Positions 1 through 64,000 of a stretch of DNA of 64,000 nt are shown here, in pieces. This stretch comes from a virus. A program made the translations under genes and the position numbers. Within the stretch, counting starts at the first letter, position 1; each line of letters begins with the position of its first letter. Where the stretch lies: the IMG/VR virus record IMGVR_UViG_3300042542_003748, positions 1 through 64,000 of that record, one strand, 5' to 3'. The notes under the pieces are model-generated. The model saw only the letters and a list, made by a program, of their open reading frames with translations. It had not been told where the DNA came from and did no database searches.

Positions 1-2
1 GA

Positions 3-533
3 ACTGTAAATGTATCTAATCTTCTTGTATGGTTTTCAGGTGATGATGCTATTGATACAGACCAAGCTTGGGCTGGAACATTAAATAACTTTATTGTAAT
101 CTGTGGTAGTGCAACTGACCATGCTTTAGAAATTGATGGACCTGAAGGTACTTTAATGGCTTCACACACATTAAGAAATGGTTCAATCAAAGGAAGTCCT
201 GAAGCGGAATTGGGTGACTTCAGAGCTTGTCCAAGAGGAACATTCGAAAACATTTTCTTCTTTGATTTTGTTGACCCAGCAACTGCGGGTAGAGGTGACT
301 TATCAATATCTAATCCAACAAATTCTACTTGTTCAACAGATAATTTAACTAATGGAGTTTTGACTTTCTCAAACTTACAAGTTATACTTCCTACAAATGT
401 AACATTGAGTAGTGTTTTCAAAAATGGTACTAGTACCTTTGCTACTTCTGTTACAACTAGAACAATTGGTGCTAACAAAACTGCACTCAATTGGACTTGG
501 GCAGAACAAGCAAATGTATTATTGGGATTCTAA
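3..533 (+). CDS. Secreted Bacteroidota-type protein, C-terminal part
   Basis: The frame is open from the first bases to the stop, so this is the last 176 residues of a protein that starts before the window. It is rich in Asn, Thr, Ser and Gly, with motifs DDAIDTDQAW, DHALEIDGPEG and GRGDLSIS. From memory these occur at the end of secreted or surface beta-helix-like Bacteroidota proteins of unknown function; I cannot verify that here. No sorting domain is seen at the end. In a phage it could be an adhesin-like or tail-associated protein, but that is speculation. A strong hairpin terminator follows. Confidence 0.6.
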   Translation, partial: TVNVSNLLVWFSGDDAIDTDQAWAGTLNNFIVICGSATDHALEIDGPEGTLMASHTLRNGSIKGSPEAELGDFRACPRGTFENIFFFDFVDPATAGRGDLSISNPTNSTCSTDNLTNGVLTFSNLQVILPTNVTLSSVFKNGTSTFATSVTTRTIGANKTALNWTWAEQANVLLGF

Positions 534-555
534 GAAATTAAAATCTAAATGAGAA

Positions 556-587
556 AGGTTCTGACCAAAAGTTAGAACCTTTTTTTA
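556..587 (+). terminator. Rho-independent terminator
   Basis: Inverted repeat AGGTTCT / AGAACCT with a short loop followed by seven T, 23 bp after the first stop codon; it separates the secreted-protein gene from the DNA-modification block. Confidence 0.85.
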
Positions 588-609
588 TTGTCAAAATCAA
601 AATACTAAT

Positions 610-816
610 ATGGAATCACTAAAACTAAGAGTAACTCTAACCAACACAAAGGGGTGGAAAGAAACGAAAGATGTCCACCTATCACATTACCTATCTCAAA
701 AAGAAGAAGGAAACGATGTTTTAGATAAAATCGTTGAACAACTTATTCAGGATTATGAAAGGATGGGAAAAAATATGAATGAAAATAAAATAGAAAATCA
801 AAAATGGAGACCGTAA
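610..816 (+). CDS. Small hypothetical protein, first gene of the modification block
   Basis: 68 residues, not recognised. Its N-terminal half reads like a beta-strand pair (SLKLRVTLTNTKGW) and its C-terminal half is a charged helix. It overlaps the next gene by 13 bp, so the two are probably translated together. No signal peptide, membrane segment or packaging-like N-terminal peptide. Confidence 0.6.
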   Translation: MESLKLRVTLTNTKGWKETKDVHLSHYLSQKEEGNDVLDKIVEQLIQDYERMGKNMNENKIENQKWRP

Positions 817-1049
817 TCAAAACTTGGGAAAAGAAAGAAAGTGTTAATCACCCTTCTCATTATGGAGGCGCTGATAATGTTTATGAAGCGATAAAGGTGA
901 TAGATGCCTGGTCATTAGGATTTGCCTTGGGTAATACTGTAAAGTATATCAGTAGGGCGGGTAAGAAAGACCAATCAAAAGAATTAGAAGACCTAAAGAA
1001 AGCTTTATGGTATCTTCAACACCACATCAATCAATTAGAGAATAAATGA
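804..1049 (+). CDS. DUF3310-family protein
   Basis: 81 residues. The core NHPSHYGG followed by VIDAW, a GNTVKYISRAG segment and LEDLKKALWYL matches DUF3310, a small all-helical family common in phages and of unknown biochemical role. The family often sits with nucleotide and DNA metabolism genes, as it does here just before a DNA adenine methyltransferase, which it overlaps by 4 bp (ATGA). Family assignment is from motif memory; function is not known. Confidence 0.85.
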   Translation: METVIKTWEKKESVNHPSHYGGADNVYEAIKVIDAWSLGFALGNTVKYISRAGKKDQSKELEDLKKALWYLQHHINQLENK

Positions 1050-1843
1050 ATACACCAATAAAATATTTCGGGGGAAAAGGAACAATGTTTAACAATATTA
1101 TAGAACACTTCCCCAACCAAAATGACTTTAACATTTATTTAGAACCATTCGGTGGTTCCTTCTCAATAGGATTGAAAAAACCTGAAACTGAAATTGAGAT
1201 TTACAATGATATAGAACAAAATGTTTATTCCCTTTATAAAGTTTTGTCGGATAAAGATTTATTCGATGAGTTCAAGTTCAAATGTGATTTAACTCATTTC
1301 TCCGAAGATTTAAGGAAGGAATTCAAAGATAAGTTGAAAGGTGACTTAACCACTTTGGATAGAGCATTTTACTTTTTTTATGTAAACAGAACATCACATA
1401 ATGGTGTGGGTGGAATTACAATCAGCAACATAGTAAGAAGGAAGATGAGTAAATCAACTTCAGATTTTTTGTCTGCAATTGATAGATTACCTGAATTACA
1501 CGATAGATTGTCAAAAGTAATTATGTTAAACACTAATGGAATAAAGTTGATTGAAAAATATAAGGAATATCCAAATTGTTTCATTTATGCTGACCCCCCT
1601 TATGAACAATCAACCAGAACAAATGCGAGATATAAGGAAGATATGGATAGAGATGGACATATTAAGTTTCTCGATTCTGTTATTGATTCCAAAGCTAAGA
1701 TATTGATTAGTGGATATGATTGTGAATTATATGATAGATTGACTGATAATGGATTTATTAAAGTTCATTTTGATGTAAAAACTGTTGATGGTAACCATAA
1801 ACCTAAAACCAAAACTGAAACTCTTTGGAAGAACTATGAATAA
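1046..1843 (+). CDS. DNA adenine methyltransferase, D12 class (Dam-like)
   Basis: 265 residues, full length for the class. Motif I is near the N terminus (IKYFGGKGTM, residues about 5-14), followed by LEPFGGSFSIG; the catalytic DPPY motif is in IYADPPYEQSTR around residue 180. It should transfer a methyl group from S-adenosylmethionine to N6 of adenine. No restriction endonuclease lies beside it, so it is an orphan methylase, likely protecting phage DNA from host restriction. Target sequence cannot be read from the protein. Confidence 0.93.
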   Translation: MNTPIKYFGGKGTMFNNIIEHFPNQNDFNIYLEPFGGSFSIGLKKPETEIEIYNDIEQNVYSLYKVLSDKDLFDEFKFKCDLTHFSEDLRKEFKDKLKGDLTTLDRAFYFFYVNRTSHNGVGGITISNIVRRKMSKSTSDFLSAIDRLPELHDRLSKVIMLNTNGIKLIEKYKEYPNCFIYADPPYEQSTRTNARYKEDMDRDGHIKFLDSVIDSKAKILISGYDCELYDRLTDNGFIKVHFDVKTVDGNHKPKTKTETLWKNYE

Positions 1844-1880
1844 AGTTTATTAAAAAAAGAATAAAAATTTTTAGAAATGT

Positions 1881-1911
1881 TTTGGTTGTAAAAATATTTT
1901 TCATACATTTG
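1881..1911 (+). promoter_or_regulatory. Bacteroidota-type promoter
   Basis: TTTG at 1881-1884, 19 nt, then TACATTTG at 1904-1911: an exact match to the known Bacteroidota -33/-7 consensus (TTTG, about 19 nt, TAnnTTTG). It lies 62 bp before the ParB-like gene in an AT-rich gap. Confidence 0.8.
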
Positions 1912-1972
1912 TAATTAATCCACTTGTGAAACTATTTAAAATCATTTTATATTACAATTTAAACTCCAAACT

Positions 1973-2995
1973 ATGAATCACGATTTAACTGCAACGGCAG
2001 AATTAGAACTTTCTGAGAATCAAATTATGTCCATTCTCAACAATTTAACAAATGATAATTTTTTGATATTGTTTAATGAACAACAAATACAAAGAAATTT
2101 ATCAATTACAGGTGAGGAACTTTTACATACAATTGACCATAGAGGAAAATCTAAGGTTTACGATGAAGGGGTTCTTAATTATACAACAGATTTAGATACA
2201 TTTTCATTTGGAAAGTCGAATCGTAAGATTATTCAAAAAAAAGTAGATGGGATATGTAAAACAATTGAAGAATATGGTATAATTGTTCCAATTATTGTGG
2301 ATAAAAAATTAGAAATTGGTGAAGGACAACATCGTGTAAAGGCACTAATGAAGTATAATGAAAATAACCCCAATAATAAAAAAGGGATTCATTTTATAGT
2401 TCGTAAAGAAATTCCGGCTAAGACAGTTAAAGTTATGAATAGAACTTTTACTAATTGGAAACCAAATGATTATTTACACTCTTATGCTGAAGATGGATTT
2501 GTTGAATATATCAAATTGAAAAATTTTGTTGAAAAAAATAAAGACTTCAGTATATACTTACTTTCAGCTATGTGTCAGAATGATTTGTCTGGTATCGATA
2601 GACATGGTGGGAAATCAAATATAAATCATAACACTGGTGAATCTAGTATGGATAAATTTGAACAAGGTCGATGGACAGTTGTTTATGACGACCCAAATTT
2701 GGAAAGAGCTCAACGATATGCAGATGATATTAGAAAGGTGACTAAAGTTTGTAATGTTAAATCTAAACATCTTTATTTTGCATTGTTGAACTTATTAATG
2801 AATGTCCCCAAATTTGATTTGAATAGATTCATAGATAAATTACAAGAAAACTATTTGTTTTATAACAAAGTTAAAATTCATAATAGAGAACAAGCATATG
2901 ATTTTATCGGTGAAGTTTACAATAAAAAATTGAAAAAGTCTGAAGAGTTTTTAGTAATATTAGAATACTACAACAATAAAAGAAAAAAACCATAA
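1973..2995 (+). CDS. ParB-like (DGQHR-type) protein
   Basis: 340 residues. A ParB/sulfiredoxin-fold signature lies at about residues 95-145: IEEYGIIVPIIVDKK followed by EIGEGQHRVKALMKYN. The Gly-Glu-Gly-Gln-His-Arg motif fits the nucleotide-binding DGxHR position of ParB-like N domains. A later part (NRTFTNWKPNDYLHSYAE) resembles phage ParB-like proteins, from memory. It could be a regulator, a nuclease-like protein or a partition factor; the sequence does not decide. It has its own host-type promoter and is followed at once by the HAD phosphatase gene. Confidence 0.75.
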   Translation: MNHDLTATAELELSENQIMSILNNLTNDNFLILFNEQQIQRNLSITGEELLHTIDHRGKSKVYDEGVLNYTTDLDTFSFGKSNRKIIQKKVDGICKTIEEYGIIVPIIVDKKLEIGEGQHRVKALMKYNENNPNNKKGIHFIVRKEIPAKTVKVMNRTFTNWKPNDYLHSYAEDGFVEYIKLKNFVEKNKDFSIYLLSAMCQNDLSGIDRHGGKSNINHNTGESSMDKFEQGRWTVVYDDPNLERAQRYADDIRKVTKVCNVKSKHLYFALLNLLMNVPKFDLNRFIDKLQENYLFYNKVKIHNREQAYDFIGEVYNKKLKKSEEFLVILEYYNNKRKKP

Positions 2996-3358
2996 ATGAA
3001 CAAAGTTTATTTGATTGACATTGATGGGACAATATGTGAGGATATAAGAAATGAAGAATGGTATTTATACCCATTTGCACAACACTATGAAGAAAGTAGA
3101 TTAATTCTAAATAAGTGGTATGATGAGGGAAATATTATAACATTCTTTACCGCCAGAGAGAGTAAAGATAGACATATTACGGAAGATTGGTTAAGATTGA
3201 AAGGATTCAAGTTCCACGGATTGATTATGGATAAACCAAGATGTAAAGATGGTCAGGTTTATCATTGGATTGATAATAGACCTGTAAGAGCAACAACTTA
3301 TAAAGGTAACTGGACTGAACTTAAACAGATTTACGCTAAAATAGAAACATTTGAATAA
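2996..3358 (+). CDS. HAD-superfamily phosphatase
   Basis: 120 residues. HAD motif I is VYLIDIDGTICED (nucleophile Asp8, acid/base Asp10), motif II is FFTARES, a Lys lies in the MDKPRCKDG segment, and a final Asp is in YHWIDNRP. No cap domain is visible, so it belongs to the small C0 type. It probably hydrolyses a small phosphorylated metabolite, possibly a nucleotide given its neighbours; the substrate is unknown. It starts right after the previous stop and its stop shares one base with the next start (TAATG). Confidence 0.85.
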   Translation: MNKVYLIDIDGTICEDIRNEEWYLYPFAQHYEESRLILNKWYDEGNIITFFTARESKDRHITEDWLRLKGFKFHGLIMDKPRCKDGQVYHWIDNRPVRATTYKGNWTELKQIYAKIETFE

Positions 3359-3501
3359 TGGTAAAAAGATTTGTTAGATTTCCAAATGAAATGGATTTCG
3401 TTGAAATGGAAATCAATATGGATGATTTTAATATGGTTACAGAGTTTAGTGACCAAATGTTTGGATGGTATAAAGGAACTTATATTTCAATAAAGTTATA
3501 A
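3358..3501 (+). CDS. Short hypothetical protein
   Basis: 47 residues, starting on the TAATG junction with the phosphatase gene, which supports real coupled translation. Contains VKRFVRFPNEMDFVEMEI and a tail GWYKGTYISIKL; not recognised. Confidence 0.5.
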   Translation: MVKRFVRFPNEMDFVEMEINMDDFNMVTEFSDQMFGWYKGTYISIKL

Positions 3502-3506
3502 AATTA

Positions 3507-4118
3507 GTGAGAGTATTAAATCTATATGCTGGTATAGGTGGAAATAGGAAATATTGGGAAAATGTTGATGTGACAGCGGTGGAATACAATGAAGAAATCG
3601 CAAATGTGTATCAACATTTTTTTCCTAATGACACAATTGTGGTTGGTGATGCCCACGAATACCTTGCCAAGAACTGGAGAAACTTTGATTTTATTTGGTC
3701 AAGTCCCCCCTGTCAAAGTCATAGTAAAGTTAGAATGATGGCAAGCAAAGGAGGAAGTTATGACTCCGTAATGCCTGATATGAAGTTATGGGCAGAAATC
3801 ATTTTCTTACAAAACTTTACCAAGAACACAAACATCAAGTTTGTTGTTGAAAATGTTAAACCATATTATGAACCATTTGTCAAACCAACAATAAAGTTGG
3901 GGAGACATTTGTTTTGGACAAACATTGATATCCCCGAAATTGAAATTAAAGATGGATTGACCCATAATGAGAGGGGAAGTTCCGAGAAAGGTTATTTTGA
4001 TTTGAGGGAGTTTAAGTTATCCCACAGAAAAGACCAGATAATTAGAAATTGTGTTGACCCTGATGTTGGAAAATATATTTTGGATTGTGTGGTAAAACAA
4101 ATTGATATATTAACATAA
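3507..4118 (+). CDS. C5 cytosine DNA methyltransferase, short form
   Basis: 203 residues with a GTG start. Motif I is LNLYAGIGG, the catalytic motif IV is WSSPPCQSH (Cys about residue 71) and motif VI is FVVENVKPYYEP; GRHLFWTNIDI follows as in phage C5 enzymes. It is about 100 residues shorter than typical C5 methylases, with little room for a target-recognition domain or motifs IX-X, so specificity may be low or a partner may be needed. It sits among nucleotide-metabolism genes and has no restriction partner. Confidence 0.85.
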   Translation: MRVLNLYAGIGGNRKYWENVDVTAVEYNEEIANVYQHFFPNDTIVVGDAHEYLAKNWRNFDFIWSSPPCQSHSKVRMMASKGGSYDSVMPDMKLWAEIIFLQNFTKNTNIKFVVENVKPYYEPFVKPTIKLGRHLFWTNIDIPEIEIKDGLTHNERGSSEKGYFDLREFKLSHRKDQIIRNCVDPDVGKYILDCVVKQIDILT

Positions 4119-4136
4119 ATTAGTTAGATTGATAAA

Positions 4137-4568
4137 ATGGAATTAGTAACGACTTATATTTGTAAGACCTCAGATAATGGTGTTCACGATAATATATTCG
4201 GTGGAACAATATTGGGGTTAATCGACCAAAGTGCTGGTGCTTATGCTGCACAGATATGTGATACACCAAGAATGGTGACAATCAAAATTGATGAATTGAT
4301 TTTCAAGAACTCCGTTAAGGTTGGTAATATTATTAAGTTCTATGCCACAGTTAAAGAGTTTGGTACAAGTTCCGTAACTTTATATATGGAAGTTAGAAAA
4401 CATAATGTTTATACTGGTCATCAAGATGTGGTGGTATCAACCAATATCAAATTTGTAAGAATTGATGAAGAAGGTAGAGCCATCCCAATCTCTGAACGAG
4501 TTAAAACAAGATACTACAACAGAATGGAACAATATGGTAAAGGACTATTAAACCCTGAAGAAAAATAA
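4137..4568 (+). CDS. Acyl-CoA thioesterase (hotdog fold, YciA-like)
   Basis: 143 residues, a usual single-hotdog length. FGGTILGLIDQSAGAYAA carries the conserved hotdog-helix Asp, and MVTIKIDELIFKNSVKVGN followed by VVVSTNIKFVRIDEEG matches acyl-CoA thioesterases that hydrolyse CoA thioesters in the cytoplasm. Such a gene is unusual beside thyA and methylases and may be an auxiliary metabolic gene from a bacterium. Five bases separate it from thyA. Confidence 0.85.
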   Translation: MELVTTYICKTSDNGVHDNIFGGTILGLIDQSAGAYAAQICDTPRMVTIKIDELIFKNSVKVGNIIKFYATVKEFGTSSVTLYMEVRKHNVYTGHQDVVVSTNIKFVRIDEEGRAIPISERVKTRYYNRMEQYGKGLLNPEEK

Positions 4569-4573
4569 TATAT

Positions 4574-5698
4574 ATGAATAAATTAGATAAAGATTATCAA
4601 GAACTCCTATTGGATATAATGACAAATGGGGTAACAAAAAATGATAGAACTGGTACAGGAACAATATCAGTATTCGGTCGCCAGATAAGACATAAAATGT
4701 CAGATGGATTTCCAGTACTAACAACCAAGAAAATGTATTTCAAGGGAATTGTGACTGAATTGATTTGGTTTTTAAGGGGTGATACAAACATCAAATACCT
4801 TGTTGATAATGATTGTCATATTTGGGATGGTGATGCTTATAAGCGGTATATTATGTTACCAAAAAAATTATCTGAAGTTGTTTCTGATGGTGAAAAATTT
4901 AATGGTAGAAATTTAACAAAAGAAGAATTCATTAACAAAATCAAAACAGATAATGAGTTTGCTAAGAAGTGGGGTGAATTGGGAAAAATATATGGAAGAC
5001 AATGGCGAAGATGGACTAAAAAGAAAATGTATCTATCAACTGATGGTTCATACGAAAACATTTATGATGATGCAGACCAAACAGTTATTGACCAAATAGT
5101 AATCCTCATTAACGAACTCAAAACAAATCCAGACTCAAGACGACTAATGGTTTCAGCTTGGAATGTGGGTGAATTAGACCAAATGGTACTTCCACCTTGT
5201 CATTATGGATTTCAAGTTTATACAAGAGAATTGAGTGAAGATGAAAGAAATGAAATTAGAGATATGCAATACTTGAAGAATAACTTACATCAAGCACTAA
5301 AAGGAAGTGATACTAAAATTGATTGGGAAAATATCCCAACCAGAGCAATCTCTTTAATGTATAATGCCAGAAGCCAAGATGTACCACTCGGAACTCCATT
5401 CAATATATCTTCATACGCATTGTTGTTGGTGATATTGGGTAAAATGGTTAATATGATTCCTGATGAGTTAATTGCTAATATGGGAGATTGTCATATTTAT
5501 TCAAATCAAATTGATGGAGTTAAGGAACAACTAACAAGAGAACCATATCAATTACCAACATTGAAGATTAATTCAGGTAATGAAAATTGGCATCTATTGG
5601 AATTGGATGAAGTATTGAATACATTAGACCCAAGTATAACATTCAAGTTAGAAAATTACCAATCACACCCAATCATAAAATTACCATTATCTAATTAA
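4574..5698 (+). CDS. thyA: Thymidylate synthase ThyA, enlarged
   Basis: Converts dUMP to dTMP with methylene-tetrahydrofolate. Seen: NDRTGTGTISVFG near residue 23, the segment LIWFLRGDTNIKYL, SRRLMVSAWNVG, the catalytic Cys209 in LPPCHYGFQ, and NISSYALLLVILG. At 374 residues it is about 110 longer than the 264-residue E. coli enzyme, with extra sequence around residues 89-133, 148-168 and 220-255. All catalytic blocks are intact, so it is probably active. The next gene follows after one base. Confidence 0.95.
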   Translation: MNKLDKDYQELLLDIMTNGVTKNDRTGTGTISVFGRQIRHKMSDGFPVLTTKKMYFKGIVTELIWFLRGDTNIKYLVDNDCHIWDGDAYKRYIMLPKKLSEVVSDGEKFNGRNLTKEEFINKIKTDNEFAKKWGELGKIYGRQWRRWTKKKMYLSTDGSYENIYDDADQTVIDQIVILINELKTNPDSRRLMVSAWNVGELDQMVLPPCHYGFQVYTRELSEDERNEIRDMQYLKNNLHQALKGSDTKIDWENIPTRAISLMYNARSQDVPLGTPFNISSYALLLVILGKMVNMIPDELIANMGDCHIYSNQIDGVKEQLTREPYQLPTLKINSGNENWHLLELDEVLNTLDPSITFKLENYQSHPIIKLPLSN

Positions 5699-5699
5699 T

Positions 5700-6095
5700 A
5701 TGACACTAGACAATTTAAGATTGTTAATTAAAGATGTTTTTGATAATTCAACAGACATCAAAGAAATTGAAAGTTCCATATTTTCGTTAATACGATTATA
5801 CGAGATGACCGATAAAACTGAATCAACTTTCATCAAAGACAGATACGACCACAAGATACCTGAAAAAGTTCCATATCATACAATATGTGGATGTAATCCA
5901 GAAAATGGTGGTAATGGTATTTGTGGTTGTACGATTGGGAGTGTTATGGAACTAATGCAAAAAAAATATGAAGGGACAATTAAATCAAATACAACAACAT
6001 ATTCTGATGCTTTAAGTTGCGGTTTTGGTATCTGTAATTGTACATCAGAAGACAACTATACCTATTGTTTAACTTCAACTAAAACAACAATATAA
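5700..6095 (+). CDS. Cysteine-rich hypothetical protein
   Basis: 131 residues. The N-terminal half is helical (NLRLLIKDVFDN) and the second half has nine Cys, with clusters ICGCNPENGGNGICGC and CGFGICNC and a final YCL. The spacing suggests metal binding or disulfides; no known family recognised. It has no signal peptide, so a cytoplasmic metal site is more likely. It starts 2 bp after thyA. Confidence 0.6.
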   Translation: MTLDNLRLLIKDVFDNSTDIKEIESSIFSLIRLYEMTDKTESTFIKDRYDHKIPEKVPYHTICGCNPENGGNGICGCTIGSVMELMQKKYEGTIKSNTTTYSDALSCGFGICNCTSEDNYTYCLTSTKTTI

Positions 6096-6096
6096 T

Positions 6097-6324
6097 ATGG
6101 AATACAGAATTGTAAAAGTTGAAACACCTCAAATAACGAAGAATTATGAGGCTAAAATAGATTTTATACCTGAAGTATACTTTGTAACAAGATATGAAAT
6201 AGAAAAGAAAATATTTTTCTTTATGCCGTGGATAAACACTAATTATCAATTTATAACTCTTGAAGAGGCTACATCATATGTTGATTGGTTCAAAAGAAAA
6301 AAAATTAGAACAATTATCAAATAA
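6097..6324 (+). CDS. Small hypothetical protein
   Basis: 75 residues, aromatic and basic (YFVTRYEIEKKIFFFMPWINTNYQ region); not recognised. Its last 28 bp belong to a 30-bp direct repeat that recurs at 6970-6999, and its stop overlaps the next start (TAATG). Confidence 0.5.
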   Translation: MEYRIVKVETPQITKNYEAKIDFIPEVYFVTRYEIEKKIFFFMPWINTNYQFITLEEATSYVDWFKRKKIRTIIK

Positions 6325-6326
6325 TG
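6297..6326 (+). repeat. 30-bp direct repeat, copy 1
   Basis: An A-rich 30-mer ending in CAATTATCAAATAATG, identical to 6970-6999. Each copy ends in the start codon of a small gene, so the duplication carried a translation start junction. Confidence 0.85.
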
Positions 6327-6422
6327 GAAAACAACATACCACCCCAAGATATGGCACAAGAGCTCTTCCATCGTTTCAATAAGGAAGGGCTTCACGATTT
6401 AATAACCACAGAAAACAATTAA
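6324..6422 (+). pseudogene. Truncated copy of the gene at 7196
   Basis: 32 codons. The first 24 residues nearly match the protein starting at 7196 (NNIPPQDMAQELFH, then FNKEGLH), then the sequence diverges and stops. The first 48 bases differ from 7196-7243 at very few positions. I read it as a partial duplication remnant, though the short peptide could be expressed. Confidence 0.65.
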
Positions 6423-6425
6423 ATT

Positions 6426-6626
6426 ATGGAAGAAAATTTAAAAAAACTTACTAATAATTGTAGTGTTTGTGATTCTGATAAAATCAGATATGAAACTGTA
6501 ACTTTTCGCAATCTAGTTATTCAATTAATAGCTGGTAAAACCGTTATAAGTTCAACATATCAAGATATTGAATATAAGATTTGCGTTAAATGTGGTGATA
6601 GACGTACAAATTTTTTTACATATTAA
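6426..6626 (+). CDS. Small zinc-ribbon-like protein
   Basis: 66 residues with two Cys pairs, CSVCDSDK near residue 13 and CVKCGDRR near residue 54, the pattern of a treble-clef or ribbon zinc site, similar in outline to YgiT/MqsA-type zinc domains. No helix-turn-helix follows, and no toxin gene is adjacent, so a toxin-antitoxin role is not supported. Confidence 0.55.
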   Translation: MEENLKKLTNNCSVCDSDKIRYETVTFRNLVIQLIAGKTVISSTYQDIEYKICVKCGDRRTNFFTY

Positions 6627-6736
6627 AAATAAAATCATAAAAAGAGAAAGTTTTAAAGAGTTTCAAGAAAGATTGTGCTGAACAAAAACTTAATTGGAGA
6701 AGACAAATAGTTAATATTAATTAAAAACAATACATT

Positions 6737-6916
6737 ATGAAAAATTTAGAAAGAAAAAAACTGGAAAGTTTATTAAACAGTAGAATTGATGAGGTTAATA
6801 TTATACCAATTTATAAAGATGAAAATAAAACTGAAGTTGAAGAAGTTGAATGTGAAATTAAATTTAAAACAAATATTCAATATATAGAACAATTGTTGGA
6901 TATTTGTAAACCCTAA
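6737..6916 (+). CDS. Short acidic hypothetical protein
   Basis: 59 residues, charged, mainly Glu/Lys (NLERKKLESLLNSRIDEV); not recognised. It sits in the loosely packed 6.6-7.2 kb stretch with the partial duplication. Confidence 0.4.
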   Translation: MKNLERKKLESLLNSRIDEVNIIPIYKDENKTEVEEVECEIKFKTNIQYIEQLLDICKP

Positions 6917-6969
6917 TAGTTTTGATACCCAATAGTTCAGAAATTTATGGTATTATTAATGAATTTTAT

Positions 6970-6999
6970 AAAAAAAATTAGAACAATTATCAAATAATG
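6970..6999 (+). repeat. 30-bp direct repeat, copy 2
   Basis: Identical to 6297-6326; its final ATG starts the short membrane-protein gene at 6997. Confidence 0.85.
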
Positions 7000-7143
7000 T
7001 GTAACAAAATTAAAAAGTGGCTTGACAAAGGTGAAGGAGGACAATTTTATGAACCTTATGTAACAAATGGGGATGTTATTATATTAATGATGTTAACTAT
7101 GATAGTAAGTGTTATGATAATATTGGGGTGTCTGATTGTATAG
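6997..7143 (+). CDS. Short single-pass membrane peptide
   Basis: 48 residues: a hydrophilic N-terminal half (CNKIKKWLDKGEGG) and one hydrophobic segment of about 20 residues at the C terminus (ILMMLTMIVSVMIILGCLIV). It begins on the second copy of the 30-bp repeat. A tail-anchored small inner-membrane peptide is plausible. Confidence 0.45.
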   Translation: MCNKIKKWLDKGEGGQFYEPYVTNGDVIILMMLTMIVSVMIILGCLIV

Positions 7144-7195
7144 CACAACCCAGTAATATATCCAAGAACAATATCAACAAATACAACTATATAAA

Positions 7196-7441
7196 ATGGA
7201 AAACAACATCCCACCCCAAGATATGGCACAAGAGCTCTTCCACACCTTTAATAAGGAAGGACTACACCAGATATCCTCTGTAATTAATCGTCATATTAGA
7301 AAAGAATTAATCAAGCAGTGTGTGTTGTTATCAATTAACCTTCACTTGGATGAATTATCCAAAATGCAACTAATATTCTCAGATAGAGAATTACATTACA
7401 AATATTGGGAAGAAGTTAAATTAGAAGTAAAAAAAATATAA
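7196..7441 (+). CDS. Hypothetical protein, intact copy of duplicated gene
   Basis: 81 residues: DMAQELFHTFNKEGLHQISS followed by a helical segment with paired Leu and Lys. Not recognised. Its 5' end is duplicated at 6324. One base separates it from the next gene. Confidence 0.6.
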   Translation: MENNIPPQDMAQELFHTFNKEGLHQISSVINRHIRKELIKQCVLLSINLHLDELSKMQLIFSDRELHYKYWEEVKLEVKKI

Positions 7442-7442
7442 T

Positions 7443-7949
7443 ATGGAAAAGAAACAAACAGCAGTTGAATATCTATATAAAAATTTATTAGATAATCCTT
7501 TATCAAATGAAGATGTTATATATAACATTAGAGTATTTGAAAAAGCCAAAGAAATGGAAAAGGAACAATCCACCATTACAGAAGACACCTCTGATGGATA
7601 CCATACCTTCAAGGAACTCTATGAGTTTAGAAAAGTATATAATGCAACACTATTCAATGAATGGGGAAAACAAATGCAAGAATATCTAAAATGGGAAAGT
7701 GAAGATTGGCAAATACTTAATTTACCAAAGTATGATGTTCATAAAAGTTGGAGACATAATGATGGTGAATTATGTTTTGGTGGTGGATGGTTTATAGTAG
7801 TGGCAAACTTACCATCAGGACAAATCAGTAATCATTATCAAGCTCACGATTGGGATTTATTTGATATACCAGTATATGAAAAGGCCAAATATCCTTTTGA
7901 TGGGCATACCTCAAAAGATGTATTAGATAGATTAATTAAACTTAAATAA
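7443..7949 (+). CDS. Hypothetical protein with helical N-terminal module
   Basis: 168 residues. The start (QTAVEYLYKNLLDNPLSNED) resembles the start of the next gene (GAVYFLYRFFNDNPEATIEE), with both followed by VYxKAxEME, suggesting a shared short N-terminal module fused to different bodies. The C-terminal half has WRHNDGELCFGGGWFIVVANLP. No catalytic motif recognised. Confidence 0.6.
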   Translation: MEKKQTAVEYLYKNLLDNPLSNEDVIYNIRVFEKAKEMEKEQSTITEDTSDGYHTFKELYEFRKVYNATLFNEWGKQMQEYLKWESEDWQILNLPKYDVHKSWRHNDGELCFGGGWFIVVANLPSGQISNHYQAHDWDLFDIPVYEKAKYPFDGHTSKDVLDRLIKLK

Positions 7950-7950
7950 A

Positions 7951-8160
7951 ATGATAAAGACCGGAGCAGTATATTTTTTATACAGATTTTTCAATGATAA
8001 TCCTGAAGCAACAATAGAAGAAGGATATGAGGTATATAAACAAGCCTTAGAAATGGAAAATAAAATTAATCAAGAGTATTATAACCAAGGTGCTCAAGAT
8101 TGTAAAAATACCTTTGAAAAAATAATCAGTGATGTAACAGGGAATATACCAAATCTTTGA
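7951..8160 (+). CDS. Hypothetical protein sharing the N-terminal module of its neighbour
   Basis: 69 residues: LYRFFNDNPEATIEEGYEVY, KQALEMENKINQEYYNQGAQ, then a short tail. It looks like the upstream protein without its C-terminal domain. One base separates the two genes. Confidence 0.55.
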   Translation: MIKTGAVYFLYRFFNDNPEATIEEGYEVYKQALEMENKINQEYYNQGAQDCKNTFEKIISDVTGNIPNL

Positions 8161-8163
8161 TAA

Positions 8164-8415
8164 ATGAAAACCTATATCCACGTCAATCAACATCACATCC
8201 GTTCCAATAAAACAAAAGGAACAAATCTACCTGTCATAACCGTAAAACAAGGTAAGAAGAACACCTATTGTAATGAAGTTGAGATATTAGGTCCAAGTAA
8301 AGTTATATATGGTGGTGAAGGATGTGAGGCAAAACCACTATTATCTTGTGGTGCAAGAGTGGTTATTATTACGGAAAGTGAAGTTAGAATAATAGATGGA
8401 CAACCCCCTTTATAA
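8164..8415 (+). CDS. Small basic hypothetical protein
   Basis: 83 residues, beta-rich: IHVNQHHIRSNKTKGTNLPV, then VKQGKKNTYCNEVEILGP and a hydrophobic end. Its shape resembles small phage proteins that accompany modification genes, but no family is assigned. Confidence 0.55.
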   Translation: MKTYIHVNQHHIRSNKTKGTNLPVITVKQGKKNTYCNEVEILGPSKVIYGGEGCEAKPLLSCGARVVIITESEVRIIDGQPPL

Positions 8416-8453
8416 TCTCCAAAAAAATACCTACAATTATAGAAAATCAAATA

Positions 8454-9320
8454 ATGGAAAATAATATAGAACAATTTGTAAATAAAATAATAAATGGGGA
8501 TTGTATTGAGGTTATGTCTACCTTCCCCGAAAATAGTATTGACCAAGTTATCACATCACCTCCATATAATGTTAATATCTCTTATGACACATACAATGAT
8601 GGTTTAACTATGGAACAATATTGGGAATGGACTGAAAAGTGGTTGACCCAAGCATTCAGAGTATTGAAAGAGGATGGAAGATTATCTTTGAACATTCCTT
8701 ATGAAATCAATACACAAGATAGAGGTGGAAGAGTTTTTATGGTTGCTGAGTTTTGGATGTTAATGAAGAAAGTTGGATTCCAATTCTTTGGTGTTGTTGA
8801 CTTGGAAGAACAATCCCCACATAGAAGTAAAACTACAGCATGGGGTTCTTGGATGAGTAGTTCTAGTCCTTATATCTACAATCCAAAAGAATGTGTAATA
8901 TTGGCATATAAGAAATTTCATAAGAAACAAACCAAAGGACAACCACAATGGACAGGAACACCAGTTGTCCAAGAAGATGGTAAAACCAAAATGACTTATC
9001 TTGATGAAGATAAGAAAGAGTTTATGGAATTGGTTTATGGTCAATGGAGTTACTTTGCAGATACCAAGACATTAACGAAAGCCACGTTCAGCATGGATAT
9101 TCCAACAAAAGCGATAAAGATTTTGACATATAAAAACGATATTGTCTTAGACCCATTCTGTGGTAGTGCAACAACAATGGTTGCCGCTGAGATATTAGAT
9201 AGAAGATGGGTTGGGATAGAATTAAGTCCAAATTATACAAAGATTGGAACTGATAGGGTTCAAGCCTTTGTGGATAACAAGAAACAAATGAAAATAGAAT
9301 TTGAAGAAGGAGCTGAATAA
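8454..9320 (+). CDS. DNA methyltransferase, N4-cytosine or N6-adenine (TSPPY class)
   Basis: 288 residues. The catalytic motif IV is VITSPPYNVNISYD around residue 37 and the AdoMet-binding motif I is near the C terminus, VLDPFCGSATTMVAA with GIELSPNYTKIG, so the order is the beta class. TSPPY is common in N4-cytosine enzymes but also occurs in N6-adenine enzymes, so the base cannot be fixed. No endonuclease gene is adjacent. Confidence 0.92.
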   Translation: MENNIEQFVNKIINGDCIEVMSTFPENSIDQVITSPPYNVNISYDTYNDGLTMEQYWEWTEKWLTQAFRVLKEDGRLSLNIPYEINTQDRGGRVFMVAEFWMLMKKVGFQFFGVVDLEEQSPHRSKTTAWGSWMSSSSPYIYNPKECVILAYKKFHKKQTKGQPQWTGTPVVQEDGKTKMTYLDEDKKEFMELVYGQWSYFADTKTLTKATFSMDIPTKAIKILTYKNDIVLDPFCGSATTMVAAEILDRRWVGIELSPNYTKIGTDRVQAFVDNKKQMKIEFEEGAE

Positions 9321-9342
9321 GTTCCTTTTTTTGTTTAAGGGG

Positions 9343-9351
9343 GATATTTAT
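9343..9351 (+). promoter_or_regulatory. gATATTTAT box before the DHH gene
   Basis: GATATTTAT 17 bp before the start, in the short gap after the methylase. It belongs to the putative late-promoter family found before most tagged genes. Confidence 0.5.
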
Positions 9352-9368
9352 GAAGAAAACATTTTTTA

Positions 9369-11042
9369 ATGAAAAAACAATTAATTAAGGAATCAGGTAT
9401 TCGTGATATTAATGATATCGCAAAAAGATACAACAAGGCCAAAATATATTTTCATATTGATTTGGATGGTGTTACATCAGCAATTGCAATGAAAGTATAT
9501 TTGGAAAGTTATGGTATAGAGGTTGTTGATGCTGAAACAATACAATATGGTACAGATGAGTTTGCTATCAAAAAACCAGATGCCAGTGGAAATGTTATGC
9601 CTGTTTTGGTAGATTTTGCTCACGGAAAACCAATGTTTAAGATTCATACAGACCATCACGATAGACAAGCAGGGGTTGAATCAGGAACATCAACAAGTTT
9701 CAGACATGCAAGGTCAAATGTTGAAACAATATCAGGTGTAATTTCAACATATGACTTATTTCCTCCATCTGACATTAAAATAATATCAACAATTGATTCT
9801 GCTAATTTTAGAGCAATGAATATTACTGTTAGGGAGGTTATGAATTACATTTTCAAGGTTGAAAAAGAATCTCCTGAAAGAAGTAATATAATAATGGGAT
9901 TGGTTACAAACAAAATATTGTTAGCGTTTAAAAATAAAGAATTTGAAGGTAAAAATATATTAGAGAGACTTGTTCTTATTTGTACTCCATCACTTAAAAA
10001 TATCTATAATAATTTGATAAGAATGATTATGGATTCTGGTTTAATGGATAAAGTGAAGGGATTTTTGAACACAGAGTTGGGTAATGAAGAACCAAAAGGT
10101 GATAAAATCAGAAGAATTCAACAACAACTTCAAAAACATGGTGAAACCTATTTGGAGAAAGTTAGAGGTAACATAGGTAAACAACTCAAATACGAGGATG
10201 GTATTATCATCAAAGATGGGTCTGCTGGTGCTAGTATGGCTAATGTTGGAAGTTATGATAGATATGTGGCTTTTGAATTGATTCCTGACGCTGATTTCCA
10301 GGTTGTAACTTGGGGTTCAGTTGGATTATTACAAGTTTCTTGTAATCCATATAAAGAATCTAGAGGACTCAAAGGGGTTGATTTAGGTAAAATGAATACA
10401 GAAATTCTCAATAACCATAAATCTGAATTAGAAGGTATTAAGACTACACTTTTACGTTTAAAAGAAGTTGCTGAAAGTAGTAAAAAATTTGTACCTTATG
10501 AAAGTGTTGGTTTTACCTTTCAAGATTTTATTGCATTGTATAGCGAAAAAGATGAGAATGGTAAAGTTATCAAAGATAAAGATGGTAAAATCATAAATAT
10601 AAAAGGCTATTTTGATGTACCTGAAAAATTTAAAAATTTTACAAACAAAAAAAGTGAAGAGGAAAATAAGAAAAGTGAGGAGGAAAATAAGAAAAAAGGA
10701 CAAAAAAAAATGACCCCACTTAAGTTTTGGCAAAATCTAATTAGAAAAACTATGATGAAACCTTTTGTTGGTTTAACGGATTTTGAACAAAGTATTCTAA
10801 AAGAAGTTTATATTAATGCTTATGATGTTATAAAAAACAATAGTGGTGGACACAAGTGTATTACAAATTTCCAAGCTTCTGCTTTGGGTGGTGGATTCGG
10901 TCCATACAAAACAACTGAGTTCATTGGAATGATTAAAGATGAGTTTGTTGAAAAGTTGAAAAATGAAATTCAGAAAGAGAAAAAACAGAATATCGATGAA
11001 AACTACTTTAGGAATATAATAAAGAAAATAATGAAAGGTTAA
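9369..11042 (+). CDS. DHH-family phosphoesterase
   Basis: 557 residues. The motif IYFHIDLDGVTS (His29, Asp31, Asp33) near the N terminus, MPVLVDFAHGKP, and the DHH-like TDHHDRQAG segment mark the metal site; SGGHKCITNFQASALG near residue 500 fits a DHHA1 end. Family members hydrolyse phosphodiesters of short oligonucleotides or cyclic dinucleotides, or act as exonucleases. A charged insert with two SEEENKK units lies near residue 430. The start (KKQLIKES) resembles the (I/L)-X-E tags, and a late-type box precedes it. Confidence 0.85.
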   Translation: MKKQLIKESGIRDINDIAKRYNKAKIYFHIDLDGVTSAIAMKVYLESYGIEVVDAETIQYGTDEFAIKKPDASGNVMPVLVDFAHGKPMFKIHTDHHDRQAGVESGTSTSFRHARSNVETISGVISTYDLFPPSDIKIISTIDSANFRAMNITVREVMNYIFKVEKESPERSNIIMGLVTNKILLAFKNKEFEGKNILERLVLICTPSLKNIYNNLIRMIMDSGLMDKVKGFLNTELGNEEPKGDKIRRIQQQLQKHGETYLEKVRGNIGKQLKYEDGIIIKDGSAGASMANVGSYDRYVAFELIPDADFQVVTWGSVGLLQVSCNPYKESRGLKGVDLGKMNTEILNNHKSELEGIKTTLLRLKEVAESSKKFVPYESVGFTFQDFIALYSEKDENGKVIKDKDGKIINIKGYFDVPEKFKNFTNKKSEEENKKSEEENKKKGQKKMTPLKFWQNLIRKTMMKPFVGLTDFEQSILKEVYINAYDVIKNNSGGHKCITNFQASALGGGFGPYKTTEFIGMIKDEFVEKLKNEIQKEKKQNIDENYFRNIIKKIMKG

Positions 11043-11044
11043 GA

Positions 11045-11392
11045 TTAAAGGGGGAATGTAACAACATCCCCCTTTTTAATTCCCATTCCTTTACAAGTTC
11101 CTCCTTTTACTTCAAGAATAAAGTTTCCTTCACCACAATAATTCTTATGTGATTCATTAATCATTGGTTGACAATTATGATGTATTTTGGTGATAACATC
11201 ATTGTCGATGAATATGATATCTAGTGGTATAATACAATTTTTCATCCAAAAACAATGTTCTTGGTTTTTCATTACGAATAACATTCCGTTGAATGTTTTA
11301 TCAAATTTTTTGAACATCATTCCTTCTTGAGTTTCTTCGGGAGATGTTTGGATTTTTACCTTGAAAATGTTTCCGTTTATACTTAACTTCAT
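11045..11392 (-). CDS. DUF192-family protein
   Basis: 115 residues. SPEETQEGMMFKKFDKTFNG, then MLFVMKNQEHCFWMKNCIIP, LDIIFID and a late CKGMGIKKGD match the DUF192 fold (barrel of unknown activity, common in bacteria and in some phages). Usually exported in bacteria; no signal peptide here, so it is probably cytoplasmic or virion-borne. A late-type box lies just upstream. Convergent with the DHH gene. Confidence 0.85.
   Translation of the reverse strand: MKLSINGNIFKVKIQTSPEETQEGMMFKKFDKTFNGMLFVMKNQEHCFWMKNCIIPLDIIFIDNDVITKIHHNCQPMINESHKNYCGEGNFILEVKGGTCKGMGIKKGDVVTFPL
11047..11077. terminator. Bidirectional terminator
   Basis: AAAGGGGGA and TCCCCCTTTTT form a hairpin between two convergent genes; it overlaps the last codons of the DUF192 gene. 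Confidence 0.8.
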
Positions 11393-11393
11393 A

Positions 11394-11405
11394 CTTATAA
11401 ATATA
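11394..11405 (-). promoter_or_regulatory. tATATTTATA box before the DUF192 gene
   Basis: On the - strand the sequence reads TATATTTATAAG immediately before the start codon; same family as the boxes before tagged genes. Confidence 0.45.
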
Positions 11406-11418
11406 ATAATAATTCGTT

Positions 11419-11805
11419 ATGGGAAATTGTGCTGGTATCTTATTAAAATATAAAAATCAATGTTTATTATGTAAACGAAGTCAGAAGAGTAGTTTACCTG
11501 GTGTATGGTCTGTACCTGGTGGTCATTTGGAGAAAGGTGAGAGTGTTGAAAATGGTGCTATTAGAGAGTTTAGTGAGGAGACAGGATTGGTGATATTGGG
11601 TGATTTGAAATATTTGGCAACATTGACTGGTGGGGGTAGAATGAAGTATTATTTGTTTATGTATGAGATTTCAAGAAAGGTCGAGATTGATTTGGATGAG
11701 GCTATGGATGGTCACGAACACGATGAATGTGGGTGGTTTAATAAAAAAAACTTGCCTGATAATGTTGAAAAACAACTTTTTTTTATAATTAATAAAATTT
11801 TTTGA
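11419..11805 (+). CDS. Nudix hydrolase
   Basis: 128 residues. A complete Nudix box is present: the segment starting GGHLEKGESVENGA (about residue 34) and ending REFSEETGL fits GX5EX7REUXEEXGU. It hydrolyses a nucleoside diphosphate linked to another group; the substrate cannot be told. The start GNCAGILLKYKNQCLLCKRS matches MutT-like proteins. It fits nucleotide-pool housekeeping beside the DHH gene. Confidence 0.92.
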   Translation: MGNCAGILLKYKNQCLLCKRSQKSSLPGVWSVPGGHLEKGESVENGAIREFSEETGLVILGDLKYLATLTGGGRMKYYLFMYEISRKVEIDLDEAMDGHEHDECGWFNKKNLPDNVEKQLFFIINKIF

Positions 11806-11877
11806 TACTTTTTGTAAATATTGATATATTTATATTCACAACCCAACTTCCCTTTCTTATGTTGGTCGATATATCTT

Positions 11878-11914
11878 AACCCCGATAAATGTAGAAATTT
11901 GTTGGGGTTTTTTT
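11878..11914 (+). terminator. Rho-independent terminator
   Basis: AACCCC and GGGGTT arms around a 20-nt loop, followed by a T run; ends the Nudix transcript before the first tagged-protein unit. Confidence 0.75.
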
Positions 11915-11924
11915 ATTTATATGA

Positions 11925-11933
11925 GATATTTAT
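11925..11933 (+). promoter_or_regulatory. gATATTTAT box, tagged operon 1
   Basis: GATATTTAT 30 bp before the first of three consecutive tagged genes, directly after a terminator. Confidence 0.6.
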
Positions 11934-11962
11934 TTTTATAAAATAAAATTGAAAAAAAAACG

Positions 11963-12427
11963 ATGAAAAAGATAGTAAGATTAACAGAAAGTGATTTAAC
12001 TAATTTGGTTAAAAGGATAATTAAAGAACAAGATGAAAACGAAGAATATCTTGAAAAATTCAAGATATTAATTGACAATGAACAATTTGAAACGGCATTA
12101 CAATTAGGTGAAACATTAGATTTGGAAGACAAAGTTTTGGACTTAATTTTAGATAAAATAGTTAAAGAAGGTGACTTCAAGTGGTGGGTAAAAAAAGTAC
12201 ATTCTGTAATGAAAGAAAAAAAATATAGGCGGATTGATTCAGCCATTGATGATATAACGTATGAATTTATTGAAAAAGATTATTATGCAAATATATTATA
12301 TAACATAATTAACAATATGACAGACCAAAATAAAACAGATGAATTTTATTTTAAAATGATTAAACTGATATATTCTGAAATAGAAAAACAAATAAAAAAA
12401 GATGAAAAAGATAGTAAGATTAACTGA
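11963..12427 (+). CDS. Tagged protein, type A, helical body
   Basis: 154 residues. Residues 1-23 are the type A tag: MKKIVRLTESDL, then LVKRIIKEQ with the I20-K21-E22/Q23 site-like end. The body is predicted helical and highly charged; no family recognised. Its last nine codons are the DNA that encodes the start of the next gene's tag in another frame (26-bp overlap), so the tag cassette of the next gene supplies this gene's stop. If the tag works like a T4 capsid-targeting peptide, the protein would be packaged and cleaved after Glu22. Confidence 0.7.
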   Translation: MKKIVRLTESDLTNLVKRIIKEQDENEEYLEKFKILIDNEQFETALQLGETLDLEDKVLDLILDKIVKEGDFKWWVKKVHSVMKEKKYRRIDSAIDDITYEFIEKDYYANILYNIINNMTDQNKTDEFYFKMIKLIYSEIEKQIKKDEKDSKIN

Positions 12428-12800
12428 AAGTGATTTAGTTAGATTGGTTAAAAGAGTTATTAATGAAAAAAGAAATATGAATGAATACGAGTATTTTTAT
12501 TATATTCCAGATTGGTATGGTCCGAATACAATGTTTAATGAAAATGATGAAAAAGTAAAATTGTCAGATTATCCTGAAATTGAAGATGCCTTTAAATTCT
12601 TTAATAATGAAAATGTTGATATAATAAAACTTAATGAAGACGATAGGGACATGACATTAATTAGAAAAGTACATACGTTCATAGATGACAGCAATAATAT
12701 TTCTTGGCCATTCTTCAACGAAAATAGAATCCAAAAAATGTGGATGGAAAAATATTTGAAAAACGGATTAATATTAATAAAATTGAAAAAAAAACGATGA
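12402..12800 (+). CDS. Tagged protein, type A, unknown body
   Basis: 132 residues. Tag at 1-22 (MKKIVRLTESDL, RLVKRVINE, site-like I20-N21-E22), then an acidic, aromatic body (NEYEYFYYIPDWYGPN) with no recognised domain. Its tag DNA is nearly identical to that of the next gene although the bodies differ. It overlaps the next start by 4 bp. Confidence 0.7.
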   Translation: MKKIVRLTESDLVRLVKRVINEKRNMNEYEYFYYIPDWYGPNTMFNENDEKVKLSDYPEIEDAFKFFNNENVDIIKLNEDDRDMTLIRKVHTFIDDSNNISWPFFNENRIQKMWMEKYLKNGLILIKLKKKR

Positions 12801-13246
12801 AAAAGATAGTAAGATTAACTGAAAGTGATTTAGTTAGATTGATTAAAAGAGTAATTAACGAACAATCAATAAGTGGAAAAACTTTAGAAGATTTTAAAAA
12901 ATGGGCAATGAATAAACAAAATGAATGTCCAGAACCAACGGACCCTTGGGATAGATATTGCCCCCAAGGAACTTGGAAATATGATACTAGAAATGGGAAC
13001 ATTAGGTTTTTTTCTGATAAGAATGAAGTTGTTATGGAAACAACTATAATGCCTAATGATGACAAATACAACGGACCTGTGGTTGAGTTACAATATTTAG
13101 CAAATTGGGTATCTAAAAAAAATGTTCCATATTATAATGGTGTTTGGAAATGGGGAGGGGTAAAAGGAGCATGGAGTGCAGGTAATCTACAAAGTGTTAA
13201 TTTGTATGATAACGATAAAAATTTTTTAGGTACTATGACTTTTTAA
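12797..13246 (+). CDS. Tagged protein, type A, unknown body
   Basis: 149 residues from the ATG at 12797, chosen because it gives the conserved tag (RLIKRVINEQ, I20-N21-E22/Q23) and a 4-bp ATGA overlap; a longer reading frame from 12740 would bury the tag. The body has CPEPTDPWDRYCPQGTWKYD, a likely disulfide or metal pair, and a beta-rich C terminus (GVWKWGGVKGAWSAGNLQSV). Not recognised. A terminator follows. Confidence 0.7.
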   Translation: MKKIVRLTESDLVRLIKRVINEQSISGKTLEDFKKWAMNKQNECPEPTDPWDRYCPQGTWKYDTRNGNIRFFSDKNEVVMETTIMPNDDKYNGPVVELQYLANWVSKKNVPYYNGVWKWGGVKGAWSAGNLQSVNLYDNDKNFLGTMTF

Positions 13247-13258
13247 GTTTAAGAAAAA

Positions 13259-13295
13259 ATCCCCATCTCAAAAAAAGGTGGGGTTTCTTTTTTTT
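13259..13295 (+). terminator. Rho-independent terminator
   Basis: CCCCATCT / AGGTGGGG hairpin followed by a T-rich tract, 13 bp after the third tagged gene. Confidence 0.85.
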
Positions 13296-13323
13296 ATGAA
13301 GATTATTTCTTATATTTTCCATT

Positions 13324-14142
13324 ATGAATATACTGAGCCTTTTCGATGGAATGTCCTGTGGTCAAATAGCATTAAACAAAGTTGGAATAAAATATGACAA
13401 CTATTATGCTTCAGAGATTGACCAGCACGCAATTAAAGTAACCCAACACAACTATCCAAATACAATTCAACTTGGTGACATTACCAAAATCAAAGGTAGT
13501 GATTTACCTAGTATTGATTTATTATTTGGTGGTAGTCCTTGTCAAAGTTTTTCATCTGCTGGTAATAGAACAGGATTTGATGGAAAGAGTGGATTATTTT
13601 GGGAATATGTAAGAATATTGAATGAAGTTAAACCCAAATATTTTCTATTAGAAAATGTTAAGATGAAAAAGGAATGGGAAGACATCATAACAAAAGAGAT
13701 GGGAGTTGAACCAATTTCAATTAATAGTAATTTGGTATCAGCTCAAAACAGAGAAAGATTATATTGGACAAATATTCCTAATGTAACTCAACCAGAAAAT
13801 AGAAATATCAAATTGAATGATGTGTTGGGTAATTCAGAGTTCAGAGAAATACCAAAATGTTTTTATAATAAGTGGGGAAACAAACCTAGAATTGAGAAGG
13901 GAGTGAATTGGGTATGTAATGACAAATCAAATTGTTTAACCACCAAAAATTGTCATACCAATCAGTATTTGTTCAATGAGGATAAAAGTTTATGTAGATT
14001 ATTGACCGCTGATGAGTTTGAGAGATTGCAAACAATACCTGAAGGATATACCTCTGTGGTTAATAATACTGAAAGGTATAAGATGATTGGTAATGGTTGG
14101 ACTGTGGATGTAATTTCTCATATATTTTCTTCATTGAAATAA
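13324..14142 (+). CDS. C5 cytosine DNA methyltransferase (Dcm-like)
   Basis: 272 residues, close to full length. Motif I NILSLFDGMSCGQIAL, catalytic PCQ motif in LFGGSPCQSFSSAG (Cys about residue 76), ENV motif in FLLENVKMKK, QNRERLYWTNIPN, and the C-terminal motif X region YKMIGNGWTVDVISHI. It methylates C5 of cytosine. It is the second C5 enzyme of the window, with a proper target-recognition stretch (residues about 175-225). No restriction partner nearby. Confidence 0.93.
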   Translation: MNILSLFDGMSCGQIALNKVGIKYDNYYASEIDQHAIKVTQHNYPNTIQLGDITKIKGSDLPSIDLLFGGSPCQSFSSAGNRTGFDGKSGLFWEYVRILNEVKPKYFLLENVKMKKEWEDIITKEMGVEPISINSNLVSAQNRERLYWTNIPNVTQPENRNIKLNDVLGNSEFREIPKCFYNKWGNKPRIEKGVNWVCNDKSNCLTTKNCHTNQYLFNEDKSLCRLLTADEFERLQTIPEGYTSVVNNTERYKMIGNGWTVDVISHIFSSLK

Positions 14143-14165
14143 TTTTTTATTCCAATTTCTTTTCT

Positions 14166-14173
14166 TATCTTCG
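14166..14173 (+). promoter_or_regulatory. Possible host-type -7 element
   Basis: TATCTTCG, one base off TAnnTTTG, 24 bp before the next gene, which also has a strong AAGGAGA ribosome binding site, rare in this window. Confidence 0.4.
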
Positions 14174-14196
14174 TTTCAACAAAAAAACAAGGAGAT

Positions 14197-14442
14197 ATGA
14201 ACAACACAATCAATCAAACATTGGGACAAATTTTAAAAGGGAAAAACAATGGTATCTTTGTTAATCCAAATGGTGAGTATATTAATGTAACAAGATATTA
14301 TTATAAGAACACTTTGAAGTTCAATGTAATATTCTCCAAAAATATATATGACATTGCTACAAGACCCGCTATCAATACAACCAGTGAAAAAAAGGTATTA
14401 AAATTGTTGAGCACAGAAAATTACGAACTAGTAAATCAATAA
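14197..14442 (+). CDS. Small hypothetical protein
   Basis: 81 residues; N-terminal NTINQTLGQILKGKNNGIFV, otherwise beta-rich; not recognised. Preceded by a clear purine-rich Shine-Dalgarno sequence (AAGGAGATATG), unlike most genes here. First gene of a run leading to smpB. Confidence 0.55.
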   Translation: MNNTINQTLGQILKGKNNGIFVNPNGEYINVTRYYYKNTLKFNVIFSKNIYDIATRPAINTTSEKKVLKLLSTENYELVNQ

Positions 14443-14446
14443 AAAT

Positions 14447-14677
14447 ATGAAAGCACACGAAGCTGAAAATTGGACATATCTTCACGCCAAAATGAGAGAT
14501 GAAGAATTTCATTATTGTTTCAAACATTTCTCTAGTTTTGAAGAAATAGAGGATGAAGAGTTCCACAAGTTGAGAAATCAATATTTGGAAACCGCTGAAC
14601 TATTGGAAAAGTATATTAAAAACAAATACTACGAAGCCAATTGGGAAGTAGAATATGATGATGAAGATGAAGATTGA
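14447..14677 (+). CDS. Small acidic hypothetical protein
   Basis: 76 residues, helical with an acidic tail (EVEYDDEDED). KAHEAENWTYLHAKMRDEEF and LRNQYLETAELLEKYI suggest a helical hairpin. Not recognised. Its 3' end overlaps the smpB start by 23 bp. Confidence 0.55.
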   Translation: MKAHEAENWTYLHAKMRDEEFHYCFKHFSSFEEIEDEEFHKLRNQYLETAELLEKYIKNKYYEANWEVEYDDEDED

Positions 14678-15083
14678 AAACAAGAAAACCAGATTTGAAT
14701 ATAACTTCCTTGAAACTTACGAGGCCGGCATTGTATTGACAGGAATGGAAGTTAAAGGTATTCGTCAGGGAAATGTTAATTTAACCGACACTTATTGTTT
14801 TTTTAAGGATAATGATTTGTGGGTTAAAAATATTTTTATATCTTTGGGTAATGATGATAGCAAAAGGGAACGAAAACTCTTGTTAAAGAAAGTAGAACTC
14901 AAAAGGTTAAAGTCAAAGTTAATTAATGGTTTAACAATAGTCCCAACCAAAATCTATATTAATGATAGAGGTTTTGTCAAAGTTGAAATTGTGTTAGCAC
15001 AAGGAAAAAAACTTTACGATAAGCGTGAATCTATTAAGAATAGAGATATTGAAAGGGAACTTCAATCAAAATCAAAATGGTAA
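14655..15083 (+). CDS. smpB: SmpB, tmRNA-binding protein
   Basis: SmpB binds tmRNA and brings it to stalled ribosomes for trans-translation. Seen: NKKTRFEYNFLETYEAGIVL, the GMEVKGIRQGNVNLTD motif, VKVEIVLAQGKKLYDKRESI, and a short basic tail. 142 residues from the first ATG; three in-frame ATGs in the next four codons are possible starts, the most SmpB-like beginning at 14667. The usual LSL/HYAP-like middle segment is replaced by divergent sequence (NIFISLGNDDSKRERKLLL). No tmRNA gene was seen, so it would act with host tmRNA. Confidence 0.9.
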   Translation: MMMKMKIENKKTRFEYNFLETYEAGIVLTGMEVKGIRQGNVNLTDTYCFFKDNDLWVKNIFISLGNDDSKRERKLLLKKVELKRLKSKLINGLTIVPTKIYINDRGFVKVEIVLAQGKKLYDKRESIKNRDIERELQSKSKW

Positions 15084-15340
15084 AAAAGGTATTTAACAAA
15101 ACGACATTCACACAAAAATACGGAGATAGATGTAATAGAGGATTGAGTTGGTGTTGCAGAAAAAACCACTTCAACATTGAAATCATTCGTTCAGGTTTAT
15201 CTTGGTATATCTTAGCTCACCGAACAAAGGATGACGCATATTGGAACTCATTGTGGATAAAGAAAAGATGGGATGAGTTGGATGATGCGATGGATTTTGT
15301 TAGTAAGTTTGATTATGAAAAATTAAAAGCACAATTATGA
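15077..15340 (+). CDS. Hypothetical protein
   Basis: 87 residues, basic N-terminal half with paired Cys (SWCCRKNHFNIEII), Trp-rich middle (YWNSLWIKKRWDEL). Not recognised. Overlaps smpB by 7 bp and the next gene by 4 bp. Confidence 0.55.
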   Translation: MVKKVFNKTTFTQKYGDRCNRGLSWCCRKNHFNIEIIRSGLSWYILAHRTKDDAYWNSLWIKKRWDELDDAMDFVSKFDYEKLKAQL

Positions 15341-15612
15341 ATACAATAAATTATAATGTAAGAATTGAAAACGAAAAGTTTGGTGTATTATTGAACGAGA
15401 ACTTTGTTGATGGAATACAATTCAAGTTATTCTTGAAAATGATTAATGGTGCATTAGAACTGAAAACTAATTTGACATTCTTCAACGGAGTTGACTTTAT
15501 GATTCACATTCCCTATACTAAACTTGTTGATTCAATTGTAACAACAAAACTTGATACTTATGGAATGAGTGAGATTGTTAAATCAAAGATTGAAGCTCTC
15601 GTCACAAAATAA
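15337..15612 (+). CDS. Hypothetical protein
   Basis: 91 residues, alternating hydrophobic beta-like pattern (NYNVRIENEKFGVLL, FNGVDFMIHIPYTKLVDSIV). Not recognised; ATGA overlap with the upstream gene. Confidence 0.55.
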   Translation: MNTINYNVRIENEKFGVLLNENFVDGIQFKLFLKMINGALELKTNLTFFNGVDFMIHIPYTKLVDSIVTTKLDTYGMSEIVKSKIEALVTK

Positions 15613-15633
15613 AATGTTTAAACCAAATCAAAA

Positions 15634-15762
15634 ATGAGATTATTGTTATTCGGACTATGTTTGACTTTTATGGTTGCTTGTTGTCCTGCGAAAAAAACTT
15701 GTTGTCAAAAAACTGAGAAAACTTGTCACAAAGTAGAAACAGATAGTTGTAGCCACAAGTAG
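15634..15762 (+). CDS. Cys-rich short lipoprotein-like peptide
   Basis: 42 residues: a hydrophobic start RLLLFGLCLTFMVACC with a lipobox-like VACC, then a tail with repeated Cys (KKTCCQKTEKTCHKVETDSC). It looks like a small lipoprotein with a metal-binding or cross-linking tail. Too short for family assignment. Confidence 0.5.
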   Translation: MRLLLFGLCLTFMVACCPAKKTCCQKTEKTCHKVETDSCSHK

Positions 15763-15808
15763 TTTCCTTGTTTAGAAAAATAAGGTGGTGGAGTCCTTAA
15801 TCGGTCCT

Positions 15809-15840
15809 AAAGGAGATAGAGATATCTCCTTTTTTATTTT
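15809..15840 (+). terminator. Rho-independent terminator
   Basis: AAAGGAGATA / TATCTCCTTTTTT hairpin, 47 bp after the lipoprotein-like gene and just before a late-type box. Confidence 0.85.
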
Positions 15841-15845
15841 AGTGG

Positions 15846-15859
15846 TATATTTATAAATA
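15846..15859 (+). promoter_or_regulatory. TATATTTATAAATA box
   Basis: Strong member of the box family, 11 bp before the Dps-like gene, immediately downstream of a terminator. Confidence 0.65.
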
Positions 15860-15870
15860 AAAAAAAAATA

Positions 15871-16314
15871 ATGGAAGACAAAATAAAAAAAACAGTATTC
15901 GAAGAGGCTAAGAAAAGAGGTTTAATGGTTGAGCAAGAAGAAAAAACTAACACTGATTTTGTGGAAATGATATCAATTTTGATGCACTCACAAACACAAG
16001 CACACACCTATCATCTACAAACAGAATCATATGCTGAACACAAAGCATTACAAAAATATTACGAAGGAATTGATGGTTTAGTTGATACAATTGTTGAAGC
16101 TTACCAAGGAAAATATGGGATTATAAAAGGATATAAAAACTTCCCGTTCAATGAATACAAAGGTAATGAAAATACAATAGGTTATTTCGAGAAACTTTGT
16201 GATAAAGTAACTCAGTTAAGAGATTGTTGTAAAGATAGTTGGTTACAGAATGAAATTGATAATGTTTGCACTTTGATTAATTCTACGCTTTACAAGTTAA
16301 AGTTCCTAAAATAA
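15871..16314 (+). CDS. Dps/ferritin-like phage protein (DUF5856-like)
   Basis: 147 residues. The stretch LMHSQTQAHTYHLQTESYAE, HKALQKYYEGIDGLVDTIVE followed by AYQGKYGII has the spacing of Dps/ferritin-like helices (His, then Glu on the next helix) and, from memory, matches the phage family DUF5856. Dps proteins bind iron and DNA in 12-mers. It sits alone under a late-type box, so it may be a virion or DNA-compaction protein. Iron ligands need structural modelling. Confidence 0.65.
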   Translation: MEDKIKKTVFEEAKKRGLMVEQEEKTNTDFVEMISILMHSQTQAHTYHLQTESYAEHKALQKYYEGIDGLVDTIVEAYQGKYGIIKGYKNFPFNEYKGNENTIGYFEKLCDKVTQLRDCCKDSWLQNEIDNVCTLINSTLYKLKFLK

Positions 16315-16338
16315 ATTTCCAATTTAACTAATTCTTTT

Positions 16339-16346
16339 TATATTTG
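16339..16346 (+). promoter_or_regulatory. Bacteroidota-type -7 element
   Basis: TATATTTG with a near-consensus TTTC 19 nt upstream; 23 bp before the ATG at 16370. Because the box runs into the GTG at 16346, that GTG is an unlikely start. Confidence 0.65.
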
Positions 16347-16369
16347 TGAAAGAACCAAACTTACACGAT

Positions 16370-16900
16370 ATGAAAAGAATTATTTATTTTATTCCCCTCC
16401 TTTTATTTATTCCATATCTAAAACCTAAAAAAGTTGTTGAAAAGAAGTTAACACCAACTGAACAATACATTGATAGGTTCAAAAAGGTTGCAGTTTACGA
16501 ACACAAGAAGTTTGGTATTCCCGCATCTGTTACTCTGGCTCAGGGTATATTGGAATCGAGGAGTGGTCAATCTGACCTAACCAAGAAAACCAACAATCAT
16601 TTTGGTATTAAGTGTTTTAGTGGATGTAATTATAAAAACTCCAAAAGGTTTGCTGATGATAAACCAACTGACAGGTTTAAGGTTTATGAAAGTAATTGGT
16701 ATAGTTTCCGTGACCATTCTCAGTTCCTGATGGGAAAGAGATATAAGAGATGTAGAGAGTGTGGGGATGATTGGAAATGTTGGGTTAGAAATCTTAAAAG
16801 GTGTGGATATGCAACATCGAATACATATACAAATACATTGACATCGATTATTAAAAAGTACAAGTTATATCAGTATGATAAAAAAAACCCTCAGGTGTGA
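16370..16900 (+). CDS. Secreted glucosaminidase (GH73, FlgJ-like)
   Basis: 176 residues. A signal/anchor segment (RIIYFIPLLLFIPYL) is followed by the glucosaminidase domain: YEHKKFGIPASVTLAQGILE with catalytic Glu in LAQGILESRSG, NNHFGIKCFSG, FRDHSQFLM and the ending GYATSNTYTNTLTSIIKKY. It cleaves N-acetylglucosaminyl bonds of peptidoglycan. Export suggests action from the periplasmic side. The terminator hairpin covers its last five codons. A paralog lies at 54125. Confidence 0.9.
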   Translation: MKRIIYFIPLLLFIPYLKPKKVVEKKLTPTEQYIDRFKKVAVYEHKKFGIPASVTLAQGILESRSGQSDLTKKTNNHFGIKCFSGCNYKNSKRFADDKPTDRFKVYESNWYSFRDHSQFLMGKRYKRCRECGDDWKCWVRNLKRCGYATSNTYTNTLTSIIKKYKLYQYDKKNPQV

Positions 16901-16910
16901 GGGTTTTGTA
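16883..16910. terminator. Bidirectional terminator overlapping a stop codon
   Basis: AAAACCCTCA / TGAGGGTTTT hairpin; the TGA stop of the glucosaminidase gene lies in the right arm. It serves both converging genes. Confidence 0.8.
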
Positions 16911-16913
16911 TTT

Positions 16914-17606
16914 TTAGAACTCAGTTCTTAATAAAGTGGCGACTAGTTGCATTTCATAGTCATAAACATTTATTGAAAGATAAATCATATTATCATTAAG
17001 ATTTATTTCAAATGAACCTGAAGAACCTGAATCAATTTCCCACCCTGGTAGTAAATTATGTAACATATCATAAAGAAAATCTTCAACTTTACCAAATCTA
17101 TCTAATGGAGCTCTTCCACTTCCACCACCACTAAAATCAATGTTGTTTTCAATATAACCACTATCACCACCACCATTGAAATATACATGACCAATTGAGT
17201 ATCCATTCTTTTTCATATATTCAATCAGACCTCTAAAATGAACATCACTTGGTATTTCATCACTACTACCATCCTCAGTTGAAGAACGGACATTTTCATA
17301 AACTTGTATTGTTAAATCTTTTTCAACACAATCAATTAAAAACTTAATTTCACCATAACCATCACAATCATCCATAGAATCTAAAGCTTCTTGACTTAAT
17401 TCATTTGCGATTCCTTTTAATAATGTTGAAATCTTTGGGTAACTATCTAAATCTGAACCACCTTCTTCATCATTAAAAGTTTTTACATCAAAATATAATT
17501 CACATCCTTCGATTGAACCCCATGCTGAAACTTTCTTTTTACCATATCCTCTTGCATACATTGAGAATACTTCTAAAACCTTTTTTTGTTCTTTTGTTAA
17601 TTCCAT
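16914..17606 (-). CDS. Acidic hypothetical protein with GGGDSG motif
   Basis: 230 residues, strongly acidic. Notable parts: VYFNGGGDSGYIENNIDFSG and GGGSGRAPLDRFGKVEDFLY, glycine-rich loops also known in an uncharacterised phage/plasmid family, and a C terminus of paired beta strands (NDNMIYLSINVYDYEMQL). No catalytic assignment. Its start follows one base after the stop of the upstream - strand gene, so the two form an operon. Confidence 0.6.
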   Translation of the reverse strand: MELTKEQKKVLEVFSMYARGYGKKKVSAWGSIEGCELYFDVKTFNDEEGGSDLDSYPKISTLLKGIANELSQEALDSMDDCDGYGEIKFLIDCVEKDLTIQVYENVRSSTEDGSSDEIPSDVHFRGLIEYMKKNGYSIGHVYFNGGGDSGYIENNIDFSGGGSGRAPLDRFGKVEDFLYDMLHNLLPGWEIDSGSSGSFEINLNDNMIYLSINVYDYEMQLVATLLRTEF

Positions 17607-17607
17607 T

Positions 17608-17958
17608 TTAATCGTCTATTTCTATATCTAGTACTCTTAGTATCCAGATTGGTTTATCTTTTTCAGTTAATGCTTTTAGGAACTCTCTTGCACTTGGTAT
17701 ATAATTATAACAATCTTCTTTCACATGCTGTTCTCCAACATATCTTGTATAAACAATCTTGTTATCGGAGTTTATAAATGTGGGGCCGAATATCTTTTCA
17801 CATTCAAATATTCCTTCACTATGATGTCTAAAAACTCTGTGGTCTGAGTGTCCAACCCATGCTTTGGTTTCATCGAACCAATTATGGATATGGATATAAT
17901 CTTCCCATTTCCCACCGAATTTCTTTACCGAAGATTTTGCATGTAATACTGGGTGCAT
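17608..17958 (-). CDS. DUF6915-like protein
   Basis: 116 residues: HPVLHAKSSVKKFGGKWEDY, IHNWFDETKAW, FRHHSEGIFECEKIFGPTF, VGEQHVKEDCYNYIPSA. This strongly resembles, from memory, a small conserved bacterial/phage family (DUF6915) with many invariant His. The His/Asp/Glu content suggests a metal site, but no activity is known. A palindromic late-type box lies between it and the divergent gene. Confidence 0.7.
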   Translation of the reverse strand: MHPVLHAKSSVKKFGGKWEDYIHIHNWFDETKAWVGHSDHRVFRHHSEGIFECEKIFGPTFINSDNKIVYTRYVGEQHVKEDCYNYIPSAREFLKALTEKDKPIWILRVLDIEIDD

Positions 17959-17966
17959 ATTGTTCT

Positions 17967-17982
17967 TATATAAATATTTATA
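17967..17982. promoter_or_regulatory. Divergent late-type box
   Basis: TATATAAATATTTATA is palindromic, so ATATTTATA can be read on both strands; it lies between divergent genes starting at 17958 (-) and 18000 (+). Confidence 0.55.
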
Positions 17983-17999
17983 ATGATATTAAATTAATT

Positions 18000-19025
18000 A
18001 TGAACCCTAAAGTAGAGAAAGTATTAAATAAAATCAACAACGAGGGAATTGAGTCAGTTTTACCATTCTTCAACGATAACTTTGAAAAACTATTGGATTA
18101 TTTGAAGTGGGGTGGTGCTATTGAAGAATTTAAATTGGGTGATACTGATTTGACAAATGATTATTATTTGTATCTGATTAATAATGGTTATGAAAAGAAA
18201 GCAATGGACGAAATCATTAGAGGTATGGGTAGTTTAAGTTACGATGGTAAAGATTATTATTATGAATTGAGATATTTGGATGATATGGGTGAATGGTTCA
18301 GTACTAGAGGTCGAGATTTCTCACCTCGTGATATAGCTGAAGGTGTATTCAAGGAAGATTATTGGGAACCATTTTATTTTTATAAAGGTGATATCAATCT
18401 TATGACCGAAGTTTATGATGACTTGACAGAAGAAAATAAGAAATATGTTAGAGATTATATTGTTGATAGATATGCTAATGTTCCATTTATAATTCCAAGT
18501 AGAAGAGTAAATGATATGATTGAAAGAATTGGAACTGAAAGTGAGAGTAGTGATTACGAGGGTGATTACGAAATAACCATCACTCAAGACAATGTTTTGG
18601 ATTTGTTCAGTGATGATGATATAATGAATTATCTATTCCAATATGATTTAAGTGAAACAGGTGATTATTTAACTAATATTTACACTAATAGTTATAACGA
18701 TGCTTATAGAGATGAATATTATGATAAAGTTTGGAATGAATTGAGAGGTGAGTTCATTGATATTGATGCTGAACCAATTGAGTTCAAGTTTAGAGATAGT
18801 TATTATACAAAACTCAAAGTAACTGATGTTTTACCAAGATTAATCAAACAATATGTAAATAATGCTCGATGTTATGATATAGATGGTTTGGGTGATTATT
18901 CGTATTTGATTAGAGAAGGTATTGGTTGTAATGCCTTTGAACCATTATCATTTAGAATCTCAGATTATCCTAGTTCGACTAGGGTAAGTGAAAATATAAA
19001 TGAAATATTAAAAAAGTATTTGTAG
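18000..19025 (+). CDS. Large acidic hypothetical protein
   Basis: 341 residues from the ATG at 18000; a longer frame back to 17859 is rejected because it would run through the divergent promoter and the neighbouring gene. Very rich in Asp, Tyr and Asn, with segments such as DDIMNYLFQYDLSETGDYL. No signal peptide, no known domain. Acidic repeats of Asp-Tyr may reflect a DNA-mimic or structural protein; this is only a guess. Confidence 0.65.
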   Translation: MNPKVEKVLNKINNEGIESVLPFFNDNFEKLLDYLKWGGAIEEFKLGDTDLTNDYYLYLINNGYEKKAMDEIIRGMGSLSYDGKDYYYELRYLDDMGEWFSTRGRDFSPRDIAEGVFKEDYWEPFYFYKGDINLMTEVYDDLTEENKKYVRDYIVDRYANVPFIIPSRRVNDMIERIGTESESSDYEGDYEITITQDNVLDLFSDDDIMNYLFQYDLSETGDYLTNIYTNSYNDAYRDEYYDKVWNELRGEFIDIDAEPIEFKFRDSYYTKLKVTDVLPRLIKQYVNNARCYDIDGLGDYSYLIREGIGCNAFEPLSFRISDYPSSTRVSENINEILKKYL

Positions 19026-19077
19026 TTGTCTATACAACTTTTTTATCCTATATTGTGACTAACTAATTTTAATTTAT

Positions 19078-20778
19078 ATGAAAAAAATATTATTGTTTAT
19101 TCTCTCTGTGTTATTCAGTGTTAATGTTTATACACAATCTTGTACATCCACCGTTTATTATGACAATATGGAAACCTTTACTTGGTTCGGTGATTGGTGG
19201 ACACCAGCTTTAACTACTGGTTTTTTTACGAATGCTTCAGTATCGGCAAATATTAGTGCTGTAATTTATGGTTCAGGTAATGGTACTTCAGCAATTGAAC
19301 AAGATTGGTATTCTCTACCTAATATTACCGGATTAAATCCCGCATATTCATATCAACTAAAGTTTAGATTAGCTTCTTATACCTTTTCTAATTCTACTGC
19401 AACAACTAGAGGATTAGATGTTGCAGATTATTTGAGTGTTCAAGTTTCAACAAATGGGGGTGTTTCTTATGTGACAGAATTAAGAATAACTGGTAACTCA
19501 AATGCTACTTGGCCATATACTTCAACAGGTACAATTACACATACAGCAAACGGAACATTCACAAACTCAGCAGCACCAACTGGTGATGTTTATCAGGCAC
19601 CAGCGGGAGCAACAACAACTGGCCCTTCCACAATTACTTTGAATCTACAACCAAACATCACTCAGGTTGCTGTGGATTTATATTGTCGTGCCAATTCAGC
19701 TGGTGAAGAGTTTTGGATTGATAATGTTGAACTTATCGAAATAATACCAACACCAACAATTACAATAAATGGTGTTAATAGTGTATGTGATGGTACACCA
19801 ACCACATTAACGGCATCAGGCGCTAATACTTATGTTTGGGATGGTGGTATATCTAATGGTGTTTCATTTACACCCACCTCAACAACATCATATTCTGTAA
19901 CTGGTACATACAATGGTATGATTAATGGTTTGGGTACGAGAAATACTTGTAGTTCAACCTCTTCAACTAATGTTGTGGTTAAACCAATACCAAATATACC
20001 AACATTAAATCCTGATACTACAATATGTCCAAGTGATTTTGCTGTGTTATATGGTTCATCAAATATTGGAACATTACAATGGTACGATGCTTCAACAAGT
20101 GGAACATTGTTAGGTACTGGATATAGTTATACAACATCGCCCTTACTTAATAATACACCATTTTATGCTGAGGCGGAACTGAATGGTTGTATTAGTTCAA
20201 GAGCAATGGTAAATGTTTTTGTTGACCCCAATTGTATATTACCAATTTACTTAGCAACCTTTGATGGTCACAATGAAGGTAGAGAAAATCATTTGTACTG
20301 GTTAACAGAACAAGAAATTAATAGTTCACACTTTGAAATAGAGAGAAGTAACAATGGATATGATTTTATTAAAATAGGTATTGTGGAAACTGACCCATCC
20401 AAAAGTTACAACTTTATAGATAACTCACCTTATAGTGGTTCAAATTATTATAGATTAAAAATGGTAGATTTAGATGAAACCTTTTCATATTCCTCAATCA
20501 TTTATTTAGAAACAAAAAACCAAATAGAATCCAAAGTTTATCCCAACCCATTTGAAGATTCATTAATTTATACTTACGAAAGTGAACAAAATGAAGAATT
20601 GGAGATACAAGTCATTAATATATTAGGACAGAAAGTATTTCAATATAATGTAAGTTGTCAAACTTGTGGAAATTATGTTTCGATTAATACCTCCAATATT
20701 CCATCAGGAAAATATACCATAAGGATAAAACACCTATCATCCTTACACGAGACAATCCAAACAATGATAAAGAAGTAA
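19078..20778 (+). CDS. Secreted T9SS cargo protein
   Basis: 566 residues. Signal peptide KKILLFILSVLFSVNVYTQS, a beta-sandwich region (about 25-220) with VDLYCRANSAGEEFWIDNVE, one Ig-like repeat (about 225-300, TPTTLTASGANTYVWDGG) and a second (about 305-385), then a type A type-IX sorting domain: VYPNPFEDSLIYTYE, INILGQKVF, NIPSGKYTIRI and a basic end. This is a host-type cell-surface or secreted protein; its presence here suggests gene capture or non-phage origin. Confidence 0.9.
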   Translation: MKKILLFILSVLFSVNVYTQSCTSTVYYDNMETFTWFGDWWTPALTTGFFTNASVSANISAVIYGSGNGTSAIEQDWYSLPNITGLNPAYSYQLKFRLASYTFSNSTATTRGLDVADYLSVQVSTNGGVSYVTELRITGNSNATWPYTSTGTITHTANGTFTNSAAPTGDVYQAPAGATTTGPSTITLNLQPNITQVAVDLYCRANSAGEEFWIDNVELIEIIPTPTITINGVNSVCDGTPTTLTASGANTYVWDGGISNGVSFTPTSTTSYSVTGTYNGMINGLGTRNTCSSTSSTNVVVKPIPNIPTLNPDTTICPSDFAVLYGSSNIGTLQWYDASTSGTLLGTGYSYTTSPLLNNTPFYAEAELNGCISSRAMVNVFVDPNCILPIYLATFDGHNEGRENHLYWLTEQEINSSHFEIERSNNGYDFIKIGIVETDPSKSYNFIDNSPYSGSNYYRLKMVDLDETFSYSSIIYLETKNQIESKVYPNPFEDSLIYTYESEQNEELEIQVINILGQKVFQYNVSCQTCGNYVSINTSNIPSGKYTIRIKHLSSLHETIQTMIKK

Positions 20779-20781
20779 ATT

Positions 20782-20815
20782 AAAAACCCCACCATTAAAA
20801 GTGGGGTTTATTTTT
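20782..20815. terminator. Bidirectional terminator
   Basis: AAACCCCACC / GTGGGGTTT hairpin flanked by A and T tracts between converging genes. Confidence 0.9.
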
Positions 20816-21485
20816 ACCATAATCTTATTTCTTTTTTATCGGGGGTGAAATATCTAATCTCACAAATAGTGTGCATATAAGTGTTGTCGAATAGAGTTGG
20901 TATTTTCGACCAAGTATAATCCATTAAACTGGTGAATAAAGTAAAACTAATATAATCGAAATAACTATCCCATTCTTTATAATAATCTAACCTATCCTTT
21001 AACCAATCATAACTTATATATTTGTTGGTTTCCTTATCAAATGGATTTTTACAGATTACACTAATAGTAAAATACAGTCCCTCACTATCCATCGTAGGAT
21101 AGACATCAAAAGCCTGAATATCCATAAGTAATTCTTTATAGTTAAATGTGGTTGATTTCTTTGCGTATTGTAAAAACTTATTTTCTTGTTCAGGTTTAAT
21201 ATAGATTGCTTGAGGTGTTTCTAACTTTTGTTTTTTATCAACTTCTTTGAAATAATCATTACTTGTCATTTTACTAAAATCGTGAGCCGCCTCCTCAACA
21301 TAACCTCTTAATGTATAACTTGAATATGAACTATCGTTTGGATTATCCATAGTCCAATATACTTTATCGCTATATTCGTCATATTCTGGTAATAATGTAA
21401 TATCACCCACTTGTAATGTTTTCTTACCACCTCTTAAAAACTTATAGAAGTATAACTTGATTGGTGAATCTATTTTCGGTGTCAT
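20814..21485 (-). CDS. Hypothetical protein
   Basis: 223 residues, mixed alpha/beta, Tyr-rich (TLLPEYDEYSDKVYWTMDNP). No recognised domain, signal or tag. A late-type box read on the - strand lies about 20 bp upstream of its start, and another faces the opposite way to the + gene at 21557. Confidence 0.6.
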   Translation of the reverse strand: MTPKIDSPIKLYFYKFLRGGKKTLQVGDITLLPEYDEYSDKVYWTMDNPNDSSYSSYTLRGYVEEAAHDFSKMTSNDYFKEVDKKQKLETPQAIYIKPEQENKFLQYAKKSTTFNYKELLMDIQAFDVYPTMDSEGLYFTISVICKNPFDKETNKYISYDWLKDRLDYYKEWDSYFDYISFTLFTSLMDYTWSKIPTLFDNTYMHTICEIRYFTPDKKEIRLW

Positions 21486-21502
21486 TTAATTTTTTCTTTA
21501 AC

Positions 21503-21512
21503 CATAAATATA
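21503..21512 (-). promoter_or_regulatory. tATATTTATG box
   Basis: On the - strand TATATTTATG, 17 bp before the start at 21485. Confidence 0.5.
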
Positions 21513-21524
21513 AGTGGATTAACT

Positions 21525-21535
21525 TAATATTTATA
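21525..21535 (+). promoter_or_regulatory. TAATATTTATA box
   Basis: 22 bp before the start at 21557; with the - strand box at 21503 it forms a divergent pair. Confidence 0.55.
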
Positions 21536-21556
21536 CAGATAGACAGAAACTTATTT

Positions 21557-23179
21557 ATGAAAAGAATACTACAAGAAAAGAAGATAATTGAGATACTGAA
21601 AGAATACAACAACAAGTATGGTGTATTGTTAGAAGCATCTAAACTCAAAATATTAACTGATAAAGTTGGTTTCAGTGAACCAATCGCAAAAATATTCGAT
21701 GAATTATGTGGCCCTTTAGCTATATGGATGGCCAACAAATTATACAAACATTATGTTCAAAGAACTAAGAGTTATAATGTGGAAGGTAATATGACTCCAC
21801 AAGAAATAAAAGAGTTTACTATTAGTGAAATTAATAAAATACATACACCAACATTAACTAGAATTATTATTCCAATGATGGATTATATCCGTGTTGGATT
21901 AAATGGAAACAAGTCATCACTTGAAGATGATAAATGGTCAGAGATTTTTGAAAAACAAAAACAATGGCATGATAGTTTAGGTGTAGGTGAGGGAAAAATC
22001 AACTATATTGAAAATGCTCCAATTTTAATTGATTTTAGGAATGAAGATGGTGAAGGTTTTTATTGGGCTGATTTGAATGTTAAAAACTCCCCTGAAGAAT
22101 GTGAAAGAATGGGTCATTGTGGAAGAAGTTCATATGGATATCTATATTCATTAAGGAGTGATAAAAAGTTACCAGGAGGAAAGTTTAAGATAAATAAAAG
22201 TCATGTTACAGCTTCAATTGGAACTGATGGAATATTATATCAAATGAAAGGGCCTAGAAATGAAAAACCAAAAGAAGAGTTTCACAAATATATACAACCA
22301 TTATTCTATCTTTTAGGTGGTGGAGGTGAAGAGGATGATTATTTAATCCAAGGTTTTGGAACTGAATATGCCGCACAACAAGATTTCAAACTTACAGATT
22401 TACCAAACCAAACAATAAGAGAACTTTATAGTAATAGACCTGAATTATTCAATACAAGAAGTTTACAAAGAAAATTAAGTGAGATGGGTATTGTTGAAGT
22501 TCAACCACTACAAACAACATTTACATTAGAAATAGACCCAAAAGATGTTGGTGATTATTTATCAGGTGACTATGTTTATAAAACTTATGGTAGTGCAAAA
22601 GACCAAAAAGTAAAAAGAGTGTATTTCTATGAAACAATAATGTCTGATGACGCTTGGGAAATGTGGGATAACTATGATGCAGATTGGAAATCCGCTTTAG
22701 AATATAATGTAGATTCAGAGAACGAAAAGAAAATTGAGGAAATCATCAATAGTATGATAGAAAAACAAGGTGGTGAAGTTGATGAAGATATGAGTTTGGT
22801 TGATAAGATTGAAGAATATGATGAAAACTATGATATAAGAAATGCTATTAGTAGTAGTATTAATGAAGTTGAAAGTAATGAATATGTCAAATACTTAAGA
22901 GATACCATCAAAGATGCCTTAAATGAACTTGGTAATGTATTTGAGTTTACTAATGATAATATCAAAATACAAGTTGATTTGAATGATTTTGGCTTTCCTG
23001 AAGATGAATTGGACGAATACTATGAAAATTGTTATGATGACCCAGCTTGTGTTTTTAGAGAATTGGTGAGTGAAGATAATATTGATTTACCAAAACCAAG
23101 TTTCGATGACAGATGGTATCCAAGTATTGATGAAGATGACTTCAATCAATATTTAAGTGACAGATTATACGATATATAA
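21557..23179 (+). CDS. Large protein with short tag-like start
   Basis: 540 residues from the ATG at 21557, chosen because the late-type box ends 21 bp before it and the start then reads MKRILQEKKIIEILKEYN, close to the C-type tags with an L5-Q6-E7 site-like end. Middle region (about 180-270): SPEECERMGHCGRSSYGYLY, HVTASIGTDGILYQMKGP; the Cys-rich EECERMGHCG block recalls PcfJ-like phage/plasmid proteins, weakly. The C-terminal third is extremely acidic. Function unknown. Confidence 0.6.
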   Translation: MKRILQEKKIIEILKEYNNKYGVLLEASKLKILTDKVGFSEPIAKIFDELCGPLAIWMANKLYKHYVQRTKSYNVEGNMTPQEIKEFTISEINKIHTPTLTRIIIPMMDYIRVGLNGNKSSLEDDKWSEIFEKQKQWHDSLGVGEGKINYIENAPILIDFRNEDGEGFYWADLNVKNSPEECERMGHCGRSSYGYLYSLRSDKKLPGGKFKINKSHVTASIGTDGILYQMKGPRNEKPKEEFHKYIQPLFYLLGGGGEEDDYLIQGFGTEYAAQQDFKLTDLPNQTIRELYSNRPELFNTRSLQRKLSEMGIVEVQPLQTTFTLEIDPKDVGDYLSGDYVYKTYGSAKDQKVKRVYFYETIMSDDAWEMWDNYDADWKSALEYNVDSENEKKIEEIINSMIEKQGGEVDEDMSLVDKIEEYDENYDIRNAISSSINEVESNEYVKYLRDTIKDALNELGNVFEFTNDNIKIQVDLNDFGFPEDELDEYYENCYDDPACVFRELVSEDNIDLPKPSFDDRWYPSIDEDDFNQYLSDRLYDI

Positions 23180-23214
23180 TTTTACTAAAATTAAAAAAAA
23201 TACGAATTGGTAAT

Positions 23215-23865
23215 ATGAGAACGAACTTAAATGAAAGTGTAAACCAAATGTTGAAAAATATGGGTTTAGAAACAATAACTGAAGCTCGTATGAGTAGACA
23301 AGCTGTAAGAGAAGTTGTAAGAGATATAATAAAGATATTAAAAAGAGGTGAAGAAGGTTCTTTTATATTACCTGAGAACCCCGATGAAGATTTTTATTCA
23401 TTTAATAACTACCCAGTTCAATTTAGTGTTGAATTACATTTAGTATTCAATCCTAATACTTTGAGGTTTATGACAAATGGAAGTTATAGTTTGGAAGATG
23501 ATGTTGTTGAAGTAAAAATAATAGTTAATCCAAATAAATTGGAAGGACAATTATATGAGATTATAGAAGAATTAAACAATCTTATTGCTCACGAATTGGA
23601 ACACGGATTACAAGAGTATCACGGGGAATTCAATTTAACTAGAAAAAAGAAAGAAAAAAAAGGTAAGAAATATTATATGTCACCTGAAGAATTGGGGGCA
23701 CAAATACAAGGATTTAGAAGAGTGTCAAAACTACAACAAACTCCATTTGAAGATGTTGTTAGAAAGTGGTTCAAAGACAATCGTGAGATTCATAATATGA
23801 ATCAAAAAGATGAAGAAAAAGTAATCCAAACCATATTAGATTACCACGAAGAAAAATACGGATAA
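23215..23865 (+). CDS. Predicted zinc metallopeptidase-like protein
   Basis: 216 residues. HELEH (His126, Glu127, His130) in LIAHELEHGLQEYHGEF is a gluzincin-like HExxH; a downstream SPEELGAQIQGF supplies a possible third ligand Glu. The C-terminal part of the protein at 31244 is a paralog (HEIEH, then EKDAYLQGF). The start (NLNESVNQMLKNMGLETITEA) is tag-like with I-T-E/A but matches no tag class closely. Substrate unknown; it follows the 21557 gene by 35 bp. Confidence 0.7.
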   Translation: MRTNLNESVNQMLKNMGLETITEARMSRQAVREVVRDIIKILKRGEEGSFILPENPDEDFYSFNNYPVQFSVELHLVFNPNTLRFMTNGSYSLEDDVVEVKIIVNPNKLEGQLYEIIEELNNLIAHELEHGLQEYHGEFNLTRKKKEKKGKKYYMSPEELGAQIQGFRRVSKLQQTPFEDVVRKWFKDNREIHNMNQKDEEKVIQTILDYHEEKYG

Positions 23866-23940
23866 AATTAACCAAAACTTAATGTAGATATATTGACAAT
23901 GTGAATTATAATTCCTATTTATGATTCGCAACAACATTAT

Positions 23941-26769
23941 ATGAAAACATTATTATCGTTATTATTCGTTTTACTTCCCCTCCTCTCTTATTCACAAAAT
24001 GTATTATTTGGTAAAGTAATTGATGCAACAACTGAAGAACCTTTGGTTGGTGTAACAATTATTATAAAGGGGACATCAACAGGTGTGATTACCGATTTTG
24101 ATGGAACATTTTCAATTACAACAGAATTGGACACGATTGATTTGGTGTTTTCCTATATATCATATCAAAAGATTACAATAGAAAAAATCTCACTAGTTGG
24201 TGACCTGACAAGTTTGCCTGATATCTATATGAAAGAAGATATTTTACAGACAGGTGAAGTTGTGATTACAGCTGATAGGATTGTAAAAAATGAAACAGCA
24301 TTAATTGATATGAAAATGGAATCCAATATCTTATTGGATGGTATCAGTTCTGAGAAAATGAAAAGTACTGGTGACAATAATGCGGTTGATGCAAGTAAAA
24401 GAGTTACAGGAGTTTCAGTCGAAAGTGGTAAATATGTTTATGTAAGAGGATTGGGTGATAGATATTCCAAGACATTATTAAATGGAATTGAAATACCAGG
24501 TTTAGACCCAGATAGAAACTCATTACAGATGGATATCTTCCCAACCAATTTACTGAATAATATTGTCGTATCAAAAAGTTTTTCACCTGAATTACCTGCT
24601 GATTTTACTGGTGGATTGGTTAATGTGGAAACAAAAGATATACCTGAAACAAGTCAAGGTTCTTTCTCATTATCATTAGGTTATAATCCCCAAGTTCACT
24701 TCAATCCCAACTTCATAAGTGAAAAAGGTTCAGCGACTGATATATTGGGATTTGATGGTGGTTTAAGAAGATTACCTGACGAATTGAATAGAAGTTATAT
24801 CCCAACCCCATTTAACAAACCATCAAATATCAGTTCAACACAACATCAACAAAACATAGTCAATTTGTTAAACAGATTGAATCCTGTATTAGGGGCTACA
24901 ACTGATTTAAGTATGATTGATTTCGGTGGTGGTATATCTTATGGTAAAACAAATAAGAACTTTGGATATATCTTATCAATCAATCATAAAACTGATTACA
25001 AGTTTTATACTGATGTAAAGTATGGTGAATATCAAAGGTCATCAAATCATAATGAGAATGAATTGATATATGCAACCAAACAATCAGGACAACTTACTGA
25101 GATTAATAACTTCTTGGGTGGATTAGTTGGGTTTAACTATACCAAAGGTAAGAGTAAATACAAACTAAATCTTATTCATTTACAGAGTGGGGAAAGTAGA
25201 GCAGGTGTATTCAATATAACTAACAACTCAAATGCCGTTGGACAATCAGGTTATGAAGCCAAATCATATAACTTGGAATATAACCAAAGAGGTTTAACCA
25301 ATTTATTATTAAGTGGAAAACATAACATCAATGATTGGAATGTTGATTGGAAATTATCCCCAACTTATTCTTCATCAGTTGACCCTGATATTAGAAAGAC
25401 ACCATTCAGTTATGATGGAACATATACATTCTCATCTGGTGAAGCTGGTAATCCATCAAGGATATGGAGAAACTTAAGTGAGTTTAACAATAATGTTAAA
25501 GTTGATGTATCCAAACAATTTAATAACTTCAAATTAAACTTTGGTGTATCACATTCATATAAGTTAAGAGATTATAGTATCAAGTTATATGAATTGATGT
25601 TTTCCAAACCGCAATCTTGGACAACACCAGACCCAAATCTTGTTATGAGTACGGAAAACTTATATCCAAGTGAGATTAATGGAACATATATTCAATCTGG
25701 TAATGTTAACCCAAACCCAAATCAATATTCATCAAATGTGAATAACACTGGTGTATATGTTTCAGGTGAATATAATATTAAAAATAGATTCAAAATTAAT
25801 GGTGGATTAAGAGCTGAATATTTTATCCAAAGACATACAGGAAGAGATATAAGATATGCCAATGGTGATATGAATGGAAACAATCTTAAAAATGATATTG
25901 TATTAAATACATTTCATTTATTTCCATCTACTAACTTAATCTATTCAATAACCCCAAAACAAAATCTTAGATTATCATATAACAGAACAATTGCCAGACC
26001 ATCATTCAAGGAAATGTCTTATGCTCAAATATTAGACCCAATCACAAATAGAATATTCAATGGAGGTTTATTCAGTTATAACGGAACTTGGAATGGTAAT
26101 CTAAGAGAAACGAATATTGATAACTTGGATTTGAGATGGGAGTTGGCCAAAGATAAGGATTTTTACTCTGTATCAGGATTTTATAAACACTTTAATAACC
26201 CAATTGAATTGGTAAGAATACCTGAACAACAAACATCAACGGAATATCAACCAAGGAATGTTGGAAATGGGGATTTATATGGAATTGAGTTTGAGTTAAG
26301 AAAATCGTTTCTAAAGAACTTTTCTTTCAATACCAATGTCACCATTGCTCAATCCAAAATAACAATGACAGAGACAGAATACCAAGCAAGGAAACAATAT
26401 GAAAGAGATGGTGAGAACATAAACAATACCAGAGTTATGGCCGGACAATCACCATTTGTTATTAATACTGGGTTATCTTATAATGTCGAAAAGATTGGAT
26501 TAAATGTGGGTGTGTTTTATAATGTTAAAGGACAAACATTATCCATCGTTGGAACAGGATTATCACCTGATATCTATGATGAACCATTTCACTCATTAAA
26601 CTTATCTGTAAGTCAAAAGATTAAGAATACATCAATAGATTTTAGAGTACAAAATATTCTTAATGATAGAGTGGAAAGTTTTTATCAATCATATAAAGCT
26701 GAAAAACAAATATTCAATTCAGTCAATCCTGGTGTGACATTTACATTTGGTGTAAGTCACAAGTTCTAA
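23941..26769 (+). CDS. TonB-dependent receptor with carboxypeptidase-regulatory-like domain
   Basis: 942 residues. Signal peptide (KTLLSLLFVLLPLLSYSQN), then a CarboxypepD_reg-like domain (about 20-95: LFGKVIDATTEEPLVGVTI, IIKGTSTGVITDFDGTFSI), plug domain with VYVRGLGDRYSKTLLNG, and a long outer-membrane barrel ending in VTFTFGVSHKF with a terminal aromatic residue. These receptors import siderophores, glycans or proteins into Bacteroidota. No SusD partner is adjacent. Phages rarely carry such a gene; it could alter host surface or block superinfection. Confidence 0.92.
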   Translation: MKTLLSLLFVLLPLLSYSQNVLFGKVIDATTEEPLVGVTIIIKGTSTGVITDFDGTFSITTELDTIDLVFSYISYQKITIEKISLVGDLTSLPDIYMKEDILQTGEVVITADRIVKNETALIDMKMESNILLDGISSEKMKSTGDNNAVDASKRVTGVSVESGKYVYVRGLGDRYSKTLLNGIEIPGLDPDRNSLQMDIFPTNLLNNIVVSKSFSPELPADFTGGLVNVETKDIPETSQGSFSLSLGYNPQVHFNPNFISEKGSATDILGFDGGLRRLPDELNRSYIPTPFNKPSNISSTQHQQNIVNLLNRLNPVLGATTDLSMIDFGGGISYGKTNKNFGYILSINHKTDYKFYTDVKYGEYQRSSNHNENELIYATKQSGQLTEINNFLGGLVGFNYTKGKSKYKLNLIHLQSGESRAGVFNITNNSNAVGQSGYEAKSYNLEYNQRGLTNLLLSGKHNINDWNVDWKLSPTYSSSVDPDIRKTPFSYDGTYTFSSGEAGNPSRIWRNLSEFNNNVKVDVSKQFNNFKLNFGVSHSYKLRDYSIKLYELMFSKPQSWTTPDPNLVMSTENLYPSEINGTYIQSGNVNPNPNQYSSNVNNTGVYVSGEYNIKNRFKINGGLRAEYFIQRHTGRDIRYANGDMNGNNLKNDIVLNTFHLFPSTNLIYSITPKQNLRLSYNRTIARPSFKEMSYAQILDPITNRIFNGGLFSYNGTWNGNLRETNIDNLDLRWELAKDKDFYSVSGFYKHFNNPIELVRIPEQQTSTEYQPRNVGNGDLYGIEFELRKSFLKNFSFNTNVTIAQSKITMTETEYQARKQYERDGENINNTRVMAGQSPFVINTGLSYNVEKIGLNVGVFYNVKGQTLSIVGTGLSPDIYDEPFHSLNLSVSQKIKNTSIDFRVQNILNDRVESFYQSYKAEKQIFNSVNPGVTFTFGVSHKF

Positions 26770-26774
26770 AATAA

Positions 26775-26799
26775 AAACCCCCACTCTTAGGGTGGGGGG
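26775..26799 (-). terminator. Terminator of the - strand tagged gene
   Basis: CCCCCACTCTTAGGGTGGGGG hairpin with a T run on the - strand only (AAATAAAAA on +), placed just after the - strand stop at 26808. Confidence 0.75.
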
Positions 26800-26807
26800 A
26801 GATATAA

Positions 26808-27104
26808 TTAAAATTTACCAAATCCTTTATTTTTAGGTTTCACACATCTTTTAAGTAACTCACCAATATAATATGATAATTTTTCTTTTTCATCCTCATC
26901 TAAGGTATCTTCATCCCAAATTAAGTTATCAAAATCATAAAGTTTATTTTGAATTTCATCCAAATCTGATTCATCTTTATCCAAATCTGATTCAATTTTA
27001 CTTAACATTTTTTTATAACTCTTCATAGATTCTTCATCCTCTTTGATTACTCTTTTAACCAATCTAGTTAAATCTCTTTCAGTCAATCTTACTATCTTTT
27101 TCAT
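26808..27104 (-). CDS. Tagged protein, type A, coiled-coil body
   Basis: 98 residues. Tag MKKIVRLTERDL, RLVKRVIKE with I20-K21-E22, then a highly charged helical body (SKIESDLDKDESDLDEIQNK) likely to form a coiled coil, ending in a basic GFGKF tail. It stands alone on the - strand under its own late-type box, opposite a host-type promoter for the small genes to its right. Confidence 0.7.
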   Translation of the reverse strand: MKKIVRLTERDLTRLVKRVIKEDEESMKSYKKMLSKIESDLDKDESDLDEIQNKLYDFDNLIWDEDTLDEDEKEKLSYYIGELLKRCVKPKNKGFGKF

Positions 27105-27130
27105 TGTTTTTTTTTGAGTTTTATTTTTAA

Positions 27131-27140
27131 ATAAATATCA
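27131..27140 (-). promoter_or_regulatory. gATATTTAT box for the - strand tagged gene
   Basis: TGATATTTAT on the - strand, 27 bp before the start at 27104. Confidence 0.6.
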
Positions 27141-27170
27141 CTTAGATTAGAAAAAATAAAAACTATTCCT

Positions 27171-27178
27171 TACTTTTG
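27171..27178 (+). promoter_or_regulatory. Host-type -7 element (TACTTTTG)
   Basis: Fits TAnnTTTG but no good -33 TTTG at the expected distance; 13 bp before the first of ten small + strand genes. Confidence 0.5.
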
Positions 27179-27191
27179 TAAAAAAACAACT

Positions 27192-27377
27192 ATGAACAGA
27201 TATGACATATTCGTTATAACAGGTGATAATATTAAGAGTTTCAAGGTTTTTGCTGAAGATTTTGAAACTGATAATGGTTTCTACAGATTTTGGTATAATG
27301 ACGAAACTGTTGCTTGTTACCCCATCAATTTCACAATTATCACATCAATTGAAAAAATATTAGAAGAAGATGTATAA
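27192..27377 (+). CDS. Small hypothetical protein
   Basis: 61 residues, beta-rich with aromatic residues (YDIFVITGDNIKSFKVFAED). Not recognised; overlaps the next gene by 8 bp. First of a chain of small untagged genes that runs to 29837. Confidence 0.55.
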   Translation: MNRYDIFVITGDNIKSFKVFAEDFETDNGFYRFWYNDETVACYPINFTIITSIEKILEEDV

Positions 27378-27624
27378 ACTAATCAGAGAACGAGACAACT
27401 TAACCAAGGTTGGTAAAGATATTAAATATATTGAGTGGAATGAAGAGGGCAGAGTTTCCAACTCATATGATGAACCAGCTATTGGTAGGTCATTAATATT
27501 AGACCCCCAGTATGTTGTTTATACTTGGTTAACAACTGAAATAACATCATTTACAAATGAAGATGGTGTATTGAAGTTCTCAACAAAAAACTCGAATTAC
27601 ACCTTGATACAAGAAAAGGGGTAA
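27370..27624 (+). CDS. Small hypothetical protein
   Basis: 84 residues, probably beta-rich (RSLILDPQYVVYTWLTTEI); not recognised. Sits in the same operon. Confidence 0.5.
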   Translation: MYKLIRERDNLTKVGKDIKYIEWNEEGRVSNSYDEPAIGRSLILDPQYVVYTWLTTEITSFTNEDGVLKFSTKNSNYTLIQEKG

Positions 27625-27667
27625 AAATTAGGACTTATTGTTAATAGAAATGTAAAAACTAAATAAA

Positions 27668-27880
27668 ATGAAAATTATAGTAGAAAGAAACAACGATGAA
27701 AGACAATACCCAATCGTAACGATTGACACCAAAACTTGTCATTACCCATATGCTATCAGAGATGCACTTATGTTGGCTCTTGAGATTGATGGTTATCCTT
27801 TAAGTACTATCAATGAAGTTTTCTGTTTGACTCTCGATAAAGTCGAACCCGAAGAAACTAATTTCTCTGACATTTTTTAA
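27668..27880 (+). CDS. Small hypothetical protein
   Basis: 70 residues: ERNNDERQYPIVTIDTKTCH then a helix (ALMLALEIDGYPLSTINEVF). Not recognised; untagged. Confidence 0.5.
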   Translation: MKIIVERNNDERQYPIVTIDTKTCHYPYAIRDALMLALEIDGYPLSTINEVFCLTLDKVEPEETNFSDIF

Positions 27881-27890
27881 TTAAAATAAA

Positions 27891-28265
27891 ATGAAAGATT
27901 TATTTGTCCCCTATGAACAATCCTTGGAATTAAGAGAACTTGGTTTTGATGAGATATGTTTGACTCATTACTGGGGTGAAAATATATTGAATGAAGCTTA
28001 TGGTGGTTGGATGAAAAACTCCAATACAAAATATGTTATGTCACCAACTTGGGAACAAGCGTTCAAATGGTTCAGAGACAATTATAACTTAATTGGACTA
28101 GTTGAAGGTGGTTATGATAATGGTAAAAACATATTCACATATGTTATTTGGGATGGATTCAAGGATAATGTGATTGATGAATATTTTGGAACATATGAAG
28201 AAGCCCAACTGAAATGTTTAGTTCAATTGAAATGTTTAGTTCAACTTATAAAAATAAATAAATAA
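27891..28265 (+). CDS. Hypothetical protein with tandem-duplicated tail
   Basis: 124 residues. Aromatic N-terminal part (LRELGFDEICLTHYWGE, NSNTKYVMSPTWEQAFKWFR). The tail carries LKCLVQ twice in tandem, encoded by two copies of an 18-bp unit; the second copy probably arose by recent slippage. The family is recalled as a common small phage protein without function. Confidence 0.55.
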   Translation: MKDLFVPYEQSLELRELGFDEICLTHYWGENILNEAYGGWMKNSNTKYVMSPTWEQAFKWFRDNYNLIGLVEGGYDNGKNIFTYVIWDGFKDNVIDEYFGTYEEAQLKCLVQLKCLVQLIKINK

Positions 28266-28268
28266 ATT

Positions 28269-28634
28269 ATGGAAGATAGAATATTAATCAATGGTGTTTG
28301 GTATGTTAGAGAAACACAACCTGAAGAGGAAATAATACTTGATGATTTAACGCAAACCCTAAATATTATTTACGAAAATAGTGATTATTCTTGGGAAGCA
28401 ACAAGAATCTTCAAAGATGATGGGGAAACATTTTACGATGGTTTTGATATCGAGTTTACAGATAAAACAAAAACCCCTTGGAAAACTGAAGATTGGGACA
28501 ATATGCGATTTATTAATGGTGTTCTTGAAAATGATAACCATTCAATTAAACTTGCTGGGGAAGCAATGGATAATGAAGGAATTAAACATTTAAAAGTATT
28601 TTTAAAATATCTTAAAGACAAACGATGGTTTTAA
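28269..28634 (+). CDS. Hypothetical protein
   Basis: 121 residues, acidic: MEDRILINGVWYVRETQPEE, YSWEATRIFKDDGETFYDGF, ending LKVFLKYLKDKRWF. The beta-hairpin start and acidic core are not recognised. Overlaps the next gene by 10 bp. Confidence 0.55.
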   Translation: MEDRILINGVWYVRETQPEEEIILDDLTQTLNIIYENSDYSWEATRIFKDDGETFYDGFDIEFTDKTKTPWKTEDWDNMRFINGVLENDNHSIKLAGEAMDNEGIKHLKVFLKYLKDKRWF

Positions 28635-29002
28635 CATATAAAGAATTGGATGATTACCTCGTTTCAATAGATGGTTTAATCCACGGATATACTGGTAATA
28701 AATTACTCAACTCTGACTTCTTTGAGGTTGGTGGAGGTTGGAATCAACTTATCAAAGACCTCATCTCTGACCTAATTAAAATGGGTTGGAATAAAGAAGT
28801 AGTCCAAGTTAAAGAAAAGTATGGTACACTAAGATTCTATATCACAGAAGGAACTGATGACATACATAGAAGAATTGCCAAAGCTGAAATAGAAAGTTCA
28901 ACAATCTGTGAAGCGACAGGAAAACCTGGTAAATTGAGAAATGATATTGGTTGGTGGAGAACTCTATGTGATGAAGAATATGATAAAATCAAAAACAAAT
29001 AA
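28625..29002 (+). CDS. Conserved phage protein with possible Cys site
   Basis: 125 residues. GGWNQLIKDLISDLIKMGWN, VVQVKEKYGTLRFYI, then SSTICEATGKPGKLR and WWRTLCDEEYDKI. This order (aromatic helix, QVKEKYGTLRFY strand, CE.xGxPG, TLC) recurs in an uncharacterised phage family, from memory. In relatives the Cys residues could bind zinc; here only two remain (CEATGKPG, TLC), so a full site may be lost. Confidence 0.65.
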   Translation: MVLTYKELDDYLVSIDGLIHGYTGNKLLNSDFFEVGGGWNQLIKDLISDLIKMGWNKEVVQVKEKYGTLRFYITEGTDDIHRRIAKAEIESSTICEATGKPGKLRNDIGWWRTLCDEEYDKIKNK

Positions 29003-29003
29003 T

Positions 29004-29147
29004 ATGTCAGTACTAGATTGGTTAAAAGAGCAATTGGAATCATATGGTGACCCATTCAAATGTGAAATAGAATGGACAGAACTAGATGAATTAATCGAAC
29101 AAGCAAAAGAAAAAGAATTAAATGAACAAACAGATATGTCAAATTAG
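29004..29147 (+). CDS. Small acidic hypothetical protein
   Basis: 47 residues from the ATG at 29004 (SVLDWLKEQLESYGDPFKCE); a longer frame from 28941 is rejected because it overlaps the previous gene's coding end. Overlaps the next gene by 26 bp. Confidence 0.5.
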   Translation: MSVLDWLKEQLESYGDPFKCEIEWTELDELIEQAKEKELNEQTDMSN

Positions 29148-29421
29148 TTTTAACTCCAACAACACTGGTGATAGTGATAGATGGAAGTTATTATATAATG
29201 GACAAGAAACCCTCCACCCAGATATTGTTATCAATTTAGGAACTTATATTTCAAATGACTATAGTCAAGAAACTAAAGACAATTGGAATATTACTTGCTC
29301 AGGTTACTTGACAATGAAAGATAATGTTGCCTATATTGATTACATAAGACAAAAACTTGAAGAAGGGGAACAATCAGGTTTTGTAGATAATTTTGACCCC
29401 AATGAACACCTAAAAAACTAA
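29122..29421 (+). CDS. Hypothetical protein
   Basis: 99 residues, beta-rich start (ISFNSNNTGDSDRWKLLYNG) and acidic helical end (RQKLEEGEQSGFVDNF). Not recognised; untagged. Confidence 0.5.
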   Translation: MNKQICQISFNSNNTGDSDRWKLLYNGQETLHPDIVINLGTYISNDYSQETKDNWNITCSGYLTMKDNVAYIDYIRQKLEEGEQSGFVDNFDPNEHLKN

Positions 29422-29427
29422 AAGAAA

Positions 29428-29637
29428 ATGGAGATTAAAGTATTAGACAGTAACAGAGTTTACTATCAAGAAACTAATGAATATCTATTAGAGATTAATG
29501 GTGAATCACACTCATTCAGAGTATTCGATTCAAGTGATGAAGAACCACAATATTGGTTCGATGGTGAAGAATTTTATAACACCTATGATTATGTAATGGA
29601 TGGTTTAACAATTGAAGATTTATTAAGTTGGATATGA
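29428..29637 (+). CDS. Small hypothetical protein
   Basis: 69 residues: IKVLDSNRVYYQETNEYLLE, FDSSDEEPQYWFDGEEFYNT. Strongly acidic with many aromatic residues. Stop and next start overlap by 4 bp (ATGA). Confidence 0.5.
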   Translation: MEIKVLDSNRVYYQETNEYLLEINGESHSFRVFDSSDEEPQYWFDGEEFYNTYDYVMDGLTIEDLLSWI

Positions 29638-29837
29638 TATTAACACAAGTAGTATTTTTAACAAGTGATGTCGATGATATCGAGGTATATTTACCACACC
29701 CACCAAGTAAAGGTGAAATATTTGTATTCCCATTTGTAAAATCAGGTATAATGGATTTCAAAATCAAAGACATTGAATGGGTATTTGATGAATATAGTAA
29801 GTTCACCAAGATTAGAGTTTACCTTGAAGAAGATTAA
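29634..29837 (+). CDS. Small hypothetical protein
   Basis: 67 residues starting at the ATG in the 4-bp overlap, which is preferred to a TTG two codons earlier. Beta-rich (EIFVFPFVKSGIMDFKIKDI), no known domain. Last gene of the small untagged run. Confidence 0.5.
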   Translation: MILTQVVFLTSDVDDIEVYLPHPPSKGEIFVFPFVKSGIMDFKIKDIEWVFDEYSKFTKIRVYLEED

Positions 29838-29868
29838 AAAAAAGTAAATAGAAAATCGATGTGTTAAT

Positions 29869-29878
29869 GATATTTATT
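29869..29878 (+). promoter_or_regulatory. gATATTTATT box
   Basis: GATATTTATT 17 bp before the membrane-protein gene at 29895. Confidence 0.6.
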
Positions 29879-29894
29879 ATTAAAATACACATCT

Positions 29895-30182
29895 ATGAAA
29901 AAAAAGTACTTCTTCATTGAAATGTTCAAAGACCAAAATGACATCAACGAAAAATCTGTTGTTGGTTTCATTTCCTTTATGATGATGGTTATTGCTATGG
30001 GTGTTGATATCGTTACTGGTGTAACAGGAAAAGAATTGTTAATCAATCAATTTATCTTTGATGGATTTATGTATCTAACAATCGCTTCATTCGGTATCGC
30101 ATCTGTTGACAAATGGATTGTTTCCAAAAGAGGAGACAAAGAATCCACAGAAACTCCTTCTGACCCAACATTACCAATGTAA
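29895..30182 (+). CDS. Two-helix membrane protein, holin-like
   Basis: 95 residues. Two hydrophobic segments (about 22-42, VVGFISFMMMVIAMGVDIV, and 58-75, GFMYLTIASFGIASVD), a charged N terminus and a hydrophilic tail with a Pro-Thr stretch. Size, topology and the late-type box fit a small holin or a lysis-associated membrane protein, and several wall enzymes are in the window; direct evidence is lacking. Confidence 0.55.
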   Translation: MKKKYFFIEMFKDQNDINEKSVVGFISFMMMVIAMGVDIVTGVTGKELLINQFIFDGFMYLTIASFGIASVDKWIVSKRGDKESTETPSDPTLPM

Positions 30183-30199
30183 AAACAAAAAACAAACTT

Positions 30200-30233
30200 T
30201 AAAAGGTGATAGGTCAAACTTATCACCTTTTTT
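30200..30233 (+). terminator. Rho-independent terminator
   Basis: AAAAGGTGATA / TATCACCTTTTTT hairpin between the membrane protein gene and the next late-type box. Confidence 0.85.
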
Positions 30234-30243
30234 AATATTTATA
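30234..30243 (+). promoter_or_regulatory. aATATTTATA box, tagged block
   Basis: AATATTTATA 4 bp before the ATG at 30248, directly after a terminator; start of the long tagged block. Confidence 0.55.
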
Positions 30244-30247
30244 TGTT

Positions 30248-31240
30248 ATGAAACTACAAAAAATTATCAGAAACATTTTGATGGAAGAAACTACTTCAAT
30301 TAGTAAAGAAGTTGAATATCTACTTGGGAATCAAATCTATGTTGACGAGATATACAAACAATTAAGAGAAATACACCAAAACAATTCAAGAAATAACAAA
30401 GAAAATGTTCTAACATTCATCCAAGTTTTCTCAAAAAAATTAGATACCTTTTTTAATCAAATATTTTTAACAGGAACAAATGCTGAAAAGATATTAAATC
30501 TAATTAACAAAACATCAAATTCAGAGGTATCTCCATTATTAGAAAGTGAATCAACTAGTAGTTTGGGGTTTGAAAAGTTTAATGAGTATTTTAAGTATAT
30601 GTACTACTTGTACAATGATATTCAAAAAGTTGTAAACGAAATCAAAGAAACCCCAACATCAGATATCAATACTTTGAAACCAAAAATTGAAAGATATTAC
30701 AATTTAACAATCAAAGATAACAACTCAATGTTAGAGTTAATAAAAGCATTATTCCAATATCTTAAACAAAGTTATGGTAATATAAGTTCAGGTCAAACAA
30801 CCAAGTCAACTGAAACACAAGGAGGATTTAATATTGATTGGAGTACCAAACAAATTGTTAAAAGATATAGTGACTCAACAATAATATTCTTATCACCAGA
30901 AAAAGTATTGGAAAGAGTTGGTAAAGATATGGGTTCAGGTTTTGATATAAGAAATCAAGGTGTAAGAATTGGGGATAGATTAGAAAAGGCAATGGAATAT
31001 CTGAAAAATCCAAATGTCGAAGCATACCAACCAACAATGTTATATGTTGAAAGTTTTGAGTATGATAAGAATAGTCAAAAACAATATTATGATGTACCAA
31101 AAATTGGTATAAGTGATGGAAGACACAGATTATTAGCAGCATACAACTTAGGACTTAAAAGTTTCCCATTCGAAGTTTTCAACAGAGATGAAGAACAACA
31201 AATTAAGGACTTAAAATATTTGGAATCAACATTAAAGTAA
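30248..31240 (+). CDS. Tagged protein, type C, with ParB-like DGRHR motif
   Basis: 330 residues. Tag MKLQKIIRNILMEE (L11-M12-E13 site-like end), a helical region (about 20-190), and a ParB/sulfiredoxin-like C-terminal domain: PTMLYVESFEYDKN then IGISDGRHRLLAAYNLGL (DGRHR). The DGxHR signature suggests nucleotide binding or nuclease-like chemistry. Three bases separate it from the next tagged gene. Confidence 0.72.
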   Translation: MKLQKIIRNILMEETTSISKEVEYLLGNQIYVDEIYKQLREIHQNNSRNNKENVLTFIQVFSKKLDTFFNQIFLTGTNAEKILNLINKTSNSEVSPLLESESTSSLGFEKFNEYFKYMYYLYNDIQKVVNEIKETPTSDINTLKPKIERYYNLTIKDNNSMLELIKALFQYLKQSYGNISSGQTTKSTETQGGFNIDWSTKQIVKRYSDSTIIFLSPEKVLERVGKDMGSGFDIRNQGVRIGDRLEKAMEYLKNPNVEAYQPTMLYVESFEYDKNSQKQYYDVPKIGISDGRHRLLAAYNLGLKSFPFEVFNRDEEQQIKDLKYLESTLK

Positions 31241-31243
31241 TAT

Positions 31244-33157
31244 ATGAAACTACAAGAACAAATAAATAGAATACACGAAATGATGGGACTTCTTACTGAA
31301 GTATATAATCCTAATGAGGTTCGGTACAAATATGTCGATGAAAAAAAAATAGTTACGTCAGAAAAATTTGACGAATTGAAAAATACATTCAAGGAATACC
31401 AACAATTCATATGGATTTTGAAAAAATTAGAATCAAATTGTATTTCGTATAATAAAATACCTGATTTTGTGGAATATTTCAAAATTTTCGATAAACATAA
31501 AAAAAATTTTCCAATAAAAGATTTAGGTCAGATAAAAACTTGTTCAGATGTCAAAAATTTTATTTCAATATCAAATGAATTAATTGATAAAATTTCATTT
31601 GAAGATGAACATTTTATAAATTTTTCTGATATCAAAAAACTAAATGAAAATTTTATTGAATATATGGGTGTCCATAGTGGATATCAAGTTTTTGTAATTC
31701 CTCATCTTGACTATAATCTTGAGTACGAATACATGTATGAACCTATGTACAAAGCATACAAGAATATATTGGGGGATTGTGAAAATCGTAATAGGAATAA
31801 TTATGTTAGATTTTGTACATTAACAAATAAACGAAAATTTGTAGACTACATAAATAAAGATTATCTTGTTGTTTTCCATCAAAAAAATAATCCTGAAACT
31901 CCCATACAAATTAGCCCCTTTTATGACTCAGAGTGTAAAAACAAAAATAATAAATTCGATGAATTTTCAGATACTTGTGAACAACTAATGAAAATAGCAA
32001 GAGATTTAGCACCAAAAGCTCAAAATAATTTTCTTGAAAAGTTATCGAAAAAAGAAGAGGAAAAAGAATTGGAAAAAAGAAAAAAAGAAGAGGAGGAAAG
32101 AAAAAAAGAAGAGGAGGAAAGATTGGCTTGGACTGAAAACATAACACAAGCAAAAATAGATGAATTAGAAAGTATTTATGCTCCCTCAATAGTGGATTAC
32201 GGATTGTTTGAAAAAATGGTAAAATTGTATCCAAATTATGAAAAATTGAGTTGGTTATTGAAAAGAATGGAATTAGGTTGTATTTCATATTATGATGTTG
32301 AAAATTATATTGAATATTTCACAACCTTTGAAAATAAAAGAGACCTCTATCCAATCAAAAATTTAAAAAATATTAAAATTTGTGATGATGTTTATGAATT
32401 TGTTAGGACATCCAAAAATTTGAAGAATTCAAATTTGAACGAACAAATAAATAGAATACACGAAATGATGGGAATATCCAAGGATGTTTTGACTGAAGGA
32501 AGATATAGTCAAACCATATTACAGATTTGGAGAGATATAAAAAGAGAGTTAATGGATTTCATCAGGGATGAAGAATCAACAGAACTTGAATGGGAGGAAG
32601 AATATTTCCAAGAAGAATTCGACTATGAAGATTTTATGGATGATGAAGAATATGATGACGAAGAGGAGGAAGAACAGTATTCAACAACTACTTTTACTGT
32701 GAGGCTTACAGCTATAACTGAAGATATACGCACACCATATGATATTCATGCTGAACAAAAGTGGGACGATGAAGATAGCATAGATGTTGTTAATTTACAG
32801 ATTTATATTGATACGAATTTCAAGATGGAGAATCTCAATAAATTGTTTGCTGAGTTAAAAGATGTATTAAGACACGAAATAGAACATTTATATCAATCTG
32901 AGAATCCATATAAAAAGGTCGAAGAAATACCCACCGATACATTTGCCGAAGAAGTATTAACACCAAAAGAAAAGGATGCTTATTTACAAGGTTTTTATAC
33001 TCAGGCAAAAACAAGGAAAATGAAAATGGATGATATTATCGATGAATGGGCGGATGAAAGAGAAGAATTATTCAGTTCAATTGAGGAAAAAGAATATGTG
33101 AAAAAAGAATTGATTAAACACGGAAAGAAATTATTACCACAAGCAAAATGGAGATAA
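31244..33157 (+). CDS. Tagged fusion: repeated domain plus metallopeptidase-like domain
   Basis: 637 residues. Tag at 1-15 (MKLQEQINRIHEMMG). Residues about 25-120 and 305-395 are two copies of one domain (shared ILKKLESNCISY/LLKRMELGCISY and FPIKDL/YPIKNL), joined by a long Glu/Lys helix. At about 397 a second tag-like peptide appears inside the protein (NEQINRIHEMMG), followed by an acidic stretch and an HEIEH zincin-like domain resembling the protein at 23215. It reads as two tagged genes fused. Confidence 0.72.
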   Translation: MKLQEQINRIHEMMGLLTEVYNPNEVRYKYVDEKKIVTSEKFDELKNTFKEYQQFIWILKKLESNCISYNKIPDFVEYFKIFDKHKKNFPIKDLGQIKTCSDVKNFISISNELIDKISFEDEHFINFSDIKKLNENFIEYMGVHSGYQVFVIPHLDYNLEYEYMYEPMYKAYKNILGDCENRNRNNYVRFCTLTNKRKFVDYINKDYLVVFHQKNNPETPIQISPFYDSECKNKNNKFDEFSDTCEQLMKIARDLAPKAQNNFLEKLSKKEEEKELEKRKKEEEERKKEEEERLAWTENITQAKIDELESIYAPSIVDYGLFEKMVKLYPNYEKLSWLLKRMELGCISYYDVENYIEYFTTFENKRDLYPIKNLKNIKICDDVYEFVRTSKNLKNSNLNEQINRIHEMMGISKDVLTEGRYSQTILQIWRDIKRELMDFIRDEESTELEWEEEYFQEEFDYEDFMDDEEYDDEEEEEQYSTTTFTVRLTAITEDIRTPYDIHAEQKWDDEDSIDVVNLQIYIDTNFKMENLNKLFAELKDVLRHEIEHLYQSENPYKKVEEIPTDTFAEEVLTPKEKDAYLQGFYTQAKTRKMKMDDIIDEWADEREELFSSIEEKEYVKKELIKHGKKLLPQAKWR

Positions 33158-34551
33158 GAAATATAATAAAAAGAATACTCAAAGAATCCCATGCAGAAAA
33201 AGTTCAAAAAACTTTGGACAAGTATGGATTAGTTACCACATTAAAAATGTTTGGTAATGATATCAATAGATTGTCTAATATGTTACATATGACAGAAAAA
33301 GAATTATTAGAAAAATATAATCCTTTCGAAACAATTTTTACTGATGAAGAATTCGAAAATTCGTTATTTGACACAATGTCTTGGATGAGAGAAAGACCTG
33401 GTACATTTTATCCTAGATTGAAAAATAATCCAATGGATAATGTTATTGAATTTATTATTGATGTTACAATTGATGATTTCCATTCCAAATTAGTTAATTT
33501 TGAAACAACAGAATGGATAATACCTGATACACCAAAATTATTGTATTTGAAATTTGGAGATTTGTTAAAAAACAATAGTTTCTTCAAAAACTTGTATAAA
33601 CAATACAGAACAAATACAGAAAAATTGGATGAAGAAATGTCTGAGTATGCAAGAACCTTGAAAAATGCAAGACAACAAGGTGCAGGTCTAAGATTTCCAA
33701 AGTCAGCAATCAAAGCTAACCCCAATCGATTTAGACCCTATAATAGAGAAGAAATTGATGAAGCTGACCCCAAAGTTGGTACTGGTAAAAAACCTGAAGG
33801 TTCTAGTAGAAGGTTATATACTGACGAAAATCCAAAAGATACAGTTTCAGTTAAGTTTAGAACCAAAGAGGATATTGTTGATACCTTGAACAAAGAAAGT
33901 TTCAAATCAAAACCTCACAAAAGACAATCTCAAATCATTAATCTTATTCATCAAAGGGTGAGAGCTGCTTATCAAAATGCCAAAGACCCTGAGACAAAGA
34001 AAAGATTGAAAAGAGCTTATGATTATATCGAAACACAAAAAGAAAAATCAAAACAAAAGACAATAAGATTACAAAAAGAAGGTTTACACGATACATTTTG
34101 GGAAAATGATGAAGGTGATAGAATTACTCTTATTGATTTATTAGACGCGACTAAAGATATTCCAATTAAAAAGATACCAGTAGAAAAGTTAAAGTCAAAA
34201 CTATTATCATGGGATGGTGATGAAGATGAAATAAAAAAAATAGATAAGGCCGATTTACAATATCCAATACTAATATTTGTTGAAGACGATGGTTCATTTA
34301 TATCAATCATAGATGGTCACCACAGAGCACAAAAAGCAATAAGAAAAGGGTTAGAAACAATCAAAGCAAAGATAATACCAATCAATTCACTTCCTAAAAA
34401 TATTAGAAAAGTATTCAGTCATATGGGAAAACAAGGGGAAATCAGAGAGGGTGAATTAACAGAAAAATGTTGGCCTGATTATACTCAAAAAGGAATGAAA
34501 ACAATGTTTGGTAAAAGATATCCTAATTGCGTTAAAAAGACAAAGAAATGA
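33148..34551 (+). CDS. Tagged protein, type C, with ParB-like motif and KGMKTMFGKRYPNC tail
   Basis: 467 residues. Tag MEIRNIIKRILKE (L11-K12-E13), then a helix block (VQKTLDKYGLVTTLKMFG) shared with the 36561 protein. A helical centre with KRQSQIINLIHQRVRAAY, and a ParB-like segment: PILIFVEDDGSFISIIDGHH followed by RAQKAIRKG (DGHHR). It ends in KGMKTMFGKRYPNCVKK, a basic Cys-containing motif known to me from other aquatic phage proteins. Overlaps the previous gene by 10 bp and the next by 4. Confidence 0.72.
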   Translation: MEIRNIIKRILKESHAEKVQKTLDKYGLVTTLKMFGNDINRLSNMLHMTEKELLEKYNPFETIFTDEEFENSLFDTMSWMRERPGTFYPRLKNNPMDNVIEFIIDVTIDDFHSKLVNFETTEWIIPDTPKLLYLKFGDLLKNNSFFKNLYKQYRTNTEKLDEEMSEYARTLKNARQQGAGLRFPKSAIKANPNRFRPYNREEIDEADPKVGTGKKPEGSSRRLYTDENPKDTVSVKFRTKEDIVDTLNKESFKSKPHKRQSQIINLIHQRVRAAYQNAKDPETKKRLKRAYDYIETQKEKSKQKTIRLQKEGLHDTFWENDEGDRITLIDLLDATKDIPIKKIPVEKLKSKLLSWDGDEDEIKKIDKADLQYPILIFVEDDGSFISIIDGHHRAQKAIRKGLETIKAKIIPINSLPKNIRKVFSHMGKQGEIREGELTEKCWPDYTQKGMKTMFGKRYPNCVKKTKK

Positions 34552-34865
34552 AATTAGAACAAACCATAAGAAGAATATTGAGGGAAGAAACTCAAAAGGA
34601 TTTATCACCAATCCTTGAAAATCTGTTAAATAAACTATTAGTTAAACATAATAAAGATATTTTATGTGGTGTTGAGGTTGTACAATCTGTTGATGGAGAA
34701 AGTTATGAAGTAACATTTACATTCATCGTTCATAGAGGTAAAGTATCGTTTTATGCCAAAGAAAAACACGATTCAATAATGAACGAAGCTTGGGATTTGG
34801 TTTACGATTTTACCAACCAAACAATAGTTATGAAATCAAAATATGTAAGAACCTGTAATGAATAA
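34548..34865 (+). CDS. Tagged protein, type C, small beta-rich body
   Basis: 105 residues. Tag MKLEQTIRRILREE (L11-R12-E13). Body: NKLLVKHNKDILCGVEVVQS, EVTFTFIVHRGKVSFYAKEK. Possibly an alpha/beta fold; no family known. The stop/start junction with the upstream gene is duplicated at 35230. Confidence 0.65.
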   Translation: MKLEQTIRRILREETQKDLSPILENLLNKLLVKHNKDILCGVEVVQSVDGESYEVTFTFIVHRGKVSFYAKEKHDSIMNEAWDLVYDFTNQTIVMKSKYVRTCNE

Positions 34866-35241
34866 TATACAACAAACCATAAAAAGAATATTGAGGGAAG
34901 AATATACTGATATTGGTGAAAGAACCAAAATGGAAAGGTATATATCAAAACAAGTGGAAACAGATTTACCTGAAACAATCAAAAACGACAATTATTATGG
35001 TGTTGTTGTTGATATTTATGACACTGATTATGGAAAAGTTTGTAGGATTTCAGTTTTATTCAAAAGACCTTTTACTGAGAATGAAGCTGATGAAGTCCAT
35101 AATAAAAGAAGAGAAATACAAAAAACAATTAGAGATTTAGTACAAGATTTTTTCAAAGGTGGTATATCTATGGGTGTTTCTACCTTAGATTCTTATAACG
35201 ATACTTCTTGGTATTATGAATCAAAAAAGACAAAGAAATGA
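34858..35241 (+). CDS. Tagged protein, type C, small alpha/beta body
   Basis: 127 residues. Tag NNIQQTIKRILREE (L12-R13-E14). Body YYGVVVDIYDTDYGKVCRIS, then a helix. The body resembles the preceding one in layout (ligand-free alpha/beta). Ends in KKTKK like the gene at 33148, the same end codons before the next tag. Eight bases overlap with the previous gene, 4 with the next. Confidence 0.65.
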   Translation: MNNIQQTIKRILREEYTDIGERTKMERYISKQVETDLPETIKNDNYYGVVVDIYDTDYGKVCRISVLFKRPFTENEADEVHNKRREIQKTIRDLVQDFFKGGISMGVSTLDSYNDTSWYYESKKTKK

Positions 35242-36185
35242 ACCTAAAACAAACAATAAGAAGAATATTGAGGGAACAAACTGAATCAGGTGGTGGTATT
35301 TTTTATCACAACTCAGATTATGATATCAATTCATTTAACACCCAAATCAATAAAGACAAGAGAACTAACTATCTTTTCTTCAGTAATGAACCAAACACAT
35401 TTATCGACAGGAAATATACATATAAAGTTAAATTACAATTTGACCCCAACAAAATATTCAACACCTTCAAACATATTAATGATTATGGTATAAAATATAC
35501 CTTGGAAGATTATAAAGATGAAGTATTAGAATTGTTTGAAGACAACCTAAGTTACTTTCTAAATGAATGGGAAAAAACTGGTGTGGATAGCATAAATGAA
35601 GTAATGGAATATTATATTGATGCTGGTGGAGATGAAGATGATATGGTGGGATTATTATATTATTTTTTAACCAAGTTCAATGATTCTTGGGCAATCTTGG
35701 AAACAGATAAGTTTTTAGATTTCATAGAGTCAAAAGGTTTTAATGGTTTTGTAACACACGAAGAAGGATTGATTAATATTGCTTGTAAAGATTTCAAATC
35801 AATAGAAATACTTGGAAAGAAAGAAATGTGGTCAGATGATGGCGAAGGCGTGAAATCATTAAAAGAAGATTCAAACAGAAAACTATTAGCATTCCAAAAA
35901 CTAATTGATAAATCTATAGATGGTATGAAAAAGGACTGTGAATTAGATAGTATAGATGATAGGAACATATCCATAGATACTTGTGATTTTTTAGAAGCAT
36001 TAGTAGAAGCAAAAGTTGTAGATATTACGAGTGACAACACAATTCAAATTGTAATAAAATACTCATATCTTAGATATATTGACGAAAATCAATTTATATA
36101 TGAGCTGAAACACGAATTGAAAAAATATGGTAATGTTAAAATAGATGTTATTGACTCAATCAACATACATAATAGACAATGGTAA
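35238..36185 (+). CDS. Tagged protein, type C, possible ADP-ribosyltransferase-like body
   Basis: 315 residues. Tag MNLKQTIRRILRE (L11-R12-E13), then FYHNSDYDINSFN, NYLFFSNEPNTFIDRKYTYK, and FIESKGFNGFVTHEEGLINI. The order YH-x-S, a Ser/Thr-rich strand and a later Tyr recalls the ART (ADP-ribosyltransferase) scaffold, as seen in many small phage ART proteins, but the catalytic Glu is not clearly placed. T4 Alt, an ART packaged in the capsid, is the interesting precedent. C-terminal 110 residues are a separate alpha/beta part. Confidence 0.55.
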   Translation: MNLKQTIRRILREQTESGGGIFYHNSDYDINSFNTQINKDKRTNYLFFSNEPNTFIDRKYTYKVKLQFDPNKIFNTFKHINDYGIKYTLEDYKDEVLELFEDNLSYFLNEWEKTGVDSINEVMEYYIDAGGDEDDMVGLLYYFLTKFNDSWAILETDKFLDFIESKGFNGFVTHEEGLINIACKDFKSIEILGKKEMWSDDGEGVKSLKEDSNRKLLAFQKLIDKSIDGMKKDCELDSIDDRNISIDTCDFLEALVEAKVVDITSDNTIQIVIKYSYLRYIDENQFIYELKHELKKYGNVKIDVIDSINIHNRQW

Positions 36186-36186
36186 T

Positions 36187-36564
36187 ATGAACTTACAAGA
36201 ACAATTAAATAGAATACAAGAAATGATGGGGATTGATTATAAATTAATTCCAACTGATGAACTCAGAAGACCAAATGGTTCAGTAGGGACACAAGGATTT
36301 ACTCCTGAATCAATGGTTAGTTTATTAAAGCATATATCAAATGAAGAAAATTTTGACTTACCCAATTTTAATTCATTTAAAGATTTGATACTCAAATTAA
36401 GAGAAATGCCAGAAATTATTGAATCAATATACAAATATGTTAAATCTGACCCAGTATTATTAATTAAATTACCTGATGATACTTATCATTTAAAAGATGG
36501 AAATCATAGAGCAAACCTATTAAATTTGTTAAATGTTGATAAAATACCTGCAATTGTAAAATGA
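36187..36564 (+). CDS. Tagged protein, type D, with ParB-like DGNHR
   Basis: 125 residues from the ATG at 36187, giving tag MNLQEQLNRIQEMMG (I10-Q11-E12); a longer start at 36145 lies in the upstream gene. Body: VGTQGFTPESMVSLLKHI, then LIKLPDDTYHLKDGNHRANL with the DGNHR motif, a small ParB/sulfiredoxin-like domain. The tag DNA is almost identical to that of the next gene. ATGA overlap follows. Confidence 0.7.
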   Translation: MNLQEQLNRIQEMMGIDYKLIPTDELRRPNGSVGTQGFTPESMVSLLKHISNEENFDLPNFNSFKDLILKLREMPEIIESIYKYVKSDPVLLIKLPDDTYHLKDGNHRANLLNLLNVDKIPAIVK

Positions 36565-37052
36565 ACCTACAAGAACAATTAAATAGAATACAAGAAATGA
36601 TGGGGGTAAATGAATCAATATCACCCAAAGATAAAATGATTAATCTAATTGAAAAAAAAGGATTAATCGAATCTATCAAATTATTTGGTGTTAATAATGT
36701 TGCCAAAACACTTGACACCACACCAATTGATTTGGCCAAAGATTTCTTCATTGATAAAGAGTTCTCAATAAAAGATTTTGAAATTAAAACTGGTGGATAT
36801 GATTTTAATTTTATGATTACAGATATTGATTGGGGAATGAATGATACTTGGGCTGTATATGTAAAAATATTAAAGGGTGAAGTTACACTAATTTTAATTG
36901 ATGGTGAAACATATGACTTATGGGACTCTGATTTGTGGGAAAAAGATTTTTGGTGGGAAATACAAAGTGAAATAGATGATATTATTTATGATATTGTTGT
37001 ACCATTTACACCAATGAAAATAGATTTAGATATAAATCATAATTTGAGATAG
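36561..37052 (+). CDS. Tagged protein, type D
   Basis: 163 residues. Tag MNLQEQLNRIQEMMG (I10-Q11-E12), then an HTH-like segment LIEKKGLIESIKLFGVNNVA, LDTTPIDLAKDFF, shared with 33148 and the - strand genes at 37053 and 38389, then an acidic, Trp-rich body. Convergent with the - strand block; the next stop lies one base away. Confidence 0.65.
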   Translation: MNLQEQLNRIQEMMGVNESISPKDKMINLIEKKGLIESIKLFGVNNVAKTLDTTPIDLAKDFFIDKEFSIKDFEIKTGGYDFNFMITDIDWGMNDTWAVYVKILKGEVTLILIDGETYDLWDSDLWEKDFWWEIQSEIDDIIYDIVVPFTPMKIDLDINHNLR

Positions 37053-37619
37053 TTACAATTCCCTCTCCTTAAAATCCTCTAAACTTTTTACAATAATATC
37101 ATATGTTTTTGGAATATAGATTTCCCTAAACCAATCCATCAATTCATTAGCATTTTCAAATGATTTAGGACAATCGAATTCGTGTAAATAATCATTAATA
37201 GTTTCAAACTCTTTTTTATCCTCAGGTGAGTAAATTGGAGTTACTTCAACATTAAACATATCAATAGGTGTATTATTACCATCCCAATATGGTGTAGCAG
37301 CAATAGTTAATCTATAATAGTTTTCATCATCCTTAAACCTACAATTCCATTCAACTATACCCTCTAATCCAGAATAATGTAATTCACAAGTTTTGTATTC
37401 TCTATTTTGATTAACCAAATCTCTAAGTAAATCACCAACAACAATTTCGTTTTCACTATGGAATGTATCTCCTTTGATTGGTAATCCACTAAGTTCAGCT
37501 AATTTCAACTTATTCATACCTGTCATTCTGGCAGTATCAGTGAACCCATGTTTTTCAATACCCATTCTTAATTTTTGGGCAAACTTATCCATTTGATTTT
37601 CTGTAATTACTATTTTCAT
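37053..37619 (-). CDS. Tagged protein, type B, paralog of 38389
   Basis: 188 residues. Type B start (MKIVITENQMDKFAQKLRMG), which lacks a clear (I/L)-X-E site. HTH-like segment GFTDTARMTGMNKLKLAELS, then a beta-rich body (CELHYSGLEGIVEWNCRFKD, YRLTIAATPYWDGN) closely matching the gene at 38389. Function unknown. Confidence 0.65.
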   Translation of the reverse strand: MKIVITENQMDKFAQKLRMGIEKHGFTDTARMTGMNKLKLAELSGLPIKGDTFHSENEIVVGDLLRDLVNQNREYKTCELHYSGLEGIVEWNCRFKDDENYYRLTIAATPYWDGNNTPIDMFNVEVTPIYSPEDKKEFETINDYLHEFDCPKSFENANELMDWFREIYIPKTYDIIVKSLEDFKEREL

Positions 37620-38392
37620 TAGTCGTAATTTAATACCCCTTGAATATCAACCATTTCTTCGATTTCATTGGGGTCATATTTATTAGATAATGGAGTTCTC
37701 CATATACTCATACTAGAACCAACAAACTTCAAATTACCCAAATCTTCTACTCGAGAATCGGTTAAATCTAACCAATCACCAACATATTCCAAGTTACCCA
37801 AAGTTTCAATTTTACTTTTACTTAAATCAAGATACTTTTCAACCTTTCTCAACTCACCCAATGATTTAATATTTTCGGTAATATCTACATCATTACCTCC
37901 CCAAAGATAACCAATTTCTTTAAGATTACCCAAACTTGTAACCTTTGTGGTCTCCAATCCTTTAATGGTTTTAACAGTTTCCAATTGACCCAAATCTTCC
38001 AATTCAACACAATCTTCAATAGACAATTCACCACCAACTTCTCTAAGATTACCAAGAGATTTTAAATGGTCAGACCCTTTCAAATACACATTACCACCAA
38101 CATATTCCAAATCACCAAGGTCTTCAACAAATGAAAATCTTAAATATAAATCACCATCAATTTTCTTAATCTCACCCAATGATTTAATAAATGCCGTGCT
38201 CAAGTTCAAATCATCAATGATATGAATACCAGTGAAACCTTTAGCTTCCTTGGCCTTCTTATATAGTTTCATAAAGTTAAGATATCTCTCTTCATTAGAA
38301 TCACCAGGTAAAGATTTCAAACTAATCTTGGCCAATTTTCCTTTTGATTCTTTAATCAATCTATGTTGTTCTTCAGTTATTATTATTTTCAT
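37619..38392 (-). CDS. Tagged leucine-rich-like solenoid protein
   Basis: 257 residues. Type B tag MKIIITEEQHRLIKE (I13-K14-E15), a linker with KLYKKAKEAKGFTGIHIIDD, then about seven 20-23 residue repeats of the form LGNLxEVGGxLxLxxS (DLGDLEYVGGNVYL, SLGNLREVGGELSI). It ends with TPLSNKYDPNEI. A solenoid of parallel strands like receptor L domains, probably a binding module. Largest of five paralogs; its start overlaps the upstream stop by 4 bp. Confidence 0.72.
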   Translation of the reverse strand: MKIIITEEQHRLIKESKGKLAKISLKSLPGDSNEERYLNFMKLYKKAKEAKGFTGIHIIDDLNLSTAFIKSLGEIKKIDGDLYLRFSFVEDLGDLEYVGGNVYLKGSDHLKSLGNLREVGGELSIEDCVELEDLGQLETVKTIKGLETTKVTSLGNLKEIGYLWGGNDVDITENIKSLGELRKVEKYLDLSKSKIETLGNLEYVGDWLDLTDSRVEDLGNLKFVGSSMSIWRTPLSNKYDPNEIEEMVDIQGVLNYD

Positions 38393-38964
38393 AATTGTTC
38401 TTTTTTAAATCTATCAAGTAAAGTTTTAATGTAATTATATGTTTTTGGTTTATATTCATTCTCAAACCAATCAACAAATTCACTCACATTTTCAAATGAT
38501 TTAGGACAATCAAACTCTTCATCATATATGTTTATTACATATTCTTCTTTGTCCTCAGGTGAATCAATTGGTGCTATATGAATATTTGTTATAGATACTT
38601 GTGTTTTCTCATAACCCGCCCAATATGGTGTTGCATCAACACCAACATAATAATAATTTTCCTCATCCTTAAATCTACATTCCCACAATAATACTCCATC
38701 AATAAAATATTCAAGATTACAAGTTTTATATTTGTCATCTTTCTTTACCAAATCAGACAACAAATCACTTGCAACAATTTCATTATCATCAGTAAATCTT
38801 GAATCTCTGATATCACCTTTTATAGGAAGATTACTCATTTCAGCAAGCTTCAATTTATTGATACCCATCATTTCACTCGCCTCAATAAAACCTTGGTTGT
38901 CAATTAGTTGTCTAATCTTAGTTGTGAACTTATCAAATTGTTCTTCAGTTATTATTACCTTCAT
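38389..38964 (-). CDS. Tagged protein, type B, paralog of 37053
   Basis: 191 residues, with the same architecture as the gene at 37053: type B start MKVIITEEQFDKFTTK, HTH-like GFIEASEMMGINKLKLAEMS, then CNLEYFIDGVLLWECRFKDE and a conserved EEFDCPKSFENVSEFVDWFE tail. Tandem duplication with a solenoid gene between the copies. Confidence 0.65.
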   Translation of the reverse strand: MKVIITEEQFDKFTTKIRQLIDNQGFIEASEMMGINKLKLAEMSNLPIKGDIRDSRFTDDNEIVASDLLSDLVKKDDKYKTCNLEYFIDGVLLWECRFKDEENYYYVGVDATPYWAGYEKTQVSITNIHIAPIDSPEDKEEYVINIYDEEFDCPKSFENVSEFVDWFENEYKPKTYNYIKTLLDRFKKEQL

Positions 38965-39311
38965 TTATCCATTCTTTTTCTAACCAATCTTTTAATGTAT
39001 TCACCATACTTGTCCATTATGTTGGCGGCCATTGTATCGTGATATTCAAATAATTCCATATTAGTATTTGCACCCATTTCATCAGGTATAGTTTCCCATA
39101 CGACATTACTAATAACCCTTGTAACTAAATAATGAAATGTCGCGGTCTTATCATAAAATCTGTCAATATTTTTAATTACCCTATCAATTGCCTCAGGAAT
39201 ATTAATATATTTAATTCTCCTCCTAAAATAAGGTTTCAATCCATCATAGACATCATCAATCTTATTTAGTTCGTCATATTGAGATTCATTAATTATTATC
39301 CTCATCTTCAA
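38961..39311 (-). CDS. Tagged protein, type B, paralog of 39289
   Basis: 116 residues. Start KMRIIINESQYDELNKIDDV, then YDGLKPYFRRRIKYINIPEA and a helical body with VWETIPDEMGANTNMELFEY. Close paralog of the next gene upstream. The tag has no (I/L)-X-E end. Overlaps both neighbours. Confidence 0.6.
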   Translation of the reverse strand: MKMRIIINESQYDELNKIDDVYDGLKPYFRRRIKYINIPEAIDRVIKNIDRFYDKTATFHYLVTRVISNVVWETIPDEMGANTNMELFEYHDTMAANIMDKYGEYIKRLVRKRMDK

Positions 39312-39687
39312 GCATTTTAAGTAATTTACCCATTATATAACCACGATATTTCTTTTTAACTCTATCTGTCATTTCATTAACATAATCAAATAATCTTTCA
39401 TCTTCACTTCCACCCCACTCATCAGGTATTGTACTCCAAACAACATTATGAATTATATCATCGATATGTCCATCAATACCACGAGGACTTTTCTTAAGAA
39501 CATTCATACGCCCGTGCAAAGCTTCCCTTTGAGAAGGAAAAACTTGCCTAAATCCAATCCTCATATCAATATCGTCCTTTATATCAATATAATCAATCCT
39601 CCTACGATAATATGGGTCTAAACCATCATAGATATCATCAATCTTATTAAGTTCCTTATATTGAGATTCTGTAATTATTAACTTCAT
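39289..39687 (-). CDS. Tagged protein, type B, paralog of 38961
   Basis: 132 residues from the Met at 39687, which restores the type B start MKLIITESQYKELNK; two codons further up is another Met. Shared core YDGLDPYYRRRIDYIDIKDD and VVWSTIPDEWGG. Stop overlaps the downstream start by 23 bp. Function unknown. Confidence 0.6.
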   Translation of the reverse strand: MKLIITESQYKELNKIDDIYDGLDPYYRRRIDYIDIKDDIDMRIGFRQVFPSQREALHGRMNVLKKSPRGIDGHIDDIIHNVVWSTIPDEWGGSEDERLFDYVNEMTDRVKKKYRGYIMGKLLKMLEDEDNN

Positions 39688-40256
39688 AACCATATGTTTC
39701 CTTCAACATTTATTTTACTTCTTAATTCTTTCTCAGTAGTTTTCTTAGAGAGGGATGAATCCATAATATTCAATACATCACCAACATATTTCAATTTTGG
39801 CAAATCCTGAATAAAAGTTTCTCTTAATGATAATGACCCACCAACATATTCCAATTCAGGTAGTTCCTCAGTATCACTTCCTCTTCCTCTAAAATCACCC
39901 CCAACATATCTCAATTTTGGAAAATCAATATCCGAGTTCGCAATATTAACATCACCATCAACTTTAATTAATAAAGGAAATTCAAATCTTTTTCTGTTTG
40001 ACATTTCAAAATCACCTGTAACCTCAACTAAGTATTCACAGAAATCTTTAAGATGTTCGTCATCCTCATATGTTAAACTCAAATCACCAATTACCTTTAT
40101 ACCAACCCAATTCTTAGTGTCCTTGGTCTTGTCAAATAAACTATAAATCTTTGTAATACCACCATCTTGATTCCACATATCTTCAGGTACAGGAAGTAAT
40201 CTACCCTCACCCTCAATCAATAATCTATATTGTTCTTCTGTTATTATTATTTTCAT
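39684..40256 (-). CDS. Tagged solenoid protein, type B
   Basis: 190 residues. Tag MKIIITEEQYRLLIEGE (L13-I14-E15), linker ITKIYSLFDKTKDTKNWVGI, then solenoid repeats (LPELEYVGGSLSLRETFI, LPKLKYVGDVLNI) and the common end SLSKKTTEKELRSKINVEG. The end block and linker are shared by all five paralogs. Confidence 0.7.
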   Translation of the reverse strand: MKIIITEEQYRLLIEGEGRLLPVPEDMWNQDGGITKIYSLFDKTKDTKNWVGIKVIGDLSLTYEDDEHLKDFCEYLVEVTGDFEMSNRKRFEFPLLIKVDGDVNIANSDIDFPKLRYVGGDFRGRGSDTEELPELEYVGGSLSLRETFIQDLPKLKYVGDVLNIMDSSLSKKTTEKELRSKINVEGNIWL

Positions 40257-40903
40257 AAATTAAGATGTCCTCCTACTTGTATTTTTCTTAGTTTCTCTTC
40301 ATTTTTTTTATCAGCTAAAGGTGTATGTCTCAATGTCAATACACCCTGAACAATTTCTAACTTAGGTAAATCCTTAATAATTGTGTTATAAAGATTCAAA
40401 TGTAATCCAACAGATTTCAATTCTGGTAATGAATGAATACCTGTTCTTTGTAAATATAAACAACCATCAACCTCTTTCAGTTTCGGTAATTCACTAATAC
40501 CACTATCTTCCAAACTAACATCACCAGTTACATATTCCAAATTGGGGAATGAAATATTATCAACCTCAGAACCTCTCAAATTACCATCAATAACTTTCAA
40601 TTTACCGAAATTATTATCAGGATTTTCTTCAGCCAAAATTAAAGTTCCATCAATATAAACAACCTCATTGGTGAAATTATCCAAGTCATCATTATCATCA
40701 GCGTCAATCTCATAATAATCCAATTTACCAATAACCTTAATTCCATCAAATCCTTTAACATCTTTTAATTTGTTATAAAGATTTAAGGTCTTAGTTACAC
40801 CACCTATTGTTTGTAAAAAAGCATTAGGCACATTAAATAATTTACCATCACCCTCACTTTCAATAATCAATCTTAATTGTTCTTCAGTTATTATTAGTTT
40901 CAT
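40253..40903 (-). CDS. Tagged solenoid protein, type B
   Basis: 216 residues. Tag MKLIITEEQLRLIIESE (I13-I14-E15), linker VTKTLNLYNKLKDVKGFDGI, six repeats (FPNLEYVTGDVSLEDSGI, LPKLKEVDGCLYLQRTGI), and the end TPLADKKNEEKLRKIQVGG. Same family as its neighbours. Confidence 0.7.
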   Translation of the reverse strand: MKLIITEEQLRLIIESEGDGKLFNVPNAFLQTIGGVTKTLNLYNKLKDVKGFDGIKVIGKLDYYEIDADDNDDLDNFTNEVVYIDGTLILAEENPDNNFGKLKVIDGNLRGSEVDNISFPNLEYVTGDVSLEDSGISELPKLKEVDGCLYLQRTGIHSLPELKSVGLHLNLYNTIIKDLPKLEIVQGVLTLRHTPLADKKNEEKLRKIQVGGHLNL

Positions 40904-41493
40904 AATAATATATTTCCTCCTACTTGTATTTTATTTCTTAGTTCCTCTCTATTTGTTTTCTTAGCAAAGGGTGTCCCCATCAAGCTCATTGCCTCACCAA
41001 CATATTTTAATTTTGGTAATTCACTTATCTGTGTTTGCCTCAAATTCAAACCACCTCCAACATATTCTAGTTCGGGTAATGATGTAAGATTACTAACAGA
41101 TAACGATAAAAACCCCATAACCTTTTTTAATTTTGGTAATAACACTTCACCTGTCAAATGACCTCTAAAACTACCACCAACATATTCCAATTTATTAAAA
41201 TCGAAATCAAAATCATATTCAGGTAATAAAATATTTCCCTTAACATAAACAATTTCAGGTAATAAACTAAATAAGTGAAAAGTATCGTCAAAGTTCATTA
41301 TTCTCAAGTTCAAGTCACCCAAAATCTTTATACCAACCCAACCTTTTTTAGATTTAGTTTTATGATATAATGTGAATAGTTTATCAATACCTTCTTCATC
41401 CTTTATTAATTCAGTTGGTATAGTAAATAACTTACCACCATTTTCATTCTCAATGATTAATCTATATTGTTCTTCAGTTATTATTAGTTTCAT
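40900..41493 (-). CDS. Tagged solenoid protein, type B
   Basis: 197 residues. Tag MKLIITEEQYRLIIENE (I13-I14-E15), linker KLFTLYHKTKSKKGWVGIKI, repeats (LPKLKKVMGFLSLSVSNL, LPELEYVGGGLNLRQTQI), end TPFAKKTNREELRNKIQVGG. Starts four bases inside the upstream stop. Confidence 0.7.
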   Translation of the reverse strand: MKLIITEEQYRLIIENENGGKLFTIPTELIKDEEGIDKLFTLYHKTKSKKGWVGIKILGDLNLRIMNFDDTFHLFSLLPEIVYVKGNILLPEYDFDFDFNKLEYVGGSFRGHLTGEVLLPKLKKVMGFLSLSVSNLTSLPELEYVGGGLNLRQTQISELPKLKYVGEAMSLMGTPFAKKTNREELRNKIQVGGNILL

Positions 41494-41942
41494 AGATATA
41501 TTTCTCTTCCAACATTTATTTGTTTCTCCAATTCTTCTTTACTAATCTTCTTAGAGAGGGGAGTAAAAAGTAAAGCCAAATAACCCCCAACCGATGATAA
41601 CTTTGGTAATGATTTTATTTTGGTTTTTGTTATATTCAAAAAACCACCAACCTCAGTCAATCTTGGTAAAGATTCTATTTTTGTATTTGCCAAATAAAGA
41701 TTACCACCAACCTTAACCAAATAATCCAAAGTGGTAACATCGGCCTCTCTTTCATATAAATCCAAATCCCCATCAATATAATATCCATCATACTTCCCAC
41801 CCTTCTTTTTATTAATATGTAAAAACATATCATCCAAAGCTGATGGTTTCAAATTCTCAAATGATGTTAAATCAATAAGATTCTTACCATCTTCATTCTC
41901 AATCAGTAATCTATATTGTTCTTCAGTTATTATTAGTTTCAT
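41490..41942 (-). CDS. Tagged solenoid protein, type B, shortest copy
   Basis: 150 residues from the Met at 41942 (a Met two codons earlier would extend it); tag MKLIITEEQYRLLIENE (L13-I14-E15), then about three repeats (LPRLTEVGGFLNITKTKI, LPKLSSVGGYLALL) and the shared TPLSKKISKEELEKQINVG end. First gene of the - strand block; no clear late box in the region just upstream. Confidence 0.68.
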   Translation of the reverse strand: MKLIITEEQYRLLIENEDGKNLIDLTSFENLKPSALDDMFLHINKKKGGKYDGYYIDGDLDLYEREADVTTLDYLVKVGGNLYLANTKIESLPRLTEVGGFLNITKTKIKSLPKLSSVGGYLALLFTPLSKKISKEELEKQINVGREIYL

Positions 41943-42094
41943 ATTCAAATTATATTATCTACATAAATACCATAATGTAATATTAATATACTCACTCACC
42001 TCCATTTCCATTCATTTTTCCCCCATCCCTACGGTCGGGGTCAAACCACTCCGTTATGAATGTCATTCCCCTCGTTCATATATTAATACTACAT

Positions 42095-42118
42095 TATATT
42101 CATTCACATATAATCCCC
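42095..42118 (+). repeat. 24-bp direct repeat, copy 1
   Basis: TATATTCATTCACATATAAT plus CCCC, one mismatch from the copy at 42147. Confidence 0.8.
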
Positions 42119-42146
42119 CATCTAAAAGACCATATTTTACCAATAC

Positions 42147-42170
42147 TATATTCATTTACATATAATCCCC
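42147..42170 (+). repeat. 24-bp direct repeat, copy 2
   Basis: Differs from 42095-42118 at one position (T for C); spacing 52 bp. Confidence 0.8.
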
Positions 42171-42365
42171 ACCATTATGGTAATCCATTATATAACCCAC
42201 ACAATTCCCCCATACAACACTTTTCTATATGTCTTCGACTCTACATATGGTAAGTGGGGAAATGTCCTCTAAGATAGTAATTTACTATGGTATTTCATAA
42301 TAGATATTCCATATCATTCCAGGAAATATATTGGTAAATTATATAAGGGGTTTATGAAAGGATTG

Positions 42366-42379
42366 TTATGGTAATCCAT
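42366..42379 (+). repeat. 14-bp repeat TTATGGTAATCCAT
   Basis: Same 14-mer as at 42175-42188. Confidence 0.6.
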
Positions 42380-42731
42380 CAAAATATGATACGATTTGAT
42401 ACTTAAAGATACGATTAATTCCATCAAAGATGGGGGTTGAAGTATTCATTTTATAACATATATTAATACTATTCCTAAGACATTACATGTCCCACCCGAC
42501 TCAAATATATAACTAACATTTTTATCTGGGAAATGTATATAGTAAAAAAAATACCTCTACAGATACCGCCAGACACAAAAAAGTGGGTTTTTAATACGCT
42601 GGAATGTATTTATCAGTGGTAAGTTGTGGGAAAAGGTGGGAATTAATTACCATAAAACCCTTCAAAGGGATTGTCCCCTCCACCTGACATAATGACATTT
42701 TCAAATTTTTTAACAATTTTAACACATAAAC

Positions 42732-42740
42732 TTATCCACT
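42732..42740 (+). other. DnaA-box-like site
   Basis: TTATCCACT, one base from TTATCCACA, overlapping by two bases the CTGACATAGCGTCAG inverted repeat (42739-42753). Confidence 0.4.
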
Positions 42741-42774
42741 GACATAGCGTCAGGTACATTTTATAAACAAAGTT

Positions 42775-43098
42775 ATGAACAATTATCTATCCAATATCCC
42801 CACCATAATAGAACAAGTAGACAAGGAGTATCATGTTATATACACAATACAAGAAGATACAATGACAATAGTAGGGGGATGTAATTATAAAGAATGGGAA
42901 CAAAGGTCCAAATACCAAACTGAACCTGTCTATCTGCTGACACAAGTATATATGTTCGAAATCATAGATTATATAAATGAAAAATCCCCACTCAACGAGG
43001 GGGATTTAACCAAGCTCCAAATGGAGATAAGAACTGATTCTCTTGCCAAACTAAAAGATTACATATCCTCGTTATCAGGAATACCCATACAAATGTAG
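42775..43098 (+). CDS. Hypothetical protein in the repeat region
   Basis: 107 residues: NNYLSNIPTIIEQVDKEYHV, IYTIQEDTMTIVGGCNYKEW, then a helical end with LQMEIRTDSLAKLKDYISSL. Not recognised. It is the only + gene between the two candidate origin segments. Confidence 0.55.
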   Translation: MNNYLSNIPTIIEQVDKEYHVIYTIQEDTMTIVGGCNYKEWEQRSKYQTEPVYLLTQVYMFEIIDYINEKSPLNEGDLTKLQMEIRTDSLAKLKDYISSLSGIPIQM

Positions 43099-43218
43099 TT
43101 ATTCCAAAACTTGGCAAACAAAGAGGTGGGATATCTCTTGGAAACTTTCTCCCCAAGATAAAAGATAAACCACCATATTAAAACGAGGATGGTCGGTATT
43201 ACTATTAAGTAAATCATA

Positions 43219-43587
43219 TTAACTATATGTATAACGGTTTATTCTAATCTCAGTAAGATGCGTAATTAATGTGTAATAGTTTCTATAAAAATGTGTAGAG
43301 AAGATTGGGGACACCCACTTATTCATATCTTGTCTAACAATATCCTGTACATCTCTATAGTCACTCCTATTACCCCTACCATTCTTAAATAAGGTAATAT
43401 TACGACCATAACCACTTCTAACACATTCAATCACCTTGATGTTCAAATCAATATACTTATACTCTCCCTTCCAATGTCTACTATCAATCTTCACATTAAC
43501 ATTCACCTTGTAAGTAATGGTCAATCCATATCCCTGACAAGTAAATGTCTTTCCCTTCATAAGTTTCTTTACAATGTTTTCAATCAT
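43219..43587 (-). CDS. Hypothetical basic protein
   Basis: 122 residues from the ATG at 43587, placed 22 bp after an exact host-type promoter; a longer frame would start upstream of it. Basic, beta-rich (FTCQGYGLTITYKVNVNVKI, LNIKVIECVRSGYGRNITLF). Not recognised. Confidence 0.6.
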   Translation of the reverse strand: MIENIVKKLMKGKTFTCQGYGLTITYKVNVNVKIDSRHWKGEYKYIDLNIKVIECVRSGYGRNITLFKNGRGNRSDYRDVQDIVRQDMNKWVSPIFSTHFYRNYYTLITHLTEIRINRYTYS

Positions 43588-43609
43588 AGTGGTGGTGTTT
43601 GTGATACAA

Positions 43610-43640
43610 CAAAGATAATAAACCATCCCCACACTACAAA
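43610..43640 (-). promoter_or_regulatory. Bacteroidota-type promoter, - strand
   Basis: On the - strand TTTG at 43640-43637, 19 nt, TATCTTTG at 43617-43610. Exact consensus, 22 bp before the ATG. Confidence 0.8.
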
Positions 43641-43646
43641 ACATTT

Positions 43647-44021
43647 CTAATTAATTCTTTTCCCCTTGCGATACATTACCACAAACGGATTATCATAAGT
43701 CCTATTCAATACCTCCATCAACTTCAATGCCTCAGTATAACTATTAACAATGGTTGGGGATATGGTATATCTATATACTTCCCTACCACTCGGTAATAAA
43801 CAATAGTCCACCTCACATCTATGCGTCCTCAAATACTTACCAAACTTATTCCTGTCTACATAGGATGATGATACAACCTGTACACGATAGGTCATCTCAC
43901 TCATATTAAGTGAGTCAATTAATTGAATGGTCTTATTGGTGGGGTTGAACATACTCGAACAATCTATTCCCTGAGAATACAATGAACCCCCAACCAACAT
44001 TAATAATAATGTCTTCTTCAT
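43647..44021 (-). CDS. Secreted hypothetical protein
   Basis: 124 residues from the ATG at 44021, chosen because it gives a signal peptide (KKTLLLMLVGGSLYSQG) and follows a host-type promoter. After the signal a mature part with three Cys (IDCSSMF, CEVDYCLLPSG) and YRYTISPTIVNSYTEALKLM, followed by NRTYDNPFVVMYRKG, resembles a SPOR-like fold in outline; unconfirmed. Confidence 0.65.
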   Translation of the reverse strand: MKKTLLLMLVGGSLYSQGIDCSSMFNPTNKTIQLIDSLNMSEMTYRVQVVSSSYVDRNKFGKYLRTHRCEVDYCLLPSGREVYRYTISPTIVNSYTEALKLMEVLNRTYDNPFVVMYRKGKRIN

Positions 44022-44048
44022 ATTGGTTCTTGATTTAAGTGTGAACAA

Positions 44049-44080
44049 CAAAGGTAATATATGGTGCCGGCATTACCAAA
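44049..44080 (-). promoter_or_regulatory. Bacteroidota-type promoter, - strand
   Basis: TACCTTTG on the - strand (44056-44049) with TTTG 20 nt further up (44080-44077); 27 bp before the start at 44021. Confidence 0.7.
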
Positions 44081-44440
44081 CATTCCCCCATCTTTATTTT
44101 ATTATTGTTATCCACATTGTCATCTTGTCAGTGGATAACTATGTTCATATCCCCATCATATACGAGAGCATTACCTATGTCATATTGTCATAGGGTTTCA
44201 TTTGACATAGGAGGGGCTATCTATTTTATTTGATTGTTTGAAATGGTATGGGTGGGGTTGGTGGCCTATATGGGGGGTGGTATGGGTATATACCCCCCTC
44301 CTCCGTATCCCCCCTCCCTATATTTGTCGTATTTTTCGTAAAAAGGGGGGACAATCCCCTAAACAAAGTATATGGGTGAAAAAATATTTATGGAAAAAAT
44401 TCTGAAAATTGGAAAAATGTCCCTATATTGAAAAAAAAAT
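44081..44440. other. Non-coding region with DnaA-box-like sites and G/C runs (possible origin, right part)
   Basis: Has TTATCCACA at 44108-44116 (exact DnaA box), its inverse AGTGGATAA at 44130-44138, a TGTCATCTTGTCA and a symmetrical CCTATG...CATAGG around TCATATTGTCA at 44173-44193. 44210-44350 has runs of G on one side and of C on the other with no open frame. Nothing else recognised. Confidence 0.5.
44108..44116 (+). other. DnaA box
   Basis: TTATCCACA, identical to the DnaA consensus, 14 bp before an inverted TTATCCACT. Confidence 0.45.
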
Positions 44441-44472
44441 TTTGGGAAATTGGAAAATTACTCCTATCTTTA
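44441..44472 (+). promoter_or_regulatory. Bacteroidota-type promoter
   Basis: TTTG at 44441, 20 nt, TATCTTTA at 44465-44472; 15 bp before the HNH gene's ATG. Confidence 0.6.
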
Positions 44473-44487
44473 AAAAAATCGAATAAT

Positions 44488-45237
44488 ATGTGTGGAGTAA
44501 AAAAAGTGTGTAGTTCTTGTAAAATTGGGAAGGTACTGGATGATTTTTTCAATGACAAAAAGGGGACATATGGTAAGGCTAGTTATTGTAAACCTTGTAC
44601 TAGTATTAGAAAGAAAAATGAATATGAAAAAAACAAAGAATCAATATTGCTCAAGCGAAAAGAACGTCACAAAAAAACCTATGTAAAAAAGGAAAAAGGA
44701 ATTGACAATATAATAGGTATGAGGGTAGGTAGATTAGTTGTTACTGAATTTGTTGAGTCGGTAAAGAACTATGGTGTTAAATGGAAATGTCAATGTGATT
44801 GTGGTAATGAGGTGGATGTTTTCAGAAAGGATTTGACAAAAAAACAAAATCCAACAAGGTCTTGTGGATGTTTGGTTAAAGATATTGTTAGTGAAAGAAT
44901 GTCGGGGTCTAATCATTATAATTGGAAGGGGGGTGAACCAATAGTTAATGGGAAGGGATATCTTGAATATAGACATGGTGAATTCAGAGGGATGCGAGAA
45001 CATAGGGTTATATATGAACAACACTACGGAATCAAATTATTACCCCACCAAAACATACATCATATAAATGGGATAAGGACTGACAATAGAATTGAGAATT
45101 TGGAGTTATGGGATACATCACAACCTGCGGGACAAAGGATAGATGAAAAGATTAATTTTTATTTTAGCCTATTGAAAGAGTATAAAGAACATCCGTTATA
45201 TAAAGAATTAATTGAGCAACAAATTGCGGAATTATAA
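44488..45237 (+). CDS. HNH endonuclease with zinc-ribbon start
   Basis: 249 residues from the ATG at 44488, preferred because the promoter lies just before it. N-terminal Cys pairs (CSSCKIGK and CKPC, about 9-40), a middle Cys region (KWKCQCDCGNE, SCGCLVKD) and a C-terminal HNH_3 domain: MREHRVIYEQHYGIKLLPHQ, NIHHINGIRTDNRIENLELW. Such proteins act as homing endonucleases or mobile DNA nucleases. It sits alone by the non-coding region, which fits a mobile insertion. Confidence 0.85.
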   Translation: MCGVKKVCSSCKIGKVLDDFFNDKKGTYGKASYCKPCTSIRKKNEYEKNKESILLKRKERHKKTYVKKEKGIDNIIGMRVGRLVVTEFVESVKNYGVKWKCQCDCGNEVDVFRKDLTKKQNPTRSCGCLVKDIVSERMSGSNHYNWKGGEPIVNGKGYLEYRHGEFRGMREHRVIYEQHYGIKLLPHQNIHHINGIRTDNRIENLELWDTSQPAGQRIDEKINFYFSLLKEYKEHPLYKELIEQQIAEL

Positions 45238-45280
45238 TTTTCTCGTTATCACTCGTATTCAAATCCCCAACCCATTTTTT
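45238..45280 (+). repeat. Intergenic repeat, copy 1
   Basis: TTTTCTCGTTATCACTCG TATTCAAATCCCC then AACCC and a T run. Copies at 45983, 46495 and 49581 share CACTCGTATTCAAATCCCC or a close variant. This copy is followed by no late-type box. Confidence 0.7.
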
Positions 45281-45364
45281 GGGAAAAAATCTGATGTGTA
45301 CAAATATAAGTGAAATTGTAAAAAAAATATTTTTGGAAAAATTTTAGAAATTGTGAAATAGTAA

Positions 45365-45372
45365 TATCTTTG
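45365..45372 (+). promoter_or_regulatory. Host-type -7 element (TATCTTTG)
   Basis: Exact TAnnTTTG, 30 bp before the ATG at 45403; -33 region is only TTTT at the expected distance. Confidence 0.6.
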
Positions 45373-45402
45373 TTGAGATTACTAACAAAAAAAAATACTA
45401 AA

Positions 45403-45945
45403 ATGAAAAAATTAAGTCCAAGTCAGCAAGTAAGAATTAAAGCTTGTTATATTCTTATCAAAGGATGTTTAAAAGATTGTATTGAAGCTAGGAATAATGA
45501 TATTATATTATACGATGCTTTGGTTAGTTCATTAAGGAGTCAGATATTTGATGTTTCTTTTTTTGATACTGGATTAAAATCTGTTGGTGTAATTGAATTG
45601 GAGAAAGTGATAAAGGAAATGAAAAAGAATGGGATGATTAGTGAACTTAAAAAGGATGAGTTTAAGATAGTTAAGGAGCATGTTGTTAATAGGGTTGTTA
45701 TTGTTGTGTTGTTATTGGAATATCTTCAACAAAACCCTGATATGACGATTGAGGAGTTTACTGATTTTTTATATAAGTACAATGTTACGGTGACAGTAAC
45801 CAAGATGGAACATAATAGTTTGTCGGCAACTACTGGTTATTACATAAAGGATATTACTGATTATGAAAGTAGAAATATCATCATTTATAATTTTGACACT
45901 ATATTTGAAAACATAAAGATAAATCCTAATCTTATTATTAGGTAA
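45403..45945 (+). CDS. Hypothetical helical protein
   Basis: 180 residues from the ATG at 45403 (a TTG 11 codons earlier overlaps the promoter). KKLSPSQQVRIKACYILIKG, IEARNNDIILYDALVSSLRS, then a long helix and a mixed C terminus (TVTVTKMEHNSLSATTGYY). Not recognised; untagged. Confidence 0.6.
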   Translation: MKKLSPSQQVRIKACYILIKGCLKDCIEARNNDIILYDALVSSLRSQIFDVSFFDTGLKSVGVIELEKVIKEMKKNGMISELKKDEFKIVKEHVVNRVVIVVLLLEYLQQNPDMTIEEFTDFLYKYNVTVTVTKMEHNSLSATTGYYIKDITDYESRNIIIYNFDTIFENIKINPNLIIR

Positions 45946-45950
45946 ATTAG

Positions 45951-45978
45951 TTTCCCCATTCATTATAGAGTGGGGTTT
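45951..45978 (+). terminator. Rho-independent terminator
   Basis: CCCCATT ... AGTGGGG hairpin followed by TTTTAT, 6 bp after the stop; directly followed by repeat copy 2. Confidence 0.7.
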
Positions 45979-45982
45979 TATA

Positions 45983-46023
45983 TTTTCTCGTTTCACTCGT
46001 ATTCAAATCCCCAGCCCCTTTTT
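45983..46023 (+). repeat. Intergenic repeat, copy 2
   Basis: TTTCTCGTTTCACTCGTATT CAAATCCCC, then AGCCCCTTTTT; 8 bp upstream of a late-type box. Confidence 0.75.
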
Positions 46024-46030
46024 AATTTTG

Positions 46031-46042
46031 TATATTTATATT
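46031..46042 (+). promoter_or_regulatory. TATATTTATATT box
   Basis: 12 bp before the type A tagged gene at 46054. Confidence 0.6.
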
Positions 46043-46053
46043 AAAATTGATTT

Positions 46054-46488
46054 ATGAAAAGAATTATAAGATTAACAGAGGGTGAATTAATTAAATTGGT
46101 AAATAGAATAATTTCTGAGCAGAATGTTGATTTGTATATTGACCAAGCTCCTCCTGGTGTTCCCACCTTTCAAGGTAAGATTGATATGGAAAAGATTGGT
46201 AAGGAATTGGGGATGGTTTTTGTCAACAATCAATTATATTATAAGGGTAAGAATGGTGGGGAATTAGAGTTGAAGGTTGGACCTAAGATTGTTGATGATG
46301 AGAGTACATATCGTTTGTTTGTTACTAGTCCCACATCTAATGTTGAACTGTCAAAGAAATTAATTAATGGAGTGGGTACGACAATGAATATGGAGAATGG
46401 GAAGACATTGGTATGGCAGGGTTATTTTAAGATGCCTGATTTTGATAAATTGAAGATGGAGATTAAATCGATAATGGGGTTATTATAA
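46054..46488 (+). CDS. Tagged protein, type A, beta-rich body
   Basis: 144 residues. Tag MKRIIRLTEGELIKLVNRIISEQ-like, reading I20-S21-E22/Q23. Body from DLYIDQAPPGVPTF to FKMPDFDKLKMEI, with a hairpin NQLYYKGKNGGELELKVG; a small domain with likely beta core. Unknown family. Confidence 0.7.
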   Translation: MKRIIRLTEGELIKLVNRIISEQNVDLYIDQAPPGVPTFQGKIDMEKIGKELGMVFVNNQLYYKGKNGGELELKVGPKIVDDESTYRLFVTSPTSNVELSKKLINGVGTTMNMENGKTLVWQGYFKMPDFDKLKMEIKSIMGLL

Positions 46489-46494
46489 TATAAT

Positions 46495-46535
46495 TTTTCT
46501 CCCTTCGGTCGTATTCAATCCCCAACCCCTTTTTT
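46495..46535 (+). repeat. Intergenic repeat, copy 3
   Basis: TTTTTCTCCCTTCGGTCGTA then TTCAATCCCCAACCCC and a T run; the CACTCG part is replaced by CTTCGGTCG. 9 bp before a late-type box. Confidence 0.7.
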
Positions 46536-46544
46536 GAAATAAAA

Positions 46545-46558
46545 TATATTTATAAATA
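46545..46558 (+). promoter_or_regulatory. TATATTTATAAATA box
   Basis: Identical to the box at 15846; 7 bp before the ATG at 46566. Confidence 0.65.
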
Positions 46559-46565
46559 AAAAATT

Positions 46566-47102
46566 ATGAAACATTTATTAAACGATTTATCTGGTGAAGA
46601 AAAAAATAGAATCTTGGAACAATATAATAATTCCTTGATTGTTGAAACACAAAAATTCAATAAATTATTGAAATCAAGTTTGGGAAATGTAAAACCATTA
46701 ATGGAAATGGATGGTGATGATGAATTTGAAATGACAAATGATGATGAATCAAGTGAATATCCTACCTATGAACAATTTAAGGATGAAATTGATGATTTCT
46801 TTTCTAACTATGGTGATTATATAAATCCTGAAAGATTAAAGCAAGAGGTTGATATGTTATTGGGTTTTATGAATGATGACTTTGAATATATTGGTGAGGG
46901 AAATGAGGAAAGGGTGGATGATGATGTTTCATATGAAAAAAAGGGTTCTCCATTGGTAACCATAACTGTGGATGGTGGTGATTTAATCAAGGCATATCTT
47001 GATAATGATTATAGATATGACTATGGTGTTAATTCTGTGGAATTGGGGGGTAGATTTTTCTTTGATGAGAATGTATATAATGACTTTATAAATAAAAACT
47101 AA
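46566..47102 (+). CDS. Tagged protein, type E
   Basis: 178 residues. Start MKHLLNDLSGEEKNRILEQ (I16-L17-E18/Q19), then a linker FNKLLKSSLGNVKPLMEMDG, which I recall from other aquatic phage proteins. The body is acidic, with a small beta-rich C-terminal domain (KKGSPLVTITVDGGDLIKAY). Unknown function; followed three bases later by a type A gene. Confidence 0.65.
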   Translation: MKHLLNDLSGEEKNRILEQYNNSLIVETQKFNKLLKSSLGNVKPLMEMDGDDEFEMTNDDESSEYPTYEQFKDEIDDFFSNYGDYINPERLKQEVDMLLGFMNDDFEYIGEGNEERVDDDVSYEKKGSPLVTITVDGGDLIKAYLDNDYRYDYGVNSVELGGRFFFDENVYNDFINKN

Positions 47103-47105
47103 AAT

Positions 47106-47723
47106 ATGAAAAAAATAATTAGACTAACTGAAAGAGATTTATTAAGTTTGGTTAAACAAACAATAAATGAAATGGAAGAAAACAAAAAAGAATTTCCAAA
47201 ATCGTATAGAGAATTATATGATGATTTACCCCAAGAATTAAAAGAATTATTATTCAAACAATGGGATGCAAAACAGAATCCAAAATGGCATCCTGAGGGT
47301 AATTCATTAAAACATATTTTGGTTGTAATCAAGAGGGCGTATCATCATTATCCTGATGACCCCAATATGATAATGACCGCATTATTTCATGATTTGGGTA
47401 AAATGGATACCTATGGAATTAATCCTAAGACAGGAGAACCTACCGCATATGGACATGAAGATAAATCAGAAAAATATGTTGAACAATTTAGAGATTGGGT
47501 TGAATCTTATGAAGGAACTGATGTTGATGAAATAAAATATTTGGTTAAAAACCATATGAAGATTAAGCCATCAACTTGGGATGTTATGAAGGATGCAAAA
47601 AAAGAACCAATATCTTCTCATCCAGCATTTGATAAGTTGAAAGGTTTTACTGATAAGTTGGATGGTGGAGGTACAAATATATCTGAAGCCAAGATACGAG
47701 AAATAATTAGAAGGTTGGTTTAA
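47106..47723 (+). CDS. Tagged HD-domain hydrolase
   Basis: 205 residues. Tag MKKIIRLTERDL, SLVKQTINE (I20-N21-E22), then an HD phosphohydrolase: His in SLKHILVVIKRAYHHY, HD pair in TALFHDLGKMDTYG, a later His in AYGHEDKSEKY and Asp/Lys further on. It may act on nucleotides or phosphorylated metabolites. The short C terminus ends REIIRRLV. A terminator follows. Confidence 0.78.
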   Translation: MKKIIRLTERDLLSLVKQTINEMEENKKEFPKSYRELYDDLPQELKELLFKQWDAKQNPKWHPEGNSLKHILVVIKRAYHHYPDDPNMIMTALFHDLGKMDTYGINPKTGEPTAYGHEDKSEKYVEQFRDWVESYEGTDVDEIKYLVKNHMKIKPSTWDVMKDAKKEPISSHPAFDKLKGFTDKLDGGGTNISEAKIREIIRRLV

Positions 47724-47729
47724 AATTTA

Positions 47730-47764
47730 ATAATCCCCACTCTTACATAGGTGGGGATTATTAT
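47730..47764 (+). terminator. Rho-independent terminator
   Basis: AATCCCCAC ... GTGGGGATT hairpin plus T-rich tract between the HD gene and the next late-type box. Confidence 0.85.
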
Positions 47765-47770
47765 TTGACT

Positions 47771-47786
47771 GATATATTTATAAATA
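47771..47786 (+). promoter_or_regulatory. gATATATTTATAAATA box
   Basis: GATATATTTATAAATA 7 bp before the ATG at 47794. Confidence 0.65.
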
Positions 47787-47793
47787 AAAATTT

Positions 47794-48864
47794 ATGAAAG
47801 TTAGAATTACGGAGGAGGAAAAGGTTTTAATCAAATTATTGTATGGTATTTTGAGTGAACAAGAATCAAAACCTGAAATTAAAAAATCATCAGAGAGACA
47901 AAAACAATTTTGTCCTTATATTAATAAGGACTCTAAACAAATTGTTGATATTGAAAATATTTACGATTTTTACAAAAAACAACTTAATTTACCATCGATT
48001 ACAGTTGATACAACTATTTGGAATTATATTAATAATTTAATAAATAAAAGAGCTGAAATGTATTATAAAACAATAAAGAATGATAGAATTTCTTGTGAAA
48101 TTGCTTTGAATTGTATTAGACCATTGATGAGAACTTATAATTTGATTGTAGTTGACACTTTAAATCAATTGATATATCTGTTTGACCCGAATGGTAATTT
48201 TATTGCGAAAGATGTAATTATTTCAGGAAAAAACAAACAACCCACTAACCCTACGGATATAGCAAATGCTATGTTATCTTGGGATGAGTCAGCTATCAAA
48301 GCGGGTTTTAAATGGATTAATGGTAAGGGATATGTTGACCAAACAAGTCAGAATAGAAAATACAATCATGATTATGTGTATGATTGGATAGATAGAAATA
48401 ACAAGAGGTTTACCTCTCCTGGTGTTTATGATATGGGTACGATTACGAGTGACGCATCGTATGCGGGAAAGATAAATAATATAAAACATTTGGTTCAAAA
48501 TAACAAACAATACACACAAGCAATTCATGGTTATTACCTAGAACAACCACGAACATTAGTATTACAAAAGGCAAAAAAGTTTTTGGGAGATGTTAAAAAC
48601 CCTGAGGCAAAAAAGGAATTTATAAATGCGGTATCCACTGGTGGTTTAAATTTAGATTTATCATATGGTTGCATAAATTTAACAACAGAATTTTTGAATA
48701 TTTTACAAAAATATTGGGATAAAGCTAAAGTTTTTGTATTATCAGAATCCAATGAGAACTATTTGGTTGATAATTCTAAAAATTATTTCGATAAAATGTT
48801 AAATAGTGAGGTATGCCCATCTCCTCAATCACTTGGGGCTCAAGGTACTAGTAATTTTGTGTAA
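47794..48864 (+). CDS. Tagged L,D-transpeptidase-like protein (YkuD)
   Basis: 356 residues. Tag MKVRITEEEKVLIKLLYGIL then SEQ (L20-S21-E22/Q23). The C-terminal domain has YNLIVVDTLNQLIYLFDPNG, a His at 245 in IHGYYLEQ, and SYGCINLTTEF (Cys293), the catalytic pair of YkuD L,D-transpeptidases, which form or cut 3-3 peptide bridges in peptidoglycan. Spacing (48) is longer than in short family members. Its tag and late-type box suggest virion delivery to the wall. Confidence 0.75.
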   Translation: MKVRITEEEKVLIKLLYGILSEQESKPEIKKSSERQKQFCPYINKDSKQIVDIENIYDFYKKQLNLPSITVDTTIWNYINNLINKRAEMYYKTIKNDRISCEIALNCIRPLMRTYNLIVVDTLNQLIYLFDPNGNFIAKDVIISGKNKQPTNPTDIANAMLSWDESAIKAGFKWINGKGYVDQTSQNRKYNHDYVYDWIDRNNKRFTSPGVYDMGTITSDASYAGKINNIKHLVQNNKQYTQAIHGYYLEQPRTLVLQKAKKFLGDVKNPEAKKEFINAVSTGGLNLDLSYGCINLTTEFLNILQKYWDKAKVFVLSESNENYLVDNSKNYFDKMLNSEVCPSPQSLGAQGTSNFV

Positions 48865-48881
48865 TTACAATAAGAAAATCT

Positions 48882-48912
48882 TTTGTAGTTAGGTCTTTGT
48901 TTATTATCTTTG
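48882..48912 (+). promoter_or_regulatory. Bacteroidota-type promoter, very close to ATG
   Basis: TTTG 48882-48885, 19 nt, TATCTTTG 48905-48912: exact consensus. The ATG at 48917 is only 4 nt past the -7 box, so translation may be leaderless. Confidence 0.75.
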
Positions 48913-48916
48913 TATT

Positions 48917-49567
48917 ATGAAAAATACAATTATAATACTTACAACAATTTTGGTGACATCAATATTTCTATTATCGTGTAAACCAACAAATGAAAAGATA
49001 TCTAAAAATATTAAAAAAACAGATATTAAACCAAAAATTAATATCCTACCTTTAGGTGATGTTTCACCAGAATATTTAAACATCATCAAAAATTCAGTTG
49101 AGTCCTTTTACAATTATAAGTGTGAAATAAAACCACGTGTTGAATTAACTGATGATTTACTTTCCAAAAGTAAAAAAAGATATTGTGCAAGTACAATATT
49201 AAAAAAATTTGACTCAAATCAAAATCTATTAATTATTACTGAAATTGATATTACAATGAAAAAGGGTATGATTGATGAATGGGGTATTCTTGGTTTGGGA
49301 TATAGACCTGGAAACACTTGTGTTGTATCAACATTCAGAATGAAAAAAAATGTATCTAAAGAAATTATAAAAGAAAGGGTTGAAAAAGTATGTTTACATG
49401 AAATAGGTCATAATTTAGGTTTAGAACATTGTGATTTTGATAATGAATGTTTGATGAATGATGCTAAAGGGACTATCAAACAAATAGATAAAGAAAAAAA
49501 ATGGTTGTGTAAAAAGTGTTGTCAAATAATAAAAAGACCTTTTTCTTTTAAACACCAAAATAATTAA
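48917..49567 (+). CDS. Lipoprotein archaemetzincin-like metallopeptidase
   Basis: 216 residues. Lipobox IFLLSC with Cys21. The zinc site HEIGHNLGLEHCDFDNECLM (His161, Glu162, His165, His171), then CKKC at 198-201, closely follows the archaemetzincin pattern HEXXHXXGXXHC...CXM-17-CXXC, except that one spacer between Cys residues has five residues instead of four. Probably outer-membrane or periplasm-facing peptidase. Not tagged and driven by a host-type promoter, so early expression is likely. Confidence 0.85.
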   Translation: MKNTIIILTTILVTSIFLLSCKPTNEKISKNIKKTDIKPKINILPLGDVSPEYLNIIKNSVESFYNYKCEIKPRVELTDDLLSKSKKRYCASTILKKFDSNQNLLIITEIDITMKKGMIDEWGILGLGYRPGNTCVVSTFRMKKNVSKEIIKERVEKVCLHEIGHNLGLEHCDFDNECLMNDAKGTIKQIDKEKKWLCKKCCQIIKRPFSFKHQNN

Positions 49568-49580
49568 ATATTATCTGATG

Positions 49581-49622
49581 ATTTCCTTGTTTCACTCGTA
49601 TTGAGTCCCTAACCTTTTTTTT
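49581..49622 (+). repeat. Intergenic repeat, copy 4
   Basis: TTTCCTTGTTTCACTCGTAT then TGAGTCCCTAACC and T run; 7 bp before a late-type box. Confidence 0.65.
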
Positions 49623-49629
49623 ATAGAAG

Positions 49630-49640
49630 TATATTTATAT
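49630..49640 (+). promoter_or_regulatory. TATATTTATAT box
   Basis: 9 bp before the ATG of the short basic gene at 49650. Confidence 0.6.
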
Positions 49641-49649
49641 TAAAAAATT

Positions 49650-49772
49650 ATGGCAAAGAATAAAAGAGTTCCAAGAAACAAAAGACAAAGTAAAAAATCA
49701 TTTAAGAAAACCTTGAAAAGAATGAATGAGAATAAAGAGGTTTTGAAAAAATGTTTAACAACCCAACAATAA
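49650..49772 (+). CDS. Short highly basic protein
   Basis: 40 residues, very rich in Lys/Arg/Asn (KNKRVPRNKRQSKKSFKKTL). Such small cationic proteins can bind nucleic acid; virion DNA compaction is a possible role, since it lies alone under a late-type box. The stop lies within its terminator hairpin. Confidence 0.6.
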   Translation: MAKNKRVPRNKRQSKKSFKKTLKRMNENKEVLKKCLTTQQ

Positions 49773-49788
49773 AAGTTGGGTTTTTTAT
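49760..49788 (+). terminator. Rho-independent terminator
   Basis: AACCCAAC / GTTGGGTTTTTT hairpin over the stop codon. Confidence 0.8.
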
Positions 49789-49792
49789 TTAA

Positions 49793-49802
49793 GATATTTA
49801 TA
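49793..49802 (+). promoter_or_regulatory. gATATTTATA box
   Basis: GATATTTATA 4 bp before the ATG at 49807; start of the four-gene type B cluster. Confidence 0.6.
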
Positions 49803-49806
49803 TATT

Positions 49807-50130
49807 ATGAAAGTAGAAATCACGGATAAACAATTGGAGAAATTCAAAAAACACATTCAAAATTTGATTGATGGTGAATTGGATAATTTGAGAGAAGAAT
49901 CTCAGGATTGGGGATTGGGTGAGATGGATGAATTGGAGGAGTTGGAATCTGTTAAGAGAATTGAGATTGATAGAATTGTGCCATATACAGGATTAAATGT
50001 TTATCTTAATTTTTATGTTAGTGGTAATAGAGAGGATTTTGATAATATTAGAGCAACAATTCAATATTTAATTGGTACACATTTCCCAAATATAAAATTA
50101 TTTTTCAACGATATAATATATGAAGATTAG
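49807..50130 (+). CDS. Tagged-like protein, type B
   Basis: 107 residues. Start MKVEITDKQLEKFKKHIQNL matches type B loosely but has no (I/L)-X-E site. Acidic N-terminal half, then VPYTGLNVYLNFYVSGNRED and a C-terminal FNDIIYED; alpha/beta body. The next gene begins 11 bp before its end. Confidence 0.6.
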   Translation: MKVEITDKQLEKFKKHIQNLIDGELDNLREESQDWGLGEMDELEELESVKRIEIDRIVPYTGLNVYLNFYVSGNREDFDNIRATIQYLIGTHFPNIKLFFNDIIYED

Positions 50131-50407
50131 AATTAACGAGAATCAATTTGATAGAGTATTACAAAAGTATTTGGATAAATTATTAAATAGATATTCAGGT
50201 AAGATATGTCGTTTTGAGGTTGATGGTTATGATGAGGATGATGTGTTTTGGATAATGGCTATAATATCTCAAGATTGGAGGGATGAAAATAATACTGATG
50301 ATTTTTGGATTGATGTTGTTAGATTAAAAAAAGAAATAAAAGAGGAATTGAAAACAATATTTTCAGGTATTAATTTTCACATCGGTTCTTATGTTGGAAA
50401 TTGTTAA
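50120..50407 (+). CDS. Tagged-like protein, type B
   Basis: 95 residues. Start MKIRINENQFDRVLQKYLDK with a small alpha/beta body (RFEVDGYDEDDVFWIMAIIS). It has the same layout as the genes on either side; probably paralogous, divergent. Confidence 0.6.
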   Translation: MKIRINENQFDRVLQKYLDKLLNRYSGKICRFEVDGYDEDDVFWIMAIISQDWRDENNTDDFWIDVVRLKKEIKEELKTIFSGINFHIGSYVGNC

Positions 50408-50419
50408 TATATATTGTAT

Positions 50420-50863
50420 ATGAGAATTATTATTTCGGAAAGTAAGTTGGAGAAATTAAAACAAACCATATCCAAAAAGGTTATGGAAGATGGTATCTAT
50501 AATACGGCCAGAATGATGGGTATGGATACAAATCAATTTATTGATAGATTTGGTTTCGAGTTGGAGGATAAAAGAATTACTGATTTAATTGATTTCTATA
50601 TGGAAAATAAATTTCATAAAGTTTATGACTTCGATAAGAAAATTGGTATGTGTGACCTTTATGAAACCCCAAGTCAATTTCTTATTGTCGTAACTGAGGC
50701 AATTAATGAGTTTTGTTATAATAATTTTAATTTTACTTCTCATTATAATATTGATGAAGAAGATATGGAGTTTGAAAATATATTTTATCAAATGGAACAT
50801 TATCTTATCAAAAATTATGGTGAATTAATTACAAATACATTTATTAAAAATTGTGGGGAATGA
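50420..50863 (+). CDS. Tagged-like protein, type B, HTH-like core
   Basis: 147 residues from the ATG at 50420. Start MRIIISESKLEKLKQTISKK, then the HTH-like segment GIYNTARMMGMDTNQFIDRF shared with 37053 and 38389, and an acidic, aromatic C terminus. Overlaps the next ATG by 4 bp. Confidence 0.6.
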   Translation: MRIIISESKLEKLKQTISKKVMEDGIYNTARMMGMDTNQFIDRFGFELEDKRITDLIDFYMENKFHKVYDFDKKIGMCDLYETPSQFLIVVTEAINEFCYNNFNFTSHYNIDEEDMEFENIFYQMEHYLIKNYGELITNTFIKNCGE

Positions 50864-51309
50864 AAATTATAATAACTGAAAGTCAATTTGAAGATGCTGT
50901 AATAAGATATGTCAAGAAATCATTTAAGAATGAAATTGTTGATGTTTACTTCACAGGCAAGATGCTTGAGATTATTCTTCCTGGTGAGGAAAGTTTCAAA
51001 AGAGAAAATGCTATCAAAGTTCAATTACATAATGAATTAAAAAATATTTTCAGTAAGAGTTTCCCAATCCAAGTTCATTTTGAACAAAAGTTTTATGGTA
51101 ATGTTGAATTTGATGGTGATGATGTCACATTCACAAAGGAATTAGATAATGGTGAAATGTTTGAATTGACAGGAAGTATGCAAGAATTTCACGATGGTAG
51201 AGATTATGATTATGAGTTTGAGCCATCGTATATTTCCAACGAAGATTATTACTCAGATAATTGGGATATAATTGAACAATTCATACAAAATAAATTTTAT
51301 TATAGGTAA
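50860..51309 (+). CDS. Tagged-like protein, type B
   Basis: 149 residues. Start MKIIITESQFEDAVIRYVKK, then LEIILPGEESFKRENAIKVQ, an alpha/beta domain similar in plan to 49807, and a long acidic tail. End of the type B cluster; a terminator follows. Confidence 0.6.
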   Translation: MKIIITESQFEDAVIRYVKKSFKNEIVDVYFTGKMLEIILPGEESFKRENAIKVQLHNELKNIFSKSFPIQVHFEQKFYGNVEFDGDDVTFTKELDNGEMFELTGSMQEFHDGRDYDYEFEPSYISNEDYYSDNWDIIEQFIQNKFYYR

Positions 51310-51312
51310 ATT

Positions 51313-51342
51313 AAACCCCACCTGAGTAAGAGTGGGTTTTTA
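51313..51342 (+). terminator. Rho-independent terminator
   Basis: AAACCCCACC / AGTGGGTTTTT hairpin with an imperfect stem. Confidence 0.7.
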
Positions 51343-51386
51343 ATTACAATTTTTGAAGTAATCCACAGAATTTTATTTGTTTTTTT

Positions 51387-51397
51387 GATATTTATAG
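51387..51397 (+). promoter_or_regulatory. gATATTTATAG box
   Basis: 39 bp before the start at 51436. Confidence 0.5.
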
Positions 51398-51435
51398 TTA
51401 TATTTGAACTATAAACGATTAAAAAAAATCTTATT

Positions 51436-51828
51436 ATGAAAAATTTAATTCTGTTGTTAGTTTTTTTACTTGGTAGTTATATCTCTTTTGGACAATCCGA
51501 GAAAACATTAATTAGGTCTTTTAATGTAAATGTGAATGAGGTTGTATTCCCTTTGGAGTGTAAAAAATCTGTTTTAACTTGGGACAAGACATATGTTAGG
51601 GTGGAATTGATGGTTAAAACAAATCTTAGGTATGAAATTTTGGATGTTTTGGCAAAAAATGGTCGATATAATTTTGAAAGTCAGATTAATAATCAAACAT
51701 TGATTATAACTTTACCAAACCTAAAGGATAAAATAAAAATTGGTGAATTGGAACTGGTTGAAAATTTTGAGATAAAGATTTGGTTACCAAATGAAACAAT
51801 AGTCAAGGATGGTATATTGAATTTATAA
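51436..51828 (+). CDS. Secreted beta-rich protein
   Basis: 130 residues. Signal peptide (KNLILLLVFLLGSYISFGQS), then a beta-only core with LTWDKTYVRVELMVKTNLRY, YNFESQINNQTLIITLPNLK, resembling small secreted beta-strand (GIN/DUF4097-like) proteins. Function unknown. It lies under a late-type box, so it is not limited to tagged proteins. Confidence 0.65.
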   Translation: MKNLILLLVFLLGSYISFGQSEKTLIRSFNVNVNEVVFPLECKKSVLTWDKTYVRVELMVKTNLRYEILDVLAKNGRYNFESQINNQTLIITLPNLKDKIKIGELELVENFEIKIWLPNETIVKDGILNL

Positions 51829-51850
51829 TGGGTAATTTTTTTATTTTTAT

Positions 51851-51863
51851 GATATATTTATAG
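51851..51863 (+). promoter_or_regulatory. gATATATTTATAG box
   Basis: 29 bp before the tagged pore-like gene. Confidence 0.55.
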
Positions 51864-51892
51864 ACAATAATAAAATTATAAAAAGTATAAAA

Positions 51893-52804
51893 ATGAAAAG
51901 GATTATAACTCTAACTGAATCTGATTTGACAAGATTAATAAAAAAAATAATAGACGAACAAACAACATCTTATCAAGCAGGACAACAACAAGGTCAAAAG
52001 GCCGCTCAAGCAACAAAACAAGCTGTAGGTCAGGCGGTAACTGCGGTAAAACAAGGTGCTCAGGTAGCCGGTCAAGCTATATCTAGTGGAGCACAACAAG
52101 TAATGAAAGCTGGTAAACAAACTATTGTGACTTTGGGTAACATTACCTTTACAATTGTAATATATGGTGCTGCAGTTATTTGGTTGATTGGTAAAGGTGT
52201 TTATAGAATAGCTAAAGCCACATCCGATGCTTTATTAAAATTATTATCATCAACAGGTAAATTAGTTATTGGGGGGGCAACTGAATTAGGTAAGAAATCA
52301 GTAGATACTTTAAAAGCTGGTGGTATATTAATTGATAAGGGTGCTCAATATGTAGGACAACAACTTTCTAACCTTAAAGATTCATCAGTAACCTTAGGTA
52401 AATGGATTATTGGTCAAGCAAAACAATTTGGTTCCAAGATTTATGCTGCAGTATTAAGTGGAGCATCTAAAATAGGTACAATTGCTAATTTGGTCGGAGA
52501 TTATCTTAAACAACAATGGTCAACAGTTCAAGCACAGGTTGGTAAAACTTGGGAACAAGCTAAATCTTTAGCTTCAGGTGCTTATCAGACAGCAAAAAAA
52601 ACAGCCCAAAATGTTGGTTCACAAATTTCGAAAACCGCAAGTGATATTGGTAGTGGTATTTCTAAGGCTGCAGGTAATGTTACTGGATTCTTGGGTGGTT
52701 TAATGAGTGAAATGTTTGAAAGGTATTTCAGTTTCGAAGGTGAGACAACATTAGATATACTTTTTGAAGCAAGAAGATTCAACGGAAAATCAATACTTTT
52801 ATAA
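51893..52804 (+). CDS. Tagged amphipathic/hydrophobic protein, candidate ejection protein
   Basis: 303 residues. Tag MKRIITLTESDL, RLIKKIIDE (I20-D21-E22/Q23), then a Gln/Ala-rich helix run (QAGQQQGQKAAQATKQAVGQ), one clear membrane segment (FTIVIYGAAVIWLIGKGVY) and long amphipathic helices rich in Ala, Gly, Lys and Ser. This composition resembles ejected internal-core proteins, tape-measure parts or apolipoprotein-like helices. It is a candidate membrane-entering protein, ahead of the lysozyme. Confidence 0.65.
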   Translation: MKRIITLTESDLTRLIKKIIDEQTTSYQAGQQQGQKAAQATKQAVGQAVTAVKQGAQVAGQAISSGAQQVMKAGKQTIVTLGNITFTIVIYGAAVIWLIGKGVYRIAKATSDALLKLLSSTGKLVIGGATELGKKSVDTLKAGGILIDKGAQYVGQQLSNLKDSSVTLGKWIIGQAKQFGSKIYAAVLSGASKIGTIANLVGDYLKQQWSTVQAQVGKTWEQAKSLASGAYQTAKKTAQNVGSQISKTASDIGSGISKAAGNVTGFLGGLMSEMFERYFSFEGETTLDILFEARRFNGKSILL

Positions 52805-52833
52805 TTATAAATTTTAAACTATTTATCAGACAC

Positions 52834-52860
52834 ATCCCCATCAATAAGGTGGGGATTTTT
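52834..52860 (+). terminator. Rho-independent terminator
   Basis: ATCCCCATC / GGTGGGGATTTTT hairpin. Confidence 0.85.
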
Positions 52861-52866
52861 ATTTGT

Positions 52867-52876
52867 GATATTTATT
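52867..52876 (+). promoter_or_regulatory. gATATTTATT box
   Basis: 14 bp before the lysozyme gene. Confidence 0.6.
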
Positions 52877-52889
52877 GTAAAATTCATTT

Positions 52890-53576
52890 ATGAAAATTAT
52901 AATTACTGAACAACAATACGATAATATTTTACAACAAGTAAATAAAACGATTGGAAATATAACTGACCCATATAAAATGGTGGGGATTCAAAGACCTTCT
53001 CAGAAAAAAATAGAAACAACAAAAAAGGTAAAACCAAAAGGTATTGCCAATCCTGAACCACAGAAAATTAGTGGGAAACAATTGATGGATGGTTCTGTTA
53101 TGAATATAACAAATGATTACAAAAAAATAGTTAGAGAATGGGAGGGTGACGCAGCAAATAGAATTGGTGGGGTAAAACAACCTAAGTTGGTAGGATATCT
53201 TGACTCAAGGGGAATACCAACGATTGGATATGGTCATACCGATGGTGTTAGGGTTGGTATGAAAATAACCAAAAAACAAGCTGAAGATTTTTTGGTTCAA
53301 GATTCTGGCGATGCTATTGGTTGTATCAGACGAATAATGGATGAATGGAAAAAAAATGATTTAAAAACTTATAAATTAACTCAAGGACAATTTGATGCTA
53401 TGGTTTCAATGACATTCAATGCTGGATGTACAAGTATGAGAAAATCTAGATTTATACAAGAACTAAAAAAAGGTAATACAAAAAAAGCTGCTGAACTTGT
53501 GAAAACTTTTTATATTGGTACAACAGAGGGATTAGCAAATAGAAGAGAACAAGAATACAATTTATTTATATCCTAA
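52890..53576 (+). CDS. GH24 lysozyme with type B tag
   Basis: 228 residues. Start MKIIITEQQYDNILQQVNKT, a linker (about 25-75), then a GH24 (T4/P22-type) lysozyme: IVREWEGDAANR with likely catalytic Glu85, SRGIPTIGYGHTDGV, TQGQFDAMVSMTFNAG, and GLANRREQEYNLF. It cleaves the glycan backbone of peptidoglycan. There is no Sec signal; the tag and late-type box suggest virion packaging, although the tag lacks an (I/L)-X-E end. Confidence 0.9.
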   Translation: MKIIITEQQYDNILQQVNKTIGNITDPYKMVGIQRPSQKKIETTKKVKPKGIANPEPQKISGKQLMDGSVMNITNDYKKIVREWEGDAANRIGGVKQPKLVGYLDSRGIPTIGYGHTDGVRVGMKITKKQAEDFLVQDSGDAIGCIRRIMDEWKKNDLKTYKLTQGQFDAMVSMTFNAGCTSMRKSRFIQELKKGNTKKAAELVKTFYIGTTEGLANRREQEYNLFIS

Positions 53577-53579
53577 TAG

Positions 53580-54038
53580 ATGAAAAAGATAATTAAAAAA
53601 ATATTATTGGAAGAATACAATAACTCAATTCATAACTGGGAACTTCATCATCAACTTAATAAAAATGAATTTAGAATTACAAATAAGTTAAAGTTTGTTA
53701 ATGAAAACAAGGAAGAAAGATTAAAAAACTTGTTTGATTCTATGATGGAGAAGTATGAAAATCTAATTGAAGTTCAGAGGGAGTATGAAGATTTTAAGAC
53801 TTATGATATATACCAAGCATATGTTTATTATGTTGACCCTGAAATAGATTGGGAAGACGATGAATATGTGTTTAAAGTATTACCAGTAGACAATTCAGAC
53901 GATTACAATTTAGAATATCATGCTTGGGAACTTAAGAATGTTTCAGGTGCTTTTGGTAAAGAACTTTTCGAAAAAATGTTGAAAGCTTGGTTTGAAAAAA
54001 CTTACCAACTCCAAATCAACGCAGTTTATCCAGTTTAA
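53580..54038 (+). CDS. Tagged protein, type C, unknown body
   Basis: 152 residues. Tag MKKIIKKILLEE (L9-L10-E11), then IHNWELHHQLNKNEFRITN and an acidic, aromatic body (VDPEIDWEDDEYVFKVLPVD). Three bases after the lysozyme gene, so probably co-expressed. Confidence 0.65.
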   Translation: MKKIIKKILLEEYNNSIHNWELHHQLNKNEFRITNKLKFVNENKEERLKNLFDSMMEKYENLIEVQREYEDFKTYDIYQAYVYYVDPEIDWEDDEYVFKVLPVDNSDDYNLEYHAWELKNVSGAFGKELFEKMLKAWFEKTYQLQINAVYPV

Positions 54039-54066
54039 CACTTTGTGGCTTTACTTACTTAACTAT

Positions 54067-54076
54067 TATATTTATA
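54067..54076 (+). promoter_or_regulatory. tATATTTATA box
   Basis: 49 bp before the second glucosaminidase gene. Confidence 0.5.
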
Positions 54077-54124
54077 ATGTAATGGGGTAAAACGAATTGT
54101 GGTTTTACAAAAACAAAAAACAAA

Positions 54125-54757
54125 ATGAAAAAGATAATTGCAATCATTTTGTGGTTCTTGTTGGTTTCCTTGGATTCTAATAGTCCACAAAAAATTTCAG
54201 TTTCTTCGGAGGTTGAAAAGAAAGTTCACAATGATGTTGTAGCAATACAATTATCAAACAAGGTGAAAATAAATCGAAAACACCCGTATAGTAAATTTTG
54301 TGATAATTACCACGAAATTGCAATGTACTATCACTTAGAACATGGTATACCTACAAGTGTTCAATTAGCACAAGCGATAGCTGAAAGTGGGGGTGGGTAT
54401 TCACCAATTGCAAAGAATGCAAATAATCTATTCGGTATGAAGTATTATAAAGAATTGTACGATGGTGATTATTATGTATCTTTGGGTGGAACAAAATGGA
54501 GAAAGTATGAAAGTTTCTCTGAATCATTTGAAGACCATGCTTTATTTCTTAAGAAATATTACAAACACGCTGTTGGTAAAAATTGGAAATATTGGACAAA
54601 TCATTGTAAAGGTTATGGATTTGGTGAATATTGGAAACACATTGGTATGGTTATAGAAAAATACGAGTTATGGCGTTATGATGAATTGATTATTAAACAT
54701 CAAATTAATCAAAGTTATGATTTGTTATGTGATTCTTCTCTTAATTTATCTAAATGA
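54125..54757 (+). CDS. Secreted glucosaminidase (GH73), second copy
   Basis: 210 residues. Signal peptide KKIIAIILWFLLVSLDS, a linker to about 65, then the GH73 domain: YHLEHGIPTSVQLAQAIAES with catalytic Glu in AIAESGGG, NNLFGMKYYKEL, SFEDHALFL, and GYGFGEYWKHIGMVIEKYEL. Lacks the Cys-rich insert of the first copy at 16370. Secretion by Sec would deliver it to the periplasm. Confidence 0.9.
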   Translation: MKKIIAIILWFLLVSLDSNSPQKISVSSEVEKKVHNDVVAIQLSNKVKINRKHPYSKFCDNYHEIAMYYHLEHGIPTSVQLAQAIAESGGGYSPIAKNANNLFGMKYYKELYDGDYYVSLGGTKWRKYESFSESFEDHALFLKKYYKHAVGKNWKYWTNHCKGYGFGEYWKHIGMVIEKYELWRYDELIIKHQINQSYDLLCDSSLNLSK

Positions 54758-55206
54758 TGTTTATATAAAAGTATTGTAAGATGGTATGACCCCAGTATTA
54801 AAACACAATAAATCTCGAACCACAACATACCTGAATACAACAATACAAATATTGACATATAATAAAGAATACCAAAAAATTGGAATCTTTTTAATGTCAT
54901 AAGAGGATAGGAACAAGAGAGAAAGAAAAGACCTGCAATAATATTATGTGTTGTTGGGTATAGGTCTAAAGAAAACGCAGTCAGAAGTAATAACAGAATC
55001 GAAGGTACCAACCATTTGTCTGTACTAAAGAAGAAGTAACTTGTGGCTGCGTTTATTATTATGAACATTGGTTGAAGTGGTGTTCTCCAATAACTTGATA
55101 AAGACCATAATTCACCACATATTGACAAAAGAATAAATGGTTGTATTATTGATAGTATAATAACACTAAGTTTTATATAAAACTCATATTTTTTGATAAA
55201 AAACAT
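54715..55206 (-). CDS. Multi-pass membrane protein
   Basis: 163 residues from the ATG at 55206. About five or six hydrophobic segments (LSVIILSIIQPFILLSICGE, LVPSILLLLLTAF, IIAGLFFLSCSY, GILYYMSIFVLLYSG); no family assigned. It could be a holin/exclusion or transporter-like protein. Its stop overlaps the glucosaminidase 3' end by 43 bp on the other strand. Confidence 0.6.
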   Translation of the reverse strand: MFFIKKYEFYIKLSVIILSIIQPFILLSICGELWSLSSYWRTPLQPMFIIINAATSYFFFSTDKWLVPSILLLLLTAFSLDLYPTTHNIIAGLFFLSCSYPLMTLKRFQFFGILYYMSIFVLLYSGMLWFEIYCVLILGSYHLTILLYKHHLDKLREESHNKS

Positions 55207-55217
55207 AAAATACAAAA

Positions 55218-55403
55218 ATGACTGAAGAACAAAAAGCTCAAATTTATGGTAGTTTACTAAATGAACATACCAAATTATTTAATGAAATAAATAGAATAAA
55301 AGGTGAAAGTTTGGAGTTGTCTAATCAACAAAAACAAAGAATTAATGATTTGGAACGAAGACAAGTACAAATTATGGAACAGGTTAAAAGATTATTGAGT
55401 TAG
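55218..55403 (+). CDS. Small coiled-coil protein
   Basis: 61 residues, all helical: EEQKAQIYGSLLNEHTKLFN, LSNQQKQRINDLERRQVQIM. Regular heptads suggest a dimeric coiled coil. Untagged by sequence; perhaps an accessory of the next gene. Confidence 0.55.
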   Translation: MTEEQKAQIYGSLLNEHTKLFNEINRIKGESLELSNQQKQRINDLERRQVQIMEQVKRLLS

Positions 55404-55416
55404 ATATATATTTATA
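55403..55416 (+). promoter_or_regulatory. gATATATATTTATA box
   Basis: GATATATATTTATA 12 bp before the ATG at 55429. Confidence 0.55.
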
Positions 55417-55428
55417 TTTAAAAACAAT

Positions 55429-55668
55429 ATGTCATACAGAAAAACAAAACTCATACAAGAAAGAAATGTTTTAATTGAAAAAAATAGATTAATGGAACAA
55501 GGTGTTGTAACAACAACAACCACTAAAAAGTTGGATAAAAAAACATATGAGAACTTATCGTTATGTTCGAGTGTTAAAAATCCACCTAATCCTACTGAAA
55601 TTAAAACAGAATTCGGAGTTGTACTACAAGACCCTTCAGGTAAAGTACCTTATTGTCGAAAAGAATAA
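55429..55668 (+). CDS. Tagged-like small protein
   Basis: 79 residues. Start YRKTKLIQERNVLIEKNRLM ending L21-M22-E23/Q24, then a Thr-rich linker and a short Cys-containing end (YENLSLCSSVKNPPNPTEIK, GKVPYCRKE). It has the (I/L)-X-E/Q end but a different lead from the main classes, so I count it as a possible sixth type. Confidence 0.55.
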   Translation: MSYRKTKLIQERNVLIEKNRLMEQGVVTTTTTKKLDKKTYENLSLCSSVKNPPNPTEIKTEFGVVLQDPSGKVPYCRKE

Positions 55669-55670
55669 TT

Positions 55671-56507
55671 TTATACTATACCTGAGGCTTCTTTATCAAT
55701 GAGAGCTTTTACCTTTTCGTTTGCTTTAGCCCATGCACCACCACCTAATCTTCTGTCTCTATCGTTTTTAGCGATTTTGACTAATTCCTTCTCTGATTTG
55801 CCTTCATCAACACCTTTATTAATACTTTTTGCAAAATCTTTGAAGAAACCAGGACCATTCCACGTGGCGTATGAGAAGTGTAATAATAATGGATTACTAT
55901 TATTTACAATATTTCTTGCTTTTTCAGATAAATAATTTTTTGAATTTTTATCAAACAAACTTTTCATAGTTTTTACTGCTAAATCAAGTAATTGATTTTT
56001 AATTTCACCACCCCTATAATTCCAAGTCCATTTTTTACAAAAATTATCCATACCCATCTTTTCTTTTTGGTCATCAATCAACTGAAAGAATTTTTTTCCA
56101 TCTGAGGATATATCTTCAATCTTACCTGCTTCTCTATCCAATCCGAACATTGTTTCACCTGACCTACTATACATTCCTGTTTTACGAGGATGTTTTGAAC
56201 CTGGATAACCAGCACATTCAGGATTCCAATAACCGCCTTCAAAATTTTCAATAACCTTTTTTGTTATGTCATAAAAATCGCCTTTACCACTTGATTTATA
56301 CGGAGTAGTTTTATCATCGATTTCAGTATCTGATTCGGTATCTTTATTATCGGCATCAGGTGAAATTTTACCACTTCTATAATCATCTAGTTTTTTCATT
56401 GCGGTTTTAAAAATAATATCTAAAGGATTTATTTCTTGTTCAATTATTTTATACAAACTTTTGATTCTATTTTTCTCATTTTCTGAGATTATCATTCTTC
56501 TTGACAT
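55671..56507 (-). CDS. Tagged GH108-like lysozyme-like protein
   Basis: 278 residues. Type E start SRRMIISENEKNRIKSLYKI then IEQ (I21-I22-E23/Q24), linker INPLDIIFKTAMKKLDDYRS shared with the next gene, then NFEGGYWNPECAGYPG, RSGETMFGLDREAGK, and KKWTWNYRGGE, AWAKANEKVKALI. The Glu in FEGGY and the GETMFGLD segment recall GH108-type peptidoglycan hydrolases of phages; catalytic residues need confirmation. Confidence 0.65.
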   Translation of the reverse strand: MSRRMIISENEKNRIKSLYKIIEQEINPLDIIFKTAMKKLDDYRSGKISPDADNKDTESDTEIDDKTTPYKSSGKGDFYDITKKVIENFEGGYWNPECAGYPGSKHPRKTGMYSRSGETMFGLDREAGKIEDISSDGKKFFQLIDDQKEKMGMDNFCKKWTWNYRGGEIKNQLLDLAVKTMKSLFDKNSKNYLSEKARNIVNNSNPLLLHFSYATWNGPGFFKDFAKSINKGVDEGKSEKELVKIAKNDRDRRLGGGAWAKANEKVKALIDKEASGIV

Positions 56508-56519
56508 AATTTAATATTT

Positions 56520-57815
56520 TTACACAAAGTTTTTAAAGTCACTAAAAAATTGACTTGGCATATCGGCATGTTTAACATTTCTTCGTACCTCAGGTTGAGT
56601 CGACTCTAAGTTTTTTAATCTTTCACCATGTTTTCTAAATTGCCCCGACCAATTTTCTTGTCTTGATATCATTTTGATGTTTGAGGGTAATTCACCATTA
56701 AAATTAGAACCAACAAATTGAGTTGCAAAATCAGGTACAACTGGGTCAATTAAACCCACCTTATAACCTTTAGTTGCTGCCTCCCAAGCATTTTTACCAC
56801 CAGCTGAAAATCCACTTACTGAAGTTATTTTAGCCTTAGGGTCTTGTAATTTAATCTGATTCAAAACATTGTCCAATGAATTTTCAAAATTACTATAAAC
56901 TACATTTTTGTCTGAAAGTATTTTTGAACCTTTATCAAACATAAACTGAGCACCATATGAACTACTTGGTGAACCACCGAAAACAATTGCATAATTTGAT
57001 GTATTATTATTTTTATCAACAATGATACCCCCCTTAGACATTTGTTTATCAAATCTTTTTTCTTCTTTTTTTGATGGCATTTTTGGAATCGTGCCAATAC
57101 CACCTTTATCTGTCACAGGAAAATTGAATTCTATGTGAACAGCGTTATTATTCTTTTCTCTTAGAACCTTTCTTATCCCAGAGTTTGGGGTTTTCATTAA
57201 TTTTTCTGCGGCACTTGCAAATTGTTCACTATATGGTGCAACATCGATAGCAAATCCAGGTATATGGTTACTTAAAACTTTACCTCTTTTTTTATCTCTA
57301 TCTTCTAAAAAATCAGCATATTGTTTTTGTGTTAATTCACCTGACATATATTTATCCCAAACATTTACCACATCTTGTCCATACCAAGATGCTATATTTG
57401 ACCTACTATTTTGTTTATTAACTCTCGCTTGGTCTTCATACGTTCTTAAAGTACTTGTAACTTTCAAATTTGATGTATTTGCTTGAGCAAAAATACTTTT
57501 AAGTAACAATTCAGAGGGTGAATTTAATTTTATTGCTGATGGTCCGTAAGTAATTTTAAAAGATTCAGCATTTGGATGTACAAAAAATTCTCCAGGTTCG
57601 AAACTTGATACTAATGAAGAATCATATTCACTACTATCGGATGTTGAATCAGATGTTGTCATATCTTCAGGGTCAATTTCACCTCTTCTAAATTTTTCTA
57701 ATTTATCTAATGCTGTACTAAAAATAATGTCTAAAGGAGATTTTCCTTGTTCATTAATTTTGTATAGACCTTTTATATGTTTTTTTTCTTCTTCAGAAAT
57801 GACAATTTTTTTCAC
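56520..57815 (-). CDS. Tagged M15 peptidase fused to alpha/beta hydrolase
   Basis: 431 residues; GTG start. Type E tag KKIVISEEEKKHIKGLYKIN then EQ (I20-N21-E22/Q23) and the shared linker SPLDIIFSTALDKLEKFRRG. Residues about 95-230 are an M15-like D-Ala-D-Ala carboxypeptidase (His184, Asp191 in HIPGFAID and His227 in AVHIEF). Residues about 270-430 form an alpha/beta hydrolase: IVFGGSPSSSY, nucleophile Ser337 in GFSAGG, Asp357 in LIDPVV, His416 in KHADMP. Two different activities in one tagged protein is rare. Confidence 0.75.
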   Translation of the reverse strand: MKKIVISEEEKKHIKGLYKINEQGKSPLDIIFSTALDKLEKFRRGEIDPEDMTTSDSTSDSSEYDSSLVSSFEPGEFFVHPNAESFKITYGPSAIKLNSPSELLLKSIFAQANTSNLKVTSTLRTYEDQARVNKQNSRSNIASWYGQDVVNVWDKYMSGELTQKQYADFLEDRDKKRGKVLSNHIPGFAIDVAPYSEQFASAAEKLMKTPNSGIRKVLREKNNNAVHIEFNFPVTDKGGIGTIPKMPSKKEEKRFDKQMSKGGIIVDKNNNTSNYAIVFGGSPSSSYGAQFMFDKGSKILSDKNVVYSNFENSLDNVLNQIKLQDPKAKITSVSGFSAGGKNAWEAATKGYKVGLIDPVVPDFATQFVGSNFNGELPSNIKMISRQENWSGQFRKHGERLKNLESTQPEVRRNVKHADMPSQFFSDFKNFV

Positions 57816-57827
57816 AACACTTTTTTA

Positions 57828-57837
57828 AATAAATATC
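57828..57837 (-). promoter_or_regulatory. gATATTTATT box for the M15 gene
   Basis: GATATTTATT on the - strand, 12 bp before the GTG start at 57815. Confidence 0.6.
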
Positions 57838-57870
57838 AATAATTCATTGTTTATTTTAATTATAATAAAT

Positions 57871-57880
57871 GATATTTATA
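57871..57880 (+). promoter_or_regulatory. gATATTTATA box for the zincin gene
   Basis: GATATTTATA at 57871-57880, 3 bp before the ATG at 57884; a second ATG five codons earlier would overlap it, so the later one is chosen. Confidence 0.5.
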
Positions 57881-57883
57881 GAT

Positions 57884-58270
57884 ATGAAAGTCAAAATTGT
57901 ATTTAAAGACGATAAAAAAAAGACCACACATAAGTTGTATTTGGAGTTTATTAAATTCATTCAAAAGAATTACCCTTTAAAATACGACTTGACTATTGAA
58001 TTACTTGGTGAAAGGGAAGGTGTAATGACTACTGGGTCTAGGAACACCAATCATACCTTGAAAGTATTAACATCAGGTAGGATGAATCGAGATATATTGA
58101 GAACATTAGCTCATGAATGGATTCATGAATATCAAATGACAATTTTGGGAAGAGAAAGAGGACCTGACATTGGTGGAATTAATGAGGATGAGGCTAACGC
58201 ATATTCAGCAAGATTAATAAAGTTGTTTGAGAAAGAGTTCCCAAATGATGAAAAGTATATGTATGAATAA
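57884..58270 (+). CDS. Predicted zinc metallopeptidase (HEWIH)
   Basis: 128 residues. LAHEWIHEYQM gives His77, Glu78, His81, and the later NEDEANAYSARLIKLF can supply a third ligand. Short, no signal peptide. N-terminal VKIVFKDDKKKTTHKLYLEF is not one of the tag classes. Putative zincin with unknown substrate; convergent with an FKBP gene. Confidence 0.7.
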   Translation: MKVKIVFKDDKKKTTHKLYLEFIKFIQKNYPLKYDLTIELLGEREGVMTTGSRNTNHTLKVLTSGRMNRDILRTLAHEWIHEYQMTILGRERGPDIGGINEDEANAYSARLIKLFEKEFPNDEKYMYE

Positions 58271-58296
58271 AAAAAAGGTATTTCCTAAGAAATACC
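58268..58296 (-). terminator. Terminator for FKBP gene, - strand
   Basis: GGTATTTC / GAAATACC hairpin overlapping the last FKBP codons, T run on the - strand at 58276-58268. Confidence 0.7.
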
Positions 58297-58710
58297 CATA
58301 ACTTCCAAATCAAAGATTAATTTTTTTCCTGCAAGAGGATGGTTAGCATCCAAAGTTACTGAATCATCAGTCACTTCAATTACTTTTACAATAATCGGTC
58401 CATTAGGTGTGTTTCCTTGGAGGGTTTCACCAACTTGTATTGTTTCAGGTACTTGACTCTTGGATACTATTGTAATCATTTCTGATTGATAATTGCCATA
58501 GGCATTCTCAGGTTCAATTTCGATTGTTTTTGTCTCACCAACTACCATATCAATTAAACCATCCTCAAAACCTGAAATGAGTTGACCTTGACCTAATGTT
58601 GATGTTAATGGTTCACGTCCCTCATTAAGTGAAGAATCAAAGATTGTCCCATCTTCCAATCTTCCTGTATAATTGACTATAACGGTGTCACCTACTTGAA
58701 TTTTTTTCAT
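58285..58710 (-). CDS. FKBP-type peptidyl-prolyl isomerase, SlyD-like
   Basis: 141 residues. VIVNYTGRLEDGTIFDSSLN, LTSTLGQGQLISGFEDGLID, MVVGETKTIEIEPENAYG mark the FKBP domain, followed by an inserted IF-like flap and DANHPLAGKKLIFDLEVM, the SlyD order. It assists Pro-bond isomerisation and folding in the cytoplasm. No His-rich metal tail is present. A bacterial housekeeping-type gene in this context hints at capture. Confidence 0.92.
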   Translation of the reverse strand: MKKIQVGDTVIVNYTGRLEDGTIFDSSLNEGREPLTSTLGQGQLISGFEDGLIDMVVGETKTIEIEPENAYGNYQSEMITIVSKSQVPETIQVGETLQGNTPNGPIIVKVIEVTDDSVTLDANHPLAGKKLIFDLEVMGIS

Positions 58711-58754
58711 TTTAAATTGTAATGTTTTATTGAATGAATAATAATCACATTAAT

Positions 58755-59030
58755 TTAAAATGTCAAATCAAAAGATATTTGTAGCATAAAATTTTTATCA
58801 TAAAATCCCAAATACTTCCAAGATTCTTCAAATAGATAATTTAAACCTGTTTCACCTATGTCTTCATACAACTTAACATCTCCGATTTTTAACTTACAAC
58901 TAATCACGTGAATTTTATTATTTGTACTGAATATAATGTTAGTTATTTCTACATCACTACCTATACCATAAAGAAGCTCTAAATCCTTTTTGAAAACTTT
59001 ATTCAATAAAATCCATAATCCTTTCTTCAT
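58755..59030 (-). CDS. Small hypothetical protein
   Basis: 91 residues, beta-rich (IGSDVEITNIIFSTNNKIHV, ISCKLKIGDVKLYEDIGETG); not recognised. Start KKGLWILLNKVFKKDLELLY is helical but not a tag class. No promoter box clear. Confidence 0.5.
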   Translation of the reverse strand: MKKGLWILLNKVFKKDLELLYGIGSDVEITNIIFSTNNKIHVISCKLKIGDVKLYEDIGETGLNYLFEESWKYLGFYDKNFMLQISFDLTF

Positions 59031-59062
59031 TTGATTAAAATAAGTAAATTTGTTATAATCAT

Positions 59063-59075
59063 CAATATTTATATA
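59063..59075 (+). promoter_or_regulatory. CAATATTTATATA box
   Basis: Ends 3 bp before the ATG at 59079, as in 57884; the start was chosen on the tag and this box. Confidence 0.5.
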
Positions 59076-59078
59076 AAT

Positions 59079-59381
59079 ATGAAAAGAATAGTACTTACAG
59101 AAGAAGAAAAAGAGGATATACTTGCCAAATACACAGAAGCTGACGATAAAGTTTTAGTTTATTTGAGGAGAAATTTTCCAGTCAATGAAGTTCCAACAGA
59201 ATTTCAGGAATACTTTGGTAAATATAGGATTTTAGTTGATGACAAGTCAGTTCCTGTAAGAGGTAACTTTAAAAAGTTGATTGATAAAATTGATAATTTA
59301 CTTGTTGATGTATTTGCGGATGTGGACGACAAAAAAAGAAGACAAACAATAAAAAAATATGTAAAATATTTTGAGGATTAG
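59079..59381 (+). CDS. Tagged protein, type E
   Basis: 100 residues from the ATG at 59079 (a longer frame from 59031 contains the promoter). Start MKRIVLTEEEKEDILAKYTE, no clear (I/L)-X-E site (Y-T-E/A). Body: VYLRRNFPVNEVPTEFQEYF, YRILVDDKSVPVRGNFKKLI; small helical domain of unknown function. Confidence 0.6.
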   Translation: MKRIVLTEEEKEDILAKYTEADDKVLVYLRRNFPVNEVPTEFQEYFGKYRILVDDKSVPVRGNFKKLIDKIDNLLVDVFADVDDKKRRQTIKKYVKYFED

Positions 59382-59400
59382 ATTATAAAACTTATCTTTG
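59370..59400 (+). promoter_or_regulatory. Bacteroidota-type promoter
   Basis: TTTG 59370-59373, 19 nt, TATCTTTG 59393-59400; exact consensus, overlapping the end of the previous gene. Confidence 0.8.
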
Positions 59401-59438
59401 TCTGAGAAATATTTGTTCACCCAATAAAATAAATCGAA

Positions 59439-59693
59439 ATGACAAAGCACGAGTTACTAAATCAATACACTTGGGTTATGAAAGTTCTTGATTCTTGTCA
59501 GAACGAAGAACAAGTGAGAACAACTGAAAGATTGTTCGAGTTGTATGTCAAAAAATGGAACAAAGAATTAACTGACAAACAGATGGGGCAACTTAGTTCC
59601 AATTTCGAAAAAGAAAAAAAAGGTAAACTTTCTAAAACACGAAAAAAGAAAGGGAACTTTCTTTCAAACATTTCACAATTTTTCTTATTTTAA
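59439..59693 (+). CDS. Small basic hypothetical protein
   Basis: 84 residues. HELLNQYTWVMKVLDSCQNE, then a strongly basic tail (KGKLSKTRKKKGNFLSNIS). Likely helical; possible RNA- or DNA-binding. Under an exact host-type promoter, followed after 15 bp by the next gene. Confidence 0.55.
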   Translation: MTKHELLNQYTWVMKVLDSCQNEEQVRTTERLFELYVKKWNKELTDKQMGQLSSNFEKEKKGKLSKTRKKKGNFLSNISQFFLF

Positions 59694-59708
59694 TCAAAAC
59701 AAAAATTT

Positions 59709-60266
59709 ATGGCTTACGGATATACTTGGTATGATGAATTGCGAATATTCCTATTCAAAGATTTACCTAACTTTTTAAAAAACATTTGGAGATTTAGAAA
59801 AGCCCTATGGAATCATCACTGGTGGGATTATAATGGGACTTTGAGGTTCATTGAGATATCTACTGAACATATGGCTAAAAACCTCAAGGTGAAAGGAAAT
59901 GAGGTAGAAAAACCACGATTCAAGAAAGTTGATAAAATGAACAGAGTTGTTGAAATCCTAAAGAATATCCGTGAGGACAGATACTTTGACATCGTTGAAA
60001 AAGAATTGGGTAGAGGTTACAATACCAGTAAAATCGAATTTGTTCCTTGTGAGGATAAACCTGATTATTTTGAACTAGTTGACTATGATTCTGATGAAGA
60101 AAAAGAATTCAACAACAAATATTTCAATAGGGTTACTGAGCTTGAAAATGAAGAATGGAATGAATTGTGGGAAATATTGAAGGGACAAGACTACGATAAG
60201 TTCGACAAGGAAAAAGATTGGGATGACCAATTTGATGGTTCTGGTATGAGAGGTTGGTGGGATTAA
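59709..60266 (+). CDS. Phage protein with Trp-rich start and GMRGWWD end
   Basis: 185 residues. AYGYTWYDELRIFLFKDLPN then FRKALWNHHWWDYNGTLRFI, a long charged helix, and the end FDGSGMRGWWD. From memory these motifs occur in an uncharacterised conserved phage protein family. No membrane segment is clear. Co-directional with 59439. Confidence 0.6.
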   Translation: MAYGYTWYDELRIFLFKDLPNFLKNIWRFRKALWNHHWWDYNGTLRFIEISTEHMAKNLKVKGNEVEKPRFKKVDKMNRVVEILKNIREDRYFDIVEKELGRGYNTSKIEFVPCEDKPDYFELVDYDSDEEKEFNNKYFNRVTELENEEWNELWEILKGQDYDKFDKEKDWDDQFDGSGMRGWWD

Positions 60267-60297
60267 ATTTTCTAAAACTTTTTTTTTGAGTATATAT

Positions 60298-60312
60298 AAT
60301 TTATTTATAAAC
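60298..60312 (+). promoter_or_regulatory. AATTTATTTATAAAC, weak box
   Basis: TTATTTATA differs from the main box; 17 bp before the start. Confidence 0.35.
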
Positions 60313-60329
60313 ATATAATATTAGTAAGT

Positions 60330-60818
60330 ATGAAAAATTTAATTTTATTTTTCTTGTTCGTTTTTACATCCCAAAATATTAATTCTCAATCAAGAATACC
60401 TAATTCTGAACCAACATGGGATTCATTAGAATTAGAAGGACTCAAAGAAATTGGTTTTTATTTTAATAAAACTGATTTAATTGATAGTAGAATAGACACT
60501 TTGGATTCTAACATAAAACAAATACGTACACTCGATGATGATAGAATAATTGAGGAACAAAATAATTTAATTACTTTTTATGAATATGAAAATCTATTGG
60601 TGCTTAATAGTAATTCTGATATCGAAAAAAAATTTTTATTTTTAACCTTTTTGTATGAAGAGGGAACTCCTTATCATAGCTCAAGACATTTTTTATCGGA
60701 TAAAGGTGAAAGAATCGTAATAGAATATAAATCAAAGAACTCATCAGAAAAAAAGATGTTTTTTGTGTCTATATATTATAGTCAAAAGAATGATTATTTA
60801 GTAACACACTTCGATTAA
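60330..60818 (+). CDS. Secreted hypothetical protein
   Basis: 162 residues. Signal peptide KNLILFFLFVFTSQNINSQS, then a mixed alpha/beta, acidic body (DSRIDTLDSNIKQIRTLDDD). Not recognised. Convergent with a tagged - strand gene. Confidence 0.6.
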   Translation: MKNLILFFLFVFTSQNINSQSRIPNSEPTWDSLELEGLKEIGFYFNKTDLIDSRIDTLDSNIKQIRTLDDDRIIEEQNNLITFYEYENLLVLNSNSDIEKKFLFLTFLYEEGTPYHSSRHFLSDKGERIVIEYKSKNSSEKKMFFVSIYYSQKNDYLVTHFD

Positions 60819-60821
60819 ATA

Positions 60822-60857
60822 AAAAAAAACGAACTTAGTTTAAGTTCGTTTTTTTTA
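60822..60857. terminator. Bidirectional terminator
   Basis: AAAACGAACTTAG / TAAGTTCGTTTT with A and T tracts between converging genes. Confidence 0.9.
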
Positions 60858-60876
60858 TAATAATTATCCTTTTTTT

Positions 60877-61254
60877 TTATTTACCACCAGAACCTTTTAC
60901 ACAATTTACAAAAGCCCCAACTTTAGCTAAAGCAACAGCCATATCTTTATCCTCTTCTTTGTTGCCAAAATTAACAGAAGTTACACATGCAAATGCTGTC
61001 TTATTTGCTTTTAATGTTTCTGTACCAAATTGTACATTAGGGTTACTTTTTATGTAACTTTCAAGAGCACTACAATTTTGAATAAGCAAATCTCTATATG
61101 GTTTCTTTTGGCCTTCTTTGAAATTAGGACCTAAGTTCATCATACCCTCTAAATGAGATTGTAATGGTTCCATACAACTTGTTGCTTGTTCACTGATTAC
61201 TCTTTTTACTAATTTAACTAAATCACTTTCAGTTAATCTTACAGTTCTTCTCAT
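60877..61254 (-). CDS. Tagged protein, type A, Cys-containing body
   Basis: 125 residues. Tag RRTVRLTESDL, KLVKRVISEQ (I20-S21-E22/Q23), then a body with four Cys (SCMEPLQ, NCSALES, FACVTSV, NCVKGSG) in a helical context, possibly two disulfides. Similar Cys-rich tagged bodies occur elsewhere in aquatic phages, from memory. Late-type box upstream on the - strand. Confidence 0.7.
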   Translation of the reverse strand: MRRTVRLTESDLVKLVKRVISEQATSCMEPLQSHLEGMMNLGPNFKEGQKKPYRDLLIQNCSALESYIKSNPNVQFGTETLKANKTAFACVTSVNFGNKEEDKDMAVALAKVGAFVNCVKGSGGK

Positions 61255-61293
61255 AATTTATTTTTTAATTTTTTTTATTTTCTATTATTTTAT

Positions 61294-61303
61294 AATAAAT
61301 ATG
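61294..61303 (-). promoter_or_regulatory. cATATTTATT box
   Basis: CATATTTATT on the - strand, 39 bp before the start at 61254. Confidence 0.45.
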
Positions 61304-61332
61304 TTTATCTTGTAAAAAAAAACGATGAGATT

Positions 61333-62055
61333 ATGAGAACAAGTATTTTATTCCTTTCATTTTTGGTTTCCACATCTATTTTTTGTCAAGTTACAATGAT
61401 GGTAGGTGATTTAACATTACCATCTAAATCAATTGACACAATTTCTGATGTTACTAATGGTATCATAAGAACTAACAAATTGTACATTGCTGAAGGTAAT
61501 GATGTTAATAAAAACAAACATTACTTCGATGGTGATGATATTATGTTTGTTGATGCCCAAAAATATGTAACTGAGGTTAATTCTGTTTTTTCAATTGACA
61601 ATCATTCAAAACCTAGTTTCATTTCTTTCAATACCACAAGATTAAAAATTGACTTGAATCAAAAGGTAAATTATTCTTTGAATTACATTCCTTTTTCTAT
61701 TTTCTACGTTGATAGTATTGTTGAGTACAAAACAAAGTATGATTTTAGAGTGGAGTTGATTTACAATGGTAGATTAGTTGAGTCTGTTGAAGTTCACTTT
61801 GATAGAATAACTGATAAAAGTTACACATTAGCTATGACTTGGTTCAATTCACTATCCTCAGAAGAAAAGATGAATATCAATAGTAATGACAAGGATGATG
61901 TATTAGCCGCTTGGATTGATAGAACATTTATGAGTTACTTATCTAAATCACTTCCAAACAAAGACTATTGTAAAACTCTAATCAAGAATGAAAAGTTTTC
62001 ATTTAACTACACTAATAAGGTTTACTACACAGACTTCCAAGACAAGGAATGGTAA
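61333..62055 (+). CDS. Secreted hypothetical protein
   Basis: 240 residues. Signal peptide RTSILFLSFLVSTSIFCQV, then a mixed beta-rich body with a Ser/Asp-rich middle (DSIVEYKTKYDFRVELIYNG) and a helical end (MTWFNSLSSEEKMN). Not recognised. Terminator follows. Confidence 0.6.
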   Translation: MRTSILFLSFLVSTSIFCQVTMMVGDLTLPSKSIDTISDVTNGIIRTNKLYIAEGNDVNKNKHYFDGDDIMFVDAQKYVTEVNSVFSIDNHSKPSFISFNTTRLKIDLNQKVNYSLNYIPFSIFYVDSIVEYKTKYDFRVELIYNGRLVESVEVHFDRITDKSYTLAMTWFNSLSSEEKMNINSNDKDDVLAAWIDRTFMSYLSKSLPNKDYCKTLIKNEKFSFNYTNKVYYTDFQDKEW

Positions 62056-62083
62056 AAAAAAACACTACGTAAGTAGTGTTTTT
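62054..62083. terminator. Bidirectional terminator
   Basis: AAAACACTACGT / AAGTAGTGTTTTT hairpin between converging genes. Confidence 0.85.
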
Positions 62084-62088
62084 ATATT

Positions 62089-63069
62089 TTAAGCAAGTTC
62101 TACACCTCCAGGATTTGGTGAATAAACCACAACAACAAGTTTACTTATTTTAGGATTTAGTTTGTTCATTCCCCCAATACCGCCTTTATCAATTTCGTTT
62201 TTAATTCTTGGACTCGCCTTAAACAATGATTCTAAAGAAGGTATAAAAATGTTATTCTGTTTTATTCCATTTTTTACAAATTCCAAATATTGTTGTCCAA
62301 TCATATCACGGAATGTTTCATATTTAGAATCCAATTGGTCATCACCTGTATCATCAACTTGTAATGTTAGATACACTTGCATTTTATCACCAAAGTAAGC
62401 TTGACCATATTTTTCAACGTTAGAAAATTTACCTAAATCAAGTCCTTGAACACCCTTTTTTTCAAACTCAGTCTTGAAGTTTCCGAATGCTTTTCTGAAA
62501 CTTTCTACAGCTCTCATAATATTATTTAATTCATCTCTAGTCATAGATGGTACTGAATTAACAAATGTCATAACGTTGTTTGGGTTCAGATTTCCTGACA
62601 AACCTAATCCTGAAGAAAGGTCACCAATCAATTTATTAAACTCATTACTAATTGTGTAAAAAGTAGGTCCTACATTTGGTTCGTCAACTGGTCTCCCTTG
62701 GTCTAAAGGTTGTCCATTTATTGTTAGTTTTCCTGCAAGACTATTTAGGTTCATAGTCAAAACGGAGTTCAAATAAGACTTCAGACTTTCTGATTCATCT
62801 TTAATAAAAAAATGAACACCATTTTCAATACCTGCAACATTGATAGGTTGTTTGGTAATTTGAGGTGATGGTATGTTACCAAGGGTTCTATCGAAGGTTA
62901 TTGTTGCACTTTGTACATCTGGTCTTATTGGAAATAGACCTTTGAAAGAATATGGGACACTATTTTTAAGGTAATTTCCTGCTTTGTTTTCATCACTTAC
63001 TTGTTCTGAGATTACTCTCTTAACAATTTTGTATAAATCATTTTCTGTTAATCTAATAATTGTTTTCAT
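62089..63069 (-). CDS. Tagged protein, type A, unknown body
   Basis: 326 residues. Tag MKTIIRLTENDLYKIVKR, VISEQ (I20-S21-E22/Q23), then a mixed body with IRPDVQSATITFDRTLGNIP, GQPLDQGRPVDEPN and a helical part (GLSGNLNPNNVMTFVNSVPS), ending in a beta-rich ISKLVVVVYSPNPGGVELA. No known domain; possibly a structural or virion protein. Confidence 0.65.
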   Translation of the reverse strand: MKTIIRLTENDLYKIVKRVISEQVSDENKAGNYLKNSVPYSFKGLFPIRPDVQSATITFDRTLGNIPSPQITKQPINVAGIENGVHFFIKDESESLKSYLNSVLTMNLNSLAGKLTINGQPLDQGRPVDEPNVGPTFYTISNEFNKLIGDLSSGLGLSGNLNPNNVMTFVNSVPSMTRDELNNIMRAVESFRKAFGNFKTEFEKKGVQGLDLGKFSNVEKYGQAYFGDKMQVYLTLQVDDTGDDQLDSKYETFRDMIGQQYLEFVKNGIKQNNIFIPSLESLFKASPRIKNEIDKGGIGGMNKLNPKISKLVVVVYSPNPGGVELA

Positions 63070-63085
63070 TTTTGTATTTTTTATT

Positions 63086-63095
63086 CATAAATATC
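63086..63095 (-). promoter_or_regulatory. gATATTTATG box
   Basis: GATATTTATG on the - strand, 17 bp before the start at 63069. Confidence 0.6.
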
Positions 63096-63097
63096 TT

Positions 63098-63105
63098 TAT
63101 ATTTG
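63098..63105 (+). promoter_or_regulatory. Host-type -7 element (TATATTTG)
   Basis: Exact TAnnTTTG, 27 bp before the metallophosphoesterase ATG; divergent to the tagged gene, whose box is of the other class. No good -33. Confidence 0.55.
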
Positions 63106-63132
63106 TATTAAAATAAAGACAATACAACAATT

Positions 63133-63813
63133 ATGAAAATAACATTTATATCTGACACACACAACAAACACAAGTTTGTTACTGATGATTTACCTGGTGG
63201 TGATTTGTTAATCCATGCTGGTGATATATCTTCTATGGGTTATGAACACGAAATTCGTGAGTTCTGTAAATGGTACAATAGTTTGGACAATTACACTCAC
63301 AAAGTATTCATTGCGGGTAACCACGATTGGGGATTCCAAATCAATACTGAGAAAGTAAAAGAAATCTTGGACTTCTATAGTGACATAACATATATAGAAG
63401 ATAATGAAGTATTGGTGGGTGAAAAACTTGTAAGTGTTTATGGTAGTCCTTGGCAACCTGAGTTTTATAATTGGGCATTCAATCTTCCAAGGAATGGTTA
63501 TGAGTTAAAAGAAAAGTGGGGTAACATTCCAAATAATACAGACATATTAATTACTCACGGACCTGCTTATGGTTATGTTGATAAAGTAATTGGTAGACCT
63601 GAAAATCTTGGTTGTGAATTATTGACTGATAGAATCAAAGAAATTAAACCAAAGATTCATGTGTGTGGACACATTCACACAGGATATGGTTACACATTTG
63701 ATGGTGACACTCACTACATTAATGCCGCAGTATTAAATGAAAGTTATAATTACCATCACAAACCACTTACAATCGAATGGAATCCTGAGACAAACGAAAT
63801 TGAGTTCTTATAA
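63133..63813 (+). CDS. Metallophosphoesterase
   Basis: 226 residues. TFISDTHNKHK (Asp8, His10), LIHAGDISS, FIAGNHDWG, LITHGPAYG and VCGHIHTGYGYT are the five classic metal-ligand blocks of calcineurin-like phosphoesterases. It probably cleaves a phosphoester, phosphodiester or nucleotide; substrate unknown. Under a host-type promoter rather than a late box. Confidence 0.92.
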   Translation: MKITFISDTHNKHKFVTDDLPGGDLLIHAGDISSMGYEHEIREFCKWYNSLDNYTHKVFIAGNHDWGFQINTEKVKEILDFYSDITYIEDNEVLVGEKLVSVYGSPWQPEFYNWAFNLPRNGYELKEKWGNIPNNTDILITHGPAYGYVDKVIGRPENLGCELLTDRIKEIKPKIHVCGHIHTGYGYTFDGDTHYINAAVLNESYNYHHKPLTIEWNPETNEIEFL

Positions 63814-63814
63814 T

Positions 63815-63850
63815 AAAAAACCCCACCTAAAAAGTGGGGTTTAATTTTTT
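63815..63850. terminator. Bidirectional terminator
   Basis: AAACCCCACC / AGTGGGGTTT hairpin between converging genes. Confidence 0.9.
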
Positions 63851-64000
63851 TAAGCTAAAAGTAATTTTTCGAATCTTTTGAACTCGTGTTTTCTGTGGTC
63901 TAAACCATTGAATCCACCATTTACTCTTCTACTTACTTCTGTTACAACATCTTCACCAGTACCACGGTCGCAAACAGACCAAAGATTGTTACTATTGAAA
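63850..64000 (-). CDS. C-terminal end of a glycoside hydrolase-like protein (partial)
   Basis: The last 50 codons of a gene that runs off the window: NLWSVCDRGTGEDVVTEVSR, RVNGGFNGLDHRKHEF, ending in LLLA. The VTxxVNGGxxGLxxR pattern recalls the end of GH19-like phage lysozymes/chitinases. No tag can be checked. Convergent with the metallophosphoesterase gene. Confidence 0.55.
   Translation of the reverse strand, partial: FNSNNLWSVCDRGTGEDVVTEVSRRVNGGFNGLDHRKHEFKRFEKLLLA

What the first reader, a model, noticed from the sequence alone, without database searches (positions are those of the whole stretch)
11963..63069. About 38 unrelated proteins share short N-terminal peptides, most ending in (I/L)-X-E: putative capsid-targeting tags for a large set of packaged proteins
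Seen: five peptide classes start proteins with unrelated bodies. Type A (MKKIVRLTESDL..RLVKRVI-x-E, nine genes at 11963, 12402, 12797, 26808, 46054, 47106, 51893, 60877, 62089; every one has I20-x-E22). Type B (MKLIITEEQYRL.., fourteen, only the five solenoid copies have L/I-x-E at 13-15). Type C (xLxQTIRRILRE, six). Type D (LQEQLNRIQEMMG, three, I10-x-E12). Type E (..EEEK..IxEQ, four or five). In 28, the end reads (I/L)-X-E, often before Q, E or S. Known: T4 gp21 prohead protease cuts after (L/I)-X-E, and T4 internal proteins carry a 10-residue capsid-targeting start ending IAE/A. Inference: these are capsid-targeted proteins, cut in the prohead, possibly injected with DNA. The set would be far larger than in T4.
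Basis: partly seen in the sequence, partly recalled or inferred. Interest (0 to 1): 0.95.

Follow-up and report, generated by a model that had tools for sequence, protein, structure and literature searches.

The report
Zip-code tags loading phage cargo proteins
Dozens of otherwise unrelated proteins of a large uncultured virus of bacteria start with a few shared short peptides that look like removable address labels, probably loading them into the virus head for delivery with its DNA, as phage T4 does with only a few proteins.

Summary
In the window record 38 of 85 proteins share an N-terminal peptide with a protein of unrelated body, against 0-2 for internal, C-terminal or shuffled segments. 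Over 161 body families, type A is conserved up to (I/L)-x-E22 and then stops. Two findings go further. Homologous bodies carry different tag classes, joined at (I/L)-x-E in the best-studied family. And 64 of 68 tagged genes with an upstream gap have TATTTAT within 60 bases before the start, an element also found before head and tail genes and rare before replication genes. Best reading: a T4-style capsid-targeting and prohead-cleavage system, greatly expanded. Corrections: type D's conserved site lies after MMG, not at residue 12; most of type B has no such site. Packaging, cleavage and injection are inferred; no virion was examined. The largest recognisable cargo group is peptidoglycan-active. 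New variant of a known kind.

The parts
11963..12427 (+). Type A tagged gene, IKE22|Q; TATTTAT at 11927-11933
12402..12800 (+). Type A tagged gene, INE22|K
12797..13246 (+). Type A tagged gene, INE22|Q
26808..27104 (-). Type A tagged gene, IKE22|D; TATTTAT at 27131-27137
30248..31240 (+). Type C tagged gene, LME13|E; first of a run of C and D genes; TATTTAT at 30236-30242
31244..33157 (+). Type D tagged gene, 637 aa, LTE19|V after MMG; second D tag inside at residues 397-411
33148..34551 (+). Type C tagged gene by eye (not in the profile set), LKE13|S; phrog_17560 match in the body
34548..34865 (+). Type C tagged gene, LRE13|E
34858..35241 (+). Type C tagged gene, LRE14|E
35238..36185 (+). Type C tagged gene, LRE13|Q
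36187..36564 (+). Type D tagged gene; no [IL]-x-E after MMG
36561..37052 (+). Type D tagged gene, V-N-E18|S after MMG
37053..37619 (-). Type B tagged gene, no [IL]-x-E; last of a run of nine B genes 37053-41942
37619..38392 (-). Type B tagged solenoid gene, IKE15|S
38389..38964 (-). Type B tagged gene, no [IL]-x-E; same body family as 37053-37619
38961..39305 (-). Type B tagged gene, no [IL]-x-E
39289..39687 (-). Type B tagged gene, no [IL]-x-E
39684..40256 (-). Type B tagged solenoid gene, LIE15|G
40253..40903 (-). Type B tagged solenoid gene, IIE15|S
40900..41493 (-). Type B tagged solenoid gene, IIE15|N
41490..41942 (-). Type B tagged solenoid gene, LIE15|N; TATTTAT at 41963-41969
46054..46488 (+). 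Type A tagged gene, ISE22|Q; TATTTAT at 46033-46039
46566..47102 (+). Type E-like start by eye (not in the profile set), ILE18|Q; TATTTAT at 46547-46553
47106..47723 (+). Type A tagged gene, INE22|M; HD domain
47794..48864 (+). Type E tagged gene, LSE22|Q; TATTTAT at 47775-47781
49807..50130 (+). Type B tagged gene, no [IL]-x-E; TATTTAT at 49795-49801
50120..50407 (+). Type B tagged gene, no [IL]-x-E
50420..50863 (+). Type B tagged gene, no [IL]-x-E
50860..51309 (+). Type B tagged gene, no [IL]-x-E
51893..52804 (+). Type A tagged gene, IDE22|Q; TATTTAT at 51855-51861
52890..53576 (+). Type B tagged phage lysozyme (PF00959, E 5.3e-26), no [IL]-x-E in the tag; TATTTAT at 52869-52875
53580..54038 (+). 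Type C tagged gene by eye (not in the profile set), LLE11 or LEE12; TATTTAT at 53563-53569
55429..55668 (+). Possible type E-like start by eye, LME23|Q; TATTTAT at 55409-55415
55671..56507 (-). Type E tagged gene, IIE|Q
56520..57815 (-). Type E tagged gene (GTG start), INE22|Q; weak VanY match below cut-off; TATTTAT at 57829-57835
59079..59381 (+). Type E tagged gene without [IL]-x-E; TATTTAT at 59066-59072
60877..61254 (-). Type A tagged gene, ISE22|Q; TATTTAT at 61295-61301
62089..63069 (-). Type A tagged gene, ISE22|Q; TATTTAT at 63087-63093

Best explanation
The short N-terminal peptides of types A, C, E and probably D are interchangeable capsid-targeting propeptides of a large T4-type phage, probably of a Bacteroidota host. 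The tagged proteins are made late, together with head and tail proteins. The tag docks each one into the prohead core, most simply on the acidic scaffold. The S77 prohead protease then cuts after (I/L)-x-E, as it presumably does in the major capsid protein (LINE|A), and frees the cargo among the DNA for delivery at infection. Shown by sequence: the shared tags, the conservation boundary at (I/L)-x-E, different tags on homologous bodies, the protease and capsid genes in the same virus, and the shared upstream element. Inferred: host, late timing, docking, cleavage, packaging and ejection. Type B is probably part of the same system, but mostly uncut or cut elsewhere.
For: N-terminal sharing in the window record 38 of 85 against 0-2; relatives G005, G007, G014 79/294, 85/308, 82/308 against 10-41; first 200 kb of G015 27/180 against 6-18; T4 4/182, no more than its controls. 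Type A over 161 body families: E22 in 139, I/L/V20 in 146, conservation mostly 2-3 bits (columns 13 and 21 about 1) to column 22 and 0.3 bits or less from column 24. [IL]-x-E at the expected place: A 138/161, C 15/18, E 19/32, control windows 0-5. S77 protease and Gp23 in the same 16 of the 23 listed tag-bearing contigs of 89 kb or more; the other 7 also lack the clade's terminase and capsid gene and any Terminase_6N, a family that does ring in G005, G007 and G027. The window's own virus: contig G027 matches window record 30965-66285 at 99.997% and holds S77, Gp23, Terminase_6N and a portal homolog. Capsid site LI[NY]E|A at the same place in 12 of 12 capsid loci L140-L151; S77 motifs LNHP and SSRG in 12 of 12 protease loci. 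Tag exchange: 15 of 54 multi-member body families carry more than one class; in one family 77 of 80 homologs were parsed, with 44 distinct N-termini, 40 of 44 with (I/L)-x-E 3-8 residues before the body. Another body family carries A, B or C tags here and a T4-like MKKFKQYIDE start in Kyanoviridae phage C48C1. TATTTAT upstream of genes with a gap of 20 or more: tagged 64/68, structural 21/29, replication/metabolism 3/15, other 241/589; window tagged genes 13/13; strand-specific. Synonymous codons differ in 0.31-0.45 of cases in 10 of 12 tag sets, expected 0.45-0.56 if independent, so the peptide is kept more than the DNA. The exact tag A pattern: one stretch in the bacterial/archaeal collection (257 Gb), at least 119 stretches in the viral one.
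Against: No virion data. Type B (14 of the 36-38 genes) lacks the site in most families. 22 of 161 type A families lack E22 at that column, some through misplaced starts. No tag class was shown to resemble the T4 targeting sequence. Only type A (+2.8) and partly C (+1.5) tags are clearly basic, so charge cannot explain docking on the acidic scaffold (-74 to -88) for all; tagged bodies are more acidic than others, unlike the basic T4 internal proteins. In the phrog_7595 family 75 of 80 homologs were parsed with 63 distinct N-termini, several without a recognisable tag. In the pooled virus 34 of 38 profile-tagged genes lie in the window record and only 4 in the other 159 kb. A plain count of [IL]-x-E in residues 9-27 is in excess here (37) and in relatives (17-31), but also in T4 (13), immuto (14) and C48C1 (9). 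TATTTAT was picked from 7-mers enriched in the tagged genes themselves, so its p-value is optimistic, and it precedes 41% of other genes with a gap. All 12 codon sets fall below the independence expectation; G007 and G014 type C (0.09, 0.28) look recently copied. Peptidoglycan-active cargo could equally be tail-borne.
Confidence: 0.78

Rival explanations
1. The tags address proteins to another place (baseplate or tail, cell membrane, or an intracellular phage compartment) and (I/L)-x-E is only the end of a docking helix.
For: The largest recognisable cargo group is peptidoglycan-active, often tail or lysis proteins in other phages (recalled); one type A tag was modelled as strand plus helix, at very low confidence.
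Against: Conservation ends at the motif of the protease the virus encodes; the capsid protein has the same kind of site; tags of different length keep the motif at the junction.
Confidence: 0.1
2. The N-termini are mobile 5' gene cassettes (start region plus promoter) spread by recombination, with no targeting function.
For: Tagged genes carry a common upstream element; three type A genes lying together share DNA (93.6% over 78 bases); G007 type C copies share codons (3 of 35 mismatched).
Against: In 10 of 12 sets synonymous codons are well towards random while residues are kept; tagged genes inside operons mostly lack the element (9 of 59 have it); tags of unrelated sequence end in the same motif.
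Confidence: 0.05
3. Type B (MKIIITESQ..) is a separate device: an uncut N-terminal adaptor that recruits proteins to the core or to each other, not a gp21-type propeptide.
For: No general (I/L)-x-E (14 of 51 families, controls 2-7); near-neutral charge, +0.3.
Against: B occurs in the same body families as A and C; the three type B genes of the window with an upstream gap carry the same element; five solenoid copies have the site.
Confidence: 0.4

Closest known systems
T4 capsid targeting sequence of internal proteins IPI, IPII, IPIII and Alt, cut by gp21 (PMC9026906 and PMC3012670, passages seen)
   Same: Short N-terminal peptide on unrelated proteins, cut after L/I-X-E; S77 protease near portal, scaffold and gp23; PMC3012670 says T-even internal proteins are diverse with only the targeting sequence conserved.
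   Different: Five tag classes of other sequence and mostly greater length (about 13-26 aa against 10); 25-38 profile-tagged genes in each of four records against a handful in T4; TATTTAT before nearly all tagged genes with an upstream gap; peptidoglycan-active proteins among the tagged.
SPN3US head proteins and prohead protease gp245 (PMC10052503, abstract start and passages seen)
   Same: Giant phage head with over 50 gene products, many ejected; N-terminal propeptides cut after a motif ending in Glu.
   Different: Motif A-X-E; nine substrates found and 42 head proteins judged uncut; six of eight N-terminal propeptides are 111-254 residues; the passages seen do not describe shared tags.
Flavobacterium phage vB_FspM_immuto (NC_055915), nearest Bacteroidota phage in the capsid-protein listing (41% over 57%)
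   Same: T4-type head cluster with an annotated prohead core serine protease; several unrelated proteins share N-termini (MENFDLKKFLVEN.., MKKSELVKLIKEE..); sharing 26/167 against 2-10.
   Different: None of tag classes A-E found (0 of 228 ORFs).

Membership tests
T4-type capsid-targeting propeptides | Short N-terminal peptide shared by proteins with unrelated bodies | tested here: met
T4-type capsid-targeting propeptides (types A, C, E, D) | Peptide ends at (L/I)-x-E | tested here: met
   A 138/161, C 15/18, E 19/32; D only with V/M allowed and after MMG, 11/15 against 4/15
T4-type capsid-targeting propeptides (type B) | Peptide ends at (L/I)-x-E | tested here: not met
   14 of 51 families, control windows 2-7
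T4-type capsid-targeting propeptides | The phage encodes an S77 (gp21) prohead protease | tested here: met
   Same virus, contig G027; 16 of 23 long tag-bearing contigs
T4-type capsid-targeting propeptides | Shell protein carries the same cleavage motif | tested here: met
   LI[NY]E|A in 12 of 12 capsid loci and LINE|A in G027; sequence only
T4-type capsid-targeting propeptides | Late expression with head genes | tested here: inconclusive
   Shared upstream TATTTAT; expression not measured
T4-type capsid-targeting propeptides | Sequence similarity to MKTYQEFIAEA | tested here: inconclusive
   Compared by eye only; a homologous body in phage C48C1 starts MKKFKQYIDE, similar to T4
T4-type capsid-targeting propeptides | Peptide directs packaging and is removed in the prohead | not testable with these tools
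   needs virion proteomics or a packaging assay

The most novel reading that the evidence does not exclude
These abundant uncultured phages carry a general protein-delivery platform: tens of different cargo proteins per genome are loaded into the head by several interchangeable N-terminal zip codes, freed by the prohead protease and delivered with the DNA, with cell-wall hydrolases among them. The different tag classes may sort cargo into different layers or release stages.
Probability: 0.45. Interest if true: 0.88.

Novelty: new variant of a known kind. Interest (0 to 1): 0.76.

Why it matters
If right, part of the unknown gene content of a widespread group of large phages becomes one class, virion-delivered proteins, readable from the first 13-26 residues. 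That makes the question of what these phages inject testable by one proteomics run, supplies new packaging tags beyond the T4 one, and points to a large reservoir of probable anti-host and cell-wall-active proteins.

Tried and rejected
Tags A and D searched by tblastn in 50,697 phage records gave no match; short queries are weak there. Rfam and tRNA scans of the window gave nothing. Structure models of 62089-63069 and 35238-36185 were too poor to use (mean pLDDT 32 and 57), so my guess from sequence that 35238 is an ADP-ribosyltransferase like T4 Alt stays untested; its PDB search gave nothing, nor did that of 56520-57815. Charge attraction between tag and scaffold fits only type A and partly C. 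A resemblance of the scaffold segment ELVKESLNEQ to tag A was seen by eye; the scaffold is not among the internal profile hits at 0.01, so I do not claim it. Searches for literature: no paper of the held library contains the four tag strings tried; the listings (titles and abstract starts) show none on such tags in Bacteroidota phages, and I read passages of three papers only. The listings showed no virion proteome of the immuto phage; I opened none of those papers. My note says 16 tag-swap families; the list has 15.
Full report
Observation. The window is 64,000 of 66,285 bases of a linear virus record. Reading the genes again gives 9 type A, 14 type B, 6 type C, 3 type D and 4-6 type E starts. 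Most bodies scanned have no clear database match; those that do include a phage lysozyme at 52890 and an HD domain at 47106. Counting pairs of proteins (90 aa or more) whose bodies are not homologous but whose residues 2-25 align well, 38 of 85 in the window record take part, against 2 internal, 0 C-terminal and 2 shuffled. Relatives G005, G007 and G014 give 79 of 294, 85 of 308 and 82 of 308 against 10-41 in their controls, and immuto phage 26 of 167 against 2-10; signal peptides were not removed in that call. With likely signal peptides removed, the first 200 kb of G015 give 27 of 180 against 6-18, T4 4 of 182 against 4-7, C48C1 5 of 147 against 0-4 and HTVC008M 8 of 148 against 0-4.

Scale. 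Profiles of the five classes, applied to 3,112 distinct ORFs from five genomes and the loci L009-L151, find 375 tagged proteins in 260 body families; the loci were fetched through type A or through the S77 and Gp23 genes of type A contigs, which favours that class. G000, G005, G007 and G014 have 34, 25, 26 and 38. In the window's virus, pooled from three contigs, 38 of 325 ORFs are tagged at E 0.01, 34 of them in the window record; a few more starts in G027 look like variant tags by eye.

Boundary. With one row for each body family (161), type A keeps mostly 2-3 bits up to column 22 (columns 13 and 21 about 1), 1.2 at column 23 and 0.3 or less from column 24. Glu22 is present in 139 and I, L or V at position 20 in 146. 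[IL]-x-E at the expected place is present in 138 of 161 (A), 15 of 18 (C) and 19 of 32 (E), against 0-5 in control windows further in. The profiles ended at the tag, so conservation inside it is inflated, but nothing in the procedure forces the drop after it. Type D: Glu12 is conserved in 5 of 15 families; [ILVM]-x-E right after MMG is in 11 of 15, control 4 of 15. Type B has no general site (14 of 51, controls 2-7). A cruder count of [IL]-x-E in residues 9-27 of all proteins gives an excess over internal windows of 37 in this virus and 17-31 in relatives, but also 13 in T4, 14 in immuto and 9 in C48C1.

Exchange. Of 54 body families with two or more members, 15 carry more than one tag class; linkage is single at 1e-4, so a few may be chained or weak, and some swaps lie within one genome. 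The clearest family is ..RYMFFSNLEQ..: of 80 fetched homologs 77 were parsed, with 44 distinct N-termini of type A or type C kind (by eye), 14-29 residues long; 40 of 44 have (I/L)-x-E 3-8 residues before the body, and the other four have V or M in place of I/L. One of the six search patterns came from the tag, which biases towards type A. A second family (..EAEYKGRKVQLGK.., phrog_7595) carries A, B or C tags here and in Kyanoviridae phage C48C1 starts MKKFKQYIDE, close to MKTYQEFIAE of T4 IPII and IPIII. It is also the messier case: 75 of 80 homologs were parsed with 63 distinct N-termini, several without a recognisable tag, and in pelagiphage HTVC008M there is no such start.

Protease and capsid. 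Of the 23 listed tag-bearing contigs of 89 kb or more, 16 hold Peptidase_S77 and the same 16 hold Gp23. The other 7 lack the clade's terminase and capsid gene and any Terminase_6N, a family that rings in 3 of 3 complete-head contigs, so they are probably fragments. The window's own virus can be judged directly. Contig G024 overlaps window record 1-30962 and contig G027 overlaps 30965-66285, both at 99.997%. G027 carries S77 (E 7.5e-24), Gp23 (E 1.0e-64), Terminase_6N (E 4.1e-15) and a portal homolog in the T4-like order terminase, portal, protease, scaffold, capsid protein; the scaffold is named by position and likeness to relatives only. The capsid start contains NQASFLINEATSDG. In the 12 capsid loci L140-L151, 10 read NQAS[HFY]LINEA and 2 NEAKHLIYEA at the same place. 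The S77 motifs LNHP and SSRG are in 12 of 12 protease loci. T4 gp21 cuts after L/I-X-E, and the first 10 residues of IPIII suffice for incorporation into the head (PMC9026906, passages).

Expression signal. TATTTAT was picked from the 7-mers most enriched before tagged genes. It lies within 60 bases upstream of 73 of 127 tagged genes, 22 of 34 structural genes, 4 of 30 replication or metabolism genes, 19 of 76 genes with signal-like starts and 279 of 1,213 others; its reverse complement is at 6-11% in all groups. Restricted to genes with an upstream gap of 20 or more: tagged 64 of 68, structural 21 of 29, replication/metabolism 3 of 15, other 241 of 589 (tagged against other, Fisher p about 1e-18, optimistic because the motif was chosen on the tagged genes); in the window 13 of 13. 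The structural genes were not used to choose it. In G014 it precedes the terminase, portal, protease, scaffold and capsid genes. I read it as a late promoter; expression was not measured.

Selection. Among identical residues of tag copies within one genome, codons differ in 0.31-0.45 of cases in 10 of 12 sets, where independence predicts 0.45-0.56. So most tags are old and kept at the peptide level, though all 12 sets fall short of full randomness; G007 and G014 type C (0.09 and 0.28) look more recent.

Cargo. Of 110 body families scanned (the longest of 257 that could be referenced, of 260), few match anything. In Pfam the largest group is peptidoglycan-active: PG_binding_1 in 3, phage lysozyme in 2, and M23, LysM and tail lysozyme in 1 each; others are DUF6576 in 3 and single hits such as HD and a hydrolase. 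PHROGs and NCBIfam lists are led by endolysins and wall hydrolases. Defence-system models give only weak single hits.

Judgement. What it works like: T4 internal-protein packaging. Membership: sequence-level features are met for A, C, E and, at a corrected site, D; the functional ones were not testable. Type B is not met on the cleavage motif and is kept apart. The novelty is scale and modularity, not principle.

Noticed in passing
L153:9734-11641 (G005), 636 aa: A type C tagged protein contains four internal motifs of the form ESVLEET, ESVLREE, ESILREE, ESVLKED between segments, as if a polyprotein were cut into several cargo proteins.
   Followed up: partly
window 31244-33157: A second type D tag lies inside the protein at residues 397-411, suggesting a fusion of two tagged genes.
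   Followed up: partly
window 16346-16900 and 54125-54757: Two proteins that look like cell-wall glucosaminidases have hydrophobic signal-like starts and no tag, while the lysozyme at 52890 is tagged: perhaps two delivery routes for wall enzymes. By reading only.
   Followed up: no
window 23941-26769: A 942-aa protein that reads like a TonB-dependent outer-membrane receptor with signal peptide, unusual in a phage. By reading only.
   Followed up: no
window 19078-20778: A secreted 566-aa protein whose C-terminus resembles a type IX secretion sorting domain, pointing to a Bacteroidota host. By reading only.
   Followed up: no
L200-L203 (Flavobacterium phage immuto): This cultured relative has its own shared N-termini (MENFDLKKFLVEN.., MKKSELVKLIKEE.., MKKQILSEQFKRMQ..), several with (I/L)-x-E.
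   Followed up: partly
G008 (274 kb) and G010 (214 kb), loci L037 and L049: Very long tag-bearing contigs without S77, Gp23 or Terminase_6N; fragments, or a lineage with other head genes.
   Followed up: partly
L113, L125, L130, L245: A type A variant (RLTESDLH..) is about four residues longer and has [ILVM]-x-E at residue 26 instead; the single hit in a bacterial MAG contig has MME there.
   Followed up: partly
window 37619-41942: Five solenoid paralogs within a run of nine type B genes, suggesting local duplication.
   Followed up: no
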